Part shown: positions 1-64,000 of the stretch, piece after piece
Numbering within the stretch: position 1 is the stretch's first letter
How the letters are laid out: each line of letters opens with the position of its first letter
Assembly (NCBI GenBank): GCA_963921795.1
Contig: OY997643.1
Span: 15,530,960-15,594,959, forward strand
From: Nannobrachium achirus
Taxonomy: Eukaryota > Chordata > Actinopteri > Myctophiformes > Myctophidae
Reading direction: 5' to 3'
DNA: 64,000 bases
Notes under the pieces: model-generated
What the model was told of the DNA's origin: nothing
What the model saw: only the letters and a program-made list of their open reading frames with translations
The model's database searches: none
Position numbers and translations under genes: made by a program

Positions 1-400
1 CAAGCATGTGACAGCGTGTGGTAATCCTCTCACTAACACAATCATTAGGGGAACGTCAGGGGAATTACTGCGCCTCACATCAACGCTGACAAGACTGTAT
101 CGTGATGGAATGATCTACAGTATGTTGGTAGCTCAAATATAATCACAACAGACATTTAGCCCATTAACTGTCTAAATCTTGTTCGTCTAGAGGTTGATCG
201 ATTAAATTGTGAAGCAGGTTTTTTAAATATGGATGTTTTTTGTAATTTCTTGTACTGTATATTATCCACGAATGGACACAACCTTTTTTTGTAATCGATT
301 TCTTATAATCAACTAAATTGATGAGTCTGATGTGATTAACCTCCTCTTGATCTTGTATCATACCATATCTAAAACCTACACAACACGGTACTTTGTGACA

Positions 401-432
401 CATTGTGAGCTTGTAGATCTGCTACTTTCATT
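401..432. repeat. Half copy of the AGATCTACAAGCTC palindrome
   Basis: The sequence TGTGAGCTTGTAGATCTGCT and a following ACTTTC match the right arm of the palindrome that recurs across the window. The left arm is absent or decayed. Confidence 0.7.
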
Positions 433-704
433 TACAAAAAATAGTGTTTATTTGTCATAGTCGAGGCAAAAGTTTTAAAATAATTGCGAATCTTGCGATA
501 TTGATTTGTTCATACACCATCGCCCAGCCCTGGTGTGCTACACACAGGGCACAGGCACATCACGAGTGCATGCATGTGAAGCTGTTGTTACTATTCCTTT
601 GGCGTCCCAAGTGACTCATCTGTGCTAAGCAAAGGTGACTTTGGTGGTTGTGGGCTGGCACGGGACATACTGACCCCCCACCACCACCAGCGTTAGATAG
701 AGAA

Positions 705-980
705 CAGGGTGACCATATTTTTCAAAATCCCAAACTGGGACCCATAATGACTTAAATGGGAAAACCACCCATTTTCAATATTGATTATGTACCTTAGAGG
801 GGTTGTGTGGAAATAAAAAAAAAGTTCCCCCCTTCTGTGTTGTCTAGAACTGGAGGAAGCAGTGACGTATACACTCTGCTGATGCTGATTGGTCGGAGAA
901 TCTGGCTCATGGCTGAGACAGATTTTAGTTTGCGAGTCACGGCTGCAAATCAAATATAAAAGCAAAGCCTGTTTTTTTCA
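705..980. mobile_element. hAT-like element, one end recognisable
   Basis: The stretch begins CAGGGTGACCATATTTT, the form of a hAT terminal inverted repeat. A matching right end was not found, so the right limit is approximate and the copy may be truncated. Confidence 0.35.
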
Positions 981-1256
981 TATATCTGTGTTAGAAAAGA
1001 GGTTGACGTGTTCCCCAGCCCTGCAGTTTAGATTCCACGAAGCACCAACAACATAATAACCAACGCAAAACATCTATTGCCTCGAGTTGCAATAAACAAC
1101 GGCCATCCGTTATTTTATATAGATCTTTATATGGATCTTCTCAGTGAGATGTCTCCTGTCTGTATTTGTAACTGCTTGTGTAGAATGGGGGATGAATCTC
1201 TGTCGTGTACAGGTATGTGTTTGTTCTGGCAGTCTACTGATATACAGTGACCTAAT

Positions 1257-1518
1257 ATATCGTCGTTGTCGGGTGGAAACCTTGTATGTCCAAAACCGTT
1301 CGTTTTGCATTTATCATTTTAATGATTCAAACTAGTGAAAACAGCCGATCTACAAGCACACAACGCCTCGCACCGCGAGGCGTTGTGTGCTTGTAGATCT
1401 GCTGTTTTCACTACTTTTGTGCGACGGCCTTGTACAATGAAGCAGGGCTTTACTTTGCGAAAGAACGTACAAATTGAGACTTGGAGATACGAGGTTTCCA
1501 CCCCGACAACGACGATAT
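1257..1518. mobile_element. Family A MITE with central palindrome
   Basis: The inverted ends read ATATCGTCGTTGTCGGG and CCCGACAACGACGATAT, followed inward by TGGAAACCTT-like bases. The centre (about 1333-1413) is a near-perfect hairpin with arm core GATCTACAAGCACACAACGCC. Five further copies share these ends (10264, 25047, 48173, 56563, 61897), some inverted. All copies begin and end with ATAT, so a target duplication cannot be told apart from the inverted repeat, and the superfamily is not clear. Confidence 0.8.
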
Positions 1519-1650
1519 GTACAAACAGACAAGGCCAGATGTAGGAGCTTAGCTCAAACGTTTTTACCATTATCATGATCATTAGTGAGGGCCAATTATA
1601 TGAAGGTCTGAAAATTGGCGAAGATGTCCTTTGAACACGAAATCAAAAAT

Positions 1651-1702
1651 AGAGAAAATAGCCAGTCTGCAAGCTCACAAGGCATTTTCTCTAGATCTGA
1701 CT
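1651..1702. repeat. Diverged copy of the palindrome
   Basis: GAAAATAGCCAGTCTGCAAG is followed by CTCACAAGGC and then by TTTTCTCTAGATCTG. This is the palindrome with several substitutions and a disturbed right arm. Confidence 0.5.
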
Positions 1703-2621
1703 TTTCCTTTTTGTTTTGTTTTCATCAGTATGGGGGGGGACAGTTATTTTACCACTTAGCACACCTAAGTGACCGCACCGTGCAACAGCACCGAACATGA
1801 TGAAAGTCTGCGAGAAGCACTCAAAAACAAAGACGTTATTATTATAACTCTGGACCAATTTAGCAAGTGAATATTGAAAAGCAGTAGCCTGACACTCAGC
1901 CTGAATTGACATTTCGTTTCACTCCATTATTCAGTCTGAACGTGCTTTCATCCACAGCAGTTTCTGGGATGGGCGTTGCCAAAGAGGCAGTCTTCTGTGA
2001 TTGGTTCACCGCCTGACCAATCACAACAGTAGCAAAGCAGATGACGTAGTTGTTATATGGCTGGCTAGTGGCTAGCCTGTTGCTTGCTACTTGCTAACCA
2101 AAGAAACAGGCAGAATAGGAGCACTACGAATTAGTAAACCAAACACAACAAAACATGTCTGCTACTGATGTTTCATAGCGAGATCGATACGACCGCATGT
2201 TACCGCGACGGGCGACGCCATGTTTATGTTTGGGAATGTGTGGTACGGTCCGGCGGCGGCGCTGGGCTATTTGGAATCGCACATGACTTCTGGGAAAACC
2301 CCACCCACGCTGCTCACAAGCTCCGACGTCGTCGAGTTGAAGCGACGCTGATTCGCCGTACGGATTTCCAAACGAGGAAACCCTCTTCAATGAGAGCACT
2401 TCAGGACCCCTGAATCGCCGAAACAACATTTTAACGGGGTGTGGCTAGCGATTCAGGGTCTGTAACCAGGCTAGAGAAGCAGTACATTTGAGTGTTTTAG
2501 AGGTATTTGTCTAACCCTAACCCCCACCCAGCTTCAGGGAGGGGGGAGTCCATCAGCAAAAGTAGTTAATAATACAGCATCAAAATCATTTTAATCACTT
2601 TATCCATTTCTATGTTGGATA

Positions 2622-2700
2622 TTCAAAAATAGCAGATCTACAAGCTCCAAGCGTGTTACTTTGTAGCCACGCTGTGAGCTTGTACATGTGATGTTTTTGA
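2622..2700. repeat. Free-standing copy of the palindrome, E-like loop
   Basis: AAAAATAGCAGATCTACAAG starts the left arm; the right arm is CTGTGAGCTTGTACATGTGA with mismatches, around a loop containing GCGTGTTACTTTGTAGCCACGC. No transposon ends were recognised around it. Confidence 0.7.
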
Positions 2701-2752
2701 GAGGCGTTGCCCTAGCAGACAAACAGATGAGAGAGTTATAACAATGTCCTAC

Positions 2753-2788
2753 CTGGGTCGTTGTCCAGCTCCTCTGTGTGAACCCCTT
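2753..2788 (-). CDS. magi1: MAGI1 internal microexon (36 nt)
   Basis: On the minus strand the exon lies between the acceptor CAAGCAG and the donor GTAGGA. Read in the phase left by the exon at 4531-4613 it encodes EGVHTEELDNDP plus the first base of the next codon. The EGVHTEELD string is characteristic of MAGI1, between its two WW domains, and is absent from MAGI2 and MAGI3 as I know them. The exon is only 36 nt. A long CT tract starts about 25 bases upstream of its acceptor and may act as an extended pyrimidine tract. MAGI1 is a tight-junction scaffold; this segment is linker, with no catalytic role known to me. The next exon is outside the window. Confidence 0.88.
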
Positions 2789-2813
2789 CTGCTTGACCCA
2801 ACATTATGGGGAC

Positions 2814-2833
2814 CCAGAGAGAGAGAGAGACAC

Positions 2834-2894
<61 letters not shown>

Positions 2895-2991
2895 CAGAGA
2901 GACAGAGACAGAGAGAGAGAGAGAGAGACAGAGAGACAGAGAGAGACAGAGAGACAGAGACAGAGACAGAGAGACCAAGGAGAGAGAGAGG
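2814..2991. repeat. Imperfect (GA)n microsatellite
   Basis: About 178 bases of GAGA broken by GACA units. On the magi1 sense strand it is a (CT)n tract lying 25 to 200 bases upstream of the acceptor of the 36-nt exon. Long open frames of Arg/Glu or Ser/Leu here are artefacts of the repeat. Confidence 0.97.
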
Positions 2992-3008
2992 TTAGTGTTA
3001 GTCAACAG

Positions 3009-3370
3009 CAGTGGTGGAAAGTACAATATATATTGTTGTTGTCAGGCAGAATCTACACATTCTAACCTTTTGTCTTTTTTTTACTACATTACAATCATTA
3101 GAACATTTCAGTTACTAGTTACTTTGTACATTTCGATTGTTATTACAAAATCATACATTCAACATATAATTAACCCCCATTAAATAGCAGAACTACAAGC
3201 TCTTAGATCTGCTATTTTTGGAAATAAAAATGTATTAACCGGACATTCTGCCTAATGCGTTTGGAACTTTAAGTACATTTTGATGGCCATACATTTATAC
3301 TTTTTTTTTTTTTTTTTTTATTCAGTACTTTTACTTGTAAACAGAAAATCTGAACATTTCTTCCTCCCCT
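3009..3370. mobile_element. hAT-like element, CAGTGGTGGAAAGTAC type, diverged
   Basis: The left end CAGTGGTGGAAAGTAC is shared with the element at 35654. The interior is AT-rich with the phrase ACTTTTACTTGTAA. The right end and target duplication were not found. A short palindrome copy (3183-3224, AATAGCAGAACTACAAGCTC then TTAGATCTGCTATTTTTGG) lies inside. Confidence 0.5.
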
Positions 3371-4070
3371 GGTGAACTGCAATAATTATCCCTCACCACT
3401 AGGTGGAGTCAAAACCAAACATTCAAGGTCACAATCCTTCCAAGATTGCAAAGATTGACTACTGTATGTCTATCAACTACAAATCAAGTCATCACATTAT
3501 CGGGACTGACAGCAATATTGAATCATTGAGCCGTGAGTATGGATGGTGAATGTATTTTAAATTGTAATCTGGCTGGGTTGTTTTTCCATTTGGCAAAAAG
3601 AAAAAGTGCTGTCATGCCACAGGGGAAATTAATAATCTCATCTACTGTAAGCCGACTCATAGTGTGCGTGTAGTACACATTGCATGCAAATAACCACACC
3701 ACCACCTGTGTGGGCAGGGGGGGGGGATGCCCTTGTGCAACACAAGGTGGGACAGTTATTTATTAGAGCTAGACAGTCAGGTGGTCTCTGAGCGAACGGT
3801 GGGCTGCCTCGCACAGACACACAGCTCAACAAAACGGCACAACACTGTACACTGTGCTCACTAAAACTGTACTCTCCCAAAACACAACATCTGATTGCTT
3901 TCTCTAGCCGAACACTGCCACCTTGAGGCTAACAGGGGAATGGCTGTTCTAGGGTATCATCTCAAGTGATCTTGAAGGTGTTGTGTTTATTTTATAAAAC
4001 ATACAAGTGAAGAAATTGTTGCAGTTCAATTGTTCATCTGCTATTTTCTTTCCCCACAATATGCTGGGGT

Positions 4071-4681
<611 letters not shown>

Positions 4682-4900
4682 TCATTTCTAACATGCAGCA
4701 AAGAGGACAACAACTGCAGGGAGACTAGCATAAAAATGTGTCTTCCAAACATTGAATCATTTAATATTTCACTATTCATATCAAGATTATATTTTATATT
4801 AGTAGCAGTCAGCATTATTTTGTTAGCAACACTGATGGCCAAAAAAAAAGCACCGTTGTTGCTGTTCCAGGCTAGTGATTAAAAGTGATTCATTCATAAT

Positions 4901-4915
4901 GTATATATATGTATA

Positions 4916-4969
<54 letters not shown>
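4901..4969. repeat. (AT)n microsatellite
   Basis: About 70 bases of GTATATATAT grading into a pure AT run. The opposite-strand Tyr/Ile open frames are artefacts. Confidence 0.97.
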
Positions 4970-4972
<3 letters not shown>

Positions 4973-5210
4973 TTTTATTTTTTTATGTTTTGGGACCTGG
5001 GGAGACACGAGATTAAACTTTTGCGGTCTTGAGCTGAAAGGGTGCAAGAACCCCTGGCCTAGAGGAAAAGGCAACAGGGTCTAACATCAGTGGGGGATGC
5101 ATCCTCTGGGGTTCATTAAGGTCCACTCAACGTTCCAGGGCAATCTGACATGGGTCTCCTGGGAGCCGACGGTGTGCCGCGCCGTGCGACACCGGCGTGC
5201 CTCGAAGCAA

Positions 5211-5808
5211 GGTCAGGTGTGGTGTGGAACTTAAGACCATGGACAAGATGGGTAGGAATACAAATATCGTTTACATGAAAGAAGAGGAGCGATCCGAGCA
5301 ATCCAAATGTAAAGGGGGAGACAGGAGAAGGAGACAGAGGGCGGGGGTAAAATCAAGGTACTTTATTCATTCCAAAGAAGTTAAAAAGCCAACATGTTCC
5401 GACCCACTGGTCTTCATCATACGTGTCCTGACCAAGAGGGTCCAAAGGCTTTTATACTTTTTTTTGTAATTAATAAAGTAGGCTACCGGGGCGCTTGCTG
5501 GCCTACCGGTCCAGGCGCACCCACATAGGCTCTGATGCCTGACAGCGTGTTGCGGGTTCGAGTCCCGATCCCGACGACCTTTGCTGCCTGTCACTCCCAT
5601 CTATCTCCCCATTTCCTGTCAGTCTACTGTCCAATCAATGAAGGCATAAAAGCCCAAAAACTAATCTAAAAGAAAAAAGTAGGCAACCTTGATTTTACCC
5701 TCGCCTGCTTTACATTAGGAGTCGGATCGCTCCTCTTCTTACATGTAAATGATATTTGTATTCCTACCCATGCTGTCCATGGTCTTAAGTTCCACACCAC
5801 ACCTTGTT
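5211..5808. mobile_element. Inverted-repeat element with a SINE in the loop
   Basis: The left arm (about 5211-5360, including GGTGTGGTGTGGAACTTAAG and AAGAAGAGGAGCGATCC) is matched in inverse by the right arm (about 5680-5808, including GGATCGCTCCTCTTC and CTTAAGTTCCACACCACACC). Arms are over 120 bases and a few per cent diverged. A tRNA-derived SINE sits between them. No target duplication was recognised. Confidence 0.65.
5488..5672 (+). mobile_element. tRNA-derived SINE
   Basis: The head has a pol III box B (GGGTTCGAGTCCC) and a tRNA-like stretch CCAGGCGCACCCACATAGGC. The body reads CCCCATTTCCTGTCAG and the tail AATGAAGGCATAAAAGCCC. The same sequence is present inverted at 58880-59094, which shows that it is a dispersed repeat and not a functional tRNA gene. 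Confidence 0.8.
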
Positions 5809-5929
5809 CCCATTGATCCTAGAAGCACCAACCATACGTTTTTAACTCAACTTGTACCACCTGCTTGTTCTCTCTTTTCCTGCTTTGTATGCATTTATCA
5901 TTTTATATGTTGGGCTATTAAAAAACAGA

Positions 5930-5985
5930 GAACAGCAGATCTACAAGCTCACTTCATGCCGCGCTGCGTGCGAGCTTCAAAAATG
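5930..5985. repeat. Half copy of the palindrome
   Basis: AACAGCAGATCTACAAGCTC is followed by a GC-rich CATGCCGCGCTGCGTGCGAGCTT remnant. It precedes a duplicated exon fragment; another copy (6076-6142) follows that fragment. Confidence 0.65.
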
Positions 5986-6013
5986 TTTGGAAAACATTGA
6001 ATTTGTCACATAC

Positions 6014-6060
6014 TCTACTGAAGTAGACCTCCACGCTCTCGGTGACGGCCATCTCCTCAT
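6014..6060 (-). pseudogene. Partial duplicate of the MAGI1 WW1 exon with retained donor
   Basis: The stretch CTACTGAAGTAGACCTCCAC and the bases after it copy the 3' end of the exon at 6652-6862 (CTATGAAGTAGACCTCCCC there), with scattered substitutions. On the minus strand it reads GAGATGGCC...GAGGTCTACTTC and then AGA followed by GTATGT, so the donor is still good. No acceptor or upstream part of the exon is present. The surrounding ATGTTTGGAAAA also recurs downstream of the true exon, so a local duplication took in exon end plus intron. Confidence 0.75.
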
Positions 6061-6075
6061 TATATGTTGGCTATT

Positions 6076-6142
6076 TGAAAACAGCAGATCTAAAAGCTCC
6101 CAGCGTGTCACTTCGTGCCAACGCTGCAAGCAGATCTAACAT
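6076..6142. repeat. Diverged copy of the palindrome
   Basis: AAAACAGCAGATCTAAAAGC begins the left arm; the loop is GCGTGTCACTTCGTGCCAACGC and the right arm is shortened to GCAAGCAGATCT. Confidence 0.65.
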
Positions 6143-6154
6143 CTGTACATTTGA

Positions 6155-6574
6155 CGGGGTTCCCACACATTTTTACCAATGAATTTCCAAAACCTTTGCA
6201 AACCTTTTCCAGAATATTTAACCCAATTTCCAGGACTATATAACAATAATTCAGCGCAATAACATGTCGCTTACTCCTATGTGCAATGCCCAAAGGCAGG
6301 CAGTGAAGAAAAATGTATGCGTGCACGCTGCGAACAGACCATGGCGTGCACAACGGACACGCACATGCCCACGTCAAAAGGTAAGAAAATTGTGGCAGGG
6401 AACCCTCATGTAAATTTATGGTGGCAGTAAACACAATAACGAAAAACAATGTATAGCTATTCTTTTTCAGGACCTTCCGAGACCCTTGATCAATTCCAAA
6501 ACTTTTCCAGTACTGGAAAAATATTTTTCTAATTTCAAAATATTTCCAGGAATTTCATGACCATGGGAAACCTG
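6155..6574. mobile_element. hAT-like element flanked by a 16-bp direct repeat
   Basis: The ends are GGGGTTCCCACACATTTTTA and CCATGGGAAACCTG, similar to hAT termini of the CAGGGTTCCCAC type. The 16 bases ACATCTGTACATTTGA occur immediately before (6139-6154) and after (6575-6590). hAT insertion normally duplicates 8 bp, so either the target was already repeated or the duplication is atypical. Internal phrases such as CCAAAACTTTTCCAG are consistent with a short non-autonomous copy. Confidence 0.7.
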
Positions 6575-6651
6575 ACATCTGTACATTTGAAAATGTTTGG
6601 AAAAAAACCTCTAAATAAAAGTTTGTTAAATGTTGAATGCGGCCAACGTAC

Positions 6652-6862
6652 TCTATGAAGTAGACCTCCCCGCTCTCTGTGTAGGCCATCTCCCAGCTGT
6701 CAGGCAGGGGGCCCTGGGGGTCCTCTTCGGGGTGAGGGTGTGTCTGCTGTGTGCTCTCCGTGGTGGCAGATGGCGAGGGGCTGGTCCCGCTGTAGGACGG
6801 GGCGCTCTGGCGGACGGGGGCGAAGGGGTGCACCGAGTGCTGAAGCTCTTCACTAGAGTCTC
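6652..6862 (-). CDS. magi1: MAGI1 exon: linker and first half of WW domain 1
   Basis: The exon runs from acceptor CCCCTGCAG to donor GTACGT on the minus strand. It encodes a Ser/Pro/Thr-rich linker beginning GDSSEELQHS and ending GPLPDSWEMAYTESGEVYFI, with the last codon completed to Asp by the next exon. The Trp of DSWEM is the first signature Trp of the WW domain and the YFIDHN junction matches the family. The length is 211 bp, and the phases fit both neighbours. The linker differs from mammalian MAGI1 in sequence but keeps its position between the NSSFT segment and WW1. Upstream of the acceptor is a (CAAT)n run. A decayed copy of its 3' end lies about 600 bases downstream. Confidence 0.94.
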
Positions 6863-6886
6863 CTGCAGGGGTGGGGGGAGATGGAT

Positions 6887-6887
6887 G

Positions 6888-6921
<34 letters not shown>
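6887..6921. repeat. (GATT)n microsatellite
   Basis: About eight GATT units. On the sense strand it is a (CAAT)n run some 25 bases upstream of the acceptor of the exon at 6652-6862. Confidence 0.95.
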
Positions 6922-7410
6922 CTACTTTATTAGTCAGAAATGTAAACAGCACAGTGGTACATCAAGGCTAAAGACACATGTTTCCATTGTCGCCCTATGC
7001 ATTAAATTCATCAACATAGCATAAAAGATTAACACAATAATACATGTCATCAACAAATACAAACACTATATGTTTATACTATTTATTTATACGGTGGCAG
7101 TGAATGACCCCTCTTTTCAGTCTAGCCCTGTTCTGGGGCTAGTCATAAGGCCAAGCTATAACGCAGCCAATCTTATAAGAGATTTGGTGCAGAGGGAAAA
7201 AAGGAGGGGATCACGTATAGACCCCTGACGGTCAATAAGTATGTGGTCAACAAAGTAAGGAAATGGAAAATACATTAATTACATTTAGCATTTGATGTTT
7301 GTATGACGACTTACTTCGAAGCTATCTATTAAACTATGAAAAGATTTGCAACACAATTTTATACAATATGTAGGGCTCCCTGTTTCATCTCTCTCTCTCA
7401 GCTACAGTAG

Positions 7411-7447
7411 TAGGTCCTTGGCCTGAAAAACTTTGAGGACCCCAGTG
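7411..7447. mobile_element. Solo end of a family B hAT-like element
   Basis: GGTCCTTGGCCTGAAAAACT and the following TTGAGGACCCCAGTG resemble the family B terminus in inverted form. No partner end is adjacent. Confidence 0.4.
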
Positions 7448-7622
7448 CTAAAACACAATGAGTGTGAATGGACACGCGGTTGCTCGCTAAAGATGTACAG
7501 TACAAGATGACCGACAATATTCATACATATATCAGGGTCAAATCTAGCAAAGTTGCATTGCATCCAGCAGTCACAATTTCTGTACCAATTACTTCCCAGC
7601 ACGTTACTCTATTTCTGTACAG

Positions 7623-8047
7623 CAGGGGTCTTCAATGTTTTCAGGCCAAGGACCCCTTAGTTGAGAAAGAGATGAACCCCAGGGACCCCCCACAACCTGT
7701 TCCTAGATTCCATATAGTTTCATCGTTTGACAGCACAATCATTGTATTCGGTATTGTCAATGTCAATTTGTGTTTTCGTATCTAACTACTTAAACCGTCA
7801 ATACTTAATTTGACATTTCACTTTGTACTTAGTCTGCTCTTTTTCCCCTCTACGCCAAACCTCTTTGCCGAAAATAGACGATCTACAAGCTCACACCGCC
7901 TTGTAGCGCGAGGCGGTGTGAGCTTGTAGATCTGCTATTTTTGGCTAAAGCTCTCAGGATATGGACGCTAGGATTCAAGTGGTTAACATAAAAAAGGAGA
8001 AAAAGGTTTCTATCACACAAAGATTTGGAGGACCCCCTGTAGTAACT
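7623..8047. mobile_element. Family B hAT-like MITE, right end shortened
   Basis: The left end is CAGGGGTCTTCAATGTTTTC followed by AGGCCAAGGACCCCTTAG. The centre (about 7871-7944) is a full palindrome with arm core GATCTACAAGCTCACACCGCC. The right part keeps GATTTGGAGGACCCCCTG but lacks the terminal GTTGAAGACCCCTG seen at 38522. CTGTACAG precedes (7615-7622) and follows (8048-8055) as an 8-bp duplication, within a longer, diverged flanking repeat containing ACTTCCCAG. Confidence 0.75.
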
Positions 8048-8160
8048 CTGTACAGTACTTCCCAGTACGCTCCTCTTCTATAGTTTTTGGGCCAGTAATA
8101 AAAGTAGGCCAGCCGTACAGAGTGTTGCTAACATCCTGAACTGCTTCCTAATGTAGGTTT

Positions 8161-9100
8161 CAGCGTTGCCAGATTTAGGTGAGAGAAATAAGCAACCGGG
8201 TCTAGGGAAACAAGCCCAAAAGAAGTGACTAATATAGGACACATAAGCTCTTAACCTATATGCAGTCAGTGGCTATTTTAAAAGAGCCGATCCTCAAGCT
8301 CACAACGCGTGTTGTGAGCTTGTAAATTGGGGGGGTTGATGACATGAAAAAAAGAATCGCACACTACTTTTTTTCTTTTTTTTACGTGTACGATTCCCTT
8401 TTGGGGGCATATCTCCTTGTATGGGCATATCTCCTTGTATGGGCCGTTCTGTCTGTGACATCAGCTGTGGTGATGTCGGTCTCTGCATACTTTCTATCAC
8501 GTTAGTCTGGTGTGACGTCAGGTCTCGTACAACGGACGTAAGGACACACAAAGCCAGATACAGTAGGAGCGGTCAGCAGCCCAGTAAGCCCGGTCAGGAC
8601 CTGGAAGTCAGTGACGTCTCGATTGGGGTCAGATCAAGTCAAACCGTGACTAGTCAGATCTGGCCTAGAATATCACCTGATTTCAACCAACATAAATCCT
8701 GCCCACGAAAACGGATGTCCTGGCTGAATCAGAGAGGGTCCGATCGAGGCCAGATGAATATCATAACTAGTCAGATATGTCCCAGAATATAAGCTTATAT
8801 GCTCATATTTCAGCTAACATTACAAACCAATAACAATAATCCTGTCAAACAAAAAAGTCCATATGACGTCCTGGTAATGACATCAAGATCATCCCCATAT
8901 GGGCTGTGATCTGGCCCAGTTCTGAACGTCACCGGAGTCACCGGAGGACGTTATCATAACGTCATCATGACGTCATTTGGCTTGCAGGGACCGCTCAAAA
9001 ATACAAGCGGATGCAACTACCAATATACCTGTATACACAAGCAACTTTACGGAAAAAGGAAGTCCAAAGTGGCTTATAATAAGCCGAGGTGGCAACAGTG
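8161..9100. mobile_element. Family Q element, long diverged copy
   Basis: It starts CAGCGTTGCCAGATTTAGG and ends with the inverse of that type (GAGGTGGCAACAGTG). The subterminal AATAAGCAACCGGGTCTAGG and CAAGCAACTTTACGGAAAAA also occur in the copy at 10939-11575. A palindrome copy (8270-8330, CAAGCTCACAACGCGTGTTG) lies inside. A region of GACGTCA-type phrases (about 8600-8960) is unexplained. Confidence 0.5.
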
Positions 9101-9500
9101 TTTGCAGACAGATACACATGCTGCTGACTGGGCACTTCACACCCTTGGATCTCTACCACCTCGCTTCCTGTGGAATCACTTTCACACACTTCACATTCAG
9201 ACTGCCACCTCGTCTGGCTCACACTCAAACACCAACACTCACACATACACAGTTAACAGCTTTAACACAAAACACACACTCACTCACGCACGCACGCACG
9301 CACGCACACACTGACTGTAGAAATACTCCAGTTTGAAGCCGTCAACCTACTTTGAAAGCCAACTGACCTACTAACATAAATAAAGAAGTCCGTATCAAAG
9401 ATAATCCAAATCATAACTAACACTGTAACAGCACTATTAAAAGAGCACTGATCCAGAGCCACTGACCAGTTTACTACTAACGGATATCCTCTCTGTCGGA

Positions 9501-9999
9501 CAGGGGCGTCGCACCAAATTCTGGGCCCTGGGTACAAGGATTCACTGCGGGCCCCTGAATGTTCTTCATAGGGGAGGGGGTTTAACCCATTTAAGACTGG
9601 GAACGCGTTATTACGCCTTATTTTGTGCTTTAACTATAGAGGGTATGCACGTCCACTGGGACCCGCCCCCTAATCTAGACAGAGTGGCAAAACATTGAGC
9701 AGCAATGTTGGTGAGTTTAACTTTGTTTAATACAATTAGATAGGACTTCTGTTTGGATGTATGGGCTGTCAATGGCAGAAAGTAGTTTTTTGCCACTCAG
9801 TAGGCATTCCTACATAACTTCCAGCAACAGTGATGTCACGCGCATACCCTCTATAGCAGATATACAAGCTCGCAGCGTGAGCTTGTATATCTGCTATTTT
9901 TCAATAGCTAAAGTATTTAAAAGTTAAGGCCCCTCCAACTTGGGCCCTACTAACTCAGTCCCACCCCCCCCCCCCCCACCCCCCATTGTGACGCCCCTG
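9501..9999. mobile_element. Family F hAT-like element with nested elements
   Basis: The ends are CAGGGGCGTCGCACCAAATT and CCCCATTGTGACGCCCCTG. Inside is a TTAA-bounded segment (about 9582-9927) that carries a palindrome (9855-9907, GCAGATATACAAGCTCGCAG) and is itself interrupted by a separate MITE at 9639. No 8-bp duplication is visible at this copy, but the sister copy at 36869 has one. Confidence 0.7.
9639..9851. mobile_element. Short MITE with GAGGGTATGC ends
   Basis: The inverted ends are GAGGGTATGCACG and CGCGCATACCCTC. TATA flanks both sides (9635-9638 and 9852-9855), fitting a TA or TATA target, as in Tc1/mariner-like elements. It interrupts the segment next to the palindrome inside the family F element. 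Confidence 0.75.
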
Positions 10000-10003
10000 T
10001 ATC

Positions 10004-10180
10004 CAGGATTCAAATTCAAAAGCATCAAAAGTAGCAGATCTACAAGCTCCAAACGTGTTGCGAATGCTTTTGTGGGAGGCCGCAGTGTGATCAAGCAAGC
10101 CGTTCATTTACCAAACGCAAAAAGACAAAAAGTTAAGATATGCAGAGAAGAGGTTTCTGTCATGTCAGCAGCGAAATGTC
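10004..10180. mobile_element. Family G element, diverged
   Basis: The phrase GGATTCAAATTCAAAAGCAT leads into AGTAGCAGATCTACAAGCTC, then a diverged GTGGGAGGCCGCAGTGTGAT and a terminal AGAGGTTTCTGTCATGTCAG. The same order of motifs is seen at 45538, 52746 and 58291. Confidence 0.5.
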
Positions 10181-10263
10181 ACTGCTATCAACACATTGCA
10201 AATGCACATGCTGCTATCAAGGCTATGACTGCCAGCGACATCGTAAAAAAACAAGATCATTTC

Positions 10264-10531
10264 ATATCGTCGTCGTCGTCGGGTGGAAACCTCGTATCTC
10301 CAAGTTTCAAATTTGTACGTTCTTTCGCAAAGCAAAGCCCTGCTTCATCATACAAGGCCGTTGCACAAAAGTAGTGAAAACAGCAGATCTACAAGCACAC
10401 AACGCCTCGCACCGCGAGGCGTTGTGTGCTTGTAGATCGGCTGTTTTCACTAGTTTAAATCATTTTTAAAATGATAAATGCAAAACGAACAGTTTTGGAC
10501 ATACAAGGTTTTCATCACCCGACAACGATAT
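10264..10531. mobile_element. Family A MITE with central palindrome
   Basis: Ends ATATCGTCGTCGTCGTCGGG and CACCCGACAACGATAT. The palindrome spans about 10374-10452 with loop ACAACGCCTCGCACCGCGAG. Relative to 1257 it is in the opposite orientation. The left CGT triplets have expanded. Confidence 0.85.
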
Positions 10532-10609
10532 TATGGATGGAGGCTGTGTTCGTTCCATCAGCGTCCCACTGATTACAGCCAGATGGCGCTATTTGACCCT
10601 CTCTCTCTC

Positions 10610-10612
10610 TCA

Positions 10613-10663
<51 letters not shown>

Positions 10664-10664
10664 G
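10610..10664. repeat. (ACGC)n microsatellite
   Basis: About thirteen CACG units next to a CT run. Confidence 0.95.
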
Positions 10665-10938
10665 CAGACAGACTGAGGCAGATGTGCAGAACAAACCCAG
10701 TCAGAGAGCACTCTACTCACCCAGCACACAAAGAACCACTTGTATCCTCTACCCTGCTCCTGCAGCCCCCCTGAAAACACAGCTAAGTCCTCTCTCTCTC
10801 TCTCTTTCCCTTTCTCTGCACCTTTTCATTGGCTTCACAGAGCTTACAGGCCTTTGAAATGGAAAGACAATTGAGTCCTTGCGAGGCGAGCCTCCGCTCT
10901 TCTTCCCTCTGCACTGTCTCTGTCTGCCGTCCTCTTCA

Positions 10939-11573
10939 AGCAGCGTTGCCAGGTTTTGTGCGAGATATAAGCAACCGGGGTCTATGAAAACGAGTCCACA
11001 AGAAGCGAACGGTCTGACCACTCGAGTCCCATTAGATTAGCCTACTTATATCAGCTATTTGAAAAGCTATTTGAGAACCACTGATTAAGGCCTAGCCGCC
11101 TAGGCCAGACGGAGCTGGATATTTCAGATATCCTGTTTTTTCAGATATCCACATAGAAAGATATCTAGGTCCACACGACAAAGATATCTAGGTCTAAAAT
11201 AATCTGAGTCCCCAGACCTCCACTAGGGGGACAAGCACACACACAGTAAAGTCTTCAGAGATATCCGGGTTCCCTGTCTACACGGATCCAGTGAATCGGA
11301 TATTTTTCAATGTCTCCACTTATTTATCCGGTTTCAAAAATATCCAGCTTCGCGGCCAAAACATCCAGCTTCATGTGGCTTCAAGCCCCAACTGCACAAA
11401 AAAATGTCTAGCAAATGTCTAGCTTCAGAGATATCCAGCTCCGTGTAGCCGGCACCTTAAACAACATTCAGGAAGCAAGCCCAACTAAATGGCATTCTTT
11501 GACTACCAACCTTTACAAGCAACTTTACAGAAAAACAAGTACACAGTCGCTTAAAATAAGCAGAGCTGGCAAC

Positions 11574-11575
<2 letters not shown>
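10939..11575. mobile_element. Family Q element interrupted by a TTAA element
   Basis: It begins CAGCGTTGCCAGGTTTTGTG and ends with AGCAGAGCTGGCAACAC. It shares ATAAGCAACCGGGGTCTA and CAAGCAACTTTACAGAAAAA with the copy at 8161. A TTAA-bounded element occupies the centre. Confidence 0.55.
11085..11460. mobile_element. TTAA-bounded MITE with ATATCC-rich interior
   Basis: TTAA is present at both ends (11085-11088 and 11457-11460). The inverted ends contain ACGGAGCTGGATATTTCAG and ATATCCAGCTCCGTGTAGCC. The interior repeats AGATATCC phrases. The TTAA target fits piggyBac- or Kolobok-like elements. Confidence 0.7.

Positions 11576-11643
<68 letters not shown>
11574..11643. repeat. (CT)n microsatellite
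   Basis: About 70 bases of CT repeat. Open frames across it are artefacts. Confidence 0.97.
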
Positions 11644-11644
<1 letters not shown>

Positions 11645-11989
11645 ACCCTGACCAGCCGGCCCCTCCCTCTTCCCGTCTACCTCTTCCTCTGCTCTCCTCC
11701 GTTCCACCTCCACTGACTCCTCCCACTTTTAATCTGTCAGTCCAGATGTTGTTGTCAAAGGTTCTCTGCAGGACTGTTTGAACACCAACGACTCCTGTTC
11801 CCTTCCACATCCGTCAGACTTGCTTTTTTGAGCGGTGGTCACACCGTCTCCATAGCGTGGCCGTGTGTGTAGGTATGTTTGTTTGTTTGTTTGTATGTGG
11901 GTCTGTATGTAGCCTCAAGCCTGTGGTGTAGTACCTTTTCTGACCACACATGTTAAGGGAGGGGCGCTGTTGTTCAGGCCAGGCCCCCC

Positions 11990-12092
<103 letters not shown>

Positions 12093-12270
12093 GGGGGGGA
12101 ACCACCGCTCAGTTCACACGGGTGTGATTTTTTTTTTATTCTCCTAATCAAGTAAACAAATGCCCTATTTCAGGGGTTCTCAAACCTTTTTTAGGCTGTG
12201 ACCCCCCAAATGAACATATTTGAACTGGGGACCCCCACCCTGACAAGCAAGCACTTGGAATTGTAGGTAT

Positions 12271-13047
12271 TGGAAGATATGTGATCCTGTTTTTATTGGT
12301 TACTGTAGTATTCTATATGTTCTTACGGCTAGCAGACAATTGTGGAAAGGAGAGACGAAGAAACACTCTATTCTAGGTCCTGGAGGATTGTCAGACATTC
12401 CGAGCTGATAACGGTGTCCGTATTAGTCTGTCTAAAGGTGAAGAACTGGAGCAGGAGCTGTACATTCAGGGAGCAAACGAATAGCTTCCCATGAGAACCG
12501 AGTTTTGTTTTGGCGAGGGGTGAAGAAATGAGACATCAACAATAACTGTTTGTAGGTGGGAGGTGTGAGCTTGGGAGTATTCACTCAGCCCCTCCCGTGG
12601 CTACAAATCCACCCCACCGAAATCCTATGAACTGTGTCTCCCAAATGTCACATCGTTGACCAGCTACCAGCCCCCTCCCAGACAAAATGAAGATAAGAAC
12701 AGACATTTGACTGCCAGACAGACTGAGATGGGAGGCCATATCTTTTTCCTTCGTTGCAGGACACTTGTGTGCTCGCCGCGCTGGACATATGGATTACTGA
12801 TCAGTATTTGTATCTCGGTCCTCCGTGTTATCTGTGTGTCAGTCATAGCTAATATAGGCTCGTAGATAATGATAATTGCATAAGCTGTAATACTTTTTTA
12901 TTTTTATTTAGTTAATAAATATTGTCTTTCAACAAACAGACGTCCTTTGTGCAACAAGCGTCATTCTTGAGCATAGCTCTGGCTTCGCCTTCTGGTGGTA
13001 AATTCCACGGCGCTAAGTAGTTTATACATTTGAATAGAAGCCTTTCA
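12271..13047 (+). repeat. 5' LTR
   Basis: 777 bp with TG...CA ends. An AATAAA signal lies at 12914-12919. The promoter part was not assigned with confidence; a CTACAAATCC stretch near 12600 could be a weak TATA-type element. Confidence 0.93.
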
Positions 13048-13051
13048 AATA

Positions 13052-13070
13052 TGGTGACCCCGACGTGATG
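13052..13070 (+). promoter_or_regulatory. Probable primer-binding site
   Basis: TGGTGACCCCGACGTGATG starts four bases after the LTR. The leading TGG would pair with a tRNA 3' CCA. Which tRNA is used was not determined. Confidence 0.75.
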
Positions 13071-13320
13071 ACGTTTTGTTGCTTTTTTCTGATTTCGGCG
13101 ATTTAACCGATCACCATAACTGCATCAGATCAACCACCCAGACGGCCGTCAAAATAAAAAGGTGAGCAGAACCTCTTAAACTGGAACTCTGCACATTGGC
13201 ATAGGTTCCAAATTGTATGGTTGATTTGATTTCAAGTTACACGTGATCTAGAACCGTTACTGTATGACAGACACACACATACGGGACCCACTTAATAGTA
13301 ATAGCTGCGGGTTTTTGAAG

Positions 13321-13488
13321 AAGGTTTGTTCTACACCTAAGTAAAAGCTAGAAAAGTATTGTAAGGTTTGTTCTACACCGAAGTAAAAGCTAGAAAAGTA
13401 TTGTAAGGTTTGTTCTACACCGAAGTAAAAGCTAGAAAAGTATTGTAAGGTTTGTTCTACACCTAAGTAAAAGGTAGAAAAGTATCTC
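13321..13488 (+). repeat. Four 42-bp tandem units in the retrotransposon leader
   Basis: Each unit starts AAGGTTTGTTCTACACC and continues AAGTAAAAGCTAGAAAAGTA. Units begin at 13321, 13363, 13405 and 13447, in exact 42-bp register. Confidence 0.9.
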
Positions 13489-13599
13489 CTAGACGTAGGA
13501 AAGTCTACCCGAGGTAAAGGGGTAGATAAATGTATTAAAATAACAGTGTAAAAAGAGAAAGTTCAAAAAATAATAAAATCACACCCGTGTGAATTGAGC

Positions 13600-13870
13600 A
13601 AAGCATGTAAGTGAGTAGGGGGTCGTGGATCTCCGGAAGCAAAGCATATAAGTGAGTAGGGGGTCGTGGATCTCCGAAAGCAGTGAGTAGGTGGTCGTGG
13701 ATCTCCGAAAACAAAGATTATATTAGATTAGATTAGATTAGATTAGATTAGATTAGAGTTTATTTGTCGTGGATCTCCGAAAACAAAGATTATATTAGAT
13801 TAGATTGGATTAGATTAGATTAGATTAGAGTTTATTTGTCGTGGAACTCCGAAACAAAACACAGAATTGA
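13600..13870 (+). repeat. Higher-order tandem repeats with (TTAGA)n arrays
   Basis: The phrase GTCGTGGATCTCCG recurs about five times at varied spacing with GTGAGTAGG. Two TTAGA/GATTA pentamer arrays (about 13727-13757 and 13790-13828) are embedded, each followed by GAGTTTATTTGTCGTGGA. Confidence 0.85.
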
Positions 13871-15162
13871 GCGGTGGTCGTGGATTTCCGAAACAATGCA
13901 TGTGTGTGTGTATGTATGTGTGTTTTAATCCTATTTTTCTCCCCTGGTGATAACCTTGTGAAAGAAAAGGGAAAAATCAAACCCAGTATGAAGTGAGCAG
14001 TGTTGCATGTGTGCGTGAGTATGCTATGGCAGAAAAGAGACGGACACGAGGAGCTCGCCACCACCCTCGCTTAAATGAAATATTTCCTCCCTCCACAGAT
14101 AGATAAGATGGACCCGAAGTTACCCATTGTAACTGATAGGTTTTTGGTTTAAATTCCCATATTTGTAATTCCTTTAGAATGATTACTCTTTCGCAAGAAG
14201 ACTCAGCTTTTACCCACAGGATAAAATCACAGTTAGTCAGAGTCTCACACAATAAAAGGAGACCACACCAACACGTGGGTTTTCTGTTAAGTGATATTGA
14301 AAGTATAGTCAGAGTTCAAAGTGTACAGAGCGGTTATATCAGTGAAATACATATGTATGTCATGTAAAGTGTCATGTTTTGTTAAATGTTAAATGTTTGT
14401 GTGTGTGTGTGTGTGTGTAGGCCTACAGAGTAAGTGTCCAAGTGCTGTTATAATTTATAGATTGAATGGAGGGTGTTGTTGGGGTCTGCAGGCCCCAAAC
14501 ATGCATCACTGCCTTATTTTGACCATGGTGCCCCACCTAATAATGTATGAAATCATTCAGAAGCAAAATTGATGTAGAAAAAAAAAAAAAAAAACCCTCT
14601 CCACAAGTAATTTGATAGTTATGTTGAAAACAATAGAGGAATTAGGTGCACGACTGTGCTCGTATGAATTAATGATTACCCACATCCTATATACTAGTTC
14701 AAAATGTGTATCAAATAGTAGTACAGGAAGTATTTGTCTTAGTGTTGTTTGTTTATTTATTTTATTTCTATTTTATGATTTGAGTACAAGGGGACCCCGA
14801 TGCAAACAACCCAATGAACTTTATGTGGTTTGAAACTTAGTAGTGGTACTTCTATAAGTGACCTCTAGCCCCCCCCCCCCCCCCCCCCGTCATAGTAACC
14901 TCAGGTTATGTGTGGTGTCATTCAACAACATATAGTTTTTAACGTGTAAAGGCCCCAGCCTAGATTGAAGGCTTTATGCCAGTTGTACTTTTTATATCTA
15001 ATTGTCAGTCAAGTGTTATATAAATCCCACGATGCAAACAGCTGGATTGTTGAGGGTAATCACCGTGAATGCAATACAACCTGTTCACGCCTACTTTTCG
15101 ATCCCAGAGTTGTAATCCAACTGTTCAGCTCTCCGTGCCATGGTACGATATAAGGGGGCCAG

Positions 15163-15707
15163 AATCTCAGTCAAACTTGGACTCCAGAGGCCATAAAACA
15201 GTCCCAAGACCTTAAGGTAATGTGTCACAATGCTGTCACTAGGGCAATTCCTGACTCTTCTAGTCCATCGAACACTCCGTTTTGTATGGATGTTTCTGAA
15301 AAAGACGGCATTTTTAATGCCGTTCTATTCCAGAAACATAAGGGGGCACGTAGAATTAGAGCTTAGAATTAGAGTTTACTACTCAAAAAATTTAAACATT
15401 ATAGTAAATTTAAAAATGTTGCCACATGGCATACATAGTTATGTATCACCCATTAGTGATAAATACCACACATGGCATTAAAGCATACTTATCGTCCAAT
15501 AATTTCTCCATCACAGCGGACAAGAAAGAAAAGATAGCAAAGTGCCTAATTACAATACACGTCACATACACCAGTGGCGGGTTCAAAGTAGCAGACAAAT
15601 TAGATGGCCTACTTAGAAACCAGGCAGAAGTCCACTCATGTGCAGACGAAACTAATAAAATGAAATGTTTTCTCTCTCTACAGAATACATGCACCACCTC
15701 TGACTGA
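15163..15707 (+). pseudogene. Degenerate retroelement pol fragment (RT C-terminal/connection region)
   Basis: In one frame 15163-15354 reads through WTPEAIKQSQDLK, then AIPD, PFCMDVSEKDG and NAVLFQKHKG. This order (WTPEA..A...LK, PD..PF, GAVL.Q) is the retroviral-type RT connection region. After a frame change, 15426-15707 contains HPLVINTTHGIKAYLSS and a following FSITADKKEK, similar to the next part of that region. There is no catalytic YXDD, RNase H or integrase segment, so it is a remnant. It lies upstream of the gag-like remnant, which is not the usual order. Confidence 0.72.
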
Positions 15708-16724
15708 AAAAACGAGACCTGGGCGTAATAGATAAGTATCCATTCACATAAAAGTAATAAGTAAAAACAAGCCTCAAGGTGAATACATTATACATATTAT
15801 AACAGAGGTGAAAGGGTGAAATTTAACACATAATACACATAGACACAACACCCATAGGATGTGGATCTTTAATTATATTTCTATATGTTGTGGACAATAT
15901 TTCCTTACTGCGTTGTAATTGTCAAAATTAACTCAAAATTAAGAGAGAGCACGAACCATTGATTATTCTGTTGTACCTTTGTCTTGAATTCTCTCTCTCC
16001 ATAGTAAACATTCCATTCTCACTCTGATCACTCTCCTGTCTTATTTCTGTGTGATGGATTATTGTATCTCATATGGGAATAAGAAGGTGTTGTTGTTTAA
16101 TAATAATGGTTCCATCAAAATGGTCCTACGTCGCCGCATACTAATGTAACGTTGACCGTCCGGGCGAGGAGGCACTTTCTCTCCCCCACGGTGGGTCGGT
16201 GTTACAATACGTATCAAAGAACCAGCTGTGAGTTTGGAAGTTTACTGTGTTTTCAGACAAGGTCATTATTTTGACAACAGTACAATTTATTTAACATTCC
16301 CTGCTTGGACATCCGCCACTGGACCGCTGGACACATGGTTTTCTGTTTGCATGCTCCACGGTCCGAGGACGGATCTTTATGCACCATCGGTGACCGGAAT
16401 ATTATTTTAAGATAAGTATAATGTTTTCTTCAGTTATCTACGCAACGAGTCGCTTCTCAGTTTGAATTATTGTTTTGATTTTTGATATTTAAGGGAGATG
16501 GACAAGGCAAAATAATGTTTTAGTATCGCTCATTGTCTATTTTACCTGCACTTGAGTAAACGCATAAATTGCCCGGACACATCCTATCATATTGTCTGTG
16601 CCAACATAGGGGAATTACAGTAGGCCTAGAGACACCATTCATTATATAATTATTTTAAATTATAACATTCGTAACTACTTTTAATTTTTTATTTTATTAA
16701 TCCTTTATATATACTGTTGACATT

Positions 16725-17263
16725 ATGGGGAATTCTCATTCCCCACCTCACACATTCCACTCAGTGGATTCCAAAAACAGACCCATGCCACGCACTGGAT
16801 GTCCCCTCAGACAGGGACCTATTAACAAAATTGATAAATCACTTTTTGAAAGTTGTGATGATGATGAGGTGTTATTTGACAGAACAAAAAACGACCCCTT
16901 CTCCTCTTTCTCAAGGTGTGGACCCGATTGAACCTGCTGTCGGCTGGACCCCCAGGACTCCTTTTTCCCCACCATGATGCCTAAAATACAGGCTGTATTG
17001 ACCCCAGACGGTCACGTCACTTTACATTCACCACATGATCTATCACTCAAATGGGGATCCGGGGCAAGCCGACAGCAGAGCCAACCATGATCATGGAACC
17101 TAGGTAATACACCTCACATCCAGAACACCCATATGCCCCTACACAGGGCCCACAAGCTCGTAAGCCAGATTACAAGACAATTCAGTGTTTTAGCTGCGGA
17201 AAATATGCACACACGAAACCAAGGTGTTACAATCTTAACCCAGAACTCCTGTTTAAACCATAG
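16725..17263 (+). pseudogene. Gag-like fragment with CCHC zinc knuckle
   Basis: Frame 17108-17263 contains CFSCGKYAHTKPRC, a canonical C-X2-C-X4-H-X4-C zinc knuckle of nucleocapsid type, preceded by a basic RKPDYK and followed by a stop after LLFKP. Upstream, 16725-16931 opens with MGNSHS, resembling a retroviral Gag N-terminus with a glycine that could be myristoylated. The two parts are in different frames with stops between and most of the capsid region missing. The zinc knuckle identification is strong; joining it to the MGN frame is inference. Confidence 0.7.
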
Positions 17264-17841
17264 ATGAACTTGATTAAATCTTAACTTTTGATCATTTCAT
17301 ATACATTTGTCATTATAGCTTTTCTCAGCCTCTAATAATTCTTTAGGATTCTAAAGGTCTCTGAGAAGTTGAAAGTATTTAAATATATAGTTGGTAAATG
17401 CCAAATCAGATTTACACTTCAAAATGTGTTAAAAACTATTGTAATATAAGTTTACTGCCTGCCATATGCCCATATGGTGAGTGTGTGAGTGCGTGCACGT
17501 ATGCATGTTGGTGTGCACGATTGATCCCTTTTTCTTCCTCACTCCCCTTCTCCCATTATGTCTCTGTGTGGGTGCACATGTGCGTGCGTGCACATGAGCG
17601 TGTGCGTGTATGTGGATGCGTGATTGGAGCTCTGTGTGTGTGTGTGTGTGTGTGTGAGAACTGGGAACGTCTGGTTATTTTCTAGTTTCCCCGGCCTTAT
17701 TGACATTTGAGTCTCACTCTGTTTTGACTAATTCTGAGATTTCCTTATTTGAGTAAAGATACTTGGTTACTTTTCTACCACTCCAGGTGGCTACAGTATC
17801 TTGTTTTCCTTCCGGACTGGAAGGAATTAACAATAACATTT

Positions 17842-17872
17842 TAGTGAGCTTGTAATCTGCTACTTTTGGTGA
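17842..17872. repeat. Decayed half copy of the palindrome inside the retrotransposon
   Basis: AGTGAGCTTGTAATCTGCTA followed by CTTTTGG matches the right arm with a one-base deletion. Confidence 0.55.
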
Positions 17873-18803
17873 ATATCCCCTTAGAATAGGGATGCTGGGG
17901 TTTATTGATTGAATACCAAGTATAAATGTTTATTTTAAATCTGTTCTATAGAAGCAGATGTTTTCTCAAGTTATATGTTTGTTAGGCCTATTATGGACAG
18001 TACTGTATTTGTTATTATTTTAAATAATAGTAAATATGCTACATTTGCATAAAGCAAGTATTTGTCTACTCCCATCACACACACAGATCTAGAAGACAGA
18101 GTCAATCTAAAAAATATAGAACTAGAACACATAATTCATAGATCTTAGAACACATAGAATTCATAGATCTAAAACACATAGAATCAAAAACATAGATCTG
18201 GAACTGCTCAAATTCACAGCTCCACTTTGTACCGAGGTTTGATTTTTTATTTTGTTTTGAAAGTTGTGTAAATAATTTAAGAACTGTGACATCTGTGGGT
18301 TTGAAAATGTATTTTTTTTTTTTTTTTTTTTTTTTTATTATTTTATCCAGCCCTTTCCTGTGACACAGGAGAATCTATGCCTACCAGAACCTATGTTCTA
18401 CCTGTCATCCCAACGGTAGCCCCTCTCTGTTTATGTTCCCACAACAAAGAGACTGTGGATCACTCGAGCTCTGCTGTCCTCTGGGTGTGTGGACGGACGG
18501 CCAGGCATTTTCTTCCAGCCAGGTGGAATGGCTGTGGTTATGCAGGAATAGTCTACAGTTGTACTGATGTATGCCCGGTCGTCTAGACACCCAGGGGGCA
18601 GGTGAGTCCCGCGCAAAGCGCTCTATAGAAACTGAGACAAACCTAGACAAAATTAGAAAATGAATATCCTAGATGCCTGATTCCACAGCGGATTTCCAGA
18701 TGAGTACTGTACTTCTTACCCAAGAGCCATGCGTTCTGTTGTCCTTAGAAATCGTCAGGTCAGAGGAGATTTATTCGAGGGGCCCCGCACAAATACTCTA
18801 GAG

Positions 18804-19018
18804 CAGTCCTTCTCAATCTTTTTGGTTATTTCCAACCCAATTTCCCTGATTTGGGAATCCAAGCTATGATATACCCCCATTTTTACATGTTTTTTCCCCT
18901 TTTTATTACATATTTTTTTAACTTTTTAAGTATGAATAGTATCGTGTTTTGCTTTGGGCCATTTTATTTTTGAGTGCCTCTGTAGTACCCCCGCAATATC
19001 CCCATTTGAGAAACACTG
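18804..19018. mobile_element. Small hAT-like MITE inside the retrotransposon
   Basis: Ends CAGTCCTTCTCAATC and CATTTGAGAAACACTG. Flanks CTCTAGAG and CTCTAGTA agree at 6 of 8 positions. It is probably copied along with the retrotransposon. Confidence 0.65.
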
Positions 19019-19267
19019 CTCTAGTAAGCAATCTATCTTTGTTATTTTCTATACCTAGATTGACACCACCATGGTCTAAAGCCATGGACTGGTGCAGGAT
19101 GTATTGATTACAATATGTTTGTTGGACAATGTTTAATGAATAAGTTTTTTTTATATACAGCACAGTAAGGACTTAAGTGATGTCTTATATTAAACAACAT
19201 TGATAAACTATGTATTTTGATACTGACACACATATCTGATAGATGTAATACCTGTGAATAGGTATTT

Positions 19268-19280
19268 CAAAGGGGGACTT
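19268..19280 (+). promoter_or_regulatory. Polypurine tract
   Basis: CAAAGGGGGACTT lies directly against the 3' LTR. The AAAGGGGGA core is the expected plus-strand primer. Confidence 0.8.
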
Positions 19281-20057
19281 TGGAAGATATGTGATCCTGT
19301 TTTTATTGGTTACTGTAGTATTCTATATGTTCTTACGGCTAGCAGACAATTGTGGAAAGGAGAGACGAAGAAACACTCTATTCTAGGTCCTGGAGGATTG
19401 TCAGACATTCCGAGCTGATAACGGTGTCCGTATTAGTCTGTCTAAAGGTGAAGAACTGGAGCAGGAGCTGTACATTCAGGGAGCAAACGAATAGCTTCCC
19501 ATGAGAACCGAGTTTTGTTTTGGCGAGGGGTGAAGAAATGAGACATCAACAATAACTGTTTGTAGGTGGGAGGTGTGAGCTTGGGAGTATTCACTCAGCC
19601 CCTCCCGTGGCTACAAATCCACCCCACCGAAATCCTATGAACTGTGTCTCCCAAATGTCACATCGTTGACCAGCTACCAGCCCCCTCCCAGACAAAATGA
19701 AGATAAGAACAGACATTTGACTGCCAGACAGACTGAGATGGGAGGCCATATCTTTTTCCTTCGTTGCAGGACACTTGTGTGCTCGCCGCGCTGGACATAT
19801 GGATTACTGATCAGTATTTGTATCTCGGTCCTCCGTGTTATCTGTGTGTCAGTCATAGCTAATATAGGCTCGTAGATAATGATAATTGCATAAGCTGTAA
19901 TACTTTTTTATTTTTATTTAGTTAATAAATATTGTCTTTCAACAAACAGACGTCCTTTGTGCAACAAGCGTCATTCTTGAGCATAGCTCTGGCTTCGCCT
20001 TCTGGTGGTAAATTCCACGGCGCTAAGTAGTTTATACATTTGAATAGAAGCCTTTCA
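19281..20057 (+). repeat. 3' LTR
   Basis: 777 bp, matching the 5' LTR wherever I compared the two. It is followed by the GTAT duplication and the right part of the interrupted hAT element. Confidence 0.93.
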
Positions 20058-20417
20058 GTATATTACATTTAATGTGATTCGGTTCCACAGATAGATATTG
20101 TGAAAATAGTAGATCTACATGCTCACAACGCCTCGTACTGCAAGGCGTTGTGAGCATGTAGATCGGCTATTTTCAAAATGTTCTACTTGCTTACTTAATT
20201 TGACAGTTTGGCCAGTTTGGTCTTGAAAGTCCTTAGATTGTCACGTTATAAATGTGCAGATACCCTGTATACACTTATAGGCTACTGTGTGTTGGCTTGT
20301 TTACCGTTGAGGGAGAAAAAAATGACATTAAGCTAATCATCTGGGGACCCCACAAAATAATTTGGGGACCCCAAATTTGAGAACCACTGCCCTATATGAT
20401 CACACTACAGCACCTAT

Positions 20418-20457
20418 CAAAAATAGCAGCTCTACAATCTTGTCAATGCTATTTTTG
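20418..20457. repeat. Short decayed palindrome copy
   Basis: CAAAAATAGCAGCTCTACAA is followed by TCTTGTCAATGCTATTTTTG; both arms are shortened. Confidence 0.5.
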
Positions 20458-20995
20458 AATTTGAATGTTGAAAAGACAGAGACGATCTGCCGTCGTTGGG
20501 GTCTCCCTAGCCTTCCACTGAGAAATGTAGACCCCCGGTGTCATTTTATCATACACGCCCCCTTCCTATAATATATAGGAATATGGGTTTGTAATATTTT
20601 TACAAACCCATTGCAACTTTAAACTCCATTTTAACCACGATAGATTCAGCAAATCTATCACCCATCTGTGGTTACGGTGACTGATAATGGCCTTGTGCGA
20701 GTAGGCCGTGATAGCAAGGACTTTTTTTTTTGTTTCTTTCAATTTTATTAAAAATGTCTTTATTTTTTCTCCTTTTAATAAACTGAATAAATTCAATAGT
20801 AATTGAAAAAACACAGCAACCAAGGACATGTGTTTTCAATAAGTAACATGGTGAAAATGGAGCACAAAGGGTTTTTATAAGGAAGAGAGTCTGATAAGGA
20901 AGGGGTTCTGATAAAATGAATATCAAATATCGAAATACTGAATCAAGCAATTTAAACACCATCTCGTGCTCACAAAAGCTGGAGTAGACGCAAAA

Positions 20996-21845
<850 letters not shown>

Positions 21846-22096
21846 CTAAAAACTATGACGAAGAATGTTTGTCAACTACGGTACCTTTTTTTTTCACTGA
21901 CCATGAACTAAAAATAGTAAAAACAAAATAAAGAATAAAAAGAATAAAGAATTCGTCCACAAATAAAAAACTATAGACTAAAATGTTAGGGAGGGACTAG
22001 TGGAGAAAGATCCAGTAGAGGGACTAGTGGAGAAAGATCCAGTAGAACTAAAAGACAAGTCATTTAAAGCTTGGTTGCGCTTGGGTGTTGTGTTCT

Positions 22097-22120
22097 GAAA
22101 ATAGCAGTGTGAGCATGTCA
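22097..22120. repeat. Collapsed copy of the palindrome
   Basis: GAAAATAGCAGTGTGAGCATG joins the start of the left arm directly to a right-arm fragment, as if the hairpin centre had been deleted. It lies a few bases outside the family H element. Confidence 0.5.
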
Positions 22121-22129
22121 AAATATACA

Positions 22130-22530
22130 TAGGGCTGTCACGATATGACATTTTACATGACGATTAATTGTCACTCAAATAATTGGCGATTAACGATTTA
22201 ATTGTGTATTTGTCGTTGATAATTAAATTTCTGTTTGGCTTTTAGGCTTTGAAGTTGCATATGGTAGATATGAGTCATAACCTAAATATACAAATACATT
22301 ACTGACATATTTGACAACTTACTACTTAAAAAATAACATTGATAGTAGAAATAGCCGATCTACAAGCTCACAACGCGTCACATCGCGACGCGTTGTGAGC
22401 TTGTAGATCTGCTATTTCCACTATTTCTGACATTTTTCAACATTCACGATTATGACGATTATGACAAAATAATTGCGATAATGTCAAATAATCACGATTA
22501 GACGATTATGTAATACTTGTGACAGCCCTA
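22130..22530. mobile_element. Family H hAT element with central palindrome
   Basis: Ends TAGGGCTGTCACGATATGAC and TGTGACAGCCCTA, typical of hAT elements of the TAGGGCTG type. A perfect 8-bp duplication AATATACA flanks it (22122-22129, 22531-22538). The full palindrome (22343-22431) has arm core GATCTACAAGCTCACAACGC and a CGTCACATCGCGACG loop. No coding capacity remains. Confidence 0.93.
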
Positions 22531-23078
22531 AATATACATGTTATAAAAGTGGCCAAAGTGCAGTAAAACACACTACATAAACTTCATTCTTATAAACTTG
22601 TTATCATGACATATATAATTACATGACATTACGTAATTATGGGAGAGCCCTGTTGCACCTATACTCCCAAAAATGATTTGATAACCTGTTCAGATGATAG
22701 GTTCTGGTTTATTATGCAAGCAGCAGTCACACACATCACAGTGGGGGGTCTCACACCCCACCAACAGTACAACCTCTGTTGAGTCACATCAGAGGGTCCC
22801 CTGCTGACTGTGTACCCTCTCCAGCAGTGACACGTCTCGCTGTGCTTGAGTGATCTGTTCTAGTCAGTGGCTTTACATGAGCCTCACTCACACTATGCAC
22901 TGTGTGTGACATGGAGGTTTGACAGGCTGTACGTGTCAACGTACAGATGTCCAGCTACAGTAGGAACCTGACATGAGACAGACGGTCCCATAGTAATTTA
23001 CAGTACACTTTAAGACCGAATAAGACATAATAAAGCCATAATAAGAAATAATGTGTTGGTAATTATAACTAATATGTT

Positions 23079-23407
23079 TTATTAGACAGAAACAAAGACA
23101 GAATAGCAGAAAGAGCGGATACATTCTCTGGCACCGGCACATGCCGCGGAAATACCGCGGCAGGTACCGCCGCACGACCGGCAGTTTGAACGGCAGTCGC
23201 ACTGCATCACCGGCGATAGGCCTGGCAGTTCGACCAGCAGTCCCGGCAGTAGAACCGGAGGCAGGTCTCCTACTTAGAGTTCCGTGCGGCGGCCGCCGGT
23301 CCTATCGCCGGGCGATGCAGCACGACTGATGGTCGAACTGCCGGTCGGCAGGTGCCAGAGAATGTATTCGCTCTTTCTGCCATTCTGTCTTTGTTTCTGT
23401 CTAATAA
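23079..23407. repeat. GC-rich foldback with arms of about 140 bp
   Basis: The outer arms TTATTAGACAGAAACAAAGA...CTCTGGCACC and their complement (GGTGCCAGAGAATGTATTCG...TCTAATAA) pair across the segment. The inner arms also pair (GACCGGCAGTTTGAACGGCA against the complement of GATGGTCGAACTGCCGGTC). The interior contains CCGCGGAAATACCGCGG and GCGGCGGCCGCCGG. GC content is well above the surroundings. The element type is unknown. Confidence 0.85.
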
Positions 23408-23427
23408 TTTAATTTATTTTTTGTACC

Positions 23428-23492
23428 AGAATCTACAAGCTGCAGAGCAGCACAAAGTGACACGCTGTGAGCTTGTACATCTGCTATGTTTG
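23428..23492. repeat. Diverged copy of the palindrome
   Basis: CAGAATCTACAAGCTGCAGA starts a weak left arm; CGCTGTGAGCTTGTACATCT and GCTATGTTTG form the right arm. Confidence 0.6.
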
Positions 23493-23584
23493 ATCAGCCA
23501 CTGTATAAATAAAGTGGTTGAAATGATTGTGAAGCTATATTCATTAATTTTAGTGGGGACCACCTGGACACCTGGGAACCACTG

Positions 23585-24107
23585 TTAAGCCCCTTTTCGA
23601 CTGCAGCTTTAGCACCATACCACACCACACCACACTACACTGCACCACATAAAAATATCTACATTTTCCATTACACAAAAGTACCCCTACCGGTAAGAAA
23701 CAAATTGACCCTTTTAACTGTGAATATAATACAATATAAATTTGTATTACAACTATCCTAATTATAATGCACTATAATGGATTAGAACTGTGATTATAAT
23801 ACACTATAAAGTATTAATGTATTACTATGATAATTATAATACACTATAATAGATTATAATAGTGGTAGAATGTATTATGATGTATTACAACTATATCCTG
23901 GTGGTCTAAATGAAAAGCCAGTGAGTGATCAGTCATTATGAAGTGTTTGGCCCTGTTTGGCCTAGCTCAGACCTACTCTAGATTGGATACTCTTTAGTAC
24001 CACGTTTAGTACCACTTTCACACCACTCTACCCAGGTCCGTGTAGTGGAAAACCTGTCACAAGTGGGCGGTGTGGTGTGGTGTTGGGCCAGTGGAAAAGG
24101 GGCTTTT
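23585..24107. mobile_element. TTAA-type element with GCCCCTTTTC ends
   Basis: The left end TTAAGCCCCTTTTCGACTGC and the right end CAGTGGAAAAGGGGC are inverted. Subterminal CACCACACCACAC and GTGTGGTGTGGTG also pair. The right TTAA is lost. The end type is shared with 45135-45473. Confidence 0.65.
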
Positions 24108-25046
24108 GATGGCACCAGTGCAGAAAAAAATACTTTTTTTGCCACACGCCAACACACACAAGAGTTTTAATATCAGATTCAACCTAGGCTAAAACGGCTC
24201 TATATTATGTGTGAATGGACAAGGTGATACTGAGGTGAATTTACATTGAGCAGGTGGGCGTGTTTGAGGACTCTCCTGACTGTCCCTGAGGGTTGTTTGG
24301 GCAGAGAGATAAGATCAGTGAAAAACCAGTTCATTCATTGACATTTGAGTTGGAAATATTCACCCGTCACACTTCTGTGACATTGTTAAAACACAAACAA
24401 GACCTCTTTACTGCCGTGGTAATGTAGTGACAGCACCATGACGTTCCCTGTACACTTGTCTGCGCATTGATTGATTGATTGATTGCTTGATTGATTGAAT
24501 ACTTCATTAACAGGCGTATTAACAGTACAGGTAATACAGTCAAATGTTACGCTAAAAGGATAACACAAAAAGCCTGCCTCAGGGGGCTTGTTTGAGACCA
24601 ATGTTATTTTTCCAATTTTGATTAAAAAGAAAAGTATGATGTACAGTAGCTGGTATGGTAAGTCTACATTAGGCCTACTACGGAAAGCAATGACGCGTCA
24701 CGTGTGTTTTGCATGGGTGGCATCAATGGGAGACTGCAATGTTATGCGGAAGGCTGGTCAGTGGAAAATCACATTTTCCACACAGCTGATGTGTGTGTGA
24801 CACGACACATGGCCTTATCAAATGGGTCTATTTGGCCTTTATATCATGGTTGTTGGCCAGAAACCTTTTATCTCCACATAGTAACCTTTTGAGTTTTTTT
24901 CATAAATTACGGCCCTACCTGATGACACTACAGCAGGGTTCCCCGATAGGCGGCCCACGGGCCATTTGTGGCCCGCGGGGGGCTACTGTCTGGCCCCCAC
25001 CAACCCCAGTAATAATGGTGGTATAAGAGCAGCAACAACACTAGTA

Positions 25047-25256
25047 TATCGTCATTGTTGGGTGGAAACCTTGTATCTCAAAATGTGTACGTTCTTTCAC
25101 AAAGTAAAGCCCTGCTTCATCATACGAGGCCGTCGCACAAAAGTAGTGAAAACAGCAGATCTACAAGCACACAACGAGTTTAAATCATTTTTTAAATGAT
25201 AAATGCAAAACGAACGGTTTTGGACATACAAGATTTTCACCCGACAACGACGATAT
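25047..25256. mobile_element. Family A MITE lacking the right palindrome arm
   Basis: Ends ATATCGTCATTGTTGGG and CACCCGACAACGACGATAT. The palindrome stops after GATCTACAAGCACACAACG and continues directly with AGTTTAAATC, so the loop and whole right arm are missing while both flanks are intact. Confidence 0.8.
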
Positions 25257-25345
25257 CTGAACTGTCGCTGGAGTAGCGGGAACGCCACCGTCGCCCCCTG
25301 CAATGTTGTGGCCCCCGGCTTGGTACCCTAGACATACTGCTCTTG

Positions 25346-25504
25346 TCTTTGCTGCTCTTGTCTTTGTTTGGTTTTTTTTTCTTTTTCCCTCTTATCTATC
25401 TTTTCTTACGTCTCTGTAACTTTGTAAATAACTGTATACTGCTGTGCTTCTACTGGACAACTGAATTTCCCCCTTGGGATAATAAAGGTATCTATCTATC
25501 TATG
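25346..25504 (+). mobile_element. LINE-like 3' tail ending in (TATC)n
   Basis: The stretch CTGAATTTCCCCCTTGGGAT is followed by AATAAAGGTATCTATCTATC, the usual form of a teleost non-LTR retrotransposon tail. No coding region is attached. Confidence 0.55.
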
Positions 25505-26139
25505 ATTCGGCCCTTGGGGAAAACTAATCGGGGAACCCTGCCTGCACTACAGCATCAAACAAAAGTATCGAAGCCTATCAATCGGGAACGTTGCACATTA
25601 ATGAACACTAAGGCATGATGTAGCATGATGCAACACATACGCATGTAACACATACGCATGATTATGTGTAAATATGCCAGATTTAGCGATTGATAATTTA
25701 AAACATAAAAACATACAGACATCACAATGAGAACGACCTGCAGCCACAACATCCACAGCCCTCCTCTGAGACACAAGCCACTACAGATAAACAACTGGAC
25801 CATCTTCTAATGAGCATTCAAGAGATGAGGACCAATTACATGAAGATAGGTTGAACATTAGTGAAGTGCTCCTCTAACACCAGATACTGATAAGCAGACT
25901 AGAGATTGTGATCGAAAAACAAAACAAAACAAAACAAATCATTTCTAATTAGCCTTTACAACCAAAAGGTTCCCATCTCTGTACGTTTCCGTCATGAATT
26001 CCTATGGTAACATGTCCTTAGGATTGTGATTAATAATTTTAATCACAAGACACGTAGCTTTACAATGGTATTTAACTTGCCTATGCTTAGTGACACACAC
26101 ACTTGTGTACACGTGCTTGTTTAATAAATATGGTCCACG

Positions 26140-26275
26140 GGCCCGCCGGGCCTGTTTTGATGCCAATAATTTTGTATTTTTACATTTCGAATTCCAGGCT
26201 TTTACTTGTAACAGAGTATTTCTTCATTGCATTCTACTCAAGTAAAACCATTTGAGTACTGTTTCCAAACACTGT
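26140..26275. mobile_element. Fragment of a CAGTGGTGGAAAGTA-type hAT element
   Basis: GCTTTTACTTGTAACAGAGT and TTTGAGTACTGTTTCCAAACACTG resemble the right half of the element at 35654. No ends or duplication were confirmed. Confidence 0.35.
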
Positions 26276-26292
26276 GCCCTATGTCATCAAGG

Positions 26293-26327
26293 TGACGTCA
26301 CGGAGCGGGCCTCCAAGCACTATAACA
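26293..26327 (+). promoter_or_regulatory. Candidate CRE and TATA-like box of the arginine-rich gene
   Basis: A perfect palindromic CRE, TGACGTCA (26293-26300), lies 21 bases before TATAACA (26321-26327), with the ATG 102 bases further on. Protamine promoters of other vertebrates carry a CRE just upstream of a TATA box and respond to CREM in spermatids; that comparison is from general knowledge. The TATA match is weak. Confidence 0.5.
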
Positions 26328-26428
26328 ATGGCGACGGCACAGAGTCTGTGTTCAGTCCCGAAGTTTCAGCGCAAGTACTAACTATTTTGGCAATACTTAA
26401 CTCTAGTTAATTTTTCCACCGCAAGAGG

Positions 26429-26710
26429 ATGACAGACGCCATAGTTCCCGCTTCCCCGGCGAAGGCCGAAGCAAGAAGGAGGAGAAGGAGAGTCGCCACG
26501 GCGGCGGCGCCGGTCAGACGCAGGAGGAGGAGGACCACGCGTCGCGCCACGTCCGCCAAGCCCCGCAGGAGGAGGAGACGCGTGGCCGCAGCCGCGCCGG
26601 TCAGGAGGAGGAGACGCAGGAAGTCCACCACCACCACCGTTCGTCGCAGGAGGAGAAGGACCGCGACCAAGGCGCCGGTGAGGAGACGCAGAAGGCGCGT
26701 GTCTGCCTAA
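26429..26710 (+). CDS. Arginine-rich protamine-like protein (93 aa)
   Basis: A single open frame from ATG to TAA, antisense to magi1 within its intron. After MTDAIVPASPAKAEA the protein alternates runs of exactly six Arg with short Ala/Thr/Val/Pro spacers (VATAAAPV, TTRRATSAKP, VAAAAPV, KSTTTTV, TATKAPV) and ends VSA. I count 38 Arg in 93 residues, and no Cys or acidic residues after the N-terminal stretch. Arg runs with Ser/Thr/Pro/Val spacers are the hallmark of fish protamines, which condense sperm DNA; the PASPAKA start recalls H1-related proteins. It is longer than the typical 30 to 60 residue fish protamine. A GC-rich repeat that happens to be open is the alternative. The Arg codons mix AGG, AGA and CGC, which argues for selection on protein, but the AGGAGG runs could also slip. 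Confidence 0.6.
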   Translation: MTDAIVPASPAKAEARRRRRRVATAAAPVRRRRRRTTRRATSAKPRRRRRRVAAAAPVRRRRRRKSTTTTVRRRRRRTATKAPVRRRRRRVSA

Positions 26711-26861
26711 ACGTCCAGGGCTAAGGCCGCAACGATGGATTGCTTTCCCGGCGATTGTTCCATCGGTTACTTATTCGCAACGTTTTTTGCTGCGTTTGTG
26801 TTTTAAGCAACCGAGCGTTAAGCGCTGTTTCATACATTGTGGCACAGCGGTGTCGTGCGAC

Positions 26862-26897
26862 ATTGTGATGTGAGCTTTTCAATCTGCTATTGTCACT
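26862..26897. repeat. Decayed half palindrome
   Basis: GTGATGTGAGCTTTTCAATC followed by TGCTATTGTCAC is a worn right arm, downstream of the arginine-rich ORF. Confidence 0.45.
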
Positions 26898-26949
26898 TTT
26901 TATTTGAGTGTTTTTTTTTTTTACATTTTTTGAAACTTGGTCTGATTCA

Positions 26950-27510
<561 letters not shown>

Positions 27511-27887
27511 AAAAACTGCAACTGAATGACAAGCAGTCAAGTTAATCTAAGTTCTAGCCATAACCCTATTCAACCAAGCCAGTTTACTGTATGAGGGCTG
27601 CTTCCGAGCAGGGGGCCCAGTATAATTTTGGAAACCAGTTTTTCGCGTTTTTACATAAAAAAAGAACCAGGAAAACTGGTTCCAGATCTGCATAAAGAGC
27701 GTTACTGGCATAGAACCGAGAGAAGCTGGCAAAGCCAGAAGCAACACTCGTACCAATGCCACGGGAAGGAGGATTTGTCGGAACATCCGAGGGGAAATTA
27801 TAGCCCAGGCTGCACTGACAATTTTACATCTTTCAATAAATATTGTATGGTATCCCCCGCACGAAATAGTTTCAGTTGGGGGAGTCC

Positions 27888-27960
27888 GCAAAACAAATTA
27901 AGAGATCTTGCCATGAAATAATAATATTATTTCATGGCAAGATCTCTTAATTTGTTTTGC
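27888..27960. repeat. Perfect palindrome, 35-bp arms, 3-base loop
   Basis: The left arm starts GCAAAACAAATTAAGAGATC and the right arm ends GATCTCTTAATTTGTTTTGC. The arms pair without mismatch around AAT, and pairing continues a few bases further with one mismatch. It shares no sequence with the recurrent palindrome apart from AGATCT. Confidence 0.95.
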
Positions 27961-28585
27961 AGACTTGTAATCAGACTTGTAAATGGCTAGTAGGCAACCT
28001 AGAGGTGAGCAAATACTGTAGGTGAGATTAAGAAGGCAGCTTGTCTGTCTGAAACGTTGGTCTTTGTCTCTTTGAGTGATAGAACGTTTTTTTTCTTCTC
28101 CTTTTTTATATAATCCACTTGAACCCTAATGTCCATATTCTGAGAACTTAAAGAGGTGGTGCCATGATTCCCCCCCCCCCCCCTCTAAAACATGATTATC
28201 AGGTATTATGATTATACTAGGAGGAAGATTTTTTCCAAAAAAGTATACAGAAAGAGTTAGAATTGGGTTTTTATGTGGCCACACCCCCAGTTCATTAAGT
28301 ATGCATGGATGGCATGGTGGGTGGTGACCCAGCTGATATAGCCACACCCCACAGTGTTGGGTGAATGGCAATTGGGGAGGAGTTGATACTGTGACACACT
28401 TAGTATCTGTGTTTTTTAACTGACACTTTTGACCACAAGGTGGCAGCCTCCAAGAGAAAACAAACAAATACTAAGAGAATACATCATTTCTCAAAAAAAC
28501 CACATCAGGGGGTCTAATGAAGTACTTTCAACCTCCTAGACACATGAAAAACAGAAAAAGTACAAAACTATGGCACCACCTCTTT

Positions 28586-28722
28586 AAGCCAAAAATAGCC
28601 GATCTAAAAGCTCACAACACCTCACACTGCGAGGCGCTGTGAGCTTGTAGATCGGCTATTTTTGGCTAAGTACATCTCTCTCTGGGGGGTCCTTGGCCTG
28701 AAGAAATTGAAGACCCCTGGTT
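28586..28722. mobile_element. Family B hAT-like fragment with palindrome
   Basis: The palindrome (28586-28669, arm core GATCTAAAAGCTCACAAC) continues into GGGGTCCTTGGCCTGAAGAA and ATTGAAGACCCCTGG, a family B end in inverted orientation. The other half of the element is missing. Confidence 0.7.
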
Positions 28723-28895
28723 TAGTGTTTATTCCGTTGGCTGGCATCTCAGAAGGACTGGTGTGCTGTGCACCTTTTGATAACCAAATCGGTGAACTGC
28801 AAATCTTTTGGCGTTCCCGACAGCCTCTGGTAGACCAATTTGCAAACAGAATGACATACAGGACATACTGCATACCTTAATTCAAACTACACACA

Positions 28896-28926
28896 CAGAC
28901 AGACAGAGAGACAGACAGACAGACAG
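28896..28926. repeat. (ACAG)n microsatellite
   Basis: Several CAGA/ACAG units, imperfect. Confidence 0.85.
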
Positions 28927-29576
28927 ACTCATTCCAATAGTGTTATATTCGCGTTTCTCTACTAAAAAGAGCAACGGTAAACTGAAACAACCACAGAAAA
29001 CACGATGAACAATCCTGTATTCCAGTTAGGTTTTCAGATAGGCTAGCCTAGCTGTTATCTGTAATAGCGTGATGCTATAATTGTGTTTATAAACCAAAGC
29101 TAGGGATAGACACAAATGTAGATAACGCTTGCTGTGAGAATGACCCATTAGTGTCTAGAATCAGTACTATTTACTGTACGGTTACGATACAACAACCAAA
29201 TAAATTACACAAAATCTGAAAAGGAGACGGAGGTGAACAGCACTCCAACAAAGGTCTCATATGAACACTTGGAACAGTTGGAAGATGTCCGAGGAATCAG
29301 GTGGGGACATTGTCCAGGGACATTCACACATTCAAGTAAATACTCCGTTTCATAGGGTGACAGGCATAGCAGTAGTCTTGTAGACGCACACATTAGCTAC
29401 TCCCACTTAAATATAACACAGGCACAGCCTGAGGGAGATGCCAGGATCCAATGCAATAATCTTTCAGAACATTGTTCTCACTATATATATACAGTATATA
29501 TACAGCCATGTGCGCACTGCGGAGGGAAGCATCAGGTGTCTCGTTTAGTCTACAAATAGGCTATAGTATACTACAG

Positions 29577-29959
29577 CAGTGGTTCTCAACCTGTGGGTCG
29601 GGTTTTGAGGGGGTCCCCAGATGATTAACTTAACGTGCAACATTGTTTTCTCACTCAACAGTAAACAAACCAACATAAAGTTTGAGTGTACAGAGGGTAG
29701 CTGCACATTTCTAAAGTAACAATATAAGGACCTTTTAATGCCTCTAAAATCACAAATTAAACATTGGTCAAATTGTCAAATATTAGAGGCAGAAATTAAC
29801 GCGAGGCATTGTGAGCATGTAGATCTGATATTTTCACAATAGAACCGTGTTATACAAAATGTAATTCCTCAACTCCTAGTGCTCGTCAGGGTGGGGGGGT
29901 CCACAGTTAAAATATGATTATTTTGGGGGTCGCGGCCTGAAAAGGTTGAGAACCACTGT
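29577..29959. mobile_element. Family C hAT element, complete, with half palindrome
   Basis: Ends CAGTGGTTCTCAACCTGTGG and GGTTGAGAACCACTG. A perfect 8-bp duplication TACTACAG (29569-29576, 29960-29967) flanks it. The palindrome is reduced to its right half (29800-29838, GCGAGGCATTGTGAGCATGT). Confidence 0.92.
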
Positions 29960-30360
29960 ACTACAGTAGTAAAGAGTCCTCTGTGTTCAATCGGTGGATA
30001 TTTCCAACTGGAACGCTAATAAAAAGCAGAATGATTCAACTGGGTTTCAGTTATCTCTCTCTCTCTCTCTCCAAACACCTCGGGAGGAGGAGAGGCAATA
30101 GAAGCCTCATCAACACGTCAACACGCTGAATGTAAATTCACAGACAATCACCACGTCCACCCACAAATAGAGCGGTTTGAGCCAAATCGGACATTACCCG
30201 GAGTCCCAGACTTAAGTCAAGGGTCCTGAGTCCTGCCAGTATAAAATCTGTTGAACGGCCGATCCTACCGAGCCGGAATATTGTGTTCATACTGTACATA
30301 CAGTCCCCTCCGTTTGAACTCTGGAAAACTTCCTTCATTCAGTGCATGTCTGAAAGTGGC

Positions 30361-32131
30361 TTAAAGGACAACTCCGCCCTAAATCACTTCTAGGCTTATT
30401 GTCCTACTTGTATTGATCCAAAATGACTGTCCATGGGGTCTATTAGGTAGAAATGCCCCTGTTGTCCAGTTTCCCCAGCAGAACCCAGCAGCTCTCATAG
30501 CATAGAGTGGAGCCTATAAGCCTATCGCTTTTACACTATCTGTTGCTGTCAAAAGTGATTTTTTTTTTCATGAATGTGTTACTAGTTGTCATTACCAACA
30601 CATCCATGCATTGGTTGTCCCACACAAGCCACCACAATCTCATGAATCATGTTTTGGAGTGAGCATTCAGCACAACTGCCAATCAAAGTGACTGTACTGG
30701 CCAATCACCTGGCATCTTTTCCGGGACTTAGTAAAACACATAGAAGCATAACATCTGTTTAGCAGAGTGTGATGGCTTTTGTGGGACAACGATGGCATGG
30801 ATGTGTTTGTAATGACAACTAGTACCACATTCATGAAAAATAAAAACACTTGACCACAACAAATAGCGTAAAAGCGATAGGCTTATATTAGGGCTGTGAA
30901 AATGTGCCAAAAATAGCATTCGAATATTCGCCCGAAAATCCCCCGTATATTCGAATAAATTCGAATATTCGAAAATAACGAATAATTCGAAGCATTCGCA
31001 ATTCGAAGCTGTTTATTCTAGACAGTCGCTTCTATCGCTTTTTTTTTTTACTGTGTGCAGGTCCGCGTTGGTCAGGGACGTGCAAAGAATGTTAAGAGAG
31101 GCAGGGGCTGACATTTCTAAAAGGGCCTTTTGGTGGACAATTCTCTGTTAAAAGGGCAGGGGCTCAAGCCCCGTTTGATGTATGTGTGCACGTGCCTGCG
31201 TTAGAGCAGAATCGGATCGTCTTGCAAAGCGTGCCTCACTCACAGCAGCTGTGATTGAGTTGAGTTGGAACAGCCACGACATGAAATGAGCAATTATAAT
31301 CAATCACACCAATGGATTATGTTTTGGTTTGAACAAGAGCAGTGTGAGTGACGGAGGAAGTTTTACCGTTACCGCGTGGCTGCGTGCGGGGAGATTGACT
31401 CGGTGAGAGAAGAAATCCATGCTTTTTTATAGTGTTTTCGGTGGGGAAGTCTCTTGTATGCCTTCCCGTCATTACTAAATGAGTCGCCCGTTTCAGCTCG
31501 ACTCGTTAATCATTCTGAATCAACGTGAGCCAGTTTAAAAGCACTGTGTGTGCGCGCTGCACTGTGCACTGTCTGCGAGGCGGACGAGTGCATCTCTCCA
31601 CTCCGACATGTGACGGCCAGTGACAGTGTGAGGGGAAAGTGAAGCAGCTGGAGGTTTATTCTTCGCTGTATGACGGTGTCGCTAAATAGGCACCCTCAAT
31701 GTACAAGCTCACAACGTAATGAACGTATTGGATCAGCGACGTATTGTGGACTTGTAGATCAACCCACTTTTGCAGCAGCGAATGGAGACTTCTGCCTTGC
31801 GAGACCAGCCACCTTTTAACGTTCCATGCGCCCAGAATCTCGCGAGAAGTGCGGTAGATTTGTTTTAATTAAATATAAATTAATTCAAAGCTCCATTTTT
31901 TACGTTCGAATATTCTTTTATTGTTAACATTCGAACGAATCTTCGAATATAGAATATTCTTTCACACCCCTAGCTTATATAGGCTCCACTCTATGCTATG
32001 AGAGCTGCTGGGTTCTGCAGGGGAAACTGGACAACAGGAGCATTTCTGCCTAATAGACCCCATGGACATTTTGGATCAATATAAGTAGGGAAATGAGCCT
32101 AGAAGTGATTTAGGGCGGAGTTGTCCTTTAA
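30361..32131. mobile_element. TTAA-bounded foldback element interrupted by a hAT element
   Basis: The left arm starts TTAAAGGACAACTCCGCCCT and the right arm ends AGGGCGGAGTTGTCCTTTAA. The arms run inward for about 180 bases (GCTCTCATAGCATAGAGTGG and its complement) with few differences. TTAA bounds both ends. Its right arm was split by the family J insertion at 30899. Confidence 0.85.
30899..31972. mobile_element. Family J hAT element (TAGGGCTGTGAAAA type)
   Basis: Ends TAGGGCTGTGAAAATGTGCC and TTTCACACCCCTA with subterminal ATTCGAATATTCG repeats in both orientations. A perfect 8-bp duplication GCTTATAT (30891-30898, 31973-31980). At 1074 bp it is longer than the other hAT MITEs. It contains a diverged palindrome (31690-31765, GTACAAGCTCACAACGTAAT) and the phrase GCATCTCTCCACTCCGACAT also found in elements at 34207 and 43451. 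No transposase frame is left. Confidence 0.9.
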
Positions 32132-33503
32132 GTCCCACCAACAACTGAGTCTGTTTGACACACTGGCAGATTTTATGCTGATCCAATTATTCTGGATCCT
32201 AGCATGTCAAGTCTACCATTAAAAAACATACAACAAATCTATAACTCCCATATACCCCATGACACTAAAAATCTCTTTAATATGGTGAGTAAATATCACT
32301 TCTTAGATAAGAGGCATAGATATGCACATCCCCACTACTCTGTATGCTGGATGCTGGTGCTGGATCCACAGGTGGTTCTTGTCCAAGGCTGAGTGGCCAT
32401 GCAGCTCTGCTGATTGCAAACAACCTGAACATGTTCAGTAACGTGCCTTCAATAAACAGCTAAAATCATGACAGTGCATTTCTTTGCTGTGCAGATGATG
32501 CTGTTCTACACGAAAATGACAAATATGTTGTGCAAACATCGCTTCAATCAATAAGGGTTACAATATACTGTATATAAGGTTAAAGTGTATTGTAGGTAAA
32601 TAATGACCTCTTTGTTACACTACTTACTATTACATGTATGTGCCTGAAAGAATAAAAAAAAAGAAACGTTATTCTTCTCAACAGTGATGAGAAGACACGT
32701 ACTCTATGTTTCCCTGCTGTCAAACTCTATATTTAGTTCTGTTTAGGTACAACAAAGTGGCCCACTGTGTTAGTGGATGCTACAAGCTTGAAAAAGCAGA
32801 TATTAATGAACACTACACAATAAAATGCAGTGTAAATACACCGGCATTTAGCAAGGATGCTTCCATCTGAAGTCCCCATACAGAAAACAAGCTAAACTAG
32901 CATCAGCTCAAAAGTTTGAGCTCCATGTCACACTCGACAGCCTGCTAAGAACGAATGAAAGCCTAGCACTCTGTCCGTGAACACAAGCATGGGTGGTAGT
33001 ACACCGACTGGCAGACAGGGGACGCTATCCTTTTGTTTCATGCCATTATTTACTCAATGGGGTTGAGTGTGTGAGGTGCCAGTCGTAGTAGCACCTAGGT
33101 GGGAGCACGCCATATGTGGTGTGAGTGTGTGTGCGAGCGCGTGTGTGTGTGTGTCTGTGCTGGCATTGGCAGGTATAGCCTGTGTGTGTCTGGCTAGCGC
33201 ATGTGTGGTGTTAATGAGTGCCGACAGTTGGCCCAATCACCACAGCGCCCGTGGTAAACAGATTCATGGCGGGATATAGATGACGACCGAGACCCAACGC
33301 AACACTAGTCGGCTTAATTGATGCTAAAAGTCACATCTCCTCACTTTATTTACGGCCTTCTCTCTCTCTCCTCTCCATTTCACTCTTTGCCTAACAAGTA
33401 CTTATATGTCCCCTAATTAACTCACTCTATGCTTATGGCCTCCATAATTACTGGGCAATGCAACCGTCACTTTCTGTCTCTGCACCCTGCGGCGTTGTTA
33501 ACA

Positions 33504-33665
33504 TGATATCGGGTGGAAAACCTCATGGGTCCCAAACCGTTACTTTTCAGGATTGAAGTTCCAAAACAGAGGCTCTGCAAGCTTGTCGGTTCCCGCCGCG
33601 TTTCAAGCTTGCAGATCTGTTACTTTGGATACTTTTGAGTGACGCTGTAGTATGATCTAGTAGGG
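33504..33665. mobile_element. Family G element, partial, with palindrome
   Basis: GATATCGGGTGGAAAACCTC leads to TTACTTTTCAGGATTGAAGT, a diverged palindrome (33562-33628, CTCTGCAAGCTTGTCGG and CAAGCTTGCAGATCTG) and TTTTGAGTGACGCTGTAGTA. The right end is replaced by a family B element. Confidence 0.6.
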
Positions 33666-34060
33666 CCGGGATCTTCAACGTTTTCAGGCCAAGGACCCCT
33701 TAGCTGAGAGAGAGATGAAGCAGGGACCCCCACAAGTTGTTCATAGATTCCATACAGTTTCATTGTTTGACAGCACGATCATCAGTGTATTTTGGATTCA
33801 TGTCAGTTTGTGTTTTCAGATATTTAACCACTTGAGCCGTCATTACCTAACAAACTTGACCTTTTACTATGTACTTAGTCTGCTCTTTTTCCCCTCTTAA
33901 CCAAACCTTGTTGCCGAAAATAGCAGATCTACAAGCTTATAGATCAGCTACTGTAGATCAGCTATTTTTGAAGTGGTAAATATAAAAAAGAAAAAAAGGT
34001 TCCGATCACTCAAAAATTTGGAGGACCCCCTGTAGTAACTCTGAGGCCCCCCTGTCGGAA
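33666..34060. mobile_element. Family B hAT-like element, diverged ends
   Basis: CTTCAACGTTTTCAGGCCAA begins the recognisable part and GGAGGACCCCCTGTAGTAAC ends it. The palindrome (33914-33970) has lost its loop and part of both arms. Confidence 0.7.
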
Positions 34061-34206
34061 CTCTGTAGTAGGGTGTTTTGACGGGAAAAAACACAAAAAG
34101 TAAAAAAAAAAAATGGAGAGAAGAGGATTCTGCCCGATATCAATGATACAGGAAAAAAGAAGGAAAAAAGAGAACTTGGAACACCAAGACAAAGCAATAA
34201 TAAGAA

Positions 34207-34361
34207 CGGGGGGCTCTCTCCATTCCGACATGTCGCCCCTCCGACAGTGACTTCTTATTGTCGGAGTGGCAACACGTCCATAGAGGTTAAGGTTAGGGTT
34301 ACAGATAGAGTTAGTAGCTATCTGTCGGAAAGCAGACATGTCGGAATGGAGAGATGCACCC
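34207..34361. mobile_element. Family W hAT-like MITE (CTCTCTCCATTCCGACATGT)
   Basis: Inverted ends GGGGGGCTCTCTCCATTCCG and GGAATGGAGAGATGCACCC. A perfect 8-bp duplication AATAAGAA (34199-34206, 34362-34369). A second copy is at 43451. Confidence 0.85.
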
Positions 34362-34482
34362 AATAAGAATACGGACAGCCATAGCTGAGTGTCCTCACAG
34401 CATACTGTACGGTACAGTATGTGTCAAAGTGTCCATGAGCAACACACTAGCCCACACACTAGCCCACAGGACCCAAAACGAG

Positions 34483-34510
34483 GGAAAATAGCAGATCTAC
34501 AAGCTCAAGT
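34483..34510. repeat. Half palindrome
   Basis: GGAAAATAGCAGATCTACAA followed by GCTCAAG is an intact left arm that ends abruptly. Confidence 0.7.
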
Positions 34511-35367
34511 ACTAGGGGTTAAGTGTCTTGCTCAGGCGAGACACTTCGACACGCGTACGTCACAAATACAAAGTTGATGTTTCGAAAGAAAGTCTTTCAA
34601 ACACACACACAAAAAAAAGATGGCTACCACACCAGCCCCCCACCCCCCACACCAATCACCCTACTCCCTGCCTTTCTTGCCTCCCATTTCCTGTCCTCTC
34701 TCGTCTCTTTCTTTGTCTATCTCGCAATCTCTGGCGTCTCTCCGGTGGGTTTGGTGAGCAATATAAGCTGATAAAAATAGATGCGTGGGGCTGAGGGGGG
34801 AGGGGTATGTGGGAGAGGGGGGGGTCTCATATCTATCGAAGCCACGTTCAATGACACCGGTGATAAATCACAGATGGTAGGATAAAACTCTTGCAAGTGC
34901 ACGTACAGATAGATACACGCGCAAACTCAAAACGTGCGCTCACGCATAAAGATGCATATCCTCTCTGACAGGTGGAAACCTCATCATAATATGGAAAGTC
35001 ACAAAAGTAGCAAGAGTTAAAGGAGAGACCCGACAGCAATGATGTGTTTTTCTTTTTATCTCTTCTTTTTTTTAAAGGACAACTTTGGGTTCGTATTTTA
35101 GATTGTCATTATAGAAAATAAAAGATGAGTGTTAAAAGTGTGTTCATTTACTGCTTTCTATTATTTTAGAGATTTAAATTATTTAGATTTCAGTGGGGTG
35201 GGGGCAAGCGTACAAGTGTCTAAATATGGGGGCAAGCGTACAAGTGGATGGATTGCAGACACACCAGCGAGGCATACAGAGACACATGCACGTGAAGTCA
35301 GTGTATGTCCAAAGAACATTTATTTATTTATTATCATAGGCCTAGAATTATTGAATGCTTTATCCAG

Positions 35368-35575
35368 TGAAAAATTGCAGATATACAAGCTTGTAGATCT
35401 GCTATTTTTGAAAAGGTCGTGAAAATGTGTGCAAATCTTTGAATATATGTATTTTCAAAGCGAACTTTTGTAACTAAAATTTTGCTTCTGGATGGTCCCT
35501 GGAACTAAATATTTTGAGATGGGGGTCCGTGGCCAAATACATATCATTTTGGGGAACCTGCTTTTGAATTTGAAT
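35368..35575 (-). mobile_element. Family D composite: palindrome joined to a hAT end
   Basis: A compact palindrome (AAAATTGCAGATATACAAGC and TTGTAGATCTGCTATTTTTG) is followed by GAAAAGGTCGTGAAAATGTG and then the inverse of a D-type hAT end (TCCCTGGAACTAAATATTTT, GGGGGTCCGTGGCCAAATAC). The same junction recurs at 36946, 50756 and 53451. Confidence 0.65.
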
Positions 35576-35653
35576 CCTGAAAAGTTCCACTCTGAGAGTT
35601 AAAGGAACGCTCAGGGATTCAAACAGTGAAGGCAGGAGGAAGGCAGCCGTCTA

Positions 35654-35884
35654 CCAGTGGTGGAAAGTAACTTAAGTACATTTACTTAAATGTGTTATGC
35701 CACGCCCTGAAATATTACATTATGCTACAGTAGGTCACGTTGTCTTTCTCCAAACAGTCTGAAAATGGGGCCGGACCGATACAGTTAGTAGTGAATGTAT
35801 ACTTTGTCCATTGTACGGTGCCACGCACAGAAAATAGACCATTTACAAGCTCGCGATGCGTTGTGAGCTTTTGAAGCACGGTGC

Positions 35885-35925
<41 letters not shown>

Positions 35926-36222
35926 TGATATTTTATCGCACAGCCCCAGAAAGTAAAGAAATAAGTGTTAAATTGAGCGGTAATTAAATCTTAACTATCA
36001 TCTAATAATGGATGATTTACTTTTCGGACAAGTGGGCATGACCTTTAGGCAAATGGAACATGACCTGTACTTGCCCGACGGGCAAGGGCCTCTGAGACCT
36101 TAGTGTCAACCTTTGCTCATGTCAATTTTGAATTCCGGACTTTTACTTGTAACGGAGTATTTATATATTGCAGTATTGATACTTTTAGTAACAAATGTGA
36201 GTACATTTCCCCATCACTGCCA
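35654..36222. mobile_element. hAT-like element, CAGTGGTGGAAAGTAAC type
   Basis: The left end is CAGTGGTGGAAAGTAACTTA; the right end is GTACATTTCCCCATCACTG. The 8-bp flanks do not match. A palindrome remnant (35828-35877, ATTTACAAGCTCGCGATGCG) followed by a (CGCA)n array (35883-35925) lies inside. Confidence 0.6.
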
Positions 36223-36868
36223 TTTACTGTGGACGGGCCGTTTGGCACACGTGCGGCGCTAACATTCATGAGTTAGTGGCACCGGGAGAATCATCTGCAA
36301 ACCTCTCAAACTCTCTCTCTCTACACGTGGCTCAGACGCCTCGTCCTTCTCTCTCGGCCCCTGCCCAGCGGAAATCGATTCAAAAGTTCAAAAGACAGAA
36401 GCGGGTGTGTGAAGTCTATCACAAACCGAGCCGTATTATTCAGCTATTCTCTCTCTCTCTCTCTCTCTTATAGAAAGGCCGTCCACCTTGGAGAGTCCTC
36501 GGGGCCCCGAGCTTGAGCCCAATGTCAGCTCCACTTCCCACCACAAAAGCGGCCATTGATTCCGAACCACCACTTCTAGCTGCCCGCAAATTGGAAGTGG
36601 AATTGTGGCCTAGCATTTCAAGGGGTTGGGTGTGGGTGGTGGGGGGCTAAAATAGCAAGAGGCTTGGCTCGGCCCCATAGCAAAGACTGTGTCATTGCTA
36701 TCGGGGGGGGCTAATTAATTCACAACCCCGCCTCCACAAAAGCTCTATTGACCAATCTGTGAAAGGACAGCAAGAAGAAGAAGAGCGAATGAGAAAGCGA
36801 GAGAGAGAGAGATTCCTTCACAACGTTCTTCACGGTGGGGATTGAATGCACATAATGACAGTTGGATG

Positions 36869-37534
36869 CAGGGGCGTCACAAGGGGGTGGGGGGTGGGGG
36901 GAGTGGGACTGAGTTACTAGAGCCCTTAATTATTTTATACTTTAGCTATTGAAAAATAGCAGATACAAGCCCACAGTGCGGCACTGAGTGCCTCACTGCG
37001 AGCTTGTAGATCTGCAATATTTGAAAAGTCGTGAATATTTCTGCAAATCTTTGAATATATATATATGTTTTAAGCAAACATTTGTAACACAAATTTTGCT
37101 TCGGGGGGGGGGGGGGGGGGGGGGGGTCCCTGGAACTAAATATTTTGAGATGGGGGTCCGTGGCCAAATACATATCATTTTGGGGTCCTTCACAAGAAAA
37201 GGGTTGAGCACCACTGACATAGAAACATAGGTTTTTCAAAAAAACCTTTGAAGGATTCAGAAGACATTTATAGAATGGTGTCAATAATGTGCACATATTT
37301 TTTTCAGGATTTTTCAAAAAATAGCAGATCTACAAGCTCGCAGCGTGGCACTCGGTGCCACGCTGTGAGCTTGTAGATCTGCTATTTTTCAATAGTTAAC
37401 GCACAAAATAATGCGTAATAATGCATTCCCAGTCTAAATAGGTTAAACCCCCTCCTCCCCCTATGAAGAACATTCATAGGGGGCCCACAGTGAATCCTTG
37501 TACCCAGGGCCCAGAATTTGGTGCGACACCCCTG
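36869..37534. mobile_element. Family F hAT element containing D and E segments
   Basis: Ends CAGGGGCGTCACAAGGGGGT and GGTGCGACACCCCTG. A perfect 8-bp duplication GTTGGATG (36861-36868, 37535-37542). Inside are a palindrome (36946-37024), an inverted family D hAT end finishing GGGTTGAGCACCACTG, a G run, and a second full palindrome (37312-37395, GCAGATCTACAAGCTCGCAG). Compared with 9501-9999, the D segment is an extra insertion beside the palindrome. Confidence 0.88.
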
Positions 37535-37980
37535 GTTGGATGCATTTGGTCTTCCGGATGCTGACCTTCAGTATAGAGTGAGAGTGAGAGTGAGAATGAG
37601 AGAGTGAGAGTCTGAGGAGACTCTGAAGTGATACGAGTTGGCATAACCCAGCCATCAACGGTGCCTTGGAGATCAGCTGTGAGGGGGTTTGTCTAGCACT
37701 TGCTGGCTCTCGATTTGGCGCCGTCTAAAAAAAAGCTGAGAGAGGCGGGTGGGCGTTGCAAAAAAAGAAAGGAAAAAAAGAAACAACCTAAAACTCGTTA
37801 TTAGCATTTCAAGAAGACTACAGTACATCACGGCACAAACTCCCTGGCAGGCCAGGCACAGCAGTGCGTAGAGAACTTTGAGTCCCCATCACCTGGTGTG
37901 CAGTGCACACACTATCACACACCCCACGTTGCTTTTACTGGACTGGGTTGGGTTGACCCAGTTCCACAGATACATTATAG

Positions 37981-38003
37981 TGAAAATAGCAGAGCTTGTA
38001 GTT
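37981..38003. repeat. Collapsed palindrome copy
   Basis: TGAAAATAGCAGAGCTTGTAG joins the start of the left arm to part of the right arm. Confidence 0.5.
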
Positions 38004-38063
38004 AGACAATTCGCTTTTTTTTTTTTGCCTCTTTCTTATATTATTTGACAATTTAGTATAGGT

Positions 38064-38522
38064 CAGGGGTCTTCAAGGTTTTCAGGCCAAGGACCCCTTA
38101 GTTGAGAGATAGATGAAGCAGGGACCCCCCACAACCCATAGATACCATATAGTTTCATCATTTGACAGCACAATCATCAGTGTATTTTGGATTAATGTCA
38201 ATGTGTGTTTTCAGATACTTAACAATTTGAACCGCCAATACTTAATACACTTGACCTTTCACTGTGTACTTCTTTTTCTCCTCTACACCAAAGCTCTTTG
38301 CCGAAAATAGCCGATCTACAAGCTCACAACGCCTCGCAGCGCGAGGCGTTGTGAGCTTGTAGATCTGCTGTTTTTGGCTAAAGTTCTCAGAATATGGACA
38401 ATAGGGTTCAAGTGGTTAACAGGAGAAAATAAAAGCTTTCTATCACTCAAAGATTTGGAGGACCCCCTGTAGTAGCTCTGAGGACCCCCTAATGGTCCCG
38501 GACACCCTGTTGAAGACCCCTG
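38064..38522. mobile_element. Family B hAT element, complete, with full palindrome
   Basis: Ends CAGGGGTCTTCAAGGTTTTC and CTGTTGAAGACCCCTG. A perfect 8-bp duplication GTATAGGT (38056-38063, 38523-38530). The palindrome (38300-38383) has arm core GATCTACAAGCTCACAACGC with loop CTCGCAGCGCGAG. This is the reference copy for the family in this window. Confidence 0.95.
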
Positions 38523-38645
38523 GTATAGGTTTTTGATTACATTTGATGGAGTAATGGTCTTTTTTGCCCATTAGGGCAGGGGGTATTCCTGGTTTATTGG
38601 GTTGCTGCGGGCCAGGGGACGTCCTCCTCCCGGTAAGGACAGGAC

Positions 38646-39085
38646 TAGGGATGGGACGATACGTGATATTATCGTTTATCGTGATTAAAAAAAAACACTC
38701 ACAATAATCGTATCGTGGAGATTTAATTGAACGTGATATCGTCCTCCGTCATGCGCTGGGATCAATTCACTTTTTATTTGCCACGCTGCATATCCGGTAT
38801 CATTTAAACCCTCTATAATTGGTAAAGGTACTTATAATATACATACTTGATAGTTGATAGTCTTTTTTTTTCACTCTATCAAATGTCTTTGCAAAAAAAA
38901 AAAACAGCCGATCTACAAGCTCACAATGCATCACAACGCGCCGCGTTGTGAGCTTGTAGATCTGTTATTTTTTGGGCAATTGTTTTGGCCCCAGGATAAT
39001 AGATTTAGCTTATCGCGATAATATCGTAAATCACGATTTCTTTTGTCACAGTAATCGTGATATGACATTTTCATATTAGTAGAGG
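38646..39085. mobile_element. Family I hAT-like element (TAGGGATGGGACGATAC), right end missing
   Basis: The left end TAGGGATGGGACGATACGTG and subterminal TATCGTGATT motifs in both orientations mark a hAT element of the TAGGG type. A full palindrome (38893-38974, CGATCTACAAGCTCACAATG) lies in the centre. The right terminus is not found before the next element starts near 39113. Confidence 0.7.
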
Positions 39086-40829
39086 AAAAAATAGGCCAGA
39101 AGTTGACCATACCCCTACCCGGGGTAGAACAAAACGCGACATAGTTTTTTCATATCTTTAGGATGTCCCTTTCATGAAATGGATTGTCCCGAGTTTTGCT
39201 TTTACTGCAAAAGTCATGAAATTGATCCATGAAGGGACTCACCACATAAGCAAAAAAACGCCTATCCTGAAAGACGGAGTTCCAAGTCAAACCTTTGTCA
39301 TTTTCTACCTGCAGGTTGTTTTTACCTCATACTTGCACAGAAGGTCTACAGGTAGTGTCCTTACATCCCAGAACAATCAGAATGCAAAAATATGGTTCTG
39401 TTTTGAATCTGCTGCCAAGGACCTTCTATAGGCGGAAATGACATTCCTAAGGAAAATTCCACTGTAATCCTTCTATAAGGGGTAGTACAAACTATGACAA
39501 CGTTTTTTCATAACTTTTACTTGTCCTCTTCATGAAATGGATGGTCAGTAGTTTTGCTTTTACTGCAAAAGTCATGAAATTGATCCATGAAGGGACTCAC
39601 CACATAGGCAAAAAATACGCCTACCCTGAAAGATGGAGTTCCAAGTCAATCCTTTGTAATTTTCTATTGCTGGTTGTTTTTACCTCATTCTTGCACAGAT
39701 GGTCTACAGGTAGCGTCCTTAAATCCCAAAATAATCAGAATGCAAAAAAGTGATTTACCAAGAAAGGGCAGAAATATCCCCACAAGTCATACACCATTTC
39801 CACTTACTGGTAGGGAAGGAGCTGGAAACAAGGGCCTACTACAAACTTGATATCCCGGTATCAATAAGCTTTGGGCTTATCAAGCTTGTTATTAAACATA
39901 GCGGCCCATGACATCATGTTTAAATAATCAAGACAAGAGGCGATTAATACATTGTTACAGTACTATTCATAATATATAGCCATTTAACACTTACTGCACA
40001 CTAATGAATGATTTTCTAAAGATATTAAATGACAATATTTTTTACTTTTGTCAATTCTCATCCTCATAGACAAACTCAGACTCACAACAACTGGCCAATG
40101 CAAAAAGATACCAGTTCTGTTCAGAATCTCACATCTCACATCTTCCCACAAAATATTATAAAGCGCTCAACAGTGGGCTCGATAAAAGCCCATGGGTCAA
40201 TAAGCAGGATCGATAAGGTGCTCATTATCAATACAAATTAACAAACTCCATTCAGATTGTCAATAGGGAATACACCAACAACCAAAATAAACCAGAAGAA
40301 TATGTCATAATATGCTTGTATTGTGAATCAGAAGTTTTTCTATATATGTGTGCCATTCTTACTGCATGCCAAATAATCAAACAGCAGCTTTTTCTCATTT
40401 TAATTTATTTAGTTTATTTCTTTTTCAATATTTTCATATCAACAACTAATTTGAGTGTGAGGGGGACTGACCAATTTGCAAAGCTGGTCAATGGATACAA
40501 AGCTGTGATCTCCCAAATTCAGACATAATTTTGTCAGGAGTTTGTTCGTGACGTAATCGGCTGTGTATCTATTGGTCAATGGCTGGTCAATGGATTAATT
40601 GAATTCAGTCTTACTATTTATGTTATGGTAATAAATATGGTATGATGGTATATATTATTATAATATAAACGGTAAGAAGGAATTCAGTTCCCAGTGGATT
40701 ACAACCAAGGGCCACTACAATGCTCTACAGTCAAGGCTGGTCCACAAGGCACAAGCTGGTATAAAAGGATTGTGTCATTTCTTGTTTATTTTAGTTTACA
40801 GGCAATGTACTGTAAATACAAGAGCAATA

Positions 40830-41260
40830 TTATGTAAAACACAATCCCACAGAGAGACATTGAGGCACGTACTACTTTGACTGCAACAATCCTTATCATA
40901 GCAGTAGAGTTGGGTGAGGTCTCTTACTGCTTGGTGCAGGCTATTTTTTGAACAGGACAGGCTTTAGTGATGTATCCTTTAGCATCCAACAATTCCCAAA
41001 TGGATTCCACAAAAGGGGTTTGGGGACATGATTGTGGCACCATATACTGTACCAGTTTGGTACATAGCCTGTTGAACATTCAAAAATATCCTCAGTGGGA
41101 GGCAGGTGTGAGACTGGCATGTCTGTTGTTGATGCAAGAATACAACGGAGCTCATCAAGACTAGAACCCACCTGGCCCTTTGCCTTCTTAACCCTAACCC
41201 ATAGAGAGTGAGGGCATATTGTCTTGAACATCCTGAAGCCTCTGGTAGACTATCTGTCAA
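40830..41260 (-). pseudogene. Degenerate ORF of the 5.5-kb inverted-repeat element
   Basis: On the minus strand successive frames give DELRCILASTTDMPVSHLPP, then (after a frame change) NVQQAMYQTG, then LLWNPFGNCWMLKD and, after a stop, VRDLTQLYCYDKDCC with a Cys-rich tail. The order LPPT, RAxYQ-G, W..P and a Cys-rich end resembles an uncharacterised protein seen repeatedly in fish genomes; I recall the pattern but cannot confirm it here. Upstream parts continue past the hAT insertion at 41396-43000. It has several frame breaks and is not functional as it stands. Confidence 0.45.
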
Positions 41261-41395
41261 GCCAAAGGTTCTCAGACCCTGACCTAATTTATATGTACAG
41301 TACTATGGATATACTTGTGTTGCTCGCCTACTATGTCAGTCAACAACTCCTTGGAATAGCTGCCATTTTCATGCATGCTGGTCATGGGATAGACA

Positions 41396-42803
41396 CAGGG
41401 CCGTGCTTACCATACAGGCAAAATAGGCAGCCGCCTGGGGCCCCCTCACAGCCTGGGGGCCTCATGAGATTATTATTATTATTTTATTTTTTTACCAACA
41501 TGGCCATCAGGGGGCCCCAGTTGAGCTCTCAACTGTGAGACAGAGAACAGTTGAAGTGAGGGTGAGGGTTAACATTAGCTCATTAGAATCTGAAAAGAGC
41601 GTGGCTCTCAAAGGTGTGACCAGAGAACAATGGTCCTGATTACCCAAGCGGTTCTTTTGTGTCTGTTCTGTGATGTCACGTACATTACTTTAACTTTAAG
41701 AAGGATCGATGCAGGGAATGGATACATTATTTCTAAAGTGTGTGTATATATTTATATTTAAAAAAAGTTTTGAGGCCCCCCATATTTATATATACATATA
41801 ATATGTGTATCAATTCCATTTCATTTTGGGGGCCCCAGATAGTTTGAAGTGGGGCCCGGGATGAGATCAATATAAAAGAAGGGTAAAAAGGGCCTTAACA
41901 TGAAATGTGATGTTTAACTTGAAATACTTTCACAGGGTTTACTGGGGCTTCTTAAAGATGGCGCATAGTTTGCGCATAGTTTGTATACTGTTTATTTATA
42001 TTTAACATTTTGAGGGGCCCAAATATATCCATTTGGGGCCTCTCAATCTCTCAAACATGAGTTATCGTCAAATATAAATAAACAGTAAAAAGGCCCTTAA
42101 CATAGTCATGTAATGTATGTGTTTAACTTCGAATGGATATGTATAGCCTTAACCCACTGACTGTCCTGTGAGACAAACTTTGTCTTTGAAAACCACTGCA
42201 AAACATGCACTTAAAAGTTATTCTTATTATAATTAATTTTTTTTTTAAACACTATAAGTAATAACACTGATTATCTGAAAAGAGCTTTAATGTCACAAGT
42301 TACTTTAGTCTCCTTAAAAATATAAACAAAATTTATACTGTATATATTTATATTTACGTTACGTTACGTTTTGAGGGCCCCCAAATTCATTTGGTGCCCC
42401 ACCAGCTCTCAAACTCAAGCTCTCAATACCCTCATATATAAATAGTAAAAGGGCCCTTAACAAAAGGCTGTTAACATGGTCATGTAATGTAATGTTTAAC
42501 TCAGTATTCTTATTCTTATTACTTTACCTGTCCTGTGTAAGTTGCTTCTGGTGAGAGAAGTTGAAGCTCATCCTTTATCTTCTATATGTCAAACATTGTG
42601 GCCATCCATAGCTGAGTGGTTAGTGAGCCTGCCAAGGGAACCAGATCCCTGGTTGTCACAGGTACGATTCCAGGCCAGGTTAGCAATGTGTTGCAGTGTC
42701 CCTGAGTAAAACACCCAACCCCTGTTTTCTCCCTCCTCCTCTTATTATTTTCTCTGGAATTCTTTTGAAAAAGTGCTAGAGTTTATAGGCTATTAAACTT
42801 GTG

Positions 42804-42849
<46 letters not shown>

Positions 42850-43000
42850 ATAATTAAAAGCTAAAATATAGGAAACAAAACATAAGGGAGTATTTATTCG
42901 CGACCCCTAGAAATTGGTCTGCGACCCGCATATGGCTCCCGACCCAGGGGCCTCAAACTGGGGTTTGCCTGGGGCCTCCAAATCACTAAGCACGGCCCTG
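41396..43000. mobile_element. 1.6-kb hAT element (CAGGGCCGTGCTTA type)
   Basis: Ends CAGGGCCGTGCTTACCATAC and CACTAAGCACGGCCCTG. A perfect 8-bp duplication GATAGACA (41388-41395, 43001-43008). The interior repeats the phrase GGGCCCC...TTTGGGGCC several times and includes a tRNA-like SINE and an AT microsatellite (42811-42844). It interrupts the coding remnant of the 5.5-kb element. No palindrome copy is seen in it. Confidence 0.9.
42598..42760 (+). mobile_element. tRNA-derived SINE-like segment
   Basis: TAGCTGAGTGGTTAGTGAGC resembles a pol III box A and GGTACGATTCCAGG a degenerate box B, spaced as in tRNA. Downstream TGTCCCTGAGTAAAACACCC is also tRNA-SINE-like. It lies within the 1.6-kb hAT element. 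Confidence 0.55.
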
Positions 43001-43450
43001 GATAGACAACGATACATCCCAATGTCTGATATTACAAATACATTGGGAGTGGCTTTGTGCAGAGTCTTCTAGCATGCCACGCATTGACTGGATGCAATGC
43101 AACAAGCAGCCTGTTCAGAATAAGCAATAATACAGCTTTCAACAAGCTGGCGAAGCACATTCATGAACTTCAGGATCTGAGAATCTTTGGCTTACTGCAT
43201 GCCAAATAATCAAACATTGGTCAGTCTCCCTTACACTGCTCAAAATAGTTGTTGATTGAAAAAGAAATAAATGAAAATGAGAAAAGGCTGCTGATTATTT
43301 GGCATTAAGAATGGCGCACAAAGTGTAGTGTATTCTACTGAATATAGGCTTACATACATACTGTACTGCATTTAAGACTGAATACCATAGACTGCTTATA
43401 GAACAATATGTTTGCTGCTTTTGAGGTGAAGAGAATTAGGCCTTGGGATG

Positions 43451-43619
43451 GGTGCATCTCTCCACTCCGACATGTCTCCTTTCCGACATGTCTGCATTCC
43501 GACACTAACCCTATCTCTACCCCTAACCCTAAACCTTAGGCCCATGGGAGTGTCGCCACTCCGACAATAAGAAGTCCATTTCGGAGTGGCGACATGTCGG
43601 AATGGAGAGAGCCTCCCCC
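43451..43619. mobile_element. Family W hAT-like MITE inside the 5.5-kb element
   Basis: Ends GGTGCATCTCTCCACTCCG and GGAATGGAGAGAGCCTCCCCC. A perfect 8-bp duplication TTGGGATG (43443-43450, 43620-43627). Confidence 0.85.
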
Positions 43620-44877
43620 TTGGGATGTAGGGACACTACCTGTAGACCATCTGTGCAATATGAGATGAAACAACCAGCAGGTAGAAAATGACAAAGGATT
43701 GACTTGGAACTCCATCTTTCAGGGTAGGCTTTTTTATGGTGGGTACCTTTATGGATCAATTTCATGACTTTACTGCAGTAAAAGTAAAACTACTGACCAT
43801 CCATTTCATGAAGAGGACAAGTAAAAACACTGTCAGGGTTTGTACTACCCCTTATAGAAGATTATCTCCAGGATCACAGGGGATTCTTCCTTAGGAATGT
43901 CATTTCCGCCTATAGAAAGTCCTTATATTAAAGGCTGCAGATTCAAAACAGAACCATATTTTTGCATTCTGATTGTTCTGGGATGTAAGGACACTACTTG
44001 TAGACCATCTGTGCAAGTATGAGGTAAAAGCAACCTGCAGGTAGAAAATGACAAAGGATTGAATTGGAACCCCATCTTTCAGGGTAGGTGATTTTTGCCT
44101 ATGTGGTGAGTCCCTTCATGGAACAATTTCATGACTTTGGCAGTAAAAGTAAAACTCGGGACAGTGCATTTCATGAAGGGGACATCCTAGAGATTTGAAA
44201 GAACTATGTCGCGTTTTTTTCTACCCCTTATAGAAGATTATCACCAGACTTACAGGGGAACATGCCTTAGAAATGTAATTTCCGCCTATAGAAAGTCCTT
44301 ATATAAAAGGCTGCAGATTCAAAACAGAACCATATTTTTGCATTCTGATTGTTCTGGGATGTAAGGACACTACCTGTAGACCATCTGTGCAAGTATGAGG
44401 TAAAAACAACCTGCAGGTAGAAAATGACAAAGGATTGACTTGGAACTCCATCTTTCAGGATAGGTGTTTTTTTGCCTATGTGATGAGTCCCTTCATGGAT
44501 CAATTTCATGACTTTTGCAGTCAAAGTAAAACTTGGGACAATCCATTTCATGAAGGGGACATCCTAAAGATATGAAAAAACTATGTCGCGTTTTGTTCTA
44601 CCCCGGGTAGGCGTACCTCAAAAACTAAGGCTCTTTTTTAGGATTTTTTCCTCCTCTATATGGTTCCATCCCCAGACAGGACAGGTAGGACAGCCAGCAG
44701 CAGACTGTCTGTCCTCTAATGATGACACAGACCACACTGCTGTCTCCCAGGGCTTCATAACTCTCTGCTCGCTCCACTGCACACAGAGACACAGAACACC
44801 GTAGAGGAGGACTCAAAGGACCTGGGCCCCCGGAGGAAGAAAGAACTAAAACTAAAAAAAACATAAATGATCTGTGT

Positions 44878-44942
44878 GTGAGAAAAACGAGAGGGGGGGA
44901 GGGAGGGAGGGAGGGAGAGAGAGGTGGGGAGAAGGAGAGAGG

Positions 44943-44973
<31 letters not shown>
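44878..44973. repeat. GGGA/GA purine microsatellite
   Basis: An imperfect GAGGGAGG run grading into pure GA. Ser/Leu/Pro open frames on the minus strand are artefacts. Confidence 0.95.
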
Positions 44974-44977
<4 letters not shown>

Positions 44978-45134
44978 AAGACTGCCACAGAGAACAACCT
45001 ATGTCCACGGTACTCTGGCAGTAGCCAGACAATTAGTAATGTAACTGTTCGATGGTGCTTTATTAAGGACTACCAACAATGTTTTCTTACCGTATAAGAA
45101 ATGTGTCGCAAGATTAATTTATTAAGAATTAAGG

Positions 45135-45473
45135 TTAAAGGCCCTTTTCCACCGGCAGCGATAACGATAGCCATAAAATATCACAGCGATAATTATGCCT
45201 TCGCATTGATGTCCGATAAAGTTATCGGACATCAATGTGAAGAGGTGCCAATTAACAGCCGCTTGCGCAGAGCGCATCGCAAGCTTTTTTCAGAGACCCA
45301 GTTCCATATCACTGTGATCTTAACCACATCGTTGTTGATCCTACCGATGTAGTTGTCGGCTATCGTTGTCTTTATCGGTGTTGGGTGGATGCTGCCGATC
45401 CACTTCAATTGAAAACCCACTTTTTTAAATCGTTATCGTCATCGTTATCGCTGCCGGTGGAAAAGAGCCTTAA
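45135..45473. mobile_element. TTAA-bounded MITE with GGCAGCGATAACGATA ends
   Basis: TTAA stands at both ends (45135-45138, 45470-45473). The inverted ends are AGGCCCTTTTCCACCGGCAG and CTGCCGGTGGAAAAGAGCCT. A small hairpin GATGTCCGATAAAGTTATCG lies in the middle. The end type matches 23585-24107. Confidence 0.8.
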
Positions 45474-45537
45474 GGCTTGTCACAATACTGGATTTCTAAC
45501 TTCGATACGATATTTTGAAAATTACAGCAGCCGTTTC

Positions 45538-45720
45538 ATATCGTCTCTGTCGGGTGGAAACCTCATATGTCCAAAACGGTTACTTTTCAGGATTCAAATT
45601 CTAAAACAGCAGAAGTAGCAAATCGGCAATCGAGTTTTGAGCTTGTCGGTCAGCTACTTTTGATAATTGTGTGTGACAATGTAGTGCAATGCAATCAAGT
45701 AGGACTTCATTTACGTAAAA
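45538..45720. mobile_element. Family G element, right end unclear
   Basis: ATATCGTCTCTGTCGGGTGG starts it, close to the family A end. It continues TTACTTTTCAGGATTCAAAT, a diverged palindrome (GCAAATCGGCAATCGAG, GAGCTTGTCGGTCAGCTACT) and GTGTGTGACAATGTAGTGCA. Confidence 0.6.
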
Positions 45721-45977
45721 TTAAAAAAAATGTAGATATTTGCTTGAGGTTTTAGCAACAATATGAAACCAAAATGATACACAAACCTAGTAATGATGAG
45801 TTGCTGTAAGTAGCAAACTGGCTAGCAAGCTGGGGAGAGGCAGAACACACAGACAAAGGCCGGGTTGGATGGGAGAGAGCCTATGTTCCACTGGGAGCGA
45901 TGGGGCTCTTTCCCACAGGGCACGATAACAATAAAGATAACGATATGTCGGCCTTCACATAAATTATGACTGCTTTA

Positions 45978-46366
45978 TAGGGCTGTCACAATTATTACAT
46001 AATCGTCGAATCGCAATTATTTGACATAATCGCGATTATCTAACATAATCGTCATAATCGTTCTCGTTGAAAAATTTTCATATGTTTTTTTTTTCCAACG
46101 TAAAAAATTGTGGAAATAGCAGATCTACAAGCTCACAACACGTTGCATCGCGACGCGTTGTGAGCTTGTAGATCAGCTATTTCCACTATCAATGTTATTT
46201 TTTAAGTGTAAAGTTGTCAAATATGACAGTAATTTCTTTGTATATTTAGGTTATGTGTCATATCTACCATGTGCAACTTCAAAGCCTAAAAGCCAAACAG
46301 AAATGTAATCTGTTATCTGAGTGACAATTAATCGTCATGTAAAATGTCATAATCGTGACAGCCCTA
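45978..46366. mobile_element. Family H hAT element with full palindrome
   Basis: Ends TAGGGCTGTCACAATTATTA and ATCGTGACAGCCCTA. A perfect 8-bp duplication CTGCTTTA (45970-45977, 46367-46374). The palindrome (46110-46190) lies between GTGGAAATAGC and GCTATTTCCAC. It is in the opposite orientation to 22130. Confidence 0.93.
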
Positions 46367-47510
46367 CTGCTTTATCGTCATGGTGTGGACCAGGGCCGCC
46401 GCTAGGGTAGAGCGAACGGTGCGGCCTCACAGGGCCTCGCACCTGGAGGGCCTCGCGCTAGGCTTTTCTTTCTCTCTCTTTTTTTTTTTTTAACTAAATC
46501 ACCTTTTTAACAAATCACTTTCCATCACAGACCAAAAATCTAGGTTTGCTTACATGATGAATCTGCCTAAATAATCATGGCATGGGGTGTAGTGGTGGAG
46601 GGGATCTGGGTTTTGGTCAATTGATTTAGTTTTGTTTTCATGTTAAATCTTCACACAAACACTGCAACCTGCAGGGCGGAGACAGAGCCTGTCAACCGAT
46701 TGGCTGTGATATCTCCCTGACAACCAGCAACCAGTAACGGCTGACTGTCCCTTCGGGCTATGGGATTTATTGTATCTCTTGAGACACGGGATCCTACACC
46801 TTGATTCAGCGTTCCCTTCCATTCTGTTACTTACTTATGAAAAAGATAAATGCTGGTCCCTGATTGGGCTACGGGCTTACACACACACACAGCTATCTAC
46901 CTACCTACACAGCCGAATGCAGTACCTGTACGCTCTGCTGGTGCAAGTAACGAGTGTGAAAGATTTTCATAGGCATGCCCTCGCCTCGTTCCCCGCCTTA
47001 CTCATCTGCAAAGATAAAAGCCTGATGCAGAGAGTAGACACCCCCGTTATTTGCTATGTACTATAAGGTCAGAGTGATGCAGCCTGCCAGGGTTTTACCC
47101 TGCTGTCGTTTTTTACCAGAAGTGGAAAACAAACTGCAAAATCAACCTAGGGTTTCAAGCCCCTTTAAGTAAGTAGGTACTCAATGGCAAGCAGTAGCAG
47201 TACACCACACTCCAGAAGTGGTCCACGAATAAACAAGAACTGTTCGACAGTGACAGGACTGCGTTGGTTATATGTTGAGTATATGGACCGTACACAACCT
47301 TGGGTGAACCCCCGCCCAACCTCTCCCTCTTTCTCCCTCTCTTTCTCCCTCTCCCCCTACTCGCTATCTCTCCCTCTCTCTCTCTACAGACCAGACAGGG
47401 CAGAATGCTGAGCCAGCACCTTTTTCCTCAGGCAATCCGACTGAGGAGATGACTGGGTCACCGACGGATACAGGTCTGCCACGCCATTGTATGTGCACAT
47501 GTGTGAGGGG

Positions 47511-47512
<2 letters not shown>

Positions 47513-47580
<68 letters not shown>
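47513..47580. repeat. (GT)n microsatellite
   Basis: About 68 bases of GT followed by a short GAATCAATCAATCAATC. Confidence 0.97.
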
Positions 47581-47584
<4 letters not shown>

Positions 47585-47989
47585 CAATCAATCAATCATT
47601 TTTGGAACAAAATGCCTCAAATCATGAATGCATGGTCCGATTGCCCTGAAAGGCTGAAGAAGACATGGCACCCTTTTCAAAACGGCCTTATAGCGCCACC
47701 AGGAGGCCACAATAACCTACCTCACCTGGCAGAGACCTGTGTTAGGAAGAGCACTGCTTCTTAGTTATCATTATTTTTGATTTGTAGCCAATATGAGGCC
47801 ATCATCTGACTCCCATCAACTTGATGACCAGCGGTATCTCCTATTGACCGATGCCCCGTCATCAAATTATTGACACAAAAACAAAACAAATCTCCATGCA
47901 TTCAAGGCTTCAAAGAGTGAGGAAGAAAATAAGTACTTTTTTGGGTGAACTACTCCTCTATAAAATGCTTAAAATAGTGTCCTGCAGTG

Positions 47990-48535
47990 CAGGGGTTTTC
48001 AAAGTGGGTGACGGGGCACCCTGGGGTGCCGTGACGGCAGTCCAGGGGTGCCGCGAGATCATTTGAAAAAATATTTATTATCATTTTAAACTTGAAGTAC
48101 AAAGTTATTTTCAGTCAGTTCTAAACAAAATGGCTATTATCTCAACGTTTTCCTCACAACATAATCACTAAAATATCGTCAAGTCGGGCAGAAACCTTGT
48201 ATCTCCAAGTTTAAAATGTGTACGTCTTTTGGTAAAGCAAAGCCCTGCTTCATCATACAAGACTGTCGCACAAAACTAGTGAAAACAGCCGATCTACAAG
48301 CACACGACGCCTCGCAATGCGGGGCGTTGTGTGCTTGTAGATCTGCTGTTTTCACTAGTTTCGTTTATTTTATAGATGATAAATACAAAACGAACGTTTT
48401 TGGACATACAAGGTTTCCAACCGACGATATGCTATAAATATAAGGTGCTGGGAGTGAAAATTATAATGTAGGGGTGCCATGGATTAAAAAAATATTTATG
48501 GGGTGCCCTGAGACAAAAAAGTTTGGGAAGCCCTG
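47990..48535. mobile_element. Family U hAT element carrying a family A MITE
   Basis: Ends CAGGGGTTTTCAAAGTGGGT and GTTTGGGAAGCCCTG. A family A MITE (48173-48430, ends ATATCGTC and GACGATAT, with palindrome 48280-48360) lies in it at the same place as in the copy at 61791. About 64 bases of flank (GGTGAACTACTCCTCTATAA and around) occur on both sides (47926-47989, 48538-48603), far longer than an 8-bp duplication. Confidence 0.85.
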
Positions 48536-48782
48536 CTAGAAAATAAGTGCTTTTTTGGGTGAACTACTCCTCTATAAAATGGTTAAAATAGTGTCCTGCA
48601 GTGGACACTACACCACTGCACATCACTGTTATGTTGGCAGTGTTGTCCAGAGTGTGTCTAGTCAGATCAAGAGACACTCTAAGCATCGTTTTAAATATTT
48701 AATGGAAAGTTGAAGTAAACAAGAGATCTCTTACAGAACAGTGGTTCTCAGACATGTTGTCCCCCAAAATTGATATGATCAT

Positions 48783-49107
48783 CACGCACTGTGAGCTTGT
48801 AGATCTGCTATTGTAGCCTGGCGTTGCTCATACTAATTCCTCACTGCATATCGGATATTAGTCTGGACTCGCGGGCAGAATTTTCATTTCCAAGGGGGTG
48901 GGTTAAAAAAAAATGGCTCTGGACACAATTGGTTAGACCAGACCAATGCTGGGCCCTGATTGGTCCCCCACATTTTGGGGGAGAGGAAATTGATTCACAA
49001 TTGAGCGGGACCAGACCCATATTCGGCAAGGGCAAGTTTTTTGTTTATTTTATTTGCCCAGGTGGATTGGTCTGGTTCCAGGCTACTGCTATTGTAGATC
49101 TGCTAGT
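48783..49107. repeat. Palindrome right arm split by a MITE
   Basis: CTGTGAGCTTGTAGATCTGC before 48814 and CTATTGTAGATCTGCTAG after 49085 show the arm interrupted by the 272-bp element, with CTGCTATTG duplicated. Confidence 0.85.
48814..49085. mobile_element. Family N MITE, 9-bp duplication
   Basis: Ends TAGCCTGGCGTTGCTCATAC and TGGTCTGGTTCCAGGCTA. A 9-bp duplication CTGCTATTG (48805-48813, 49086-49094). Nine-base duplications suggest a Mutator-like superfamily. The open frame across it recurs in the other copies only because the element does. Confidence 0.9.
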
Positions 49108-49348
49108 TATGAATATCCAACCTACCTTTCCAGGATATTCAGACCTAGGCCTACTTTTCAGGCCAGGTGATGCTACATTTATTTTTTAGCTGGGGACCCC
49201 CACCAACTATCCTTGGCTCAGAGGACAGATGGGCAAGAACAGATGTGGCCACAGCAACATCATACGCACTCAAAACATCACAGCACATAATGTTGTGTAC
49301 CTGGCTCACCTGCCACTGCGGATGTTGCTATGTTGGAGGCACAATAGG

Positions 49349-49652
49349 CAGTGGTTCTCAAATTGGGTCCCTAAATTATTTTGTGGGGTCCCTAGATGAT
49401 TAGCTTAATGTAATTCTTTTCTTCACTCAATGGTAAATAAACCAACACACATTATAATTGTATACATGGTATCTGCTCATTTCTAACGTGACAATTTGAT
49501 TGCAACCTTTATTTATTCTCGAAAAGAACAATTTAAGGACTTTCAAGACTGTTAGAATACCAAACTGTCAAATATGAAGTAAGCAAGAGGCAAACAATGT
49601 GAAAATAGCAGATCTACATGCTCACAACGCCTCGCAATGCGAGGCGTTTTCA
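49349..49652. mobile_element. Family C hAT element, right part missing
   Basis: It begins CAGTGGTTCTCAAATTGGGT and keeps GATGATTAGCTTAATG. The palindrome (49599-49652, AGATCTACATGCTCACAACG) breaks off after GAGGCG into unrelated TTTTCATTCC. Confidence 0.75.
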
Positions 49653-50744
49653 TTCCTGTTCTCCCTCGACCGAGAGTAGCCTTGACCGCACCAAGACCGT
49701 CATTACCACCGACACCACAAACCTCAGTAAATGGCTCTTGGCATTTTTTTTTATCTCCTTCAACTATACAGAAAGCATTCAGTTACTGTACATGATGTCC
49801 TTGAAGCTCCAAACAATAGCCGAGAGCAGCTAGTTTGCACAACTGCTCTGCTCATAGAAGATCAATATCAATAGAAGATCAATACCAAATCAACCAATCC
49901 TATCATCTCCAGATCATCTCAGCGGCATTGTGTTACTATAACGCTTAAAAGAAAATGTATTACCTTAATCTGATGTTATATGATATCCCAGAACGACTGG
50001 TACGTTTATTTGTTCTCATCTTGAGTCCACAGCAGCTCCGACCGCGAGCACTTGGGCATTACGCCAAATCACTTATTTGTATTGCTCGACAATTCTTTTT
50101 TGTCGGTCTTTCACAGTTTCACAGATGTCTCCACAGAGTTTTGTCCCTAATGGGCTACCGTAAAAAGGCGAGAGGCCCGCTAGATCCCACCCCCTTGCTC
50201 AGAGGTACTCAGCGCTAGAAATTATTATCATTATTTATCTATTTTTCACCTCTACCACCGGTTAATGAATGGAATAACATCATATTACGGTAAGAAAAGC
50301 ACTAGTCCGGAATTCTCCTTTAAAACTGGATTTTTAGAACAATCACAAACATCTGTTTGGCTGGCAAATGTCATAGCGATGTAGATGATCCATAATCAAC
50401 AGTGCTAGCCCAAGATCCTACACGAAAAAGCCACAGGCTGTTTTGTCCTTCAGCGTAGCAGGAAACGGCTGTGTAATTGAAAAGGTAAACAACAGGGACG
50501 GACGATAGCATCTCGCAAGCGGCTGCTCTCCTCTCCCATATGTAGTTGAACAATAGCAGCTTATTTCCACCTCTCGTGGAAATAAATCAAAAAGTGGAAA
50601 CGTGTGCCTTCTCACATGGAATAAGTTCCTCACGTAGAGTACCGGCCATTACTGTCAAAATGAAATGTATTGCTTTAAGCCTGTTTAGACCTGAACGCCA
50701 AATCGGTGTCACTTTGGATTTGAACCACTTTAACCATTATGTTA

Positions 50745-51000
50745 TGCTTTAACTATTAGATATACAAGCTCACAGCGCTGCACTCAAGCTTGTAGATCTG
50801 CTATTTTTGGAAAAGTCTTTGAATATTTTTGGCCCGATTCTATAAATGTCTTCTAAATCAGTGGTTCTCAAACTTTTTCATGTCAAGGACCCCCTAAATT
50901 ACATGTATTTTGGTCGCGGACCCCCCATCTCAAAAAATGTTGTTCCAGGGACCCCCCAGAAGCAAATATTTGAGTTGAAAATGTGGGAGCGTGTCGCTGT
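50745..51000. mobile_element. Family D composite: palindrome plus hAT end
   Basis: A short palindrome (50756-50810, GATATACAAGCTCACAGCGC and CAAGCTTGTAGATCTGCTAT) is followed by GAAAAGTCTTTGAATATTTT and then CAGTGGTTCTCAAACTTTTT with GGACCCCCCATCTCAAAA. Confidence 0.65.
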
Positions 51001-51669
51001 TACTACATGTCATCTTTTCGACAACCGACTCTAACCCTCACCCTAACCTCCGTGGAGTGAGTCGCTAACCCTCCGGTCGAAATGATGGGCGTTCGCAAAA
51101 GCGAGATTTCCCCGAAAATGTTCGCTTTTAAAAAGATATATTCAAAGACTTACAAAAAATAATAATAAAAATCTGCAATTTCTTTATAGTTAACACATTG
51201 CCTGCCCCACGTTTTTAATTAAACTCTTCCAAAACATGTCAGGGTTTTGGAGCATTTTGACTCCTTTTCAATGAATATTTAAAAAATGTGTTTCTTAGCT
51301 ATGAACAAATGGAGTATACCGATGGAAAGATGAAGAAATATACTTTTACCAATAAATACATGGGGTTTAAATGTTGTTTCCTGATTTTTCCCTGATTTTT
51401 TAAGTGACTACTGTACTGGCCCAACATGGGCTAATTTGAATAAAAAAGCCTAAAAAAAGCCTTTTTATGAAACCAGCATGAATACGTCTCTTATTTAGTT
51501 TCAAGCCAATAGATGGCGCTGTGGTACTGTGTGCTCACTCAACACACACGCACACGCACACACACTCACACACATGCACGCGCATGAGCATGTCTCAAGC
51601 AACAAGGAAGGTCACGTGATTTCTCAGATAATGAAACCATGACATTTTAGGGTAAATGAAACCAATTGC

Positions 51670-51671
<2 letters not shown>

Positions 51672-51712
<41 letters not shown>
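51672..51712. repeat. (CA)n microsatellite
   Basis: About 40 bases of CA. A G run follows about 95 bases on, with a decayed GGATCGGCTATTTTCACC palindrome fragment near 51840. Confidence 0.95.
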
Positions 51713-51713
<1 letters not shown>

Positions 51714-52111
51714 TCGTGTAACTTTTTCGAAGCTGACGAAAGTTTGGTGGAGTGCAGAGTCTGCATACAGGACAGGAGGACAGGAGGAGGACAGGAGGAG
51801 GAGGGAGGGGGGGGGGGGGGGGCGCATCGCTGAGTTTGAGGATCGGCTATTTTCACCGCACACACACCACTGGAACAGAGATGTTTTCGCATGGGGGACA
51901 GATGGGGGGGGGGTGCATCGGTGCACTCTGGGCAGCACATTACTAGCAGTGAGTGGATGCACCTTTGTTTACTGACTGGATCTATACTCTTTTACATGGC
52001 GGATGGGCCGGCGTTTGTGGACTTACTCATTCTGTTTAAATCAATCAATGGATAACATGATGCTTGAATCTTTTACGAGCCATCAGGAGAGAAGGAGGAA
52101 ATGAGAGGTAG

Positions 52112-52114
<3 letters not shown>

Positions 52115-52161
<47 letters not shown>
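52115..52161. repeat. (GT)n microsatellite
   Basis: About 47 bases of uninterrupted GT. Confidence 0.97.
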
Positions 52162-52163
<2 letters not shown>

Positions 52164-52745
52164 TCCATTCCTCCCCTCCCCTCTGTTTTCACGGAGACAG
52201 CGTCTCCTCTCCACCTCTCTCCCACTATAAAACTTTCTTCACCTAAATACACTCAAATCTAAACGAATTCTACTGCCATCTCTAGGCTATCAATCAACTA
52301 TCTAAACTCTAACTCTAACTATAAATATCCTATATTCAAATCTCAACCGAGCCGATCCTCTTTTTTTTTTTTTTTCCCTTTTTCCTCTCTCTGCTGGCTT
52401 GTGTTTCTGCATTGTGTCTCCCAAACTGCTAGAGTGGTTGTTGTTGCCTCTCTCTCAATCTGTTATTTTGGATTGTCTGATAACATGTGTTTCAATGCAG
52501 TTTTTTGACCTTTTTTCTTCATTCACGTGAATGACCTGGTTCCCTTTGATGTTTCCCTACTGTATTAAGTCACAGGCAGCGGGAGAGCACCATCAACTGT
52601 AAAACAATGAAAAGACGATAGCACGTTCATAAACGTGTTGGGCGGTAGATAGCTGGGTTTAATGGAACGTTTATAAACGTGCTGGGCGGCAGATGAGTTA
52701 AAGCATTAAATAATTCAAAATGAGCCTAGACCATGTAATGCATAA

Positions 52746-52960
52746 GGTCTCTGTTGGGTGGAAACCATATTATAAAACTGTTAATTTTCAGGATTCAAAT
52801 TCATAAATAGCAAGAGTAGCAGCAAGCTCACAAGCTCGAAACGCATGATACTTTTGTGTGACGCTGTAGTATGATTAAGCAGTGCAGTTTTATGAAAAAA
52901 GAAAAAAAGGAAAAAGTTACAATCTAGAGATAAGAGGTTTCTGCCTGACAGCGACCATAT
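52746..52960. mobile_element. Family G element with decayed palindrome
   Basis: GGTCTCTGTTGGGTGGAAAC and AGAGGTTTCTGCCTGACAGC are its inverted ends. The internal order TTAATTTTCAGGATTCAAAT, AGCAAGCTCACAAGCTCGAA, TGTGACGCTGTAGTATGATT matches other family G copies. Confidence 0.65.
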
Positions 52961-52996
52961 AGGAGGCAGTAGCCTCCTCCCATTTACCAGCACAGC

Positions 52997-53519
52997 TTAA
53001 AACCCATTCAGAACGGGTACACATTATTGTGTATCATCTTTTTATGCTTTAACTATTGAAAAATAGCAGATATACAAGCTCACAGCGAGCTTGTAGATCT
53101 GCTATTTTTGAAAAATCGTGAAAATTTGAATTTTGACCCGAAGTGTCTTTCGAATCCTTCTAAGGTTTTTTGAAAAACCTATGTTTCTATGTCAGCAAAC
53201 TGGCCAGCCATCGTCAAAGAAAAGGTCCTTTTCACTTAAGTGGAGCTCAGTTAGTCTGTTATTGAGAGACTACTATGTCAGTGGTTCTCAAACCTTTTCA
53301 TGTGAAGGACCCCCAAACTGATATTTATTTGGCCACGGACCCCCATCTCAAAATATATAGTTCCAGGGAAGAGCAAAATATGAGTTACAAACGTTTGCTT
53401 TAAAAATACATATACCGGTATTCAAAGATTTGCACACATTTTCACGACTTTTTCAAAAATAGCAGATCTACAAGCTCACTGGTTAAAGCATTCAATAATT
53501 CTAGGCCTAAATGGGTTAA
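52997..53519. mobile_element. TTAA-bounded family E element interrupted by a family D hAT
   Basis: TTAA stands at 52997-53000 and 53516-53519. The outer ends contain AACCCATTCAGAACGGGTAC and TAGGCCTAAATGGGTTAA. The palindrome (53052-53110) is followed by TATGTTTCTATGTCAGC and, near 53280, CAGTGGTTCTCAAACCTTTT with D-type interior; a second left arm (53451-53480) precedes the right end. Confidence 0.75.
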
Positions 53520-53968
53520 CGTGCAATGGCAGACTAATCCAAAACGCCCCATCATCTATATTTAATTGAAGGCCGACTATTTTCGGGAGCTTCTGCCCTT
53601 CTTGTGGCAACAATAGACTCCGGCTGAGGCCGCTGACATTTGTGACGCTAGAGGATGGCATCAAGATTCGATTTGAGGGCATGATGACATTATAAAAAAA
53701 AAGAAAAAAGAAAAAGACCAAAACGACTGCACAACTCAATTATCTATTATTGAGGAACGTCTTCTGCAAAAGCGTGATGAAAGACCCGGAGAGGATTATT
53801 CTCAGATTGTCCACTCCGGTTTTAGAGCTTTGGAGGAGGAGGAGGAGCTGAGCAGAGATACAAGCGAGAAAGGCAGCGCGAGAGAGAGAAAATAGCTCGG
53901 ATCAGAAGCGATGGAGTCTGCATGAAAACCTGATGTATTTTTAACACTGTGGTTCTAAAATAGGTTAC

Positions 53969-53984
53969 ACACACACACACACGC

Positions 53985-54034
<50 letters not shown>
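53969..54034. repeat. (CA)n microsatellite
   Basis: About 65 bases of CA with two CG interruptions. Confidence 0.97.
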
Positions 54035-54038
<4 letters not shown>

Positions 54039-54216
54039 CATCACATACTTGCATCTAAAAATAGTCATGTGTGAAAAATCAGTTTACTTCCTGTGCCATC
54101 ACTACCCAAGCTGTGGAGCACCAGGGCCCATGCATCCCTGGGGCCTCTAAGGCAGAAACCTCCTATCTCCATATTTTTTACTTTTTTGTGTCTTTTTCTT
54201 CTCGTAAATTAGTGCC

Positions 54217-54858
54217 CTACTTGATCACATCACGCAAAAGCATCCAAAGCAGCTGATCTGAAATGTGGTGCGAATCGCCGCTTTCTCTCTCTTTTTTTTT
54301 TACGTAATGAGATTTCCACACGACAGACGATTTCAGATGTGACCTACATTTAACTCCCTCCACAAGGACGATGTCGGGCTCGACTCCTTGGCCGATTTTG
54401 TCTGCTGCTGCTTCTTCATCTCCTTGAGCAGGGCTAAGCACTTCATCTGGGTCAGGTTTGAGTTCAGAGTCGAGTTCAACAACTTGAACGGGATCGCCTT
54501 CAGAGTCGAGTTCAACAACTTGAACTGGATTGCCTTCAGAGTCGAGTTCAACAACTTGAACAGGTTTGCCTTCAGAGTCGAGTTCAGCATCTGGGTCAGG
54601 TTTGAGTTCAGAGTCGAGTTCAACAACTTGAACAGGTTTGCCTTCAGAATCGAGTTCAGCATCTTGGTCAGGTTTTAGTCCAGATTCAGGCGTATCTTCC
54701 TTGAATCTCACTCCTTTTTTGGCTTTGACTTCGTCCGGTTTACTTAGTGGTTCGAGCATTCCCGAGCTGTGCAGCTCTCTCATATTAGTACCAGGTTTCT
54801 TCCTCCTTTTGCGGCCTCCAAAACAACCACAAAGGCTGAAAGGTAAAAGGCGGAACAT
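54217..54858 (-). CDS. Hypothetical protein with 12-residue acidic repeats
   Basis: A 213-codon minus-strand frame that I do not recognise. It starts MFRLLPFSLCGCFGGRKRRKK (basic, with two Cys), then KKGVRFKEDTPE, then six units of 12 residues alternating ELDSEGKPVQVV and ELDSELKPDPDA types, then a Glu/Asp/Ala-rich stretch and a basic tail. The units are encoded by 36-bp tandem DNA repeats, as in the magi1 donor array. The DNA around codon 6 reads TTACCTTTCAG, a good acceptor, so this may be an internal exon starting at about 54840, not a gene start. A possible donor (AAATGTAG then GTCACA) lies near the end of the repeat-free part. It could also be a chance open repeat. Confidence 0.4.
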   Translation of the reverse strand: MFRLLPFSLCGCFGGRKRRKKPGTNMRELHSSGMLEPLSKPDEVKAKKGVRFKEDTPESGLKPDQDAELDSEGKPVQVVELDSELKPDPDAELDSEGKPVQVVELDSEGNPVQVVELDSEGDPVQVVELDSELKPDPDEVLSPAQGDEEAAADKIGQGVEPDIVLVEGVKCRSHLKSSVVWKSHYVKKKERESGDSHHISDQLLWMLLRDVIK

Positions 54859-55666
54859 GTCTACAGTATGTCTATAATGTTTGTGCTATCAATTGTTTAT
54901 ACAATTCGGGTGGATGTATACAAAAAATCCTTGAAAAATCCAAAATAAAAACGGATAGTGTATGTTTGGAATGAACAGTAGCAGCTAGATCAGAGCAGAG
55001 TCACCACATCGAAGCTCATATCCCCGCGTTGCGTAAATGACCAGGTTGTCACGATTTTGAAAACAAAAGCATGTTAGTTGAATCTAAGAAACATTTCTGG
55101 AACTGAGAAGTCCGAAGTGTAACCTCTTTTTTTTCAGAGAGAATAAATCCAAACCGATGTTTCCGATGTTTCCCTATACTATAGCCTCCGTATAGCCAGC
55201 GATAACAGCAGAGCGCGTTATGCTATAAAACAAGTTCAGGAGTGACTTCTAATGTTTGCAGGACAAACAAAAAGGTGGAGCTCTTTCGGACCCCCAGGGA
55301 TCTCAAGCCTTGAGGGGTAAATATTGCTGGAACATTGCTCCGCCTACACGACAGAATAGAACATAATGCCTCTCTAGCAATATCTCAGAGAGGGAAAGAA
55401 TAACAGGCATTATCACAGGCATGATAATTTGCCTGTACAATTTGCCCGAGGCCCTGAGGAGAGTTTCAGGAGAGGAGATTCAGACACAAATAAAATAATG
55501 ACATAAAACATTGTGAGGTGTAGTCAGACTAATTAACCTCCAGACACTGGAGTGCAACATGTATATGTGTTTGTCTTTGGGTGTCAAGGCCAATCTTCTG
55601 TTGACTAAGGGACCTGTTTAAAAACTCTCACCTGACATTGATGAAATATTTGTCGAGTCTGGTATC

Positions 55667-56107
55667 CTAACTGTCACATTCACTGACTTTTCTAGGTATT
55701 TTGTTCCCTGGTCTAGTATTCTTGCGTTGTTTGACCCAGCTGTATCTGTTTGTAATAAGCCCTCTATGTGTATGTCCGTCTTGTGTTAGTTTGGCATGTT
55801 CTTGTTCACTGTACTGTATTGAAACACCCAATGATTGTGTTTTGAACACCACCTTGCCTGGCTGTCCTGCATTTGGGTTCTCAGTTAAAGCAGCCCATAT
55901 GTAGTTTGACGGCATCAGAGGCCACTTTGGACAAAACATTGCAGCCGACCTCTTTGACTTCATTACCCAAGAGTCTCTGCATGCATCTCTGGCGAGGATG
56001 TGCTTTGACTGTAAGTTCTGCCTTGGTGCCTTGGCACATGACAGGATGAAACTCATCGTCTCTCCTATACAGTCAAGCCAGGGACCCCCATTTATGGAAC
56101 TACACAT
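55667..56107 (-). CDS. Unassigned 146-codon open frame
   Basis: This is the longest repeat-free open frame on the minus strand of the right half. It contains GPWLDCIGETMSFILSCAK and KWPLMPSNYIWAALTENPN, which do not look like simple sequence, but I know no matching family. There is no clear acceptor, donor or promoter. It could be a fragment of an old transposable element or a chance frame. Confidence 0.25.
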   Translation of the reverse strand: MCSSINGGPWLDCIGETMSFILSCAKAPRQNLQSKHILARDACRDSWVMKSKRSAAMFCPKWPLMPSNYIWAALTENPNAGQPGKVVFKTQSLGVSIQYSEQEHAKLTQDGHTHRGLITNRYSWVKQRKNTRPGNKIPRKVSECDS

Positions 56108-56562
56108 TTATGTCAGGATTGACATATTGTTATTGCTTAAACTCCGGGAGTGAAAATACTTCATATCCCATGATGCAACGTGGCCAGCATCAGGAAGCGT
56201 GTAATCTCCATGGGCTCCTTATTCATTGCTGCTGCAAAGAAACGGCTTTATCTCAAAATCTACTTCCAAAAAAAACGCTTCGATCGCAGAGAAACGTTTT
56301 TTTTTTTCACGGCGACACTGGGCCGTGACTGTCGGCCGCGGTTAGGATTTTCATTTCCGTGTGAAAGTAAACACCCCGGTCTACATCCGGATTTAGTGAA
56401 TTTTCATCATGGACACGATCGTGGCTTCCGGGGCTCTTCAAAATAAAGCGAAGTGAATGGCTGCACTCTGTAGCCAAAACATTACAAAAATAATGGCATC
56501 CCGAGTGTTAATGCCCAACTTTCCACCCGACAGAGACAGTATACTGCACACATACAGTATGT

Positions 56563-56827
56563 ATATCGTCACTGTCAGGCAGAAACCTTGTATCTCCATA
56601 GTTTCAAATTTGTACTTTTTTCGCAAAGTAAAGCCCTGCTTCACCATACAAGGCTGTTGCACAAAAGTAGTGAAAACAGGCGATCTACAAGCACACAACG
56701 CCTCGCGGTGCGAGGCGTTGTGTGCTTGTAGATCGGCTGTTTTCACTAGTTTAAATCATTTTTAAAATGATAAATACAAAACAAACGGTTTTGGACAAAC
56801 AAGGTTTCCACCAGACAACGACGATAT
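56563..56827. mobile_element. Family A MITE with full palindrome
   Basis: Ends ATATCGTCACTGTCAGGC and CAGACAACGACGATAT. The palindrome spans about 56668-56748 with arm core GATCTACAAGCACACAACGC. Same orientation as 10264. Confidence 0.88.
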
Positions 56828-57489
56828 GTTCTGTATATAAAAGGAAGACAACTTCACTACAGACCAAACACAGAACATGGAGACGACCTGCCTCAGCATA
56901 TCCGCGGGGCGCGCAGATCAGTGCCACGAGTGAGAAGTAGGCCACATGGTAAATGTGTTTGGCAACGATTCATTATAATAATTGTTCTATAAATAGGCCC
57001 CGGCTATTCTTATCTGGCTTGCATTGCTGGCATCCGGGTGGCTTTTAGGACAGTGGTCCCTCAAGCCTTTTCTGGATCAGGGAGACATCTTGAACGGCAC
57101 TTAACACGGCAGTGTTAAGTGGTCAGATGTATGGGTGGTCCACGTGCATTTTCAGAGCACGTTTATTTGGATGATTAATCGATCGATTGTGTACCGGACT
57201 GGACCAATGGTAATGATAATACCAGTCTAAAACCCAAAGTACAAAAAAACAATATGTACACAATACTAATAATTATCACCAATACCAATAAGACGCCTAA
57301 TGGTGAAAAGTGACCTCGCCCTTAAGCAACATGTCTTGGCCATCGGGCCAGTGATGTATATCGGACCAGTTAAACATATATGGAGACCCCTGATACCCAT
57401 ATATGGAGATCCATGTATATGAAGATATGTGAGACCCCAAACCAGCTTACGCAGTTATTCGTTATGTGAAAGTCCTATGACATCTGACA

Positions 57490-57725
57490 TCATACATACA
57501 ATCCCTTTTATGTCCATCATATATGGAGATCCCTGTCTGTGGAACCAGCCACACAGATATGGGCTGTCTTGGCCATCTGTGTTGGCCATATATGGATTCT
57601 GTTAGTGTGGTATGTGGCCGATGTGGCCTCCATATATGGGCATTCCCATATGAAGTCCTGATAGATATGGGCTTAATATTGATGACGTCAGGGATCTCCA
57701 TATAAGGGCATAAAAGGGATTCTGT
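57490..57725. repeat. Inverted repeat with CATATATGGAGATCC arms
   Basis: AATCCCTTTTATGTCCATCA followed by TATATGGAGATCCCTG pairs with CAGGGATCTCCATATAAGGG and CATAAAAGGGATTC. Related ATATATGGAGA phrases also lie just to the left (57379, 57402). The element type is unknown. Confidence 0.6.
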
Positions 57726-57933
57726 TAGTGTGGTTCCCCTGACATCACAGCGGCAAACTGAGTGTTACATATTGACTGACACAGAGACAAGATGTGACCG
57801 TTTTCATACTAAACTGTGACCTACAGTCGCAATCAGACCCAGTACATTAACTTGTGAAATAAAAAGTAGACAAAAGTATAATTAATACAAAATCATTTTA
57901 ACCACCTTGCACTGTACGTTGGCTCTTCAAATA

Positions 57934-57957
57934 CAGCAGATCTACGAGCTCCCCCAA
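57934..57957. repeat. Half palindrome
   Basis: ATACAGCAGATCTACGAGCT ends abruptly in a CCCCCAAAAAAA run. Confidence 0.55.
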
Positions 57958-58290
57958 AAAAACCACTGTCTTAGTACAGCAGTTATTTGTGCCATCATTC
58001 TGAACTAGTTCTCGGGGGCCCCGACACAAAACTCCAGAAATAAAGTCAACGCTCACTTTAAATAGTCGTCAATCCGTCAATGCCACTTCTGTGCATGTTT
58101 ATAGGGCACGTTTCATCTCTCACAGTTGGGCTAAGACGCAGATGCACAGATGCAACGTGGAGTTAAACCTCAGAACTAGGTGTGTTTGTGCCACGTTGGA
58201 GAGGAGGCTGTTATCTGCAAGGCTCCATTAAATGTTTCATGAGCCTGACCCAGTGGATAACACTGGAGGCCCACTCCATCTTATCAACTA

Positions 58291-58482
58291 GCACAAGTAG
58301 CAGATCTGCAAGCTCAAAGCGTGCCGCTTCGCACCTCGTTTCCAGCTCGCGGATCTGCTACTTTAGATGCTTTTGTGTGACGCTGTAAGATGATCAAGTG
58401 GGGTGTTAATTTACGAGAGAAAAAAAACACATAGCGTTAAAATATGTAAATGAGAGGTTTCTGCCCAACAGCAACGATATAT
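58291..58482. mobile_element. Family G element with palindrome
   Basis: The left side begins at AAGTAGCAGATCTGCAAGCT; the right side holds GCTTTTGTGTGACGCTGTAA and the terminal GAGGTTTCTGCCCAACAGCA then ACGATAT. The palindrome (about 58297-58365) is diverged in the right arm. Confidence 0.65.
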
Positions 58483-58587
58483 ACGCAGATGAAGTAGCCA
58501 ATCATCATTGCATAAGGCTGGCTGGCAATACCGAAGACAACGACAAATGCCCGGGTGATCATTTCTCCATCACACACACACCCACAC

Positions 58588-58845
58588 TAGCCTGGCGTTG
58601 CTCATACTAATTCCTCACTGCGTATGGGATATTTGTCTGGACTCACAGGCAGAATTTTCATTTCCAAGGGGTGGGTTCAAAAAATGGCTCTGGACATGAT
58701 TGGTTAGACCAGACCAATGCTGGGCCCCGATTGGTTTCCCCACATTTTGGGGGAGAGGAAATGGATTCACAATTGAGCAGGGCCAGACCCATATTCACCA
58801 AGGGCAAGTTTTTTTGCCCAGGCGGATTGGTCTGGTTCCAGGCTA
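58588..58845. mobile_element. Family N MITE, 9-bp duplication
   Basis: Ends TAGCCTGGCGTTGCTCATAC and TGGTCTGGTTCCAGGCTA. Flanks CACCCACAC (58579-58587) and CACCCACAG (58846-58854) match at 8 of 9. Same orientation and nearly the same sequence as 48814. Confidence 0.9.
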
Positions 58846-58879
58846 CACCCACAGCGCCTTATTTAGAAACAAGAGAAAA

Positions 58880-59094
58880 CGATTTGTTTTGGGGCTTTTA
58901 TGCCTTTATTTATAGGACAGTAGACTGACAGGTCTTTATTGAAAGGACATTACTGACAGGAAATGGGGAGAGAGATGGGGAGTATGTGACACGCAGCAAC
59001 AGTCGCCGGGATTGGGATTCGAACCTCTGACACGCTGTCAGGCATCAGAGCCTATGTGCTATGCGCCTGGACCACTAGGCCAGCGGACGCCCCT
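58880..59094 (-). mobile_element. tRNA-derived SINE, inverted copy
   Basis: On the minus strand CCAGGCGCATAGCACATAGG and the box B GGTTCGAATCCC are followed by CCCCATTTCCTGTCAG and a tail AAAGGCATAAAAGCCCC. It is the same family as 5488-5672 with a longer middle. Confidence 0.8.
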
Positions 59095-59984
59095 CTTAGC
59101 CTGCACTTTTTGGCCAGCCACGATGACCCCGCATGCCTCCGTGTCCTTTTATCACGGGGTGAGGGGGGAATAAAAATAAAAGTCTGGGGATCAGGTTTAA
59201 TACCACATAATATAGTCAGCATTCGTGGGCAGCTGGTGGCCTGGCCCTGCCAGAATACATTCGCTGTGTGGTTTGCCCCGAAACACCCCAGCCCAAGCCT
59301 CAGCAAGCCCCCTAAACCTGCTACTTTGATGATGTCATGCAGACCAGAACCCTCATTTGAATAAACGGCGAAAGCAAATACACAGACTGCAAGCATAATT
59401 AACAGGACATAAAACGGTCTTCAACACAACACAGCCCTCTAATTATCGCTGTATGTTCACGATGATTATGACGATGCGAGGGAAATGTGAGTCAGAATGC
59501 AGACGGTTATGGTGTGGACAACATCGGCGGTGGATATTTCTCTGTGGCCATCACTTGAGTTGGCTTCGGTTTGTGTGGTTGATGATTGCGCGCTTACTGC
59601 TAATGATATCGAATGTATGCATTAAATCACCCGCCTTTGAAATCTATCTATTATGTATCTTCAGTAGGCCTACATATCTGTCTATCTCTGTCTGTCCAGT
59701 GTCCATTCATCCATCCATCAATGTATGCAGGCACGTGCACACATACAGTAGACATCAAGGGGGGCTTGAGCCCCTGCCCTTTTATCTGTCTGTAAAAAGT
59801 GCCCTCTCCAGACCATGAATGCATTTTTTTTACTATAAAAGAAATGCAAATGCCCTCTTTCCATGCAGAATTCAAGAGAATTGCCTTGTCCAAACTCTCC
59901 TGAACTTGAATGCAGCATCATATGCTGAAATAATTGCCCTCTCTGTGTATGTAACGGTTTTCATAGTTAACTACAGCGTCAGAC

Positions 59985-60052
59985 AAAAGCACCAAAAGCA
60001 TCAGATCCGCAAGCTCGAGCTTGTCGATCAACTACGTATTCTATTTTTGAAC
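59985..60052. repeat. Diverged family G type palindrome
   Basis: AAAAGCATCAGATCCGCAAG is followed by CTCGAGCTTGTCGATCAACTAC. Only the central part of family G is present. Confidence 0.5.
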
Positions 60053-60167
60053 TTGATATGATATATGATATGATATATAGTACTTTATTGTCAGCTCACA
60101 CTGAAATTTGTCTTGCGACACAGCAGCCATGTATGCGAAAACATATATACAAACATTATACTTTAAT

Positions 60168-60455
60168 CCTGAAAAATACAGTAGATCTACATGCTTACAA
60201 CGCCACACATGTGGGGCGTTGTGAGCATGTAGATCGGCTATTTTCACAATTTCTGCCTCTTATATTTGACAATTTGGCCAATGTTTGTCATTTTAGAGGT
60301 ATTAAAAAGTCCTTAAATTGTCATTTTAGAAACATGCAGATACCCTCTATACACTTGAACTTTATGTTGGTTTGTTTACTGTTAAGCGAGAAAACAATGT
60401 TGCACATTAAGTTAATCATCTGGGGTGGTCCCGACCCACAGGTTGAGAACCACTG
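60168..60455. mobile_element. Family C hAT element, left end missing
   Basis: The palindrome (60173-60246, AGATCTACATGCTTACAACG) leads into ATTTGACAATTTGGCCAATG, GTTAATCATCTGGGG and the end CACAGGTTGAGAACCACTG. It matches the right half of 29577-29959 in content. Confidence 0.8.
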
Positions 60456-60827
60456 GGTGTAGATAACACACATTATGTAGTGTGGTGTATATCTGTGAAC
60501 CGGTGCTGGCCTGCTTATCAACTGCAGAGTGTAGCGTTATAAGAGCGAGCGGGGGGTTATTGGGCCTCAGACGTCAGGAATTAGAGGTAAAAGGTGCACC
60601 ACGTCTCGCTGGCTTACCGTCATCTGCACTCTGCGCACGTCTCACACTAGAGAGAGGAGAGCGAGGGTGAGGGAGCAGCCTATGTGATATGCACACTAAC
60701 AGCTCCCTCTCTCTCTCTCTCTCTCTCAAAGAAGGAAGGTAGCAAAATACAAAAAAACAAACCACCTCCTCCTTAGTCTTGCCTTCATTCGCTGAGGTAA
60801 ACGTCCCTTATTGTCGCTGAATCACGC

Positions 60828-61075
60828 TAGCCTGGCGTTGCTCATACTAATTCCTCACTGCGTATCGGATATTAGTCTGGAGTCGAGAGTCGTTTTCATT
60901 TCCAAGGGGTGGGTTAAAAAAAATGGCTCTGGACACGATTGGTTAGACCAGACCAATGCTGGGCCCTGATTGGTTCCCCCAAATTTTGGGGGAGAGGAAA
61001 TGGATTCACAATTGAGACCCATATTCGCCAAGAGCAAGTCTTTTTGCCTAGGCGGATTGGTCTGGTTCCAGGCTA
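60828..61075. mobile_element. Family N MITE, perfect 9-bp duplication
   Basis: Ends TAGCCTGGCGTTGCTCATAC and TGGTCTGGTTCCAGGCTA. The duplication is GAATCACGC (60819-60827, 61076-61084). About 10 bp shorter than 58588 through a deletion after CACAATTGAG. Confidence 0.93.
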
Positions 61076-61114
61076 GAATCACGCAGCCTCCGAACCCAGA
61101 AATCGCTGCTCAGA

Positions 61115-61278
61115 TTAACCCATTTAGAACGGTTACATATTATTGTGTAACATTATTTTATGTTTTAACTGTTGAAAAATAGCAGATATACAAGCTCACA
61201 GCGTGGCACCGACAGCTTGTATATCTGCTATTTTTCAATAGCTAAAGCATTCAATAAGTCTAGGCCTAAATGGGCTAA
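61115..61278. mobile_element. Family E MITE, TTAA target, palindrome centre
   Basis: Left end TTAACCCATTTAGAACGG, right end TAGGCCTAAATGGG followed by CTAA. The palindrome (61172-61242, GCAGATATACAAGCTCACAG) fills most of the 164 bp. TTAA with CCC/GGG ends fits a piggyBac-like element. Confidence 0.8.
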
Positions 61279-61790
61279 GATTCAGTTCATTGTCACTTAG
61301 ATGAACTGTTTAGGTACATACATGTGGGGAAAAAAAACGTACGCTTCCGGTTAACTGCCCAGCCCCTATCGGAAAGCATTGCATTAAACTGCCCTATAAT
61401 AACGTATAGTGTAACCATCTTTCCTCGCTAAATTATACATAAGCACTTTGACTCTACATGTGATGGACTGTTTTTTTTAATCTTATGGCGGTCAGCGTCG
61501 TTTGTGCTCATAACTGGACACTGATGTTGGCAGTGCAGACGGGTCGTTAAAGCGTGTCGTAGACAGTTAGGTGCTCACCAGAGATGCATCACTTTTACGG
61601 AGTGTTTCCCGGTGCATTCATGTGCACATTATTACCGTGTCGACTGACCTCGCCTTACCCTCTGTCCATCCTGCTGTTTGTTTACATGGCTAATGGTCCT
61701 GTCACTGCCTGGCTGGCTGGCTGGATGGATGGCTGACTGACTGACTGCTTGACCGACCGACCGACTGACTGTTTGTCTGGCTTTCTACAG

Positions 61791-62334
61791 CAGGGGTTCC
61801 CAAACCTTTTTTGTCTCAGGGCACCCCATAAATATTTTTTTAATCCGAGGCACCCCTACATTATAATTTTCACTCCCAGCACCTTATATTTATAGCATAT
61901 CGCCGTTGTCGGGTGGAAACCTTGTATGTCCAAAACCGTTCGTTTTGTATTTATCATCTATAAAATGTACTAAACTAGTGAAAACAGCTGATCTACAAGC
62001 ACACAACGCCTCGCAACGCAAGGCGTTGTGTGCTTGTAGATCAGCTGTTTTCACTAGTTTTGTGCGACAGTCTTGTATGATGAAGCAGGGCTTTGCTTTA
62101 CCAAAAGACGTACACATTTGAAACTTGGAGATACAAGGTTACTGCCCGACAGTGACGATATCTTAGTGATTATGTTGCGAGGAAAACGTTGAGATAATAG
62201 CCATTTTGGTAAGAACTGACTGAAAATAACTTTGTACTTCCAAGTTTAAAATGATACTAAATATATTTTCAAGTGTCCAAATAAATTCCAAATATTATCA
62301 AATGATCTCGCGGCACCCACTTTGAAAACCCCTG
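61791..62334. mobile_element. Family U hAT element carrying a family A MITE
   Basis: Ends CAGGGGTTCCCAAACCTTTT and CACTTTGAAAACCCCTG. A perfect 8-bp duplication TTCTACAG (61783-61790, 62335-62342). The family A MITE (61897-62161) with full palindrome (about 61975-62058) sits at the same internal place as in 47990-48535, in the opposite overall orientation. This shows that the MITE was inside the hAT element before it spread. Confidence 0.95.
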
Positions 62335-62339
62335 TTCTA

Positions 62340-62410
62340 CAGTGTTTCCCCTACATGAATTTCACTGTGGCGGCCCCGCCACACCTTGTTTTAGCCTGCC
62401 ACAGTTTGAT
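62340..62410. mobile_element. hAT-like end abutting the previous duplication
   Basis: CAGTGTTTCCCCTACATGAA and GTGGCGGCCCCGCCACACC are typical of one end of a fish hAT family. The right end was not found. Confidence 0.45.
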
Positions 62411-63186
62411 TTGTTAGGAAAATATGTTTTACTGTGCCCAGGGGGTGTGCACGTGTGTGTGCACAGTATCTAAGGGATTGAATGTAGGAGTCATCAGAAG
62501 TAATATTGCAGTGCCCGTTGCGCAGATCTTAATGCCCATATATGGTGTTCCATGGTGGAGTGCCCGTTGGGCAGATCTTTATGCCCATACATGGTGTGTA
62601 GTGTAGTGTAGTGTGTCCAGGCCAGTCTATGACGTCAGAGTATGGCGTCAGAGTAGCATGCAGACAGACGGTTACCATGGCGCAGAAAACTGTGTAGCAT
62701 CAGTGATGTCACATGCAGATGGTCAGACGGACGGACAGACATTCGCTAAATTAATAGTTCGATCTGAGGCCCCTCGTGAGCTTTTAGGTGCGTCACACAC
62801 CGGCGTGTGACCCAGTATGATTTGGCCCACCCGTGTTCTCGTGCTCTCCTGGGTCTTAACTCCACAGGAGTGAAATAGCTCCCCCTGGGGTAACAGCTTT
62901 CTATGGGTCACAAAGGTGTCAGTAACGTAGGCCACCACGGCACAGGCTCGCTAGTCGTTAGAATGTGAGTTTTGTTTTATCGTCTTCAAGATGATTTAGA
63001 GTTCTTGAGCTACAGAAAACCTTAGAGGACAAATGACACAGACTTCACCGTGAACATGTGTAGTTCGTCCGTGCTACTTTTCTATGAGGTTAAAGTTCAG
63101 GTTTCTCAGCTGTTCAATAGGCATTGTTAATTAGACCACTTGTGGAAGCAGCAGCAGCCATACGCTGGTTGTAACTTGTAGCTGGA

Positions 63187-63226
63187 GCGATGCGACGCGT
63201 TGTGAGCTTGTAGATCGGCTATTTCT
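63187..63226. repeat. Half palindrome
   Basis: GCGATGCGACGCGTTGTGAG and CTTGTAGATCGGCTATTTCT form the right arm with family H loop; the left arm is missing. Confidence 0.7.
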
Positions 63227-63548
63227 AAACGTAGAGTTACTGTGCTCTGTGAATTCCACATACAGAGACTATCCCATTCTCACGCCCGAGTCAACCGTTG
63301 CCTACTATGAGAAGCGATGATTTGGGAGTGGGGGGTAGCAACGGTAGATGATGAAAGTTTAGAGACCAACCCACGCTGAGTCGCTGACTTCATTTGGGAG
63401 AAGAACAAAAGAGGTTATGTCACTGAAACAATGACTGATAGACATAAAGGACTTCAGCTGTTGTGGTTGTAAATAGCCACAGAAATGTTTTGATAATCGC
63501 CACGGTAGAAGATATTGTATTATCTTGATTGATTAGGTGTGATGTTAT

Positions 63549-63706
63549 AAAGCCTTTATCATAGTCCAAGGTGAAGAGCTATCACCTCACCACGGTGTAG
63601 TTTTCTAGCTATCACCTAGGCTTTGTTATACATTTTTAGGTGATAGCTAGAAAACTACGCCGCGGTGAGGTGATAGCTCTTCACCTTGGACTATGATAGA
63701 GGCTTT
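63549..63706. repeat. Hairpin with arms of about 68 bp
   Basis: AAAGCCTTTATCATAGTCCA through TTTTCTAGCTATCACCT pairs with AGGTGATAGCTAGAAAACTA through TGGACTATGATAGAGGCTTT, around a loop of about 20 bases. There are only a few mismatches. The phrase CTATCACCT itself occurs twice in each arm. The element type is unknown. Confidence 0.92.
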
Positions 63707-64000
63707 AGTGATTATATTTAATAGCTAGTTCTTTATGAAACATAATGATACTGATACTTGATAGCGAGGAGTCGAGAGGCCTCCACCAGGCCTCAGTAAC
63801 TATTGTTTTGGTAAAGCCTATCTTGTTATGGTACAGCTTGTCCCAGAGGCCTTGAAGCCACACAGTATAACTATAGTGTCTGACCATTCTTTTTGGCAGA
63901 ACTACCTTACCAGTGACTTGAGTGCTAATGTATTTCGGACCATGATATCATGTACACAAACGGTAGGTTCCGTACGGAACCATTGTTTACTTAGATATGG

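Follow-up and report, generated by a model that had tools for sequence, protein, structure and literature searches.

A palindromic core that seems to be handed between unrelated families of small cut-and-paste transposons in Nannobrachium achirus

The hairpin core and its hosts

The DNA analysed here (the window) is a 64-kb stretch of contig OY997643.1 of Nannobrachium achirus. It carries many copies of a palindromic core, some 75 bp long, that consists of arms AAAATAGC[C/A]GATCTACAAGCTC and an inner stretch. The core sequence AGATCTACAAGCTC has 7 exact matches on the forward strand and 9 on the reverse strand (38 and 36 with up to 3 mismatches), and the 16-mer GCAGATCTACAAGCTC was found 67 times with up to 3 mismatches, whereas 20 first-order Markov sequences gave 0.35 on average. 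A profile of the hairpin arm, as called for by a first-pass annotation of this DNA, collected 65 arms at 44 loci of the window (E ≤ 0.01) and none from the reversed window. The central observation of that annotation, one hairpin placed centrally in unrelated transposons, holds, with fewer host families than it claimed. The elements carrying the hairpin or parts of it are the following.

1257..1518, + strand: family A element, ends ATATCGTC/GACGATAT, complete hairpin 1337-1409
10263..10528, - strand: family A element, complete hairpin 10376-10448, loop in the opposite orientation to those at 1344 and 56679
25046..25256, - strand: family A element, one hairpin arm and loop deleted
56563..56830, - strand: family A element, complete hairpin 56672-56744
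47990..48535, + strand: composite H, hAT-type, left end CAGGGGTTTTCAA, nested A at about 48173-48425, hairpin 48281-48353, no clear target duplication
61791..62334, - strand: second copy of composite H, nested A 61897-62161, hairpin 61980-62052, target duplication CTGTAGAA
45538..45715 (right limit approximate), + strand: K element, older relative of A with the same left end, decayed hairpin
52742..52960, + strand: K element, both ends present, hairpin arms reduced to remnants
58240..58480 (left limit approximate), - strand: K element, hairpin 58295-58364 complete but mutated
22130..22530, + strand: family B, hAT-type, ends TAGGGCTG, target duplication AATATACA, hairpin 22349-22417
45978..46366, - strand: family B, hAT-type, target duplication CTGCTTTA, hairpin 46113-46182, loop nearer the reverse complement of the loop at 22354
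29577..29958, - strand: family C, hAT-type, ends CAGTGGTTCTCAACC, target duplication TACTACAG, partial hairpin with arm 29800-29835
20000..20389 (left limit approximate), + strand: family C, hairpin 20102-20174
60100..60455 (left limit approximate), + strand: family C, hairpin 60175-60245
49347..49650, - strand: family C, one hairpin arm partly lost, arm 49601-49635
38064..38522, + strand: family E, hAT-type, ends CAGGGGTCTTCAA, target duplication GTATAGGT, hairpin 38303-38374
7623..8060 (right limit approximate), + strand: family E, hairpin 7870-7941, both arms of which carry a matched change (A-to-C / T-to-G)
33661..34053 (limits approximate), + strand: family E, shortened and rearranged hairpin from 33916
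28592..28719, + strand: hairpin 28592-28662 with one E-type end (CAGGGGTCTTCAA on the minus strand at 28707-28719), other end not found
61115..61278, + strand: small family F, TTAACCCATTTAG...CTAAATGGGCTAA, one hairpin 61176-61234
52997..53519, + strand: large family F, TTAA at both ends, tip-deleted hairpin 53060-53108 and half hairpin 53456-53479 with a CAGTGGTTCTCAAAC stretch between
36869..37534, - strand: composite P, hAT-like, CAGGGGCGTC-type ends, target duplication GTTGGATG, large-F interior with hairpins 36953-37015 and 37318-37388
9501..9999, + strand: second copy of P, F-type hairpin 9853-9900 with deleted tip, no clear target duplication
2560..2697, + strand: group G, arm and hairpin 2626-2697, element ends not delimited
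23457..23584, - strand: group G, hairpin arm and flank up to a CAGTGGTTCCCAGG end
38646..39080, + strand: probable seventh host, left end TAGGGATGGGACGA, right end not found, complete hairpin 38901-38971

Six groups of hosts with unrelated flanks can be distinguished, i.e. A (with its older relatives K), B, C, E, F and G. A seventh host, around the hairpin at 38907, is probable, and H and P are composites that carry A and F, respectively, each in two copies. These figures replace the "at least nine unrelated families" announced earlier; the ends that had been named (ATATCGTC, CAGGGGTCTTCAA, CAGTGGTTCTCAACC, TAGGGCTG and TTAACCC) are all present. A comparison of 18 host sequences detected no similarity between A/K, B, C, E, F and G outside the core above the shuffled maximum of 29.7 bits, except between A and K (up to 57.5 bits). 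B, C and E are hAT-type elements according to their ends and 8-bp target duplications (AATATACA and CTGCTTTA for B, TACTACAG for C, GTATAGGT for E), and F has TTAA at both ends. An 8-bp duplication also flanks one of the two copies of H (CTGTAGAA) and one of the two copies of P (GTTGGATG). The host elements B, C, E, F, H and P are MITEs, being short and non-coding and having terminal inverted repeats and a target duplication. Family A copies read ATATCG...CGATAT, the duplicated part being inseparable from the element end. In hosts with both ends known, the core lies near the middle (fractions of about 0.44-0.63, calculated by hand from the coordinates).

Visual inspection of about 30 assigned host copies showed at least a trace of the hairpin in each. 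Since the hairpin was the main means of finding these families, the number of copies without it may be underestimated. Another 12 or so copies, partial or decayed (at 406, 1661, 3187, 8286, 17844, 20426, 26830, 31695, 34491, 35837, 51832 and 63204) were left out of the host assignment, and a search for 8-bp duplications around copies without known ends yielded no host ends for them. A hAT-type element devoid of the core (18804-19018), whose ends are C-like with 3 mismatches, was considered as an empty relative of C and dropped. Its interior aligns clearly above shuffles with none of the nine host sequences compared (the E element at 7623 ties with the shuffle maximum) and it was therefore not counted as an empty site. 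Neither was a K end-fragment (34956-35020) that stops at the hairpin edge. A tRNA scan of the window returned nothing, and exons resembling MAGI point to vertebrate DNA.

The shared unit has fairly sharp edges. Across 67 arms, with family copies weighted equally (no down-weighting), the positional information amounts to 1.0-1.8 bits from -1 to -6, 0.54 at -7, 0.26 at -8 and 0.01-0.46 beyond. The TA at the unit boundary is conserved and so are AAAA/TTTT past it. In most copies of A, B, C and E, the flanks directly outside the unit are inverted-symmetric and pairing runs about 6 bases past it in family-specific sequence, so that to call the flanks unrelated would be too simple at the very edge. 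The earlier statement that the families share almost nothing outside the palindrome thus holds above shuffle level (A and K excepted) and has to be qualified for this symmetric pairing.

Structure and variation of the hairpin

Folding of six copies as single-stranded DNA gave z-scores of -13.4 to -16.1 for five of them and -4.5 for an old K copy. Stem cells are paired in 89.2% of cases (29-42% in slid controls) and in 15 of the 33 stem pairs both sides have changed. Conservation of the outer arm is one of sequence, that of the inner arm mainly one of pairing: between type-2 and other hairpins, 17-21 of the outer 22 bases are alike and only 7-8 of the inner 12 (hand-drawn consensus), which suggests some sequence constraint. 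The motif GATCTACAAGC is nearly invariant between hosts. The hand-drawn consensus arms of the families differ by Watson-Crick swaps without G-U pairs, although G-U cells do occur in single copies. A retained mismatch at columns 24/79 links hairpins of unrelated hosts; these columns fail to pair in 10 of the 13 type-2 hairpins (A, B, C, E and 38907), and each of the six type-1/K hairpins that have letters there, the K hairpin scored among them, is paired at this position.

Loops and arm variants are specific to the family, as described in the first-pass annotation. In a few cases the loops are inverted between copies: the loop of the A copy at 10383 is the exact reverse complement of those at 1344 and 56679, and the match is approximate in B, where the loop at 46119 differs at 2 of 13 bases from the reverse complement of the loop at 22354 and at 5 of 13 from its direct form (hand count). 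Arm homogenisation and spacer inversion are reported consequences of template switching at inverted repeats (PMC8604942, PMC8794818), and signs of both are present in the hairpins of the window. The partner arms of one copy show no clear excess of similarity over arms taken from different copies (identities out of 36 of 34.6 versus 34.55 in A, 33 versus 33 in B and 32.5 versus 31.5 in E), so that template switching is hardly visible in single copies. The retained mismatch resists homogenisation and counts against upkeep by template switching.

A and K share core and ends. The arms of A have a mean identity of 0.81 to those of B, C and E versus 0.60 to those of K, which might suggest that they are closer to the arms of unrelated hosts than to those of their relatives. 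This incongruence is suggestive only because, in an arm tree based on 38 columns with 27 of 39 inner branches open, the AU test for A+K is not significant (p 0.108).

Possible routes of spread

Three features of the window bear on the spread of the core, i.e. unrelated hosts that share it near their centre, nested carriers present in two copies each, and one- and two-hairpin forms of F. Small F has the left and right arms of large F with a single hairpin between them, and coexists with two-hairpin elements. The core seems to be handed between unrelated families of small, non-autonomous cut-and-paste transposons. The account that we favour, tentatively, is that of a palindromic core of single origin, the arms of which are kept complementary at least partly by template switching and which spreads by nesting and repair capture. 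The following steps can be proposed. The core, which would not transpose on its own, would be copied as a passenger each time its host family is copied. A carrier may become nested in another transposon and then be amplified with it, a situation seen twice (A in H and F in P). DNA synthesis may switch template between the inverted arms, which would copy changes from one arm to the other and could invert the loop. Lastly, a transposon might lose its middle and have its two ends rejoined by repair synthesis, through which a bare core would enter a new family; the palindrome would present the same arm sequence to both broken ends during rejoining. The nesting seen does not explain the bare cores of B, C and E, as they have no A- or F-like flanks and no carrier inverted repeat was detected within 110 bases of the bare cores (B, C, E and 38907). 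This search has low power for short ends: it missed those of the F element at 61182 and would thus miss other carriers with short ends.

The first-pass annotation had left only two choices, a mobile module or a selected structure; the nesting and amplification of whole carriers adds a third. It is possible, though unlikely, that the core is a selected RNA hairpin or protein-binding DNA site that aids host multiplication or escape from silencing, the families that gained it having expanded. The near-invariance of GATCTACAAGC, the far better conservation of the outer arm, the pairing kept through changes on both sides and the position near the host middle would all fit. However, the window contains no match to an Rfam family at its gathering score (a search of 38200-38460 with E up to 1 gave one miRNA match, taken as chance, at 20.6 bits versus a gathering score of 160 bits), Watson-Crick swaps without G-U between consensus arms suit DNA template switching equally well, and repeats without the core multiplied too (e.g. 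48814-49085/58588-58846/60828-61075). Common descent of the palindrome in its unrelated hosts is supported. A strongly selected structure, as put forward in the first-pass annotation, is not required, since template switching also gives arm homogenisation and spacer inversion.

The self-mobile module of the same annotation would be a tiny palindromic transposon with ends GCNGATCTACAAGC that is flanked by TA, jumps by itself and prefers other transposons. Its common edges with a boundary TA, its conserved, end-like outer arm and the bare cores in unrelated hosts with no carrier detected speak for it. Direct edge matches of at least 3 bases are also commoner within copies (9 of 19) than in cross-family pairs (58 of 304), the longest match ranging over the 19 copies from 0 to 6 bases (6 in A, 5 in the F copy at 53066 and 4 in that at 37324). 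Yet five of the nine matches are A copies with the self-complementary flank ACTAGT or part of it, and symmetric flanks produce such matches. No duplication of fixed length recurs but the conserved TA, itself possibly a duplication, and AAAA/TTTT beyond it are conserved as well. Within the window, none of the 13 complete type-2 copies examined is solitary (for 38907 the host is only probable, and for 28598 a single host end was found), and the copies outside the host assignment are partial or decayed. Without a convincing target duplication or a solitary type-2 copy, self-mobility is unsupported in this window and appears slightly less likely than a selected core. Descent of all hosts from one palindromic element whose ends were replaced is improbable. 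It agrees with the core and ends shared by A and K and with the traces of hairpin in all assigned copies, the first of two signs that the annotation had attached to an ancestral core; the second, common ancestry of the hosts, is not seen outside the hairpin, where hosts have no other sequence in common above shuffle level, and ends and target duplications differ in kind (8-bp hAT, TTAA, ATATCG). A Helitron terminal hairpin, a parvovirus-like terminal repeat and a site-specific recombinase site were considered and dropped on general grounds.

Comparison with known elements

Human MADE1 and fish Angel are short, nearly perfect palindromic MITEs that multiplied in vertebrate genomes. Each of them forms a complete element that has ends and target duplications of its own, unlike the palindrome described here, which is the internal core of other elements.

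Another parallel is the V domain, a conserved domain of SINEs that is also found in the MITE MER6 (PMC6887750). Like this domain, the core is a conserved internal domain of non-autonomous elements that was taken up and amplified by DNA transposons, and here too the same central domain occurs with unrelated flanks in several element families. However, the V domain stems from a SINE body and no palindrome is described for it in the part of PMC6887750 cited here, whereas the core is a near-perfect palindrome common to several DNA transposon families. A bolder and doubtful extension would be that a module of about 75 bp parasitises DNA transposons, passing bare between families across superfamilies and helping its recipients to become high-copy MITEs; such a bare-hairpin module, just as doubtful, would be for class II elements what exchanged conserved domains are for SINEs.

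No match to the core was found in a collection of viral contigs; a collection of prokaryotic genomes gave none and then two in MAG contigs, judged to be due to chance after the DNA was read. Full-text literature searches with the arm words returned, among the matches listed, none on transposons by title. The core is likewise unreported among the matches listed for MITE palindromes, Angel, fish internal palindromes, Tol2 internal repeats, abortive gap repair and composite elements; as these searches covered few subscription journals and not Repbase, this absence is weak evidence.

The core bears on how MITE families arise and on why some short elements reach explosive copy numbers. Recurring as it does in the middle of unrelated families, it offers a natural marker of the rejoining through which a MITE would be born, and it allows one to ask whether hairpins raise amplification. 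The signs of arm homogenisation, multi-base compensatory change and spacer inversion resemble template-switch mutations at inverted repeats. PMC8604942 and PMC8794818 describe these for yeast genes with short inverted repeats and for the stems of RNA genes, whereas the palindrome of the window is shared by transposon families. Compensatory changes in such hairpins need not imply an RNA function.

Abundance of the hairpin and its host transposons

The palindromic core, a hairpin of about 75 bp that lies centrally in small non-autonomous transposons, is real and unusual. Its 16-base arm GCAGATCTACAAGCTC (one hairpin side) occurs 67 times in the window with at most 3 mismatches, against 0.35 expected from 20 Markov-1 sequences, and a 14-base core has 7+9 exact matches. 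At E ≤ 0.01, an arm profile trained on 16 hairpins detects 65 arms spread over 44 loci, training copies being counted among these arms, and none in the reversed window, which bears out the claim of the first-pass annotation that the hairpin is repeated throughout. When six copies are folded as single-stranded DNA, five give z-scores of -13.4 to -16.1 and an old copy, from group K, gives -4.5.

The same annotation placed the core in at least nine unrelated families. When 18 host sequences are compared with the core masked and the shuffled maximum (29.7 bits) as threshold, the only between-group match exceeding it is that of A with K (up to 57.5 bits); a B–K match (28.1 bits) and a match between C and E ends (26.6 bits) both lie inside the shuffled range. 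As A–K is the sole such match, this comparison supports six unrelated host groups (A, B, C, E, F and G) and a probable seventh at 38646-39080 (hairpin 38907), not nine. The K elements are, judged by sequence, old relatives of A (86% identity across the first 50 bases, 67% across 112 bases further in). Delimited hosts are as follows.

Host elements with defined ends
22130-22530 and 45978-46366: family B, inverted ends, 8-bp target duplications AATATACA and CTGCTTTA
29577-29958: family C, inverted ends, 8-bp target duplication TACTACAG
38064-38522: family E, inverted ends, 8-bp target duplication GTATAGGT
61115-61278: small F, ends TTAACCC...CTAA

From their ends and 8-bp duplications, we take B, C and E to be hAT-type. 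Family A has the ends ATATCG...CGATAT, from which its target duplication is not separable, and a large F copy has TTAA at both ends. One arm is common to the G copies, whose ends are mostly undefined.

Edges, arms and pairing of the core

Outside the GC, positions -1 to -6 (AAAATA) hold 1.0-1.8 bits, position -7 0.54, position -8 0.26 and those beyond 0.01-0.46, as computed over 67 arms with family copies unweighted. Consensus arms drawn by hand for seven groups share 17-22 of the outer 22 bases in every pairwise comparison. Agreement over the inner 12 bases is 11-12 among the type-2 hairpins of A, B, C and E, 10 between F and G (type 1), 7-8 when type 2 is set against the other groups and 5-6 for K against type 1.

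Among 20 aligned hairpins, chosen as complete or near-complete, 89.2% of 647 stem cells are paired (29-42% in slid controls). Changes on both sides affect 15 of 33 pairs and are carried by 46 cells, a count as high as which is seen in 0 of 500 shuffles. Columns 24/79 are mismatched in 10 of the 19 sequences with letters there, namely 10/13 type-2 and 0/6 type-1 or K hairpins, the latter set holding a single K. Through this common mismatch, A is linked with the hairpins that hAT-type elements carry. The arms of A have an average identity of 0.81 with those of each of the families B, C and E, and of 0.60 with those of K; the arm tree, which is short and mostly open, agrees in direction (AU p 0.108 for A+K). 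The core is apparently of single origin. Conserved domains common to non-autonomous elements are a known phenomenon (PMC6887750), and the core in six unrelated MITE-like groups is a new form of such sharing.

Entry into new families and turnover

The edges bear on the proposal that the core is itself a mobile module. The longest direct match there spans 0-6 bases in 19 copies, with no recurring length but the conserved TA. Matches of at least 3 bases are found in 9/19 copies, against 58/304 cross-family pairs, and five of these nine are A copies, whose flank is all or part of the self-complementary ACTAGT. Across the six bases that follow outward, inverted symmetry holds at 4-6 positions in all A, B, C and E copies but one (11 of 12; the exception, a C copy, has 1) and at 2-5 in F, G and 38907 copies, the cross-family mean being 1.75. 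Furthermore, no solitary core appears among the 13 complete type-2 copies examined in the window, counting 38907 with its probable host and 28598 with a host that shows a single end; about 12 copies without assigned host are partial or decayed. Large F has two hairpins; small F combines the left and right arms of large F with a single hairpin between them. The junction in a shortened element can thus fall on a hairpin, the direction of change not being proven. Taken together, the edge matches, the lack of a solitary core among the complete copies examined and the small F joint lead us to prefer, over self-transposition, a process in which the core would be captured while transposon ends rejoin.

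Nesting followed by amplification is one route into new families that is seen, as A lies within H and F within P in two copies each. The two H copies, which are 92.7% identical over 494 columns, carry the same A element at an identical position, one with the target duplication CTGTAGAA; the P copies lie at 9501-9999 and 36869-37534, the latter with the duplication GTTGGATG. At 9480-10080, P was apparently inserted into a K element, seemingly placing one hairpin carrier within another. Nested entry would leave carrier flanks beside the hairpin; none were detected around those of B, C, E and 38907, although the search for carrier ends missed those of F61182 and so is insensitive to short-ended carriers.

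Several hairpins bear signs of turnover at the DNA level. The A10383 loop is the exact reverse complement of the A1344 loop, with the mismatch not moved, and two B loops differ at 2/13 positions as reverse complements versus 5/13 directly (hand count). In E7877, an A-to-C change on one arm is matched by a T-to-G change on the other, F hairpins carry A/C, C/C or A/A at one site depending on the copy, and the tip is gone at 9856, 35377, 53066 and 61182. Template switching at inverted repeats yields arm homogenization and spacer inversion (PMC8604942, PMC8794818). Against this process, partner arms within a copy show no clear excess likeness over arms of different copies in A (34.6 versus 34.55 of 36), B (33 versus 33) and E (32.5 versus 31.5); therefore, either template switching would operate chiefly in source elements or pairing is partly maintained by selection.

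Genomic setting and other repeats

The window looks like a repeat-rich part of an animal gene, probably a vertebrate one. A WW domain is encoded in two halves on the minus strand (4349-4681 and 6558-6926), both scoring below Pfam's cut-off when taken singly. MAGI2 and MAGI1 are among their solved relatives; MAGI2 ranks top for one half and second for the other, where a YAP1/dendrin entry precedes it. Just three reading frames from start to stop are 150 codons or longer. Several frames are open in a minisatellite array (21022-21600), which yields a repetitive 244-aa ORF.

A 778-bp pair (12270-13047 and 19280-20057), 100% identical and spaced by about 7 kb, either was duplicated very recently or is an artifact of assembly. 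A core-free repeat family occupies 48808-49085, 58588-58846 and 60828-61075; its copy at 48808 (TAGCCTGG end) sits inserted next to a hairpin arm, with CTGCTATTG flanking both sides. A hairpin-free hAT-type element at 18804-19018 (ends CAGTCCTTCTCAATC / ATTTGAGAAACACTG, flanks CTCTAGAG / CTCTAGTA) has no clear kinship with the compared host sequences. Further long palindromes at 63548-63707 (71-nt arms, 96% complementary) and 4071-4357 (124-nt arms, 85%) contain no arm-profile match at E ≤ 0.01. Long inverted repeats at 30360-30518 and 31978-32132, 93% alike with about 1.5 kb between them, may mark the termini of a larger transposon.
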